NCBI GenBank assembly: GCA_945872355.1
Contig: CAMBZU010000034.1
Coordinates: 1-35,766, forward strand
DNA length: 35,766 nt
From: Chitinophaga pinensis
GTDB lineage: Bacteria > Bacteroidota > Bacteroidia > UBA4408
Reading direction: 5' to 3'
In this document: in pieces, positions 1 through 35,766 of the stretch
Numbering within the stretch: position 1 is the stretch's first letter
How the letters are laid out: every line of letters starts with the position of its first letter
The notes under the pieces: model-generated
What the model was told of the DNA's origin: nothing
Database searches by the model: none
Seen by the model: the letters and a program-made list of their open reading frames with translations, nothing else
Position numbers and translations under genes: made by a program

Positions 1-1
1 C

Positions 2-136
2 TATACTGCAAACTATTGGAGCAGTACAGAGTTCGCAAACGATGCCGCTTGGAGCTTCTATTTCACCAATGGAACTTCCGACTCTAGCAGAGCCAAGTTC
101 CTCACACAATATGTGCGTGCGGTTCGGGCTTTTTAA
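2..136 (+). CDS. 3' end of a DUF1566/Lcl_C or FISUMP-type surface protein (partial)
   Basis: The reading frame is open from the window edge to TAA at 134-136 and encodes 44 residues. It contains YWSSTEF, then AWSFYFTNG, and ends YVRAVRAF. This pattern (YWSS, an aromatic beta strand, VRxVR end) is typical of the C-terminal C-type-lectin-like fold of DUF1566/Lcl_C proteins. YWSS recurs near the ends of the two complete paralogues downstream, so this is probably a third family member transcribed the same way. The start, signal peptide and any collagen-like region lie outside the window. Residues between the fixed landmarks look scrambled, as expected of a ligand-binding variable region; see the finding on retroelement-type diversification. 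Family assignment is fairly sure, ligand unknown. Confidence 0.7.
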   Translation, partial: YTANYWSSTEFANDAAWSFYFTNGTSDSSRAKFLTQYVRAVRAF

Positions 137-161
137 CCATTCAGATATTTAACAATTTAAT

Positions 162-174
162 ACCGCGAAGCGGT
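162..174 (+). terminator. GC-rich hairpin downstream of the variable 3' end
   Basis: ACCGC (162-166) and GCGGT (170-174) form a perfect 5-bp stem with a GAA loop, 26 nt after the stop at 134-136. A short T run (GGATTTTTG) follows, so it may be a weak intrinsic terminator for the upstream gene. In diversity-generating retroelements a GC-rich hairpin with a small GAAA-like loop just past the variable region assists retrohoming; the position here would also fit that role. I cannot tell which applies. No similar hairpin follows the two downstream paralogues. Confidence 0.35.
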
Positions 175-250
175 GGATTTTTGAAAAAACTACCATAGTG
201 TCTAAAAGCTTTAAAAAACACAAAAAATTTATAATACTAAACATTAAGCA

Positions 251-1669
251 ATGAAAAAAACATTTCAAAAAACACTATTAGCACTGACCTTTTTGTTGGT
301 TTCTAATTTTGTGATGGCCCAAGCGCCCAACAAAATGAGCTATCAAGCTGTAATTAGAGACAATTCAAATGCTTTGGTAACCAACCAAATAGTTGGTATG
401 CAAATCAGTATTTTGCAGGGCAGCGCAAGTGGCACAGCATTGTATGCAGAAACCCAAATCCCAACAACTAATACCAATGGTTTAGCTAGTATTGAAATTG
501 GTGGAGGAACAGTCGTATCTGGTAGCTTCTCCACAATTGATTGGGCAAACGGACCTTACTTTATCAAAACAGAAACCGACTCTGCTGGTGGAACCAATTA
601 TACTATAACAGGTACGAGCCAATTGTTAAGTGTGCCTTATGCCATGTATGCAGCCAACAGTGGCAGCAGCATTCCTGGTCCACAAGGGCCACAAGGTCCT
701 GCAGGTAATGATGGAGCACCTGGACCACAAGGACCAATTGGAGCTGATGGACTACAAGGGCCACAAGGATTAACAGGAGCAACAGGTGCTGTTGGACCAC
801 AAGGACAGACAGGTGCAACAGGGCCGCAAGGTTTACAAGGAGCAACAGGACCTCAAGGTCCTGCTGGCGCAACGGGCCCACAAGGTGCTACCGGCCCTCA
901 GGGCACCACAGGACCACAGGGACCTCAAGGAGATCCAGCAAGTGATGACCAACAATTAGCTGTCTCTGCTACCGGAGATACCTTGTTTTTACAAAATGGA
1001 GGCTTTGTGATTATACCTGGTATTAGTGCAGCAAATGCTCCATTGCCACAATATCCTGCAGGTTCAGTATTTTGTGCTTCAGGCCCAACAGCTATTGTAG
1101 ATGTAACAAACCCTACAACTGGTAGAATATGGATGGACAGAAATTTGGGCGCTACCCAAGCAGCCACGAGTAGCACCGATGCAAATGCTTATGGAGATTT
1201 ATACCAATGGGGCCGCAGAAGCGATGGGCACCAGTGCCGCACTTCTGCCACAACCACCGTATTAAGCAGCACAGACCAACCGGCAAATGGCAGCTTTATT
1301 ATTGCACCAAATTCACCTAACGATTGGCGCAGCCCTCAAAACGATAATTTATGGCAGGGCATAAATGGGGTAAACAACCCCTGCCCCAGTGGGTATCGAT
1401 TACCGACTGAGGTAGAATTGGAAACCGAACGCTTAAGTTGGAGTAGTAATAATGCGCAAGGGGCTTTTGCCTCACCGCTTAAATTACAATTGGCAGGCTT
1501 CCGCTTCAACAACAGTGGTTCGCTCAGCAGTGTCGGTACTCTCGGTAGCTATTGGAGCAGTACGGTTATTGGTGTCGATTCCTGGAGCCTGGGCTTCAGT
1601 AGCAGCGGCGCCAACGTGGGCTACAGCCTCAGAGCCTACGGATTCCCTGTGCGTTGCCTTAAGGATTGA
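251..1669 (+). CDS. Secreted collagen-like protein with C-terminal FISUMP domain, copy 1
   Basis: A 472-aa protein. A signal peptide (K-rich start, hydrophobic run, cut near VMAQA) covers about residues 1-24. Residues 25-140 form a conserved domain starting MSYQAVIRD that also begins many Bacteroidota surface proteins. Gly-X-Y collagen-like triplets, mostly GPQ/GAT, run over residues 143-228 (677-934). The C-terminal third matches the FISUMP family: [42 protein letters not shown] and final VRCLKD. It probably acts as an exported trimeric stalk with a lectin-like binding head. The next gene is a tandem paralogue 27 bp downstream. The last 57 codons differ sharply from that copy while the middle is nearly identical. 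No type IX sorting tail is seen. Ligand and surface attachment are unknown. Confidence 0.85.
441..1174 (+). repeat. Near-identical segment shared by the two paralogues (pairs with 1875-2608)
   Basis: About 734 nt aligns to 1875-2608 at a constant offset of 1434 nt with only scattered substitutions. It covers the end of the N domain, the whole collagen-like stretch and the beginning of the FISUMP domain. Both collagen stretches are 258 nt long. The signal peptides and the 3' ends are much more divergent, so the segment reflects a recent duplication or ongoing gene conversion with the ends under different selection or mutation. Confidence 0.85.
1499..1669 (+). other. Hypervariable 3' segment of copy 1, candidate DGR variable region
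   Basis: These 57 codons (after LQLAG to the stop) align without gaps to 2933-3103 in copy 2. By hand count 36 sense codons differ: 22 differences at first, 22 at second and 17 at third positions. Fixed landmarks are the codons for R, GS, VG, YWSS, IGV and the VRC-KD end. Many variable codons have the form NNC or NNT, the pattern expected when AAC/AAT template codons are randomised at adenines. FISUMP/DUF1566 lectin folds are known diversification targets. The assignment is an inference because no template or reverse transcriptase is in the window. Confidence 0.5.
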
Positions 1670-1696
1670 TGCTTTGAAATATTTAAAAACAAAAAA

Positions 1697-3103
1697 ATGA
1701 AAAGGATATTTACAATTGGTGCTGTAATATTAGTGAGTGTATGTGTGTTTGCACAAGCTCCACAAAAAATGAGCTACCAGGCGGTAATTCGCAATAGCAG
1801 TAATACTTTGGTTATTAATACACAAGTAGGCATGCAAATAAGCATATTGCAAGGTGCTGCAGGTGGCACAGCAGTGTATGCAGAAACCCAAATCCCAACA
1901 ACTAATACCAATGGTTTAGCTAGTATTGAAATTGGTGGAGGAACAGTTGTATCTGGTAACTTCTCTACGATTGACTGGGCAAACGGACCTTACTTCATCA
2001 AAACTGAAACCGACCCTGCCGGTGGAACGAATTATACTATCACAGGTACAAGCCAATTGTTAAGTGTGCCTTATGCCATGTATGCTGCGAACAGCGGCAG
2101 CAGCATTCCCGGTCCACAAGGGCCACAAGGACCTGCTGGTAATGATGGAGCACCTGGTCCACAAGGACCAATTGGAGCTGATGGACCACAAGGGCCACAG
2201 GGATCAACAGGAGCGCCAGGTGCTGTTGGACCACAAGGACAGACAGGTGCAACAGGGCCGCAAGGTTTGCAAGGCGCAATTGGAACTCAAGGTCCTGCTG
2301 GCGTAACGGGCCCACAAGGTGCAACCGGGCCTCAGGGCACCACAGGGCCACAGGGACCTCAGGGAGATCCAGCAAGTGATGACCAACAATTAGCTGTCTC
2401 TGCTACCGGAGATACTTTGTTTTTACAAAATGGAGGCTTTGTGATTATACCTGGTATCAGTGCTGCAAATGCTCCATTGCCACAATATCCTGCAAATTCA
2501 GTGTTTTGTGCTTCAGGCCCAACAGCTATTGTAGATGTAACAAACCCAACCACAGGAGCAATTTGGATGGATAGAAACTTGGGCGCTACCCAAGCAGCCA
2601 CGAGTAGCATCGATGCGAATGCTTATGGAGATTTATACCAGTGGGGCAGAGGGAGTGATGGGCATCAGTGCCGTAATTCCCCAACAACAATCACTTTAAG
2701 TAGTAGCGACCAACCTGGTAATGGGAACTTTATTTTAGTAAATAACTCACCCGGTGATTGGCGCAGCCCTCAAAACAACAATTTATGGCAGGGGGTAAAT
2801 GGGGTAAATAATCCGTGCCCTAGTGGGTATCGTTTACCCACTGAAGCAGAATTTGAGACAGAACGTTTAAGTTGGAGTATTAATAACAAACAAGGGGCTT
2901 TTGCCTCAGCGCTTAAATTGCCCGTGGCGGGCGACCGCGACATTAGCGATGGTTCGATTGGCGATGTCGGTATCAACGGCACCTATTGGAGCAGTATAGC
3001 TATTGGTGTCAGTTCAAAATTTTTTTCCTTCGGCATCAGCTGGGCCGATATGAACTTCGTCCCCAGAGGAAGCGGCCTTTCTGTTCGTTGCATCAAGGAT
3101 TAA
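1697..3103 (+). CDS. Secreted collagen-like protein with C-terminal FISUMP domain, copy 2
   Basis: A 468-aa tandem paralogue of the gene at 251-1669, with the same order: signal peptide (residues 1-19, cut near VFAQA), the N domain starting MSYQAVIRN, Gly-X-Y triplets (2111-2368) and a FISUMP domain with [41 protein letters not shown] and final VRCIKD. The start ATG follows an A-rich leader. From the N domain to the early FISUMP region it is nearly identical to copy 1; the signal peptide and last 57 codons differ. It is presumably exported, with a collagen-like stalk and a lectin-like head whose specificity differs from copy 1. The two may be co-transcribed. The overlapping frame at 1452-1700 is treated as a shadow. 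Confidence 0.85.
2933..3103 (+). other. Hypervariable 3' segment of copy 2, candidate DGR variable region
   Basis: This is the 171-nt partner of 1499-1669, equal in length and alignable without indels, although 36 of 56 sense codons differ. Examples are GAC for TTC (twice), AGC for AAC, GGC for AGC, AAC for CTC and AAC for GGC. The YWSS block, the IGV block and the terminal RC-KD codons are unchanged. Equal length plus first- and second-position change suits adenine-directed mutagenesis better than ordinary drift, but recombination between family members could produce something similar. Confidence 0.5.
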
Positions 3104-3148
3104 TTTGTAGCCAATGGTAAGAAGACCAGGTAAAATTATACAAACAAT

Positions 3149-4087
3149 ATGAAATTAGGACGACTCGAAAAATTAGACCTGCGAACTTATTGGAAACGCG
3201 AATCGACAGACTTTACGCCTTGGCTTGCTCAAGAGGAAAATATCCAACTTTTAAGCGAGACAATTGGCATTGAACTTGAAGTTCAGAGCCAAGAAGAAAG
3301 TGTTGGACCTTTTAGCGCAGACATTCTTTGCAAGGATACAATTAACGACCATTATGTTTTAATTGAAAATCAACTTGAAAGAACAGATCACACTCATCTT
3401 GGACAACTAATGACTTATGCGGCTGGACTTGACGCAGTGACAATTATCTGGATTGCACAAAAATTCACGGAAGAGCACCGTGCAGCTTTAGACTGGCTAA
3501 ATAGAATTACGGACGACACTTTTACATTTTTCGGAATTGAAATTGAACTTTATAAAATTGGAGACTCAACACCTGCTCCAATGTTCAATATAGTTTCAAA
3601 ACCAAACGACTGGACAAAGCAAGTGAAAAAATCAACTTCCTTGCAGCCAGCAACAGACACAAAACTTTTGCAACAAGAATATTGGCAAGGTCTTAAAGAC
3701 TATATGGAGGATAATAAAAGTTTTGTAAAAATGCAAAACCCTTTACTACAACATTGGACTAATATTGCCATTGGAAAAAGTAATTTTCATTTATCGGCTT
3801 CAGTTAATTCAAGAGATAATTCAATAAATATTTGGCTGAATATTTTGGGTGAACAAGCGAAAGAGAATTATGAAAAACTCTATGTAGTTGCTCATGAAAA
3901 CTCCATGGCAGAGGTAAATAAAGATTTAGTTTGGGATAAGATGGATGGTCGAAAAATGAGTGCTGTTATGCTAAAATCAAGTGCTGACTTTTCAAATAAA
4001 AACGACTGGACAAAACAGTTCACTTGGTTCAAAGACAACCTTGAAAGATTTACGAAATATTTTAAGCCGAAGATCGCTAACCTATGA
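3149..4087 (+). CDS. DUF4268-type protein with PD-(D/E)XK nuclease-like N domain
   Basis: A 312-aa protein. Residues 50-100 read as a PD-(D/E)XK-like core: SADIL with D58, then VLIENQLE with E73-x-Q75, followed by DHTHLGQLMTYAAGLDA. The E-x-Q variant of E-x-K is common in such nucleases. Next come TIIWIAQKF and EHRAALDWLN, features I associate with proteins annotated DUF4268. The C-terminal half (about 185-312) has the composition of the DUF4268 domain. Similar genes lie in defence islands and near restriction systems, but the substrate is not established. It sits 45 bp after the collagen-like gene and 34 bp before a CoiA-like gene on the same strand, so the pair may be co-transcribed. There is no signal peptide; it should be cytoplasmic. 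Nuclease activity is inferred from motifs only. Confidence 0.7.
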   Translation: MKLGRLEKLDLRTYWKRESTDFTPWLAQEENIQLLSETIGIELEVQSQEESVGPFSADILCKDTINDHYVLIENQLERTDHTHLGQLMTYAAGLDAVTIIWIAQKFTEEHRAALDWLNRITDDTFTFFGIEIELYKIGDSTPAPMFNIVSKPNDWTKQVKKSTSLQPATDTKLLQQEYWQGLKDYMEDNKSFVKMQNPLLQHWTNIAIGKSNFHLSASVNSRDNSINIWLNILGEQAKENYEKLYVVAHENSMAEVNKDLVWDKMDGRKMSAVMLKSSADFSNKNDWTKQFTWFKDNLERFTKYFKPKIANL

Positions 4088-4121
4088 CAACAGAAATCTG
4101 TTTAATTTAAATTAGCGTTCT

Positions 4122-5186
4122 ATGATTAAATATAGATTTGCTTGTGACAAGAATAGTAAATTAATTGACATAAATAGTTTGGAAAGAAGTCGATTAACAA
4201 ATGATGATAAATTCTTTGGTTTAGAAAACAATCTTGAATTAGTTCCAAGATTAGGTGGAAAAAATCAAAAACACTTTGCTCATAAATCAAATGCTAATAA
4301 TGTTGGAAGTAGAGAAACTTATTTACATATACTTGGGAAAAGATTGTTTTATGAGAGCTACAAAGAAGCACTAGAAAACAATACCCAATTTCTTATTGCT
4401 TTTCCTATAACTAAATTATGTGATAGACTTGAGAATATTTATGGAACAAAATGTAAATTTGATGATTCACATGAAACTTTTAATCTATCTAATTATTTTA
4501 CAGAAATTAAGCTTGAAAAGAAAGACGGTGAATTTATCCCGGATTTAACTATAACGAATCCAAATAATGGAAATAAAATTTTTATTGAGATAAAAGTTAC
4601 TCATGAATCTACTTCAAATAAAGTAAATTCTGGAGTTAGGATAATTGAGATAGACTTAGATTCCGATGATGATATTAAAAATATCACTGAATTTAAAAAG
4701 GGTTTAATTAGTAAAAAAATTAGACTTATAAATTTTAAAAAAAATGTATTGATTAAATCAATCTGCAAATTGAACAATTGTTTGAAAGAAAAGTTCAACT
4801 ATTTCTATGTAACTAATGATGGTAAATGTTATCTAAAATCTGCTATTACTGAAAGCCAACTTTTACAAGCAGTAAATCAGAATTCAGTTAATAGTATATT
4901 TCATATTGTTGAACCTATTGACAACATTTTTCATTATTTGCAATGGGATGACAGTGAAATAAACTTTTATAAAAAATACATTTCAAAAGCTGCTAATTCA
5001 AATGTATTATTAAAAAATTGTTACATATGTAGATATCATTCTGATAATAATTCTTTTGACTATGTTCCCGGAGAACCAATTTTTTGTAAGTTTTTGAAAA
5101 TTAAATGTGGATCTAACAATGCTTCTAAATGCAAATATTATAAAATGGATATTTCCTCAATTGATTACCATGAAATTGAGTTATAG
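4122..5186 (+). CDS. CoiA-like nuclease-family protein
   Basis: A 354-aa protein rich in Lys and Asn. The N-terminal part has HFAH at residues 51-54, a hallmark of competence protein CoiA-like proteins. A PD-(D/E)XK core follows: FIPDLTI with D141, then IFIEIKVTHE with E156-x-K158. The C-terminal end has a Cys cluster (CYIC, then FCKFLKIKC and KCKYYKM) that may bind zinc. CoiA-like proteins are linked to handling of incoming DNA, and relatives turn up in defence islands, so a DNA-processing role is plausible but unproven. It follows the DUF4268 gene by 34 bp. The sequence is very AT-rich, more so than mnmE, which suggests horizontal acquisition. The ATG at 4122 is the first start in frame and gives the usual YRFACD-like opening. 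Confidence 0.65.
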   Translation: MIKYRFACDKNSKLIDINSLERSRLTNDDKFFGLENNLELVPRLGGKNQKHFAHKSNANNVGSRETYLHILGKRLFYESYKEALENNTQFLIAFPITKLCDRLENIYGTKCKFDDSHETFNLSNYFTEIKLEKKDGEFIPDLTITNPNNGNKIFIEIKVTHESTSNKVNSGVRIIEIDLDSDDDIKNITEFKKGLISKKIRLINFKKNVLIKSICKLNNCLKEKFNYFYVTNDGKCYLKSAITESQLLQAVNQNSVNSIFHIVEPIDNIFHYLQWDDSEINFYKKYISKAANSNVLLKNCYICRYHSDNNSFDYVPGEPIFCKFLKIKCGSNNASKCKYYKMDISSIDYHEIEL

Positions 5187-5469
5187 CAACCCGCATATAA
5201 CAGCGTTTTAACAAAAGTGTTGGTTCAGTGCACCACATTTGGTTTTAATCAAAGTTTGGCTCATCTTATTAATGTTAGTGAAAATATGATCCCTTTTAAA
5301 TTAAATATTTTAAGAAAGACAAAAGTTCTTCAGATACATTACACAAATTCACTTCAATATAGCTCCGCTTCTATTATCCAAGTTATCCCGAGAATACCCG
5401 GATTATCATTAGGGCCAATCAGGTCTAATCCGAACCTCCTCGGAAAGGCTCGAGTAAGTTCAGAAATTT

Positions 5470-5483
5470 TCGGGATTTCCCGA
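5470..5483. repeat. Short inverted repeat in the gap
   Basis: TCGGGA (5470-5475) and TCCCGA (5478-5483) are perfect inverted 6-mers separated by TT, inside a longer imperfect palindrome (TTTTCGGGA / TCCCGAGAAAA). A related TATCCCGAGAATAC occurs near 5384. It may be a protein-binding site or a remnant of a mobile-element end. The loop is too small for a good RNA hairpin and no T run follows. Confidence 0.3.
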
Positions 5484-5811
5484 GAAAATACGAGCTAAAA
5501 TCAATAAAATCGGCATTAAAAGTTATCCTATACCCACTCCTAATAGTTGTTTTCCGCATGTAAATACATGTAAAATATCATTTAGATGTATGTTTGTATA
5601 ACACAAAGACACCTAAACCTTTTCTACTGCCCTTAAACAAGGTTGTATTTCATATAAAGACAAGCTTAATTGGTTATAATCAAAATAACACAAATCATTA
5701 CATTATATCCTTTTAAAAGTATACTTTAGCAAGCAAAATTTAAAGTTGATTTTTTAAATAGTTTATTTATTTTTTACAATTAGAACAACAAGGAATAAGC
5801 ATAGTGGTAAA

Positions 5812-5970
5812 ATGGTTTTAGTAGAGAAAGGTGTTATGCATAGATGGGATGATCGAGAACATGGAATGATTAATTATTAAATTAGATATGCTCAAAACAG
5901 AAAGCAACCCAGTTTAGACATGCTTTTTGATTTAGACTGTAAATTATGTTTTGAACCAAAAGAATTGATA
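5812..5970 (+). pseudogene. Remnant of an XRE/HTH_3-type regulator (tentative)
   Basis: In the frame starting ATG at 5812 there are 22 codons, a TAA at 5878-5880, then open sequence in the same frame past 5970. The part after the stop reads YAQNRKQPSLDMLFDL and later FEPKELI. This matches the end of many XRE HTH domains, where helix 4 reads like NGKRxPSLDxLFxLA, then a linker, then xEPxELI. The N-terminal half of an HTH domain is not recognisable, so I read this as a decayed control gene. Its position directly upstream of the operon is where a transcriptional controller would be expected. It could also be chance similarity in a short frame. Confidence 0.35.
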
Positions 5971-5992
5971 ACAAACAAGCTAAAAATAATTT

Positions 5993-7306
5993 ATGAAAGT
6001 TCACCCTATTGTTGACACAAAATTGATTGCTGACCCGTTTAGGTATCTTCCTGAAGGCAAGTCAAAAACAATAATTATTCCTGAGTACTCTGCGATAGTG
6101 CCGGAGGGAGAGCGTGATAAGGTTATTCAAGTGCTTCAAAACCAATTTTCATCACCAATAAATTATCCATTTTTTTTACAACATTACGATGTGTTTGAAT
6201 ATTCACAAGAATTATTTTTACACCTATTTGGAGTTTCTCCAGATGTAAGAATTTATGAATATCACCTCTCTCACAAGGCAAGCTTGTTTCTGCTTTTTAA
6301 TAAGCTATTCATTGAAACAGCAGGAAAACAAGGAGAAATTACCATTAAAATTGATGCAAGCAAATTACCCCATAAAATCGATTGGTTTAAAGACGCTTTA
6401 AATAAAGAACAAAGCCATGGAATTGAGGTTGATAATATTCGTATAGAAAATGATGCTATTTTATTGACTTTTCCAAAAGGATATTATCCAGTAATTGGTG
6501 GTTTGAATTCACTCGATACTGGCTGGAGAACTCCGAACTTTAGCCTTGTATTTGGCACAGAATACGATAAGTTCTTTGAGAAAGATATTAATTACAATAA
6601 TCAAAAGAATGATAGCAACAACGATGTTATATTGGATAATCTCAATCCTTTTATAACGAATGGACCAATTAATGATAATATTGATCCTTACTTTCAAAAG
6701 AAAGGTTTGAATGGCCTTTCACTTTATAGCATTGATAAATACAATTTTAACGATGATATCAAACTAAAAAGATGTTACGCTAATTTAGATACTGATAAGT
6801 ATTTCAAATTGGCCATAGAAAGAGCTGCACATGAATTTATCATCACTATTTTTAACTTTTTATTAGCAATAAATAGAGCCAAGTACCTTCCCATTAATAA
6901 ACATCAGTTTTCTGCTTTAATGCCCCATTTTTATGGGATAGACCGTATCCAAAGTTCAGTAAAACAGTGGGACAAATTAAAACGAATGGCTTTGAGGAGG
7001 CTTTATAATCAATCTGAAGCTTTCGCTAATTCCTTTGGCTCAGAATTAACGTGTAAGCACTTTGTAGATTACTTCATTAAAGACTCAAGTATTAATTTCG
7101 AAAACCTTAAAACAGATCCGGCTAAAGAAATTCTCAAAGCCTTTAAAAATCAACTACAAATTCCGCTATTACTTGATCCAAAGTATGAAATATTTTCAAA
7201 ACATATTGCTAATGGAAAACCTAATGAGGAATTTGATGAATTCTTAAACGGTTCTAAAGGACAAATGGCTGCGAAAAAGGACATTGAGAAGTTATTATTG
7301 CTATAA
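5993..7306 (+). CDS. Unknown 437-aa protein, first gene of the defence operon
   Basis: I do not recognise a family. The protein appears soluble, with no signal peptide or membrane span. The first 100 residues are well-formed alpha/beta (KTIIIPEYSAIVPEGERDKVIQ). A low-complexity Asn/Asp-rich linker lies near residues 198-225 (NYNNQKNDSNND). The second half is mostly helical with basic patches (KQWDKLKRMALRRLY at about 325-340). It is separated from the SNF2 helicase gene by only 17 bp and so is probably co-transcribed and a partner of it. Being first after the control gap, it could be a recognition subunit or structural component, but nothing in the sequence proves this. The ATG at 5993 follows an A-rich leader, usual for Bacteroidota. 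Confidence 0.75.
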   Translation: MKVHPIVDTKLIADPFRYLPEGKSKTIIIPEYSAIVPEGERDKVIQVLQNQFSSPINYPFFLQHYDVFEYSQELFLHLFGVSPDVRIYEYHLSHKASLFLLFNKLFIETAGKQGEITIKIDASKLPHKIDWFKDALNKEQSHGIEVDNIRIENDAILLTFPKGYYPVIGGLNSLDTGWRTPNFSLVFGTEYDKFFEKDINYNNQKNDSNNDVILDNLNPFITNGPINDNIDPYFQKKGLNGLSLYSIDKYNFNDDIKLKRCYANLDTDKYFKLAIERAAHEFIITIFNFLLAINRAKYLPINKHQFSALMPHFYGIDRIQSSVKQWDKLKRMALRRLYNQSEAFANSFGSELTCKHFVDYFIKDSSINFENLKTDPAKEILKAFKNQLQIPLLLDPKYEIFSKHIANGKPNEEFDEFLNGSKGQMAAKKDIEKLLLL

Positions 7307-7323
7307 GTAATTGCAATTCATTT

Positions 7324-10215
7324 ATGAAAGAAAATATATTACAATATATTGCACCTGGTGTTAGAATTTCTTTAAGAGGAGAAGATTTTTTGGTGAATAA
7401 ACGTGAACAAAATTACGATGATTCGTCCATACTTTATTGCCAAGGTTTAAGCGAATTGGTAAAAGGTAAATACTTTGCCTTTGATACCGCTATTGAAAAG
7501 GAAATTACTGTTCTAGAACCTGACAATACTGTTTTGATTGCCGATAATGAAACAGGCTATCAAAAAACTAAATTATTTATTGAAACTGTTTTGCGTAATG
7601 CAAGTTTCACTTCTAAAAAAATAGAGGTATCGCATAAAACTGCTATAAGCGGTGCTGCTTTTCAATATACTCCTACAATTAAAGCATTGAACCTACCTCG
7701 CCCTCGTATTCTTATTGCTGATGCGGTTGGTTTGGGTAAAACAGTTGAAGCCGGAATTTTTATGGCTGAGCTCATTAAACGCGGACAAGGCCAACGTATT
7801 TTAGTAATTGCGCTCAAATCTATCCTTGCGCAATTTCAACAAGAACTATGGAACCGATTTGCTATACCATTGGTGCGTTTAGACTCTGATGGTATTGGTA
7901 AAATAAAGGCTGAGCTTCCAATTAATAAAAACCCATTCGATTATTACGATAAAACAATTATCTCTATTGATACGCTAAAGAACAACGCTAAGTTTAAGCA
8001 TTACCTTGAAAAATCGCGTTGGGATATTATCGCTATTGATGAAGTTCATACGGTCTCTAATATCGATAGTTTAAGAGGTTCTTTAGCACAATTTTTAGCT
8101 ACTCGTTGTGAGGCAATGGTACTTACTTCTGCCACTCCGCATAATGGAAAAAAAGAAAGTTTTGCCAACATCATATCTATGCTGGAGCCAACGGCTATAC
8201 CGCGTAATGGCGATTATTCTAAAGCGGATGTAGAGCCTTATTATGTAAGAAGGTTTAAGAATGACATTATTGAAAACTCCATTAAAGATAAATTTCAAGA
8301 AAGACAGGTCATTACCCTAAATCCAAAATTGAATGATGATGAGATTGCTTTTTTACAATATCAGCAAACTTTAAAGTTTGACGCCCTGCAAACAAAAGAT
8401 GAAAAGAAGAAACGGAAGGATTTTCTATTTTCCATCAGTCTTTTTAAATCGTTTATGTCTTCGCCACAGGCCTGTTTAAAATCGATTGTAAACCGAATTG
8501 AAAAAGTTAAAGAAAGCACAGCTAAAGAAGATTTAAAAGAAAACAACTTAACCATTCTTGAAGAGGCTAAAGTTTTAGTTGAAAAAGTTATTAATAGCGG
8601 AAGCGACAGTAAGTACAATGAATTAAAAAATCATTTAATTGCTAAGGGCTGGAAAGGCAAAAAGAATGATGATCGTATTATTATCTTCTCTGAGCGCATT
8701 GAAACCATGAAGTTTTTGGCCGAATCATTATCAAACGACTTTGACATTGAAAAAGGAACGGATTTATCGGATATGAAAATCATTAAATTATTTGATGGTT
8801 CTATGTCTGATACCGAGCAGCAATTAGCTGTGGAGGATTTTGGTAAAGAAGATTCTGAGGTAAAAGTTTTTATTACTTCTGATGCAGGTTCGCAAGGTGT
8901 TAACTTACACTACTATTGTAATCATTTATACAATTACGACATTCCTTGGTCTATCATTACACTGGATCAGCGTAATGGGCGTATTGATCGTTTTGGCCAA
9001 ACTAAAACGCCATTTATTTTTTATCTATTGGCCGATTCAGAAATTAAAGGGTTGAAAACTGATTTACATATTTTGAAGCGTTTGGCTGAAAAAGAAGATG
9101 AAAAATATAAAACCTTAGGTGATGCAGGGGCTATTATGGGTTTGTTCGATTCTAAAAAAGAAGAATTGAAAGTTCAAAAAACAATGATGACTGGTAATGT
9201 AGAAGCTGTTTTTGAAAAAGCATCCGATGAAGATTTTGATTATACTTCTTTATTTGATGACGCTAATGATAAAACTGAAGCTGTTATTGATGATAAACCT
9301 ATTGAGCATTTCGAAAGTTTCTTTCCTTCTGATTTTGATTACTATCAAACATTAATTAAATATTTAATCAATAACCAGGCTATTGACTCTAGAGATGTTT
9401 CTTTTGGAACCGATGGTTTGATTGAGTTTATTAATACAGATGAGTTAAACAAAGTATTATACGATTTACCTCCTGAATCTAAACCTAAAAAGAATGGGTT
9501 ATTTAAATTAACTATTGATAAAGAAAAAGTTGAAGAGGCAATTGTAAAAGCACGAAAGAAAAAAGGCGAATGGGCTGAGTTTCAAGTAATGTATGATTTG
9601 CATCCCATTATCCGTTTTATGATGACTAAATTGGAAGCGCATATTGATAAGGATAAAGCGTTGGTTTTAAAATCAATTAAATTACCTACTAAAACTCGTT
9701 TCTATATTTTTCATGGCCAAGTTTCTAATGATTTAGGGCAATCTGTTTTATCCGATTTTTTTGTAATAGGAATTGATGAAGACGGTATGTTGTTAACTGA
9801 CGAAAACAAATGGGCCAATCTCACTGATTTCATTCAGAAGTACAAGCTGAATGAAACCATCTATAACGAAGAAATCAGTGATACAGATGTCTATTCTTTA
9901 CAAGGAACTGTGAAAGATGCTGTACTTTATGCAAAAACGCTTTATATGAAAATAAAGCAAGATGATTTAACTAAAGAAATGATTGCTAAACAAAATAGCT
10001 ATCAAGAAAACTTAAAAACCTGGGAGCGCGCTTCAAAAAAACAAATGGAAGTAGAATTCAAAAATCAAACAACGCAATTGGTGCTTGGTAAAAAAATTAA
10101 AGTGGCTAAAGAAATTGACACTATTTTGAACGAACGCTCCCAATACGTTAAGAACTTAACCAGCCTTAACAACGAGGCTTATTTGAAATTAATCGGTGTA
10201 TTTTATAATAATTAA
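7324..10215 (+). CDS. SNF2-family (DrmD-like) DNA helicase/translocase
   Basis: A 963-aa superfamily 2 ATPase with the SNF2 motif set. Motif I is ADAVGLGKT at residues 132-140, motif II DEVH at 239-242 and motif III SATPHNG from 269. YYVRRFKNDI follows, and in the second RecA domain VFITSDAGSQGVNLHYY and QRNGRIDRFGQT (549-560, motif VI). The first 130 residues include a small beta-rich region (VRISLRGEDFLV). The C-terminal 300 residues are charged and partly coiled. This layout resembles DrmD of class 1 DISARM and RapA-like proteins. It should translocate on double-stranded DNA using ATP, without necessarily unwinding it. It ends 5 bp before the methylase gene, the same helicase-methylase pairing as drmD-drmMI. 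All catalytic motifs look intact. Confidence 0.88.
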   Translation: MKENILQYIAPGVRISLRGEDFLVNKREQNYDDSSILYCQGLSELVKGKYFAFDTAIEKEITVLEPDNTVLIADNETGYQKTKLFIETVLRNASFTSKKIEVSHKTAISGAAFQYTPTIKALNLPRPRILIADAVGLGKTVEAGIFMAELIKRGQGQRILVIALKSILAQFQQELWNRFAIPLVRLDSDGIGKIKAELPINKNPFDYYDKTIISIDTLKNNAKFKHYLEKSRWDIIAIDEVHTVSNIDSLRGSLAQFLATRCEAMVLTSATPHNGKKESFANIISMLEPTAIPRNGDYSKADVEPYYVRRFKNDIIENSIKDKFQERQVITLNPKLNDDEIAFLQYQQTLKFDALQTKDEKKKRKDFLFSISLFKSFMSSPQACLKSIVNRIEKVKESTAKEDLKENNLTILEEAKVLVEKVINSGSDSKYNELKNHLIAKGWKGKKNDDRIIIFSERIETMKFLAESLSNDFDIEKGTDLSDMKIIKLFDGSMSDTEQQLAVEDFGKEDSEVKVFITSDAGSQGVNLHYYCNHLYNYDIPWSIITLDQRNGRIDRFGQTKTPFIFYLLADSEIKGLKTDLHILKRLAEKEDEKYKTLGDAGAIMGLFDSKKEELKVQKTMMTGNVEAVFEKASDEDFDYTSLFDDANDKTEAVIDDKPIEHFESFFPSDFDYYQTLIKYLINNQAIDSRDVSFGTDGLIEFINTDELNKVLYDLPPESKPKKNGLFKLTIDKEKVEEAIVKARKKKGEWAEFQVMYDLHPIIRFMMTKLEAHIDKDKALVLKSIKLPTKTRFYIFHGQVSNDLGQSVLSDFFVIGIDEDGMLLTDENKWANLTDFIQKYKLNETIYNEEISDTDVYSLQGTVKDAVLYAKTLYMKIKQDDLTKEMIAKQNSYQENLKTWERASKKQMEVEFKNQTTQLVLGKKIKVAKEIDTILNERSQYVKNLTSLNNEAYLKLIGVFYNN

Positions 10216-10220
10216 GAAGG

Positions 10221-13200
10221 ATGTTTAAGTTTATAGAAAATATTGGCGATTATTTTAGTGGTAACTACTTTACTTCTGACTTTAAAAAGAACGTCATCGA
10301 AAAATCGGGTTACAGTGATGAGGATTTAAAATCTTTTGAAAGTGCAGTGCGTGGCTTAAAAGAAAAATATTTTGCCTACAAAAAAGATTATATTGATTTA
10401 ACGCGGTCTAAAGATCAAATACAACGCACCAATCGCTTTCATAACGAAGTATTAAAATTATTAGGTTACGATGCGGTTAATAATGATTACAACGCGTTAT
10501 TTCATTTAGATGATAAACAAGTATTACCTGTTCGTCAAAAACTATATCGTGGCGATAAGCCTCATCTTTTTATTATGGAGATGAAGGCTTTGATTAAAAC
10601 CGGTGAGCAAGAACCTAAAGGACTGTTTGAACAAAATTGGATTCGTTCGCAATGGGAGTCTGTTTTTGAAGTGCAGGATGGCGATACACTTACGCCAAGC
10701 ATTATTAACGAAGCCATCAACGAACTCTTTTTAATTGACCAACACATACGCCCTACTTATATTTTATTGTTGGCGGGTAACGAAATGTATTTATTGCATT
10801 TCGAAAAATGGTTCAAGGGTTCTTACCTACGTTTTAAGTTGGAAGATTTATTTGATGAGGCTACTTTGCATAAAGATTACTATCAATTATTCTATCTCTT
10901 ACTTTCTAAAAGCAAATTAGCTCCTGAGGCTGATATTTTGTTGATGGATCAGTTGGATGAAGATTCTCACAAAAGTGCTTATGCAGTTACCAAAGATTTA
11001 AAGGAAGGAATCATTCATGCTGTTGAGTTATTGGCAAACGAAGCTTTATACTATAAAAAACAAATTTTAAAAGAAGAGTTTGAAGAAAGCGACGATGCCT
11101 TTGAACAGCAAATGAAAGATGACTGTTTAACAATGGTGTATCGCCTACTATTCTTATTTTATGCCGAGAGCAGACCTGACTTAGGGATTTTACCTATGAA
11201 CGATCAGGTATACGAGAAAGGGTATAGTCTGGATATGCTTCGTGAATTAGAGCAAGTACAACTCAATAGTGAAAGTTCTCGCATAGGTTATTTCTTTCAC
11301 GAATCTTTACAAAGTTTATTTGACTTATTAAATTTGGGTTACAGATCAAAGGAAGTAAATAATAGAAGCTTTTCTATCAATAAACTAGACACTCCTTTGT
11401 TCGAATTTGACAAAGACAAAAATCATCCATTAAACGGAATTAAGTTCCGTAACGGCATTTGGCAAGATATTATTTGCCAGTTAAGTTTATCTCAAAAACA
11501 AAGAGGCAAAGCACGTGGACGTATTTCTTATGCCAATTTGGGCATTAACCAATTGGGAAGTGTTTACGAAGGTTTACTTGCTTACCGTGGTTTTTATGCC
11601 GAGCAAGATTATATTGAAGTACATGAAGCTGGTAAACCAAACGAAGGGACTTTTGTTGTGCCTCGCTCACGCTTAGACGATTTTGAAGACAATGAAATTT
11701 TAAAAGACGAAGAAGGTAAGGTAAAAATATTAACCAAAGGTACTTTTGTGTATCGTTTGAGCGGACGTGATCGCCAGCAATCAGCTTCTTATTACACGCC
11801 TGAGGTTTTAACGCGCACAACTGTAAAATATACACTGAAGCCAATTTTAGAACGCTTAGATAAAAAAGAAATTAAGGCTGATGATTTACTTGATTTAAAA
11901 ATATTAGAACCTGCACAAGGAGCTTCTGCTTTTCAAAACGAAGTAGTAAACCAAATTGCCGATGCGTATTTGGATGCCAAGCAAATTGAATTAAAAAAGA
12001 AAGTTCCTGCTAAAGATTACCAAGACCAATTACAACGTGTAAAAGCATTTATAGCTACCAACAATGTATACGGGGTGGATATTAACCCAACCGCTATTGA
12101 GTTGGGTAAACTAAGCTTATGGCTGAATGTAATACATAAAGATATGGAAGTGCCCTACTTTGGTTACCGCCTTGGTGTTGGTAATGCAGTTGTAGGTACC
12201 TGGCTAAAAGTTTATAAAAAGGGAGACATCCTTTTTGATAAGGATAATAAAAAAGATAAAAAAGAATGGTGGGTTAAAGCACCGGAAATGCGTGCCTTTA
12301 GCAAGGGTAAATTAGCGCGTAAAGAAGATGAGATCTATCATTTTTTATTGCCCGATAAAAACATGGCGCCAAGTGCTGGTATTAAATTATTAAAGGCTGA
12401 ATACCCGGCTGAAGCCAAACGCGTAACCGAATGGAAAACTGAATTTATAAAACCGATTAGAGGCGATGAGTTTATTTTTTTACAAAAAATATGCAATAAG
12501 TTAGATGAACTATTAGAAGAACATTACAACTTCCAAAACCTCATAAACCAATACACTGGCGAAAAGAAAAACTTTTTTGGACACGAGCAACCACAAGGTG
12601 CTTTGTTTACCGCTTATGACGAAAAAGACCAATTAGCGCAACAACGCCATAAACACAATGCCCCTTACTTTAAATTAAAAATGGTAATGGATTACTGGTG
12701 TGCCCTTTGGTTTTGGGATGTGCGCCAGGCTATTGAATTACCAACGCGTAAACAATGGTACGAGGATATAAAAAATATTTTGGAGTTAGATTTAGATACA
12801 GTATTAACCGAAGATGAAGATTTATTTTCACCAGTTGCAGAGCAGCAAACAATTTTTGAAGAACCCAAACAAGCGCGTTTAAAAGCTTACCGAAGCGGTA
12901 AAGAGAAAGAAGTAAGTTTAGATAGCATTAAAAAATACACTAACCGAGCCGACCTATTTGAAAACAAACGCCTAGACATTGTAAAAGAATTAGCCACTAA
13001 ATATCGTTACTTCCATAACCAGTTAGAGTTTATTGAAGTATTTAAACAAAAGGGCGGCTTTGATGTGATTGTTGGTAATCCACCTTGGGTAAAAGTGACT
13101 TTTGAAGAAGGAAGCTTATTAAGTGAAAAGTTTCCTGAAATAGAAATCAGAAAAGAGTCAGCGCCTGAAATTGCCAAAAGGAGACCTGCTTATTTGCTTG

Positions 13201-14960
13201 ACGGAAACAATAAAAAGATGTATTTATCCGAAAGTATTGCTGCTGAGTGTACCGCAGAGTATTTAAATGCTTCTCAAAACTATCATCTGTTAAAAGGCCA
13301 ACAAACTGATTTATATAGATGTGTGATTATTCAAACATTCAGTATTATTAATTCGAAAGGTTCCATAGGATTAATACATCCTGACTCGGTTTATGATGAT
13401 CCCAAAGGGAGAATCTTTCGTGAAGAATCTTTTAGAAGATTAAAGTATCATTTTCAATTTAAAAATGAACTCAAACTTTTTGAAATTGACCATCATAATA
13501 TTTATAGCGTTAATATCTATTCTGGATCAAAGGGAGTTCAAGATTTTTATTCAATTCACAATCTTTTTCATCCACTAACAATTGATAGTTCTTTTCAGCA
13601 TAATGGCCACGGTACTCCAGGCGGAATTAAAAGAAAAAATGATGCAAAAGGTAAATATGTATGGAATATCATTGGGCATGAAAATAGAATAGTAAGATTT
13701 AGAGAGAAGGAGTTAACCCTATTATCACAAACCTTTGAAGATTCAAATAATTGGGAAGGAGCAAAATTAATTTCTATTCATTCAAAAGAAATTATAAATG
13801 TTCTTGAAAGCCTTAATACTTTTAAAAGTAAAATATCTCATAAGCCAAATATTATTACCGAGGGGTGGCATGAAACTAATGATGTTGGTGTTAACATCAA
13901 AAGGGAAACAACATTTCCTTCTTATGAAAAGTTTGAAATGATCTATAATGGACCACATTTTTTTGTTGGTAACCCATTTTACAAAACCCCTAGAACAATT
14001 TGCGAGAAGAATCAAGATTATGATAACATATACTCAACTGAAATAGATGATAAATATTTACCAAGAACTAATTATTTACCCTTTTCAGAAGTTGAAAATT
14101 TCACAACCGCAACCAAAGGATTTAACAAAGATGAAAACTGGATAGATTATTATAAAGTGGCGATGAGCAAAATGATCAGTCTAACTGGTGAAAGATCTTT
14201 ACAACCAGCTATAATTGCACCAAAGGTTTCCCACGTTAATGGAGTAATTTCAATAACATTCCCTGAGCAAAAAAGGATAATAGAATTTGCGGGATTGGCA
14301 TCTTCAATTGTTCTTGATTTTTATGTCAAATCGATTGGTGCTGCAAATTTAACCGATGGAAAATTAAAACATTTTCCAATTGGTGTTGACGAAATAATTT
14401 ATAAAAAAATAGCTGTCCGGACCCTTCTTTTGAATTGTTTGAATATGACTTATTTAAAACTATGGGAAAATAATTTTGAAAATGAATTTTCAAAAGATTC
14501 ATGGTCAAATGGGGACCTAAGATTGAAAAGATTTGATTCCCTATCACCAGAGTGGAATGCAAATACCCCTTTGAGAAATTTTTTTGAAAGGAGACAAGCA
14601 TTAGTAGAAATAGACGTCTTATCTGCAATTGCTCTTGGAATAAGTCTGGATGAACTTTTGATTATTTATAATATTCAATTCCCTGTGCTTCAAAGTTATG
14701 AGGATGATACCTACTATGATAAAAAAGGGAATATAGTATTTACTAATAATTCACAAGGGCTTAAGGCAGTTGGTTTAGATAGGATAGATTGGGAGCGCTT
14801 AAAAAACAACAAAGAAGGAGATGATATAACACATACCATTAGCAAAAGTGAGTTATACAAAGGCAAACAAATAACCTATTACCCACCTTTTACCAAATGT
14901 GATCGCGTAGAAGATTACAAACGCGCTTGGGTGCATTTTGAAGAAAAGTTTAACAAATAA
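10221..14960 (+). CDS. Eco57I-type N6-adenine DNA methylase, large (type IIG/DrmMI/PglX-like)
   Basis: A 1579-aa protein. The catalytic motif IV is NPPW at residues 953-956 in FDVIVGNPPWVKV, typical of N6-adenine methylases. The SAM-binding motif I is ILEPAQGASAF (E563-F571), unusual because most relatives read DPACGSGAF. Motif II-like VYGVDINPTAIELGKLSLW follows at the expected spacing. About 320 residues separate motifs II and IV, longer than in small methylases and suggesting an insertion. The N-terminal 530 residues may hold a nuclease-like fold: D112 and E120-M-K122 (GDKP then FIMEMK), as in type IIG enzymes, but this is tentative. The C-terminal 500 residues probably recognise DNA. It likely methylates host DNA to mark self, with the SNF2 gene 5 bp upstream as partner. 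Motif I may lower or alter SAM binding. Confidence 0.85.
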   Translation: MFKFIENIGDYFSGNYFTSDFKKNVIEKSGYSDEDLKSFESAVRGLKEKYFAYKKDYIDLTRSKDQIQRTNRFHNEVLKLLGYDAVNNDYNALFHLDDKQVLPVRQKLYRGDKPHLFIMEMKALIKTGEQEPKGLFEQNWIRSQWESVFEVQDGDTLTPSIINEAINELFLIDQHIRPTYILLLAGNEMYLLHFEKWFKGSYLRFKLEDLFDEATLHKDYYQLFYLLLSKSKLAPEADILLMDQLDEDSHKSAYAVTKDLKEGIIHAVELLANEALYYKKQILKEEFEESDDAFEQQMKDDCLTMVYRLLFLFYAESRPDLGILPMNDQVYEKGYSLDMLRELEQVQLNSESSRIGYFFHESLQSLFDLLNLGYRSKEVNNRSFSINKLDTPLFEFDKDKNHPLNGIKFRNGIWQDIICQLSLSQKQRGKARGRISYANLGINQLGSVYEGLLAYRGFYAEQDYIEVHEAGKPNEGTFVVPRSRLDDFEDNEILKDEEGKVKILTKGTFVYRLSGRDRQQSASYYTPEVLTRTTVKYTLKPILERLDKKEIKADDLLDLKILEPAQGASAFQNEVVNQIADAYLDAKQIELKKKVPAKDYQDQLQRVKAFIATNNVYGVDINPTAIELGKLSLWLNVIHKDMEVPYFGYRLGVGNAVVGTWLKVYKKGDILFDKDNKKDKKEWWVKAPEMRAFSKGKLARKEDEIYHFLLPDKNMAPSAGIKLLKAEYPAEAKRVTEWKTEFIKPIRGDEFIFLQKICNKLDELLEEHYNFQNLINQYTGEKKNFFGHEQPQGALFTAYDEKDQLAQQRHKHNAPYFKLKMVMDYWCALWFWDVRQAIELPTRKQWYEDIKNILELDLDTVLTEDEDLFSPVAEQQTIFEEPKQARLKAYRSGKEKEVSLDSIKKYTNRADLFENKRLDIVKELATKYRYFHNQLEFIEVFKQKGGFDVIVGNPPWVKVTFEEGSLLSEKFPEIEIRKESAPEIAKRRPAYLLDGNNKKMYLSESIAAECTAEYLNASQNYHLLKGQQTDLYRCVIIQTFSIINSKGSIGLIHPDSVYDDPKGRIFREESFRRLKYHFQFKNELKLFEIDHHNIYSVNIYSGSKGVQDFYSIHNLFHPLTIDSSFQHNGHGTPGGIKRKNDAKGKYVWNIIGHENRIVRFREKELTLLSQTFEDSNNWEGAKLISIHSKEIINVLESLNTFKSKISHKPNIITEGWHETNDVGVNIKRETTFPSYEKFEMIYNGPHFFVGNPFYKTPRTICEKNQDYDNIYSTEIDDKYLPRTNYLPFSEVENFTTATKGFNKDENWIDYYKVAMSKMISLTGERSLQPAIIAPKVSHVNGVISITFPEQKRIIEFAGLASSIVLDFYVKSIGAANLTDGKLKHFPIGVDEIIYKKIAVRTLLLNCLNMTYLKLWENNFENEFSKDSWSNGDLRLKRFDSLSPEWNANTPLRNFFERRQALVEIDVLSAIALGISLDELLIIYNIQFPVLQSYEDDTYYDKKGNIVFTNNSQGLKAVGLDRIDWERLKNNKEGDDITHTISKSELYKGKQITYYPPFTKCDRVEDYKRAWVHFEEKFNK

Positions 14961-14972
14961 AATATATAAATT

Positions 14973-15749
14973 ATGTCAAAAATATTAATTGAACAAGCAT
15001 TGCGTAGAGGTATTGAAGTGAATGAACTTCATAGAGTTACTTTAATGAATGGAATAACTCGTCAAAGAGAGAATTCATTTACTAACGCAATGGTGCCATA
15101 TATAACTTATTTGTTCTCACAAGTAAGAGTATATAATAACAAATTGATCGATTTAGTTAAAATTGAGCTTTCAAAGAAAAAAAAGATTACCAAGGAAATG
15201 CTTCACCAAGTAGAATGGGCCTTGGAAGCGAAACATTATAGTCCACATCAAGCAAATTATATCCCACTGAGTTTAGAAGGACCAACAAAGGATGTACTAA
15301 AGTTAACAGATTGTGGCTTTTCAAAGTTTTATATTTTACAACTACAAACAGAGGTTGTTGATTTTACAATTAACACAGGTTCAACCTATGCTCAATTTTT
15401 AGTTGAATTTCCATTTATGAAATACCTAAGCAAGGCAACTAAAGCACAAGCCATAGCAAATATTGCTAATGTAGGTGTTGCTCCTAATTCTAGGATTGAT
15501 GCATTAATTGCTGCATCTAGAATAAGATTGGATGCAAATTTAATTTATAATAATATTGAAAAAGTAGTTGAAGGTATTAATGGCAAAGTAAAAGTTAAAA
15601 TTCATTATTTAATAAGTGGGCCTTTTAATTCTGAAGATATACGTAATAGGCTTTATGCTGCTGGTTATAACAATGTCCAACCACTTTATGATCAATATAA
15701 TGCAATGCCTGATATTAATGTTAGCATTCAGTCGGATGTAAATGCGTAA
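14973..15749 (+). CDS. Unknown 258-aa protein of the defence operon
   Basis: No family recognised. It is soluble, with a helical N-terminal half containing a Lys-rich patch (LSKKKKITKEM near residues 67-77) and a middle section with YSPHQANYIPLS. The last 60 residues look alpha/beta (VKVKIHYLISGPFNSEDIRNRLYAAGYNN). A small stretch (IANVGVAPNSRIDALIAASRIRLDAN, about 160-185) is Ala-rich and helical. The gene starts 12 bp after the methylase stop and so belongs to the operon. Its size and lack of enzyme motifs suit an adaptor, specificity or inhibitor role, but this is only a guess. Confidence 0.72.
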   Translation: MSKILIEQALRRGIEVNELHRVTLMNGITRQRENSFTNAMVPYITYLFSQVRVYNNKLIDLVKIELSKKKKITKEMLHQVEWALEAKHYSPHQANYIPLSLEGPTKDVLKLTDCGFSKFYILQLQTEVVDFTINTGSTYAQFLVEFPFMKYLSKATKAQAIANIANVGVAPNSRIDALIAASRIRLDANLIYNNIEKVVEGINGKVKVKIHYLISGPFNSEDIRNRLYAAGYNNVQPLYDQYNAMPDINVSIQSDVNA

Positions 15750-15783
15750 ATAAATTAAAATGTACAACTTGATCTAACAATCT

Positions 15784-15981
15784 ATGACAACTTATGAAAA
15801 AGTTTATAAAACCATAAAAAACAGAAGCGTATTTATTATTAAAACGGATGAGTTATTTAATGATGCCGTCCATTATTTAGCCGAATACATTCATTCAAAT
15901 AAAATTAGAGAGTATAATTTTTTGGAAATTATACTTTTCTCTCCAAACAATTTTAAAACAAAATTAGAATACGAAGCTTAA
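15784..15981 (+). CDS. Small 65-aa protein of the defence operon
   Basis: Short hypothetical gene beginning MTTYEKVYKTIKN with mixed helix/strand content and no metal or catalytic motif. Its stop (15979-15981) directly abuts the ATG of the AlbA_2/GHKL gene, with no bases between, which suggests translational coupling and supports it being real. It lies 34 bp after the 258-aa gene. It might be a small regulator or antitoxin-like partner; nothing visible decides this. No similar small gene is seen elsewhere in the window. Confidence 0.5.
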   Translation: MTTYEKVYKTIKNRSVFIIKTDELFNDAVHYLAEYIHSNKIREYNFLEIILFSPNNFKTKLEYEA

Positions 15982-17352
15982 ATGAATTTATCAGAACAAA
16001 TAAAATCTATTATAGCTTTAGGCGAGGGTTACCAAGCGGAGTTTAAGGTGAGCGTTCCATCTAAAGTGCGCGATTTAACTGAAGAAGTTTGCGCTTTTGC
16101 AAATGCAGCTGGCGGAGTTCTTCTAATTGGTGTAGATGATAATAATGTAATAAAGGGTGTTAATATAGATAATGCTAAACGTTCTGCTATTCAAAACTCT
16201 TTAAGTGAAATAAGTCCTAAATTAAATTGCACCATTGAAATTGTTAGTGTTGATGGGCTCGATGTTGGGGTGCTCAATGTTCCTTCGGGTAAAAACAAAC
16301 CCTACGTTTTTTCAGGTGCCATCTTTGTTAGGGTAGGGCCCAATACGCAAAAACTAACAACTGCCGAAGAAATGCGAGATTTTTTTCAGCAAGCAGATAA
16401 AATTTATTTTGACGAATTAGCCTGCAAAGAATTTGATTTTATTACACAAATAGATGCTGAAAATTTTAATGCTTTCCGTTCTGATGCAGGCTTTCATGCT
16501 TCAATTGGCAATGAACAAATTCTAAAGAATTTACAACTTTACACAGAAGATGGAATGTTTAAAAGTGGTGCGGTGTTGTTTTTTAGTAATCGACCTGAAG
16601 CCATTTATGAGCAAGCAATCATTCGCTGTGTTGCCTTTAAAGGAATTGATAAACGGTATATTGCCGATGATAAAAAATTCGGAGGGCCATTATATCATCA
16701 ATACACACAAGCTATTGAGTGGTTGCGTGGCAAATTAAATGTTGCTTACGATATTGAAGGGCAAGGTTCTGGAGCAAGAAAAGAAAATTGGGAAATACCC
16801 GAAACCGTTTTCAAAGAAGCTATTATCAATGCTCTTTCTCACAGAGATTATTATGAAAAAGGAGCTGTTACAACGGTTGAAGTATTTGATAATCGCATAG
16901 AAATTTCTAATCCTGGAGGATTATTATCTGCAATCAGTCATGAGTTTGGGAGAAGAAGTTTGTCTCGTAATCCGCTAATTTTTGGGCTTTTTGACCGTAT
17001 GCACTTAGTAGAAAAAATAGGGTCTGGCATTCCACGTATGGAGGAATTAATGCATGGAAATGGTTTGCCATCTCCTGAGTATAAAATAGAGGGAATGTTT
17101 ACAGTTGTTTTAAAGCGTCCAGTAAAAACTTCGGAGAAAGCTTCGGAGAAAACTTCGGAGAAAGCTTCGGAGAAAACTTCGGAGAAAATAATTAATTTAA
17201 TGAGGGGGAACCCTGAGATAACCATAACTGAATTATCCGAAAATATAGGTAAATCAACACGTGCCATTGAAATGCAAATTCATAAACTTAAAGAGCAGAA
17301 TAGAATAGAAAGAACTGGTTCAGACAAAAGCGGTAAATGGAAAATAAAGTAA
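15982..17352 (+). CDS. AlbA_2 (Schlafen-like) plus GHKL ATPase-domain protein with C-terminal winged helix
   Basis: A 456-aa protein of the family often annotated as divergent AAA-4, RecG-like or putative transcriptional regulator. Residues 14-60 match the AlbA_2/Schlafen nucleic-acid-binding core (GEGYQAEFK, then EEVCAFANAAGGVLLIGVDDN). A GHKL-type ATPase region follows, with FKEAIINALSHRDYY (about 270-285) and VEVFDNRIEISNPGGL, then GRRSLSRNPLIFGLF and VEKIGSGIPRMEELM. A T/A-S-E-K repeat linker (residues 383-402) connects to a winged helix (ITITELSENIGKSTRAIEMQIHKL). Members act as regulators or as defence components. Here it abuts the 65-aa gene and is 5 bp from the big helicase gene, so it could regulate the operon or sense infection. 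Whether the ATPase site is active is unknown. Confidence 0.85.
   Translation: MNLSEQIKSIIALGEGYQAEFKVSVPSKVRDLTEEVCAFANAAGGVLLIGVDDNNVIKGVNIDNAKRSAIQNSLSEISPKLNCTIEIVSVDGLDVGVLNVPSGKNKPYVFSGAIFVRVGPNTQKLTTAEEMRDFFQQADKIYFDELACKEFDFITQIDAENFNAFRSDAGFHASIGNEQILKNLQLYTEDGMFKSGAVLFFSNRPEAIYEQAIIRCVAFKGIDKRYIADDKKFGGPLYHQYTQAIEWLRGKLNVAYDIEGQGSGARKENWEIPETVFKEAIINALSHRDYYEKGAVTTVEVFDNRIEISNPGGLLSAISHEFGRRSLSRNPLIFGLFDRMHLVEKIGSGIPRMEELMHGNGLPSPEYKIEGMFTVVLKRPVKTSEKASEKTSEKASEKTSEKIINLMRGNPEITITELSENIGKSTRAIEMQIHKLKEQNRIERTGSDKSGKWKIK
17128..17187 (+). repeat. Five tandem 12-bp repeats within a coding region
   Basis: Five head-to-tail copies alternating ACTTCGGAGAAA and GCTTCGGAGAAA encode TSEK/ASEK four-residue units in the linker between the GHKL and winged-helix domains. 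Because 12 is a multiple of 3, gain or loss of copies keeps the frame and only changes linker length. Comparable short repeats at this point are common in this protein family, so the feature is a polymorphic tether rather than an on/off switch. Confidence 0.9.
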
Positions 17353-17357
17353 GATAA

Positions 17358-20300
17358 ATGTTAGCACTCCAACAAGCATACGAGGTTAAAGTCTCTATTA
17401 CAGAGTATTTAAAGGCAACCTATAATTTCCAAGATAAGGAAGTTGAAAGGGCATTTCTTCGTTTAATAGAAAATGAAAATGATGGCATGTTTAAAGGGCC
17501 GTATATTTCATTAAAGCTGCCCTACAAAAAGTTTGAAGGTGATTTGGCAAACTTAAATATCGCCATTTTACCAGAGTTTCGTCCTTTTATTCACCAAGCA
17601 ATTGTATTTGATCGTTTAAGCACAAATAATAACCACCAACCATTACCAACAGTATTAACTACAGGAACAGCATCTGGTAAAACAGAGGCATTTTTATACC
17701 CAATAATTGATTATTGCTTCAATCAAAAAAACAGAAAAGGAATAAAAGCCATTATTCTATATCCAATGAACGCTTTAGCTACCGACCAAGCACAAAGGAT
17801 AGCTGAAGCAATACATTCAGACGAAAGAACCAGAGGGAAGGTTACAGCGGGGCTTTTTATTGGAGAAGGACAAAACAAGGATAAGAAATATCCTAAGGAG
17901 ATGGGCGAAAAGAATATTATTGAGCATAGAGATACAATTTTAGCCAATCCTCCAGATATTTTACTCACCAACTTTAAGATGTTGGACTATGCTTTAATGA
18001 GAAGCAAATTTCATGACTTGTGGGAACATAATTTTGAAGACACTTCGCTTTTAAAGTTTTTAGTGTTAGATGAATTACATACCTACGATGGAGCGCAAGG
18101 AACGGATGTAGCTAACCTAATAAGACGTTTAAAATTAAAACTAAACATTGATAAAGGTCAAATTTGCTCGGTTGGAACATCTGCCACCATTGGTTCTGGA
18201 GATGATGCACCTTTGTTATTGGCCGATTATGCTAAAAAAGTTTTCGGGGAAGAATTTAGTAAGGATTCTATTATTGGAGAGACCCGAATTGATGCTGATG
18301 ATTTTTTTGAAGGTGTAGTATTTAAAAATTTTATCCCTACAGATTACCTGCTTTCTGATAGTAGAATTAAAGGCGATGATACCTATCAAACTTATATTCA
18401 AAAGCAACTAATTCTTTTTGGAATTAACCCTAAAATATCAACTACAGATTTAGGTTCAGAATTAAAGAAATACAGAATTGTTTACGATGTATTAAACATT
18501 TGCAAGGCAGGCATTATAGATTTTAAAGAATTAATTATAGAACTAGCACGCGTTAACCATGAATTTAAGCAACTTTCAGAATGGTCGAAAGAATATAACT
18601 TCTCTCCAAAAGAAACGCTAATACGATCCATTCTAACACTTATTTCCGAAGCAAAAGTTCAAGAGGGTACAAAAGTATTTCCATTGTTGTATGTGCAAGT
18701 TCAATTATGGATTCGCGAACTCTCTGGCATATTAAGGCTATTTCAAGAAGAGCCAGTATTTAGTTGGAAGGATTCTGTATCAACGGATGATAAGGTCAAA
18801 GCATTACCTCCCTATTTCTGCAGAGAATGTGGCACAAGTGGCTGGGCAACAGTAAAACATGATAATAGAAACAATATCGAAGATGATATAAGCGATACCT
18901 ACCAAAAGTATTTTGGTAATCATAAAAACTTATACTTTACAAACACAAACAAAGAAGGTCACCTAAAAATTGATGAGTACCAACCAAGTGACACCCTAGA
19001 TCATTATGTTGATGTAAATACGTTAGGTTTATACCACGAGGAAAAAAAGAATAGATTTAGAACAATTTCTTATCGTAAAATTATTGGTACAAAGGCAGAT
19101 CACGTTTGTCCGATTTGCAATAGCAGAAATACAATAGCTATTATCGGCACCAAAACTGCCACATTAAGCAGCATTAGTATCAGTCAGGTAATATCTTCCG
19201 AACTTGACAAAACGATTGAAAAGGATAGAAAGGTATTAGCCTTTACAAACGGGGTTCAAGACGCAGCGCATCAGGCCGGTTTTATTGAAGCAAGAAATTA
19301 CCGTTTTACATTCCGTTCTGCTATTCAAAAAGTTGTTAATCTTCAAAATGATGAAATTTCTTTGGATGCATTTCAACGTAAATTTAAAGAATACTGGCTA
19401 GCAAATGCAGATGATTCAAAGAAAAAGCCCATTGAAGCCTATATCTATAAATTCTTTCCTTCCGATCATTTAGGAGATGTAAAGATTAACAATTATAAAA
19501 AAGGAGAAGAAAAATTTGATCCTCAATTTATAGAGGAATTAAATAGACGAATTGACTGGGAGATTGCAAGTGAGTTTGGGTATAATGCAGTTTTGGGAAG
19601 GACTTTAGAAAAAACAGGATCATCGGCCACCTATTTTAAGAATGAAGACTTAGATTTAGTTTATACTCATATTAATCCTTGGCTAACAAAGGAAAATATG
19701 AGTATGATAAACAAGGAAGATTTCATCAAATTTCTAAATGCATTTTTACATCGTTTAAGAACTAAAGGTGGCATTAAACACCCCTATTTAAATAAGTTCA
19801 GAAGTGAGAAAAGTAATTATTACCTAATTACTACAAAAACAAATAAGCAGTATTTTTTGCTTAGAAATTTTGGACGAAAAACCAGATTGCCAAAGTTTAT
19901 TTCAGATCAACCTTCCGGAGTTTTTGATGTTACATTAAAACTGACTCCAAGTACAAATTGGTTTCATGCTTATTTCAAAAAATCATTTCCTTTAGTGCCA
20001 CAAAGTGACCCACTAATAAATGATTTTTACAGTCAGCTTTTAAAAGTATTGGCGAGTACTGATGTGTGTATTTTAGATGAAAAATCAGCAGATGGTGTAA
20101 GAAACTTCGCCTTAAATAGTGCCAAACTATATATAAAAAAGCAGGTAGTTTCATTTAAATGTGATGTTTGCGACCATGAATTAAATATTGCCGATTTAGA
20201 TGGAATAGAAGGTGCATCTTGTATTAATTTCAGATGCCATGGCCACTATCATCTTTTGTTAAAAGATGAAGCAGAAAACTATTACCGACAAGTATATAAC

Positions 20301-23300
20301 CGTTCGCGTTCGCCAAGAATATACGCAACAGAGCATACAGGATTATTGGAAAGAGGTGTTAGAGAAATGAAGGAATTTCAATTTAAGCAAAGACCGTTTT
20401 TTAATTCGTTAAATGCACTTGTTGCTACTTCAACGTTAGAGATGGGTATTAATATTGGAGATTTAAATACTACACTAAATAATTCTATTCCACCCTTACC
20501 ATCTAATTTTATACAAAGGGTTGGTCGTGCTGGTCGTTCATCCGGTTCTGCATTAATAGTAAATTTTGCTGCTAATGAAGCGCATGACCAATACTATTAC
20601 CAAGAGCCAAAAGAAATGATGCAAGGCGAAGTTAATTCACCAGGCTGTTATCTAGAAGCTAAGGAAATATTAAAGAGACACTTTTTTGCATTTTGTATAG
20701 ACGAATGGACTAAATCTGACCATACTAAAAATTCAATTCCTCCAAATTTTAGATTGAAGCCATTTCAAATTGAATTTACAGATCTGAATGAGCAAACACT
20801 ATTTTTCAATCGCATCATAAGCTTTATAAAAGTACAAGAAGCTGAATTATATAAAAAGTTTACAATTCACTTAACTGAATATGTTTCTAAAGAAACATTG
20901 AAAGAACTATACGAAACCATTCGTTCAGGGCGATTATACACTTCAATTGTTCAAGAGTTTCAAGACGTGCAGGAAGAAGTAAAAGCACTTCGCATTAAAC
21001 AAAAACAAATTAAAAAGCAATTAGATCAGGGTAATTTGGCTATAAATGATGAAGAACGAGAGTTGCTTGATAGAGAACACAAAAATATGTGGGGTGCTAT
21101 AAAATCAATTGTTAAACGATCTGTGCTTGAACATTTAACCAATGTAGGTTTACTGCCTAATTATGCTTTCCCGGAAACAGGAGTAACTTTAAATGCGCAG
21201 GTTAGAAATAGAAATTTAACTGGTGTTGGAGATAATAATTATTCATCAAAAAGTATTGAGTTAATTAGACCTGCCAAATCTGCTTTACGCGAATTGGTGC
21301 CCGAAAACTATTTCTATACTCAAGGTTATAAATTAAAAATTAGCGGCTTAAACATTATAAGTTGGAAAGAAGAAGTTTTAAATTATAGATTTTGTTCAAA
21401 TTGCGATAATTTAGAAATTGATAGCGGTCAGTTAGGTGCATGTCCTAAGTGTGATGATTTATCATGGGGTTCTGCTAACAATAAACATAAGTTTAATAAA
21501 CTAAAGGCTGTTAAATCCTTTAATGATGAAGCAAGTGCTACTCTGGATGATACCAGTGAAGAAAGAGAACAAAAAATATCAAAAGTAACTACGCATTTTA
21601 AATTTGAGCCAAAATCAACTCAAGGAGCATACGCAATGGTTAAAATTCCTTTTGGTATTGAATACCTAAAGGAAGTTGATATATACCAAATCAATACCGG
21701 CTTAAGCGAATATAGCAGTTCAAGGGAATTAACAATTAACGAGAATAAGGTGCCTATACAAGGTTATGTAACTTGTAAACATTGTGGTAAATCAAGTAGC
21801 AATCCATTTGAAGAAAAGAGACATTATGTTTGGTGTAAGAAAAAAGATCATGAGTATGAAAATAAATCTGACGATGTTTTTGAAGAAATTTATCTTTTCA
21901 GACAATTAAAAACAGAGGCTATTAAGATTTTATTGCCTGTTCAGGAATTTGATTCAGAAAGCACAATAGCGATGTTCAAATCAGGTATTGAACTTGGCTT
22001 AAAACATTATTACAAAGGCAACCCACAACATATAGAAATTAAGGATTATAAAGAGTATAATAAGCAAACTTTACGAACAGATAGATTTATAGTTTTGTTT
22101 GATGTTATACCAGGTGGAACAGGATACCTTTCCAAATTATTTGATAAGGAACAATTTTCAGAACTAATTGAGAATGCCTATAAAGCAATAAAAGAATGTT
22201 CATGTCAATTCTCTGGAAAGGATGGGTGTTATAGATGTATTTATACTTATGGCAACCAATTTGAGCGTGAAGAACTTAGCCGAGAAAGAGCGGAGGAACT
22301 ATTCAGAAGATTATATGATGCGCGCGAAAAATGGGACTATATTGCAGATGGTTTAAATGACATTACCAATTCAGGTAAAATTGAAGAATCCGAATTGGAA
22401 GAACGATTTATAAGAGGAATTAAAAATTACGCAACTCAAGAGGAACAACAATTATTAGGTTGGGATTTTCAAACTATTACAATAGATGGCGTAAATACAT
22501 ATAAGCTTAAAATTATAAATGGCGCAACTGAATACTTCTATTCAATAAGCCCTCAAGTGAATCTGGGAAGAAGCGAAGGAGTTTTATATCCAACCAGAAC
22601 GGACCACATGATTACCTGCATTGATGTTAAGAAAAATGGCGAATCTATTAAGATTAAAGATTTGCAAAGGATTCCTTCAATAGCTGTTTACCTTGATGGC
22701 TATCAATATCATGCTACTAAAGAGAGCAATCGGTTTATTGGAGATATTCAAAAACGGATTTCAATTGTTGATACTGGAAGATATTTGACTTGGACTTTAA
22801 CTTGGGAGGATTTAAATTATTTTGAAGCCTTAGTCACTAATTTAAAAATCAAGGAAGAAAAGGGAACTAGTCAAAAAAAACTAAATGATCAAGATAGTTT
22901 ATACCTTAAAATAAAAGATTATGATTCAAATTATTTAAAATTAAAAAAGGGACCAAACTATAATAACTTTGATGATGAATTAAAAAAGAAGAAAAATAAT
23001 TTAGACAGGTTGATTTATGTTCTATCAAATTTGGATTCTGAGCCATTATTAAGTGGTAAAATTACAAAGCAATTACTGTTCGGTTTGCAGGGAGCATTTC
23101 TTTCATTACCAATGAAGGAAGAAAAGGCTAAAGAATTGGTAACTCAAAATATTATAGACTTTTCAAAAGTTGAAATATTTAAAAGTGAAGATTCTTATTT
23201 GTTTGTTGATGGTTTTCCAGTATTGGAAGATTTTGACTTTAAATTATTTATGAACTTAAAAAGTCACAAGATTATTTCGAAAATAGAAGTGCCAACATTA

Positions 23301-23693
23301 ACAACTAACTATAACAAAAAAAGTTGGGAAAACTTTTGGACACTATTTAATTGGATGCAATTTGGATTAAGTCAGTTTGATATTAGACTTAATGCTCATT
23401 CAACACAATCAAGTTCAAGTAAGGAAGAAACAGTTGAAGATATATTAAATAATTTTGATCCCGCTTTAGCGCCAATCGTCAAAGAACTTTTAGCCCACAA
23501 TCTTGAGTTTAATAAAGATTCTTATTTTTCTATATTAGATGAAAACGGTGGTATAATTGCGGAAGCAATGCTTGGTATTCCTCATAAAAAAATAGTTATT
23601 GAGCCATTAAGTGAAGATTGCCAAAATAAATTTATTGAAAATGGATATACCGAATTGAATATTTCAAACTTTAACATTAACAACATTATTTAA
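17358..23693 (+). CDS. Giant DEAD-box/DUF1998 helicase with zinc modules and Vsr-like tail (DruE/DrmA-DrmB-like)
   Basis: A 2111-aa superfamily 2 helicase. Motif I is TGTASGKT (102-109), motif II DELH at 238-241, followed by TYDGAQGTD. The second RecA domain has STLEMGINIGDLN and QRVGRAGR (1053-1060). Between them lie about 700 residues with a split Cys motif (C488/C491 and C584/C587) and a further C-x2-C pair (CDVC) near 935. After the helicase come more C-x2-C pairs (CSNC, CPKC, CKHC) and the DUF1998 signature with C1614, C1616, C1624 and C1627 (GCYRCIYTYGN). Near 1775-1825, VYLDGYQYH, GDIQKR and LTWTLTWEDL resemble a Vsr/DUF559-like nuclease fold (D1780, H1785). Length and order match Druantia DruE; in DISARM the helicase and DUF1998 parts are separate (DrmA, DrmB). 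Likely the central DNA-engaging motor. Confidence 0.88.
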   Translation: MLALQQAYEVKVSITEYLKATYNFQDKEVERAFLRLIENENDGMFKGPYISLKLPYKKFEGDLANLNIAILPEFRPFIHQAIVFDRLSTNNNHQPLPTVLTTGTASGKTEAFLYPIIDYCFNQKNRKGIKAIILYPMNALATDQAQRIAEAIHSDERTRGKVTAGLFIGEGQNKDKKYPKEMGEKNIIEHRDTILANPPDILLTNFKMLDYALMRSKFHDLWEHNFEDTSLLKFLVLDELHTYDGAQGTDVANLIRRLKLKLNIDKGQICSVGTSATIGSGDDAPLLLADYAKKVFGEEFSKDSIIGETRIDADDFFEGVVFKNFIPTDYLLSDSRIKGDDTYQTYIQKQLILFGINPKISTTDLGSELKKYRIVYDVLNICKAGIIDFKELIIELARVNHEFKQLSEWSKEYNFSPKETLIRSILTLISEAKVQEGTKVFPLLYVQVQLWIRELSGILRLFQEEPVFSWKDSVSTDDKVKALPPYFCRECGTSGWATVKHDNRNNIEDDISDTYQKYFGNHKNLYFTNTNKEGHLKIDEYQPSDTLDHYVDVNTLGLYHEEKKNRFRTISYRKIIGTKADHVCPICNSRNTIAIIGTKTATLSSISISQVISSELDKTIEKDRKVLAFTNGVQDAAHQAGFIEARNYRFTFRSAIQKVVNLQNDEISLDAFQRKFKEYWLANADDSKKKPIEAYIYKFFPSDHLGDVKINNYKKGEEKFDPQFIEELNRRIDWEIASEFGYNAVLGRTLEKTGSSATYFKNEDLDLVYTHINPWLTKENMSMINKEDFIKFLNAFLHRLRTKGGIKHPYLNKFRSEKSNYYLITTKTNKQYFLLRNFGRKTRLPKFISDQPSGVFDVTLKLTPSTNWFHAYFKKSFPLVPQSDPLINDFYSQLLKVLASTDVCILDEKSADGVRNFALNSAKLYIKKQVVSFKCDVCDHELNIADLDGIEGASCINFRCHGHYHLLLKDEAENYYRQVYNRSRSPRIYATEHTGLLERGVREMKEFQFKQRPFFNSLNALVATSTLEMGINIGDLNTTLNNSIPPLPSNFIQRVGRAGRSSGSALIVNFAANEAHDQYYYQEPKEMMQGEVNSPGCYLEAKEILKRHFFAFCIDEWTKSDHTKNSIPPNFRLKPFQIEFTDLNEQTLFFNRIISFIKVQEAELYKKFTIHLTEYVSKETLKELYETIRSGRLYTSIVQEFQDVQEEVKALRIKQKQIKKQLDQGNLAINDEERELLDREHKNMWGAIKSIVKRSVLEHLTNVGLLPNYAFPETGVTLNAQVRNRNLTGVGDNNYSSKSIELIRPAKSALRELVPENYFYTQGYKLKISGLNIISWKEEVLNYRFCSNCDNLEIDSGQLGACPKCDDLSWGSANNKHKFNKLKAVKSFNDEASATLDDTSEEREQKISKVTTHFKFEPKSTQGAYAMVKIPFGIEYLKEVDIYQINTGLSEYSSSRELTINENKVPIQGYVTCKHCGKSSSNPFEEKRHYVWCKKKDHEYENKSDDVFEEIYLFRQLKTEAIKILLPVQEFDSESTIAMFKSGIELGLKHYYKGNPQHIEIKDYKEYNKQTLRTDRFIVLFDVIPGGTGYLSKLFDKEQFSELIENAYKAIKECSCQFSGKDGCYRCIYTYGNQFEREELSRERAEELFRRLYDAREKWDYIADGLNDITNSGKIEESELEERFIRGIKNYATQEEQQLLGWDFQTITIDGVNTYKLKIINGATEYFYSISPQVNLGRSEGVLYPTRTDHMITCIDVKKNGESIKIKDLQRIPSIAVYLDGYQYHATKESNRFIGDIQKRISIVDTGRYLTWTLTWEDLNYFEALVTNLKIKEEKGTSQKKLNDQDSLYLKIKDYDSNYLKLKKGPNYNNFDDELKKKKNNLDRLIYVLSNLDSEPLLSGKITKQLLFGLQGAFLSLPMKEEKAKELVTQNIIDFSKVEIFKSEDSYLFVDGFPVLEDFDFKLFMNLKSHKIISKIEVPTLTTNYNKKSWENFWTLFNWMQFGLSQFDIRLNAHSTQSSSSKEETVEDILNNFDPALAPIVKELLAHNLEFNKDSYFSILDENGGIIAEAMLGIPHKKIVIEPLSEDCQNKFIENGYTELNISNFNINNII

Positions 23694-23695
23694 AT

Positions 23696-25783
23696 ATGAA
23701 GTTTTATATATATGAAAAGTTTATGGATTCCTTTATCAAGCTTCCAAAAGTAGCTCAGAAAAGGACCATGGACTTCATGGAAAAATTTAGAACCAATCCA
23801 AAATCAGCTGCAATTAATTTAGAGAAGATTGTTTCTTTTAAAGATCAACAATTAAGATCTGCAAGAATTGACCAAACATATAGAGCTATTGTACATGTTT
23901 CTAAAACAGATGATGTGTACCATCTACTTTGGGCCGATCATCATGATGATGCCTATGCTTGGGCTAAGAATAAGGTATTTGAATGGAACAATATGACTCA
24001 ATCTTATCAAGTCTTTGATTTGGCTGATGATATAATTTTGTCCAAGGCGAATGTTGAAGAAAAGAAATCAGGGTTATTTGCTTCTTATACTAACGAGCAA
24101 TTGGAGCGTATTGGTCTACCACCAGTTCTTATTCCTAGTTTGCGTGAAGTTATAGATTTAAATGGATTACAAGCGTTAGAAAAGTACTTACCTGAAGATG
24201 TTTTTGAAAATGTCTTTTATTTGGTTGATGGCTTGCCAATTGAAGATATTATTAGGGAAATTGAAGAAGGCAAAGCAATTGCAGGTGCAACTCAGGAAGA
24301 TACTGACAACAACAAGAGATACTTCTTTGAAATCACAGATAAAGATTTGGAATCCATTTTTTCTGATGATTTCAACAAGTGGCGTATTTTCCTGCATCCT
24401 TCTCAACGTAAAATTGTTAACTCAATTAACAAAGGTCCTATTAAAGTTACTGGCTTAGCAGGCACTGGGAAAACGGTATGCGCATTACATAGAGCGAAAC
24501 ATCTGATAGATCATTATAACATACAAAAAAACAAACCTTTATTGTTTACGACTTTTACAAAAAGTTTAGTGAAGGATTTAAAGGAATCACTTACAGCGCT
24601 TGGGGTAGATGAATCTAAAATAGAAGTGATTCACATACATGGCCTTGCAGTAGAGTTGGCAAAAAAGAATAGTTTAATCCCTGTGAAGGCAAAAATACTT
24701 GAGTTTACAGACTCAGAGTATAAATTAAAGTTATGGGAAGAAGTTTTGGATTCAACCATCAGTGAGTTTGATGCAGATTTTCTAAGTACGGAATTTTCTG
24801 AAATTGTTGTTCAAAATAACCTATCAACAGAAGAAGAATACTTAAGAGTGCCGAGAATTGGAAGGTCACAAAAACTTGGAAGAAAAGATCGGATTGAAAT
24901 TTGGAAAGCCTTTGATGCTTATATTAAAAAGAAAAATAAGGATGGCTATTTTGAATTAGGTGAGGTTCTTAATTTATTAAATAATCATTTTGTAAATAGC
25001 GCAAATAAGCCCTACTCATACATCATTGCTGATGAAATACAAGACTTTTCAAATGTAGAGTTAAGGCTGATGAGATCGATGACTGAAGAGCATGAAAATG
25101 ACTTATTTTTAGTTGGCGATCCTTTCCAGAAAATCTACTCTCGCAAAATTAATTTCTCTAAGGCTGGGATAAATGTAAAAGGAAACAGAAGCAAGCAACT
25201 AAAGGTTAATTACAGAACGACAGAGGAAATTAAAAGATTGGCTTTATCAACCGTTCAGGGAATAGAATATGACAACTTTGATGGTGAACGTGAGAGTTCA
25301 AAAGGTTACATATCATTAACACACGGAGAAAAACCTGTATATATCAATTTTGATAAAGAGTCAGAAGAGTTTGAATTTATCAGAGCTAAAATAGAAGATT
25401 TTATAAGTTCTAATTCGAATATTGCCTTCAATGATATTTGTATTGCTTGTCGTACAAAAAACATTTTAAGCGATGTTAAAAAGCATTTACATAATTCTAA
25501 AATCCCTTATTATGATGTAACTACATCAACAGGGAAAACGACTGGAGTTCACCTAACCACTTACCACAATGTGAAAGGACTTGAATTTAAAATTGTTTTT
25601 CTAACTGGAATAAATTCAAAAACATTGCCATTACGTCCGGTTGCTTATGAAACATGGGATAAGGTTCAACAAGTTGAATTTGACACCATGGAAAGGTCGT
25701 TGCTTTATGTAGCAATGACAAGGGCAATACAGCAGTTGATTATTACAGGAACTGGGAAGAAGAGTGATTGGATAAGGCTATAA
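23696..25783 (+). CDS. RelE/ParE-like domain fused to a UvrD/Rep-type superfamily 1 helicase
   Basis: A 695-aa protein. Residues 1-97 have the compact RelE/ParE layout: YEKFMDSFIKLPKVAQKR, FRTNPKSAAINLEKI, then RSARIDQTYRAIVHV and VYHLLWADHHDDAYAWA. The helicase follows: motif I GLAGTGKT (253-260), motif II DEIQD (446-450), GDPFQKIY, NYRTTEEIKRL, the C-terminal motif TTYHNVKGLEFKIVFL and motif VI YVAMTRA. All look intact, so ATP-driven 3'-5' translocation on single-stranded DNA is expected. RelE proteins cleave mRNA on ribosomes and ParE proteins poison gyrase; here the domain may instead be a nucleic-acid-binding part, or a toxin released on infection. The gene starts 2 bp after the giant helicase stop and ends the operon. 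No separate antitoxin gene is adjacent. Confidence 0.87.
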   Translation: MKFYIYEKFMDSFIKLPKVAQKRTMDFMEKFRTNPKSAAINLEKIVSFKDQQLRSARIDQTYRAIVHVSKTDDVYHLLWADHHDDAYAWAKNKVFEWNNMTQSYQVFDLADDIILSKANVEEKKSGLFASYTNEQLERIGLPPVLIPSLREVIDLNGLQALEKYLPEDVFENVFYLVDGLPIEDIIREIEEGKAIAGATQEDTDNNKRYFFEITDKDLESIFSDDFNKWRIFLHPSQRKIVNSINKGPIKVTGLAGTGKTVCALHRAKHLIDHYNIQKNKPLLFTTFTKSLVKDLKESLTALGVDESKIEVIHIHGLAVELAKKNSLIPVKAKILEFTDSEYKLKLWEEVLDSTISEFDADFLSTEFSEIVVQNNLSTEEEYLRVPRIGRSQKLGRKDRIEIWKAFDAYIKKKNKDGYFELGEVLNLLNNHFVNSANKPYSYIIADEIQDFSNVELRLMRSMTEEHENDLFLVGDPFQKIYSRKINFSKAGINVKGNRSKQLKVNYRTTEEIKRLALSTVQGIEYDNFDGERESSKGYISLTHGEKPVYINFDKESEEFEFIRAKIEDFISSNSNIAFNDICIACRTKNILSDVKKHLHNSKIPYYDVTTSTGKTTGVHLTTYHNVKGLEFKIVFLTGINSKTLPLRPVAYETWDKVQQVEFDTMERSLLYVAMTRAIQQLIITGTGKKSDWIRL

Positions 25784-25797
25784 AACTACATTATGAT

Positions 25798-25998
25798 TTA
25801 ATTTGTAACAGCCTTCAACTTAATTTTAAACTCCTGATTCTCTCTATAAAGATGGTAGGCTAAAAACCCACCAACCAAGATAATTCCTCCCATAAAAAGA
25901 ATGGTGTTATTTTTGTTTTTTTCAGCTACCGCAGCCTGAACTGAGGGTAACTGAGAAATTGGCATCTTGCCAAAAAGTACTTTCGTTACTGGATCCAT
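25798..25998 (-). CDS. Small single-pass membrane protein, 66 aa
   Basis: A short protein with one predicted membrane span (ILFMGGIILVGGFLAYHLY, about residues 33-51) between a soluble N-terminal part (MDPVTKVLFGKMPISQL) and a basic C-terminal tail. It overlaps the 3' end of the zinc-finger gene by 13 bp in another frame, which suggests co-expression. Convergent with the defence operon, 14 bp separating the two stops. The family is unknown. It could be a membrane effector or a phage/mobile-element accessory protein. Confidence 0.55.
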   Translation of the reverse strand: MDPVTKVLFGKMPISQLPSVQAAVAEKNKNNTILFMGGIILVGGFLAYHLYRENQEFKIKLKAVTN

Positions 25999-26465
25999 TG
26001 TAAAAGTGTTTTATGCGTTAATATGATATGGTTTTCGCAGCCCCAAGCCAATGCATAAGGGCCGTATGTTAATACTTGAAGTTCAGTGCCAGGTATTTGA
26101 AATTGCTCATCATAGGTTTTGTAAACAACTCCATTCTCCTCTAAAAAACACTCGTGCAGTTTAATAATTTGTCTATTACCTAAAGTGGCTGCCATTATGC
26201 TAACATTGCAAATTTGTTGTTTTAGATCTCGCACATCAATGAGTTCAAGTTCAAGTTCATCTTCCTCAGATGAAATTGTTGCATCAAGCTCCTGTTCCAA
26301 CTTCTCGTACTTTGCAATCCTTTTATAGCGGTTTTTACAATAATCAATTTTGCCATTTTTTTCTTCACAAAATTCACGGTTCATATGGTTGGCTGTAAAT
26401 TCTTTATCACAATAAGGACAAGTGCGTTTATATTCGCCTCTTGGGTCAGGGTTTTCAAACACCAT
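25986..26465 (-). CDS. Unknown 159-aa protein with N-terminal Cys cluster
   Basis: Residues 16-43 contain CPYC followed by C33 and C43, a plausible four-Cys zinc-binding module (CPYCDKEFTANH, EFCEEKNG, DYCKNRYK). An acidic helical stretch comes next (EEDELELELIDVRDLKQQI). The second half is beta-rich without a recognisable motif. Its ATG overlaps the stop of the upstream HTH gene by one base (TAATG), so translation is probably coupled. It sits in a minus-strand set of accessory genes next to a recombinase and probably serves the mobile element. Function unknown. Confidence 0.65.
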   Translation of the reverse strand: MVFENPDPRGEYKRTCPYCDKEFTANHMNREFCEEKNGKIDYCKNRYKRIAKYEKLEQELDATISSEEDELELELIDVRDLKQQICNVSIMAATLGNRQIIKLHECFLEENGVVYKTYDEQFQIPGTELQVLTYGPYALAWGCENHIILTHKTLLQWIQ

Positions 26466-26812
26466 TATAACTCCCCCTTTCTTCTTTTAAGTTCCATTTC
26501 GGCAACTGTTGGTCTCCCTAATTTCATCCATAGCTGAAGTTCAACACGAGAAAATAAAAGTGGCCTACCTCTGCTTATAGATGGTAACTCAAGGCGAGAA
26601 ACCTTGCTATAGATTGATCTCTCCTTCAAGCCGGTTAGCTTTGCAGCATCAGCCAAATGAATTGTATCTGATTCTTCTTTTTGATTTTCCAAACGGTTAT
26701 CATTTGCAACTTTTTGAACTAAGTCTAACAATTTTTGTTCGTGAGCTTCATTTTGAAGACTCAAAAACTCCTTGATTGATAAGGAATACAATGGGCGATT
26801 TAAATCTGTCAT
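26465..26812 (-). CDS. MerR-like/HTH_17 DNA-binding protein, excisionase-like
   Basis: A 115-aa protein. Residues 50-100 read as an HTH_17-type winged helix: IHLADAAKLTGLKERSIYSKVSR, a turn with RGRPLLFSRVELQLWMKLGR. This is the usual form of Bacteroidota excisionase-like or small control proteins encoded with tyrosine recombinases. The N-terminal 45 residues are helical. The start codon of the next gene overlaps the stop codon by one base. It likely binds element DNA to guide excision or control transcription. Paired TGCGCA sites lie upstream of it. Confidence 0.75.
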   Translation of the reverse strand: MTDLNRPLYSLSIKEFLSLQNEAHEQKLLDLVQKVANDNRLENQKEESDTIHLADAAKLTGLKERSIYSKVSRLELPSISRGRPLLFSRVELQLWMKLGRPTVAEMELKRRKGEL

Positions 26813-26854
26813 GTTTTATTGATTTTAAGGCTGCAAGATTTCACTATAATTCTA

Positions 26855-26886
26855 TGCGCAAAAAACAATGTGATAAGAGTTGCGCA
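26855..26886. promoter_or_regulatory. Pair of TGCGCA palindromes upstream of the HTH gene
   Basis: TGCGCA, itself a perfect palindrome, occurs at 26855-26860 and 26881-26886, centres 26 bp apart, in the 81-bp gap between the HTH gene and the next minus-strand gene. The location fits an operator for the HTH protein. No promoter elements are assigned. Confidence 0.3.
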
Positions 26887-26893
26887 TTGCTAA

Positions 26894-27676
26894 TTAACCT
26901 TTGGTAAGGTCTCTATACCTCTGTAAGTAATATTCGTTTTCTGCCCTAGCTTTGGTGCGACCGTTAGGCGCATATTCTTTTAAATATATTGCATGAGGCA
27001 CTATAAACCCAATAAACGCAAGTGTTTTCATACTTAGTAATTTTACTTGTTTTGGCTCTAAATTATATTCACTAAAAAAGTCAGCCAATATTTTACTTCC
27101 ATTTCTGGCGTGTAAAGTCATTAAATCCTTTTTCTTTGCCGGGTATTTACTTACGTCAATGGGCGGATAGAGTTCAAACATTTCCATTACATTTAAATAG
27201 TTCTCAAGCTTTCGATCCGAAATTAAATCCATCAAAGCATTTACGATATGGAAACCAGACATAACAGTTTTTTCCGAAGAATTAGTTTTTACATCATCAT
27301 CAATTCGTGGTGAATTTTTATCGCCCTTCTTAAATAAGGTTTTGTAGTCTATGGTAATTTTAATTGGCAACACTTCCTCGTTTCTAAACAGCTCGAGTAA
27401 TTTTCTAAATTCAGATGCTCCAACATAATCCTTTTTAAGTTTTAAGGCATGCTGGTATAAGACTTTATCGTCTGATCGCTTTGTATACAGCGCATCAGCT
27501 AAAGCAGCGAGGCTTGTATAGTTTATTTCATCCACACCAAATTCATCTTTTAGTTTGTTTCCTAAAACAATCCATTTTTTCGTTATTTGCTCTCTTAAAG
27601 CTGGATTAGAAGATTCATAATATTCCTTTACGATAGGATTCTTTAATATTTTTTTTTCAATTTGATTTGTTTTCAT
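26894..27676 (-). CDS. Unknown protein of about 260 aa in the recombinase module
   Basis: The start is placed at ATG 27676 (MKTNQIEKK); the frame is open to an ATG at 27748, but the 24 extra residues (such as LILENNLIIRILKK) look like AT-rich noncoding sequence. The protein is helical and basic, with FELYPPIDVSKYPAKKKDLMTLHARNG in its C-terminal part and a long N-terminal helical stretch (PALREQITKKW). I do not recognise a family and see no catalytic motif, signal peptide or membrane span. It lies between the excisionase-like gene and the recombinase gene on the same strand, so it is most likely part of the mobile element. Confidence 0.62.
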   Translation of the reverse strand: MKTNQIEKKILKNPIVKEYYESSNPALREQITKKWIVLGNKLKDEFGVDEINYTSLAALADALYTKRSDDKVLYQHALKLKKDYVGASEFRKLLELFRNEEVLPIKITIDYKTLFKKGDKNSPRIDDDVKTNSSEKTVMSGFHIVNALMDLISDRKLENYLNVMEMFELYPPIDVSKYPAKKKDLMTLHARNGSKILADFFSEYNLEPKQVKLLSMKTLAFIGFIVPHAIYLKEYAPNGRTKARAENEYYLQRYRDLTKG

Positions 27677-27878
27677 GGCTTTGTTTTTTTTCAAAATTCG
27701 AATAATTAAATTGTTTTCTAAAATTAGTAATTGACAATTTTCCTTCAATTTACTACAAACACACTCATATCATTATAACATAGCGATTATGCACTTTCAT
27801 TTTTTGCTATTTATTATATGTGTGAGATAGATAATAAAATAAATTGATACATGATTAGCTACTTAACAACAAAATCTC

Positions 27879-27895
27879 CAACATTAACAATGTTG
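27879..27895 (-). terminator. Inverted repeat downstream of the recombinase gene
   Basis: CAACATT (27879-27885) and AATGTTG (27889-27895) form a 7-bp stem with a 3-nt loop, beyond the recombinase stop. On the minus strand it is followed by a short T-containing tract (GGAGATTTTG), so it could end the recombinase transcript. The T run is weak, hence low confidence; a protein-binding palindrome is an alternative. Confidence 0.35.
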
Positions 27896-27933
27896 TTATT
27901 CGCTTTCATATTATCAGTATTATTTTTTTGCTT

Positions 27934-29037
27934 TTACTTCAATTTTAGGCGTGGAATTGAATTAGCTGCTTCCATTTTTTTACTGTCAACTATCTTTGCA
28001 TAAATCTGTGTTGTTTTTAACTCACGATGACCAAGCATTTTACTCACCGTATAAATATCAGTTCCATTTTCTAAAAGCAAAACACTATAACTATGGCGTG
28101 AACAGTGGAACGTAATCTTCTTTTTTATCCCCGCATCAGCAATCCATTTATATAAACCAACATTTATATAAGCGCTATACTTTAGTCCAACAAACAATCG
28201 TTCATCATCAGGCCCTCTTTCACCTAAAAGCTCCAATGCTTGCTCTCCAATAGGTAGGTACTCCTTACCGCCAGTTTTTTGTTGACGAAAAGACAACTCA
28301 TGACCTCGCTTCTCTGAAGTTCTCAAGTTGATCCAAGTTAATCGTTGTAAATCACTCCATCTTATACCTGTTAAACAAGCAAAAAGAAATGCTTTTTTCA
28401 AAACGGGATACATACACTCCGTATCCACTAACTTTTGAATTTCTTCTAATGTTAAATACTCTCGGTTAGTTTCACCTTGCTTAAAGCCTTTTATAAATTC
28501 AGATACATTTTCGTTTATCTTTCGTTCTTTGTAGGCAATTTTCAAACAGGCTTTTAATTTATTCAAATAGGAATAACGACTATTTTGTGATAAAGGCTTA
28601 TTCCCTTTCGTTCTAGCTTTATCTTTCAGGAATTGATAAAACTTCGCGCAATTTTCAATCGTTACTTCATCCATTGTTAAAACATCACCATAGCATTTTT
28701 TTAAGTGCTTGAGTGCAGAATCCCAATTCCCATAATTTCCTGCGGAGTCAATGCGATCTTGCATTTTCTCTTCATAGAACTTCAAGAAATTTTCTTTGCT
28801 GTTATCCTGGCGATGCGTTCCAAATTGCTTATCCTGCAATTGGATTAAACGTTCAGCACGCAGATGCTCTACTAACTGCATTGTTTTCTTGTTCTCTATC
28901 GTTTCTAACTTGTTTTTTGGCAAATTGTAGAGGAATAAACCGAGTGATTCAGTGGTTCTTTTTCCATCCTTTGTAATTTCAAGATTGAGACTTGATTTTT
29001 CAGGGCTCGTTAATCGTTTTCTAATTTTTACATTCAT
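27934..29037 (-). CDS. Tyrosine recombinase/integrase
   Basis: A 367-aa phage-type integrase. The N-terminal 70 residues fit a Bacteroidota arm-binding region (MNVKIRKRLTSPEKSSLNLEI). A SAM-like core-binding domain covers about 80-190. The catalytic domain has R226 in CLTGIRWSDL, a beta-sheet lysine candidate at K254, H311-x-x-R314 in FHCSRHS, H337 in MLGHREL and the nucleophile Y346 in TTQIYAKI. All key residues are present, so it should be active in integrating or excising an element. The gene points away from mnmE; its 5' region holds repeated 9-mers that may be arm-type sites. Its start is 200 bp from the mnmE stop, so it sits where an island integrated at the mnmE 3' end would have its recombinase. 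Confidence 0.92.
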   Translation of the reverse strand: MNVKIRKRLTSPEKSSLNLEITKDGKRTTESLGLFLYNLPKNKLETIENKKTMQLVEHLRAERLIQLQDKQFGTHRQDNSKENFLKFYEEKMQDRIDSAGNYGNWDSALKHLKKCYGDVLTMDEVTIENCAKFYQFLKDKARTKGNKPLSQNSRYSYLNKLKACLKIAYKERKINENVSEFIKGFKQGETNREYLTLEEIQKLVDTECMYPVLKKAFLFACLTGIRWSDLQRLTWINLRTSEKRGHELSFRQQKTGGKEYLPIGEQALELLGERGPDDERLFVGLKYSAYINVGLYKWIADAGIKKKITFHCSRHSYSVLLLENGTDIYTVSKMLGHRELKTTQIYAKIVDSKKMEAANSIPRLKLK

Positions 29038-29056
29038 TGTTTTTAGGTTTAAATGC

Positions 29057-29103
29057 TGTTACAATCTGTTACAATTTTTTTTGATTGTAACAATATTGTG
29101 ACA
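29057..29103. promoter_or_regulatory. Cluster of 9-bp direct and inverted repeats upstream of the recombinase
   Basis: TGTTACAAT occurs at 29057-29065 and 29067-29075, and its reverse complement ATTGTAACA at 29084-29092, with a one-mismatch copy ATTGTGACA at 29095-29103. The two direct and two inverted copies are nearly symmetrical around a T tract. This suits arm-type binding sites of the recombinase or an operator for its own gene, which begins at 29037. They lie between the gene and the presumed attachment core at the mnmE end. Confidence 0.6.
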
Positions 29104-29236
29104 AAGATTCACCTATTTTGTGGAAAGTTTACATAATACTTCCTAACAAGTCGTCCTTATAAACTGTTGAAAAGCAGTCAATTAACGTCAAAAAGTTGTG
29201 TTGGAGTATGGTGAATTATGCTGGGTTAAAACGCGA

Positions 29237-29254
29237 TTACTTGCCGATACAAAA
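29237..29254 (-). other. Presumed attachment core at the 3' end of mnmE
   Basis: The last codons of mnmE encode the invariant FCIGK end and the stop; on the minus strand the sequence reads TTTGTATCGGCAAGTAA. This is the same site used by SGI1-type islands (3' end of trmE/mnmE), and a tyrosine recombinase gene starts only 200 bp away. By eye I found no second copy of this core in the window, so the other junction would be outside. The assignment is an inference from position. Confidence 0.4.
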
Positions 29255-30616
29255 CCTCGTAAAAATAGAACCTAAAATATCATCATTGGTAATATCTCCA
29301 GTCAACTCGCCTAAGTATTGGTTGGCGCTTCTTATATCGAAGGCCACTAACTCGGTATTTAAATTATTTTTGATGCCATTGAGCACATCGCTGAGTGCAT
29401 TGTATGCATTTGATAAACCTTTGTAATGGCGCAAATTGGTTACTATTTCGGAGTATTGTTGTAAACTTTTATTAACGAGGATGTTAGCAATAGCTAGCTT
29501 CAGTTGTTCTATTCCTATCCCATTTTTTGCAGAAATACAAATTATTTGCTCGTGTTGGGCAGCATCATCAATTACTGATTTATTGATTAAATCTACTTTA
29601 TTTAAGACCAATAAATAGGGGATTTTAAATTGCTCGGCTGCGCTAAGTTCAGCTGCTAAATCATTGGCATTTTTAATTTGGGCGCCATCGGCCACATAAA
29701 GCAATATGCTTGCATTGTTAATTTTATCATAACTTCTTTCTACCCCTTGTTGCTCAATTTGATCCATTGTTTCGCGCAAACCTGCGGTATCAATAAAACG
29801 GTAGGCAATACCCTCAATATTCAATACCTCTTCAATCGTATCTCGGGTGGTGCCAGCAATTTCACTTACAATGGCACGCTCTTCATTTAACAATGCATTT
29901 AACAAAGTAGATTTGCCTGCATTAGGTTTGCCGGCAATAGCAACAGGAACGCCATTCTTAATTACATTTCCTAGTTTAAAGGATTCAATTAGTGGAGCTA
30001 ATTTGTGTTGTATCTTTTCAATCAATGCTATAAACTGAGTTCTGTTGGCAAACTCAACATCTTCTTCAGAAAAATCTAACTCCAATTCAATTAAAGCCGC
30101 AAAATCTATGAGTTGTTGGCGCAATAATTTTAAATCGCTACTAAAACCACCTCGCATTTGTTGCATGGCTAATTTATGCGATGCTGCGGAGTCGGAAGCT
30201 ATTAAATCGGCCACCGCTTCGGCTTGCGTTAAATCTAGTTTTTTGTTTAAAAAGGCGCGCAAGGTAAACTCACCTGGATTAGCCATTCTGGCGCCTAAGC
30301 TCAAAAATAAATTGATAATTTGTTCTTGAATATAGGGTGATCCATGACAAGCTATTTCAACAATATTTTCGCCTGTATAAGATTGTGGAGCTCGATATAA
30401 ACTAGCAACCACTTCATCAATTTCGACACCTTCACTTACTATTTTACCAAATGAAAGGGTATGTGTTTTTTTTGAAAGTAAAACTTGGTTATTATTTCTT
30501 CCATAAAAGCAGTGGTTGGCAATGGTAATTGCATTTTCACCTGAAAGTCTTATTACACCTATGGCACCAATGCCGGGCGGTGTTGCAAGGGCTACAATGG
30601 TATCTTTTTCGAACAT
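29237..30616 (-). CDS. mnmE: tRNA uridine-5-carboxymethylaminomethyl modification GTPase MnmE
   Basis: A full-length 459-aa protein. It starts MFEKDTIVALATPPGIGAIG, the tetrahydrofolate-binding N domain with ALATPPG and IRLSG. A helical domain follows. The inserted G domain has Walker A GKPNAGKST (229-237), GTTRDTIEE (switch I), DTAGLRE (switch II) and NKVD (G4). The C-terminal FCIGK includes the conserved cysteine. With MnmG it makes the cmnm5U34 modification of several tRNAs, in the cytoplasm. It lies 7 bp downstream of the large secreted protein gene on the same strand. The gene is intact and is most likely core chromosome. Its 3' end is the likely island junction. Confidence 0.97.
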   Translation of the reverse strand: MFEKDTIVALATPPGIGAIGVIRLSGENAITIANHCFYGRNNNQVLLSKKTHTLSFGKIVSEGVEIDEVVASLYRAPQSYTGENIVEIACHGSPYIQEQIINLFLSLGARMANPGEFTLRAFLNKKLDLTQAEAVADLIASDSAASHKLAMQQMRGGFSSDLKLLRQQLIDFAALIELELDFSEEDVEFANRTQFIALIEKIQHKLAPLIESFKLGNVIKNGVPVAIAGKPNAGKSTLLNALLNEERAIVSEIAGTTRDTIEEVLNIEGIAYRFIDTAGLRETMDQIEQQGVERSYDKINNASILLYVADGAQIKNANDLAAELSAAEQFKIPYLLVLNKVDLINKSVIDDAAQHEQIICISAKNGIGIEQLKLAIANILVNKSLQQYSEIVTNLRHYKGLSNAYNALSDVLNGIKNNLNTELVAFDIRSANQYLGELTGDITNDDILGSIFTRFCIGK

Positions 30617-30623
30617 GCCTTGC

Positions 30624-33600
30624 TTAGTTCCTTATTAAATTAACATTACCTTTAACTTGCTCAACTACCGTGCTTTTAAATGTAATTGTTAATTGATAGG
30701 TATATATACCGGCCATTGCTGCTTTTCCTTTATAGCTTCCATCCCACCCTACATTGAAGTTGGTTGTTTCAAACACTTTTTCGCCCCAACGATCAAAAAC
30801 TTGTAAGATAAATTCTTTTACACTGGTTCCATAAAAATAGAGCACATCATTTACCCCATTATTGTCGGGCGTAAATGCATTGGGTAAATACCAGCCCGTA
30901 GTTTCATCCACTGTAATCAATACTGAATCAATTGAAGTACAACCATTGATATCAGTTACTGAAAGTATATATAAGGTGGTGGTATCAGGTTTTGCAATTG
31001 GATTTGGACAATCCATACAGCTTAATCCAGCTGGAGGATCCCATCCATTAATTGTGCCTCCTGAACCGTTTAATATGGTGCTGTCGCCAATCAATATTGT
31101 AACATCTTCGCCAGCATTGGCAGCATCTGATCCATTTAATAATATCACATTTAAATCATCACTTGTTGAAGGGCAAGCGCCACTTGTTACTTGCCAGTTA
31201 AATGTTGCGCCACCCGCAGAAAGAATTACAACACCAGTGCTTGGGCTGTTAGGGTTTGAAATAGTAGCATTGCCAGAAGTTACTGTCCAGGTTCCTGTGC
31301 CTGATAGTGGCGCTGTGGCGGTTATTTCGGTGCTTTGCGCACAAGTTTGTATATCGCCACCTGCGGAAGCAATTGAAGGAGGTGCATCAACAATAATACT
31401 TACTTGATCTGTTAAATCGGGGCAGGTGTTATTAGCAACAGTCCATTGAAAAGTATTAACTCCCAAGCCTAAATTGCTAATGTTAGCATTGGCTGCATTT
31501 ATATTTGAAATAGTACCATTGCCGCTTACTAATGTCCATGTTCCAGTGCCTAATGTTGGCGCAGTTGCATTCATGCTATATTGTGTATCACAAATGGAGG
31601 CATCAGCACCTGCTATTGCGGGCGATAATGCAGGTAAAATAGTAATCAGAACAATATCGCTATTTGCAGGGCAAGGTGCATTTGAAACTGTCCATACACA
31701 AGTTACTGTGCCTGGGATGAGCCCATTTAAACTACAATTGGCTGAAGATGCATTTCCTAAATTACCACTTCCTGCCGTAATTGACCAAAGACCAGTGCCA
31801 ACAAGTGGAGCCACCGCACTCAACAAAGTATTATTATCACATATTGTATTATCGCTACCAGCAAAAGCTGCCGAAGGATTACTGACACTATTCACTATGA
31901 TTGTATCAACAGTTGCAGGACATCCTAAGTTATTTGTGAGTGTCCATATCAGTGTGTTGTTCCCATTTTGCAAGTTAGCTACAGTAGTGTTTTGATCATT
32001 TGCATTGATAAAAGAAAGTGCTGTTTGATCACTGGTCCAAGTACCTGTTAGTCCTGTGGTAGGAGCATTCGCGTTAAGCGTTGTTGAATTTCCACAAATA
32101 GTGATATTAGTGCCTGCATTGGCTATTGTATTGATTAAATTGACAGTGATGGAGACTGTATCGGAGGTAGAAGGACATCCCACACCTGACACAGTCCATT
32201 CAAAAACACTTACACCTACGCCCATATTTGTGATGGCCGAAGAACTGCTATTTACATCGTTAATATTTCCTGTTCCAGCAATTAAAGTCCATGTGCCAAG
32301 CCCAACAATTGGTAGCGTTGCACTAAAATTGGTATATGAACTACATATTTGTTGATCAGCACCTGCATTAGCAACTGACAAAGCATTTGAAACTGTAATA
32401 GATACGGTATCTGATACAGCCGGACAATTAGCATTAGCGATTGTCCAAACCAATGTATTTACGCCCACACTCAAGTTGCTTAAGCTGGCATTGTTATCAT
32501 TTACATTGGAAAAATTGGTGCTGCCAGCAAGCACTGACCATGTACCAGTGGTATTAACAGGTGCAGCATTTGCATTTAATTGCGCAGTGTTAATGCATAA
32601 AGTTTGATCTGTTCCTGCATTTGGCACAGGTATTATTGCATCAACTGTTATTGTTACTTGATCAGTTGTAGAAGGGCATCCGGGCGCGCTTACTGTCCAT
32701 TCAAAAATATTATTACCTAAGGCAAGTCCGCTCACTGAAGTATTTATACTAGTTGAATTAGCAATGCTTCCACTACCGGCAACCAGCGTCCAACTGCCAT
32801 TACCAACGATTGGCAACAAAGCATCTAAACTGGCGCTTGAACTGCAAATTTGTTGGTTTGCACCTGCATTAGCGGTAGAAACAGCTGCACTTACAGTAAT
32901 AGCTACTGTATCAATCGCAGCGGGGCAACCAGGCAACGTAACTGTCCAAATGAGTGAATTGAGGCCTACAGAAAGGTTTGAAATGGCTGAAGCAGGATCT
33001 GTGATGTTAGTTAAATTACCTGTTCCAGATAAAATAGACCATGTGCCCGATCCAGTAGCAGCTAACACCGTATTATTGGCGCACAATTGTTGGTTTACAC
33101 CTGCATTGGCAGTCGGCGCTGCTACAAGTGTGATAGTAACTTGAGATTGCGATGGCGGGCATCCTGCCGCGCTAATGGTCCATTCAAAAACATTATTTCC
33201 AAGCGATAAATTGCTTACTGTGGTGTTAAATAGATTGGGGTTGGCAAAATTCCCAGTACCTGATATCACAGTCCAAATACCTGTTCCAGTTGTTGGACTA
33301 TTGGCAGCAAGCGTAGTATTGTTTTGACATACTTGTTGATTGTTTCCAGCAATTGAAGCAGTAACACCAGGTGATGTTGTAACATTAATTATTTTTGTAA
33401 AAGTAGCAGGACAAAGCCCAACATAATAGCTTGTATTTGCATTAATAACAGGTGTTGTAAATGAGTTTCCTGTGCCCAATATAGTTCCACCAAAAGGAGC
33501 ATCATACCAAGTAATGCTTGCCCCTGCAGGCAAAGTACCAATAATGGTTGCAGTTAAAACAGCAGTATTTCCGCTACATACAGCCACATCAGTTACAATA

Positions 33601-35186
33601 ATATCAAAGCTAGGTAAATTATTTATTATTGTACCAACACCGCCAGAAGTTGCGCCATTAGGAGTAAATTCACTCAAGCTTGGAGAATCAGTTACGCCAT
33701 GAATACCACCATTCACTGTTGCAGTGGCTGCTACTGTAGTATTGATGTAACCACCACTTCCACCGCCACCTGGCCCCTGCGCTTCAACAATTGTAATAAA
33801 TGCATTACCTCTTGTAAGTATTTGATCGCCCCCTTCACCCCCATTTGCGGTGAGTGTTGGGCCTCCAATATTTGAAGTTGTTTCTATAAAGATTGTTCCT
33901 CCAGCACCACCACCCCCTGCGCCATCTTTCCCTGCAATTCCATTAAAAGGTGCGGTTCCAAAGGCATTTACACCATTGTTGCCATTACTAACTATTGTTC
34001 CTGCGCCAGAAATAGCACCATAACATTTTAAAAAAACCACGCCACCTGCGGCTCCTCCAGCCCCTGTATATCCATCATTTCCATCTCCAGCGCCACCTCC
34101 ACCTCCAAAAAATATTTTATTTGCAGTGTAGCTTAACGGTCTTCCACCATAACCACCTTGTTTATTTCTGCTATCGCCACCCCAAGAACCTACATTTGGA
34201 CCAATGTTTAATGCATTTTGATTGTTTGCTGATGCTGTGTAACCACCTTTGCCGCCACCAGAGGACGTTGCAGAAGCAAGGCCCGGCCACTCTAAATTCC
34301 AAGCATTGGCCCAGTTTGCAGTAGCTAAAGATGGATTTCCAACAGCAATCCAATTTAATGGATTACCTCCATTGGCACCTCCACCACCGCCTGCATTATG
34401 CATGTTTCCGCCGCCACCACCATTGGCAGGAGCGCCTTTACAAAACCTTCCGCCAGCAATATTGTAATCATTTTGAAATCCCGCAATGCCTTCACCTTTT
34501 TCGCCACCAAAGGTAGAAGATGTACTTGCCACATCATTACTGCCAAAGCTAGCTTGACTATCAATTACACCGCCTCTAAAGCCTTTGCCAGTGGCAGTTA
34601 CAGTACCATTTATTATTGTTGCAGCGTCTACTTCAATTGCCACTATACCACCTTTGGCACCATTCCAAGCATCACAAGTAATTGATGCAGCATTGTTTAC
34701 TGTTAAACTAGTAAAACGCGGCATTCTTACTACTTGTACTTTGCCTGCTGCTGTGTAATTGTTTTGAAGAACACAGCTCAAAGTAATGATGTTTGCGCCA
34801 CCAACGCCGGAAACTTCCGCTATTTCATAATTCCCGCAGTTGTTATAATTTAAAATACCGCCCCAAGAGCTGTCCTTTGGTAAACCAAATGTGACACCGT
34901 TGCCGTCAACAAAGCTATTTGCAAAAATATTGGCACCTTGCATTTGAATAATCATAATCAAATCGCCTTGGCTTAAAGCTGCACTGAATCTTGCATTGGC
35001 ATTTAAACTGTTATTATCAACAGTAAGGATATTGCCTCCAACATTTGCATCGGCAGTTAACACAGCATACTCATTCACAATTCGATTGTTAGTCACTATG
35101 AGTGGCCCATCTTTCCCTCTTTGTGCAAAAACAAATTGAAAGGAAAGTAAAATAACTAGGAAAGCAAATTTAATTTTAATACGCAT
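30624..35186 (-). CDS. Secreted 1520-aa repeat protein with type IX secretion (type B) C-terminal domain
   Basis: The signal peptide is MRIKIKFAFLVILLSFQFVFAQ. Residues about 150-530 are Gly-rich and low in complexity (repeated GGGGGAG-like runs), often a sign of a cell-surface or adhesin region. A run of about nine 80-aa repeats follows, each with an xAGxxQxxC start, a TGTWxxxSGxG core, a VFEWTVS strand and CPSxxDxVxITV. The C-terminus has PNAFTPDNNGVND, FDRWGEKVFE, GWDGSYKGK and MAGIYTYQLTI, typical of the gliding-motility C-terminal (T9SS type B) sorting domain. It should be exported to the cell surface and may act in adhesion or surface binding. The gene is followed within 7 bp by mnmE and preceded by another gene with 7 bp between. 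Antisense open frames within the repeats are shadows. Confidence 0.92.
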   Translation of the reverse strand: MRIKIKFAFLVILLSFQFVFAQRGKDGPLIVTNNRIVNEYAVLTADANVGGNILTVDNNSLNANARFSAALSQGDLIMIIQMQGANIFANSFVDGNGVTFGLPKDSSWGGILNYNNCGNYEIAEVSGVGGANIITLSCVLQNNYTAAGKVQVVRMPRFTSLTVNNAASITCDAWNGAKGGIVAIEVDAATIINGTVTATGKGFRGGVIDSQASFGSNDVASTSSTFGGEKGEGIAGFQNDYNIAGGRFCKGAPANGGGGGNMHNAGGGGGANGGNPLNWIAVGNPSLATANWANAWNLEWPGLASATSSGGGKGGYTASANNQNALNIGPNVGSWGGDSRNKQGGYGGRPLSYTANKIFFGGGGGAGDGNDGYTGAGGAAGGVVFLKCYGAISGAGTIVSNGNNGVNAFGTAPFNGIAGKDGAGGGGAGGTIFIETTSNIGGPTLTANGGEGGDQILTRGNAFITIVEAQGPGGGGSGGYINTTVAATATVNGGIHGVTDSPSLSEFTPNGATSGGVGTIINNLPSFDIIVTDVAVCSGNTAVLTATIIGTLPAGASITWYDAPFGGTILGTGNSFTTPVINANTSYYVGLCPATFTKIINVTTSPGVTASIAGNNQQVCQNNTTLAANSPTTGTGIWTVISGTGNFANPNLFNTTVSNLSLGNNVFEWTISAAGCPPSQSQVTITLVAAPTANAGVNQQLCANNTVLAATGSGTWSILSGTGNLTNITDPASAISNLSVGLNSLIWTVTLPGCPAAIDTVAITVSAAVSTANAGANQQICSSSASLDALLPIVGNGSWTLVAGSGSIANSTSINTSVSGLALGNNIFEWTVSAPGCPSTTDQVTITVDAIIPVPNAGTDQTLCINTAQLNANAAPVNTTGTWSVLAGSTNFSNVNDNNASLSNLSVGVNTLVWTIANANCPAVSDTVSITVSNALSVANAGADQQICSSYTNFSATLPIVGLGTWTLIAGTGNINDVNSSSSAITNMGVGVSVFEWTVSGVGCPSTSDTVSITVNLINTIANAGTNITICGNSTTLNANAPTTGLTGTWTSDQTALSFINANDQNTTVANLQNGNNTLIWTLTNNLGCPATVDTIIVNSVSNPSAAFAGSDNTICDNNTLLSAVAPLVGTGLWSITAGSGNLGNASSANCSLNGLIPGTVTCVWTVSNAPCPANSDIVLITILPALSPAIAGADASICDTQYSMNATAPTLGTGTWTLVSGNGTISNINAANANISNLGLGVNTFQWTVANNTCPDLTDQVSIIVDAPPSIASAGGDIQTCAQSTEITATAPLSGTGTWTVTSGNATISNPNSPSTGVVILSAGGATFNWQVTSGACPSTSDDLNVILLNGSDAANAGEDVTILIGDSTILNGSGGTINGWDPPAGLSCMDCPNPIAKPDTTTLYILSVTDINGCTSIDSVLITVDETTGWYLPNAFTPDNNGVNDVLYFYGTSVKEFILQVFDRWGEKVFETTNFNVGWDGSYKGKAAMAGIYTYQLTITFKSTVVEQVKGNVNLIRN
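31130..33360 (-). repeat. Nine tandem ~80-aa protein repeats (about 245 bp each)
   Basis: Nine consecutive units begin with an AGxxQxxC-like motif and contain one TGxWxxxxGxG core and a C-terminal CPxxxDxVxI segment. They are diverged in sequence (for example AGNNQQVC, NAGVNQQLC, NAGADQQIC, AGSDNTIC), so they are an old tandem duplication. Each carries two Cys, at its start and in the CP motif, which might pair. A tenth, degenerate unit leads to the sorting domain. Confidence 0.8.
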
Positions 35187-35193
35187 ACTATTA

Positions 35194-35766
35194 TTAGTGA
35201 AAAGTGTATTGATAGTTTAATGTAAATGTGTTTATGCTGCCAATTGCAACTTCGTATTCTGATTTTAACTCTGAAGTAAGCAGTCCTTTTTCATCATAAC
35301 TTGTAATTAAACTGCGCTCAGTTACTTTGTTTTGATTGATAGCTTCAAGTGCTACAACTTTATCGAATTCATTATATTCATAAGTTGTAATTAATGTTTT
35401 TAAACCGTTATTTACATACTGAATTTCATGCATCACAACTTGGTTTTTATCATTACATTGTTTGATATGCGCTTCAACAACAGCGCCCTTCTCATTCATG
35501 ATTTTAACATCCGGTTCCTGTTCATTCTTTGTGTAATTATAATGAGAGGTAAAGGTTTTTAAATCATTATGAGTCCATTTTTTTTCTTCAATCAATCTGT
35601 TTTTTTCATCGTATTTTAACCAAAGCTCCGTATCTTTTCCTATCAACGCATTTTGCTTTACATAATGAATTAAATTTTTCCCTTCATACTCAAAAACTTC
35701 ACTTTCTTCTTCTTCTCCATGGTCATCAACCACCTTAATTAAGGTGGGAAGTTTATCCTGGTTATA
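35194..35766 (-). CDS. 3' part of an RHS/YD-repeat-like protein (5' end outside window)
   Basis: The frame is open through the window edge, so the apparent GTG start at 35733 is not the real one; the reading continues 11 codons upstream (NQDKLPTLIKV). The visible 190 residues contain repeated YDEKNRLIEEKKW, YEYNEFDKVVALE and YDEKGLLTSEL units, a pattern of YD-type repeats as in RHS-like and other surface proteins. There is no toxin domain at the end (it finishes YQYTFH). It precedes the big secreted protein gene by 7 bp and probably is co-transcribed with it. Its role is unknown. Confidence 0.7.
   Translation of the reverse strand, partial: YNQDKLPTLIKVVDDHGEEEESEVFEYEGKNLIHYVKQNALIGKDTELWLKYDEKNRLIEEKKWTHNDLKTFTSHYNYTKNEQEPDVKIMNEKGAVVEAHIKQCNDKNQVVMHEIQYVNNGLKTLITTYEYNEFDKVVALEAINQNKVTERSLITSYDEKGLLTSELKSEYEVAIGSINTFTLNYQYTFH

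Follow-up and report, generated by a model that had tools for sequence, protein, structure and literature searches.

An ARMADA Type II locus of Chitinophaga pinensis with a probable accessory slot between armB and armC

In a 2025 preprint, ARMADA Type II was introduced as the link that connects DISARM with Druantia; the operon of E. coli NCTC 12900 / ATCC 8739 is the reference, and a RelE-UvrD gene is part of its gene order. According to the preprint, all four genes are required in E. coli; phage protection, the requirement for genes and motifs and the absence of cell death were shown, whereas the biochemistry is inferred. The residues mutated there were K136 and D236 of ArmA, G605 and N971 of ArmB, K110 and D234 of ArmC, and K266 and D454 of ArmD (Bell et al. 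2025, PMC12458937). For BREX, proteins that combine a Schlafen domain, a histidine-kinase-type ATPase and a winged HTH have been listed as backup effectors (PMC12839542).

Here we compare with these systems a locus of Chitinophaga pinensis, contained in a window of 35,766 nucleotides (the whole stretch of DNA analysed; contig CAMBZU010000034.1). Eight plus-strand genes, coding for 437, 963, 1579, 258, 65, 456, 2111 and 695 amino acids, are packed with intergenic gaps of 0 to 34 bp, as a first-pass annotation had described them. We estimate a probability of about 0.8 that this is an ARMADA Type II system, borne together with an integrase on an island beside mnmE, and that its armB-armC junction is an exchangeable accessory slot whose cargo provides a second layer of defence.

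The four-gene core

By sequence, the four large genes of the window are armA, armB, armC and armD of ARMADA Type II. The first of them, armA (7324 to 10215), encodes an SNF2/RapA (BrxHII/DrmD-like) helicase of 963 aa with SNF2 and Helicase_C domains in Pfam; aligned globally, it is 33% identical to E. coli ArmA, and it keeps both mutated residues, here K139 of Walker A and D239 of Walker B. The product of armB (10221 to 14960) is a PglX-like, putative N6-adenine methyltransferase of 1579 aa with an Eco57I-type methylase domain, which is 40% identical to E. coli ArmB and retains its motifs (N953 in NPPW, G567 in the SAM motif). Downstream of the slot follow armC (17358 to 23693), a YprA-family helicase of 2111 aa with DEAD, Helicase_C and MZB domains, the last being the DUF1998-type zinc domain (32% identity; Walker A K108, Walker B D238), and armD (23696 to 25783), a UvrD/GajB-like helicase of 695 aa with a putative RelE-like N-terminus (36% identity; Walker A K259, Walker B D446). 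In the alignments, every one of the eight positions chosen for mutation in E. coli has the same residue here. The gene order of a BrxHII-like helicase, a PglX-like methylase, a YprA helicase and a RelE-UvrD gene was thus found as armA-armB-(cargo)-armC-armD.

The domain assignments made earlier from the sequence (SNF2, methylase, AlbA_2/GHKL, DEAD/DUF1998 and UvrD) were each matched by Pfam domains. Of the proposed RelE-UvrD fusion, Pfam confirmed the UvrD part and gave no match to a RelE model; the RelE part is backed by the N-terminus of ArmD, which aligns over its whole length with E. coli ArmD.

ArmC deserves separate consideration. It scored 859 bits over 1,901 aa against E. coli ArmC and about 109 bits, in separate pieces, against E. 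coli DruE (DruE3); by these pairwise bit scores it is placed with ARMADA and not with Druantia. Its C-terminal Vsr-type motif DG...H...D..KR aligns with that of E. coli ArmC at the motif level, and its CxxC motifs, which may belong to the zinc-binding modules that ARMADA Type II has in ArmC beside a BrxA-like insert, stand at comparable positions. ArmC and DruE of Druantia III have a helicase core in common. However, the window has methylase, SNF2 and UvrD genes, and among the PADLOC matches listed for the eight genes there was a DruE-like part but neither DruH nor DruA-D. Likewise, neither DrmB (DUF1998) nor DrmC (PLD nuclease) was among these matches; class 1 DISARM has both as separate proteins, whereas here the DUF1998-type domain is a fused part of ArmC. 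The eight genes gave no match to PglZ or BrxC of BREX in PADLOC and NCBIfam, and BrxL is also absent from the operon.

The locus therefore shares with ARMADA Type II full-length homology, gene order, the eight tested residues and the Vsr-type motif of ArmC. It differs from the E. coli operon, in which no gene lies between armB and armC, by three genes (2.4 kb) at this position and by an orphan gene before armA.

The genes between armB and armC and the gene before armA

Comparison with relatives places the slot of this genome at 14961 to 17357. Its three plus-strand genes code for a 258-aa protein (14973 to 15749), a 65-aa orphan (15784 to 15981) and a 456-aa protein (15982 to 17352). The operon begins with the 437-aa orphan (5993 to 7306), which ends 17 bp upstream of armA and whose membership is uncertain. 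The 437-aa and 258-aa proteins had been called unknown, and indeed neither they nor the 65-aa protein had a meaningful match in Pfam, NCBIfam or PHROGs; a single weak PADLOC match of the 258-aa protein (E 2.7e-4) was judged not meaningful. PDB sequence searches with the two larger proteins gave no credible match, plasmids and viral contigs held no homologues of them, and their predicted structures had mean pLDDT values of 33.7 (437 aa) and 43.4 (258 aa, an AlphaFold model too poor for use). A homologue of the 437-aa protein was absent from 394 other Bacteroidota genomes and from every ARMADA neighbourhood. The 258-aa protein is possibly a PD-(D/E)XK nuclease, as judged by a motif common to two sequences: it has D60 ... 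E85-x-K87 within IDLV...EWALEAKHYSPHQ, and the single homologue found, in another genome (G212), carries the identical motif.

In the 456-aa protein, Pfam finds AlbA_2 (2.8e-24), the GHKL ATPase domain HATPase_c_4 (1.2e-20) and HTH_24 (1.6e-5), a PDB search matches Schlafen, and the acidic triad E15, E20 and D53 is conserved. Its architecture, AlbA_2 with a histidine-kinase-type ATPase and a winged HTH inside a methylation-based defence operon, is that of the BREX effectors mentioned above. Relatives of the gene with 53-67% identity lie inside three other ARMADA operons (L048, L049 and L074). Among 197 other Bacteroidota genomes, no more than 12 have relatives this close, and one of these stands between genes with sequence similarity to pglX and pglZ from BREX. 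The protein could be a regulator; we infer that the cargo of the window functions in defence.

Occupation of the armB-armC junction among relatives

The position of insertions was compared in a sample of ARMADA, the best 80 hits; 23 loci did not resolve. At least 300 bp lay between armB and armC in 45 of the 63 loci with both genes resolved, and between armA and armB in 10 of 75. In these counts, frameshifts or small ORFs, and not cargo, may account for a part of the smaller gaps. Between armC and armD there was no insertion in 29 loci, and the spacing was normal in about 18 more (about 47 in total). In locus L113, an insertion that seemed to lie between armC and armD proved to be another YprA helicase gene, the second of the locus, within the armB-armC slot.

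Most of the cargo in the relatives is known defence, and it is mostly co-directional and tightly packed. It includes Zorya I, Zorya II together with GmrSD, GmrSD, Gabija, AbiE, TmtA, a Mokosh-like system, AAA_5, Hsp70/AlkB, and KAP with Schlafen. The cargo type changes at least 28 times on a tree of 63 ArmB sequences. Turnover is seen most directly in a pair of Marinobacter loci, in which armC-armD are 94.2% identical in DNA over 8.56 kb and armA-armB 80-91%, and which carry non-homologous cargo of 15.7 kb and 9.5 kb between armB and armC. Homology breaks off some 20 bp short of the armB stop codon and returns 9 bp before the armC start. In the same comparison, other defence genes were also present upstream of armA. 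From these comparisons of relatives, the slot and its turnover can be read directly. The main text of the ARMADA preprint does not mention accessory genes, although its supplementary tables might list some (Bell et al. 2025, PMC12458937). The repeated refilling of this spot with other, often complete, defence systems seems to be new to the literature.

On the minus strand, a mobile-element module (25986 to 29037) of two small genes, one of them excisionase-like (HTH_17), a 284-aa gene and a tyrosine integrase gene (27934 to 29037) adjoins the 3' end of mnmE (29237 to 30616). A duplicate of an attachment site at the mnmE end was looked for and not found. A scan for promoters and terminators gave no more sites than in shuffled sequence, so that co-transcription of cargo and core is argued from spacing only.

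Proposed working and alternative readings

A possible working of the system is the following. ArmB would mark the host DNA through N6-adenine methylation, ArmA would translocate on unmarked DNA, and ArmC, with its helicase and Vsr-type nuclease, would together with ArmD destroy or stall the phage DNA while the cell survives. The slot genes apparently belong to the transcription unit of the core and would therefore be expressed with it as a second layer. In the window, the Schlafen-like RNase, gated by its own GHKL ATPase and winged HTH, may act as a backup that halts translation if the core has been blocked. New cargo would enter by homologous recombination in the two conserved neighbours of the slot, armB and armC, and different hosts would thereby obtain different second layers.

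A similar arrangement is known from BREX (brxU of pEFER, PMC8565348; survey PMC12839542), a methylation-type operon with extra effectors among its core genes, including Schlafen proteins of the above architecture, GmrSD and OLD/TOPRIM. In ARMADA, however, the insertion is mainly at one junction, where entire systems of several genes, for example Zorya, have been embedded. In type I restriction operons, too, an RNase (the anticodon nuclease PrrC or RloC) is embedded beside the restriction system and released when restriction is blocked. Yet their core and RNase family are different, and control of the Schlafen-like protein of the window by ARMADA would be an analogy.

The first-pass annotation had suggested an undescribed eight-gene system, and if all eight genes were required, their operon-like packing would be explained. 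This is very improbable, since the core has the order and motifs of four genes that make up a working system by themselves in E. coli and thus is not an unnamed system, and since the 437-aa, 258-aa and 65-aa genes are missing from every other ARMADA locus sampled. The combination of DISARM-like parts (SNF2 helicase and methylase) with a Druantia-like giant DUF1998 helicase, which that annotation had recognized, is real and is ARMADA Type II; the gene order bears out its other option, a known but differently named variant. One named system with the same order accounts for the core and not for the other four genes, of which the 258-aa, 65-aa and AlbA_2 genes are one case of a variable cassette. 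Hardly credible is a stand-alone type IIG restriction-modification enzyme with unrelated helicase neighbours, as the PADLOC label would have it. ArmB does match the whole of the model REase_MTase_IIG (PDLC03614), at 1604 bits, but ArmB proteins are probably among the sequences of this model, labelled with an older name. Moreover, ArmB homologues directly follow ArmA and precede ArmC-ArmD in nearly all loci, and the need for all four genes in E. coli speaks against independent neighbours.

Two further readings concern the slot. Its genes might be regulators or silencing parts of ARMADA, for example for GHKL-wHTH transcriptional control or immunity, and not an independent second layer. The C-terminal winged HTH of the AlbA_2 protein, the small or single-gene cargo of some loci and the gaps of a few bases with which cargo is fitted into the operon are in line with this. 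However, the cargo of relatives includes complete systems that need no ARMADA (Zorya, Gabija, GmrSD, AbiE), the same Schlafen gene occurs in a BREX-like operon, and the acidic residues expected of the RNase are retained; we regard this reading as rather unlikely, though it deserves to be kept in mind. Alternatively, systems could drift randomly through an ordinary defence island, as the integrase-bearing islands that carry ARMADA and the defence genes upstream of armA would allow, and the armB-armC junction would not be special. The strong position bias, the mostly co-directional and tight packing of the cargo and breakpoints at gene ends make this improbable. The E. coli slot, in the only host tested, is empty; the cargo is thus not needed for defence.

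Defence islands are commonly viewed as loose clusters. The repeated reuse of one junction within a single operon implies that co-expression with the core is selected for, and it gives a precise rule for searches: any gene at the armB-armC junction of a further genome is a candidate antiphage gene. We favour, with some reservation, a broader view of ARMADA Type II as a chassis, a fixed core of four genes that keeps the armB-armC junction as a dedicated site of exchange. Whole second-line systems would be exchanged there by recombination in the core genes on both sides and expressed along with the core, and the position in the slot alone would predict function. If this is true, the slot could be mined for defence genes not yet described, such as the family of the 258-aa protein. 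The reuse of the junction also suggests that the results from E. coli, with its empty slot, cover only part of the activity of ARMADA operons, and it would carry the idea of a core plus a backup effector beyond BREX and type I restriction to the newly named ARMADA.

Identity of the operon core

The first-pass annotation had proposed, as one possibility, an undescribed eight-gene antiphage system at 5993-25783. Its eight open reading frames were confirmed at their exact positions, on one strand and with gaps of 0-34 bp, whereas the proposed novelty of the whole was not upheld: the core is an already known system, ARMADA Type II. This system has a strict gene order, the last gene encoding a fusion of a GajB-like helicase with a RelE domain (PMC12458937). 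Pfam assigned SNF2/Helicase_C to armA (7324-10215), an Eco57I-type methylase to armB (10221-14960), DEAD, Helicase_C and MZB to armC (17358-23693) and UvrD to armD (23696-25783).

The E. coli ARMADA locus of RM12579, which has the same gene array, served as reference. ArmA, ArmB, ArmC and ArmD of the window share 33, 40, 32 and 36% identity with it in global alignments. The reference has the expected letter at each position that the paper numbers (K136, D236; G605, N971; K110, D234; and K266, D454), and the window proteins keep all eight. ArmC resembles E. coli ArmC much more closely than it does DruE, and it retains a Vsr-type nuclease motif. PADLOC labels ArmB as a type IIG enzyme (1604 bits, model PDLC03614), a label under which the ArmB family was probably known earlier. 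Under its title of type IIG restriction enzyme, this model appears to cover ARMADA ArmB, so that PADLOC may mis-annotate ArmB.

Remaining genes and genomic setting

The 437-aa protein encoded upstream of armA and the 258-aa and 65-aa proteins encoded between armB and armC had no meaningful match in Pfam or NCBIfam and no match in PHROG. Of the three, those of 437 and 65 aa are orphans. For the 258-aa protein a single homologue was found (genome G212, 36% over 143 aa); the motif common to both, IDLV...EW.LEAKHYSPHQ, looks like a PD-(D/E)XK active site. A DUF4268 protein encoded 5' of the operon (3149-4087) is 78% identical to the product of a G212 gene (L186:1874-2839), which lies about 1.2 kb from this sole homologue. 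Both genes may travel on related elements.

The operon is flanked by the DUF4268 gene with a CoiA-like gene on one side and by an integrase module beside mnmE on the other. We take 29237-30616 to be mnmE from its sequence; relatives within the genus that lack the island keep mnmE and the next gene (CHU_C). A tyrosine integrase gene closes the island beside the mnmE 3' end (27934-30616), the MnmE protein ending in FTRFCIGK. An attachment-site repeat was looked for at the island and not found. Further out, 251-3103 encodes two tandem collagen-repeat and Fib_succ_major-like proteins of 472 and 468 aa; more related copies lie elsewhere in the genome. The product of 30624-35186 is a 1520-aa surface protein in which PKD and Ig_7 occur with CHU_C, a type IX secretion domain.

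The armB-armC junction as an exchange slot

An ArmB-alignment scan of genome contigs yielded 80 named loci, to which 7 on viral contigs and 9 from a phylum-wide search were added. The armA-armB-armC-armD spine is constant, and the genes between armB and armC (14961-17357 in the window) differ between genomes. At least 300 bp lie at this junction in 45 of 63 resolved loci, at armA-armB in 10 of 75 and at armC-armD in none of 29, the armC-armD spacing being normal in about 18 more. Judging by the literature searched, the conserved exchange slot within ARMADA Type II is new.

The cargo includes Zorya I (L101, with similar genes in L122), Zorya II with GmrSD-like and ADP-ribosylglycohydrolase genes (L105), Gabija (L108) and GmrSD (L091). 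AbiEi/AbiEii occurs in L048, by similarity in L067 and L070, and in genome G142 as judged from equal gene sizes and a reading of the sequences. TmtA was identified by model in L055, with similar genes in L058, L061, L063, L064 and L077; a TmtA-like gene accompanies a Mokosh-like helicase in L047, and L053 holds a Mokosh-like helicase with PIN and AAA genes. Other loci carry AlkB, Hsp70 and a UvrD-like gene (L052), AAA_5 (L072), KAP with Schlafen (L126) or NERD-UvrD with a second YprA helicase (L113). In L113/L207 (Oceanospirillales XeTr1) this second helicase (1966 aa) is joined by 835-, 402- and 1121-aa genes. A 2099-aa YprA-like helicase was also seen outside any ARMADA context (L014/L015, genome G344), behind 376-, 1042- and 821-aa genes, and is possibly part of another YprA-based system.

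We assigned cargo labels from family hits and similarity clusters. Across a tree built from 63 ArmB sequences, presence or absence of cargo changes at least 16 times and cargo type at least 28 times, the latter a minimum for these labels because 'other' pools unlike cargo. Sister pairs with good support differ at the slot (L051/L082, L052/L072, L055/L059, L054/L115). In the clearest case, two Marinobacter loci, L105 and L121, share 80-91% DNA identity over armA-armB and 94.2% over armC-armD, yet hold non-homologous cargo of 15.7 and 9.5 kb. Their homology ends about 20 bp short of the armB stop and restarts 9 bp ahead of the armC start, the pattern expected from recombinational exchange through the core genes on either side.

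The E. coli junction is empty. A 4-kb query spanning it is matched over at least 80% of its length, in one place, by 475 of 518 genomes, and the matches listed span about 4 kb, save one that has an IS insertion and two that are partial. This may be why the experimental study of Bell et al. did not meet the slot; its main text lacks the words 'accessory' and 'nested'.

Schlafen cargo and proposed working

The 456-aa slot protein of the window (15982-17352) combines a Schlafen/AlbA_2 domain with a GHKL ATPase (HATPase_c_4) and a winged HTH by Pfam; its PDB Schlafen match is weak. Nearly all relatives retain the glutamates E15 and E20 and an acidic third position (D53), which we take to be the counterparts of the Schlafen13 catalytic acids. 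Of 197 other Bacteroidota genomes, 12 carry a close relative of the gene. One of the same architecture, 63% identical, is flanked by PglX-like and PglZ-like genes (L178, genome G011, region 8778-16640), which by sequence we recognise as those for PglX and PglZ in a BREX operon. Others, at 53-67% identity, lie inside ARMADA operons at the armA-armB position (L048, L049, L074). A BREX survey records this same architecture, there classed as a backup RNase, from at least 1017 taxa (PMC12839542).

E. coli ARMADA requires all four arm genes and most tested ATPase and methylase motif residues, and its protection is not abortive (PMC12458937). We propose that ArmB would mark self, ArmA would translocate, and ArmC, through its Vsr domain, would attack DNA together with ArmD. 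The slot genes would be co-expressed second-line effectors, for which BrxU (PMC8565348) and the backup effectors (PMC12839542) of BREX and the PrrC/RloC adjoining type I restriction systems are precedents. The cargo of the window would then supply a Schlafen-type RNase controlled by its GHKL/wHTH part, perhaps with a DNase.
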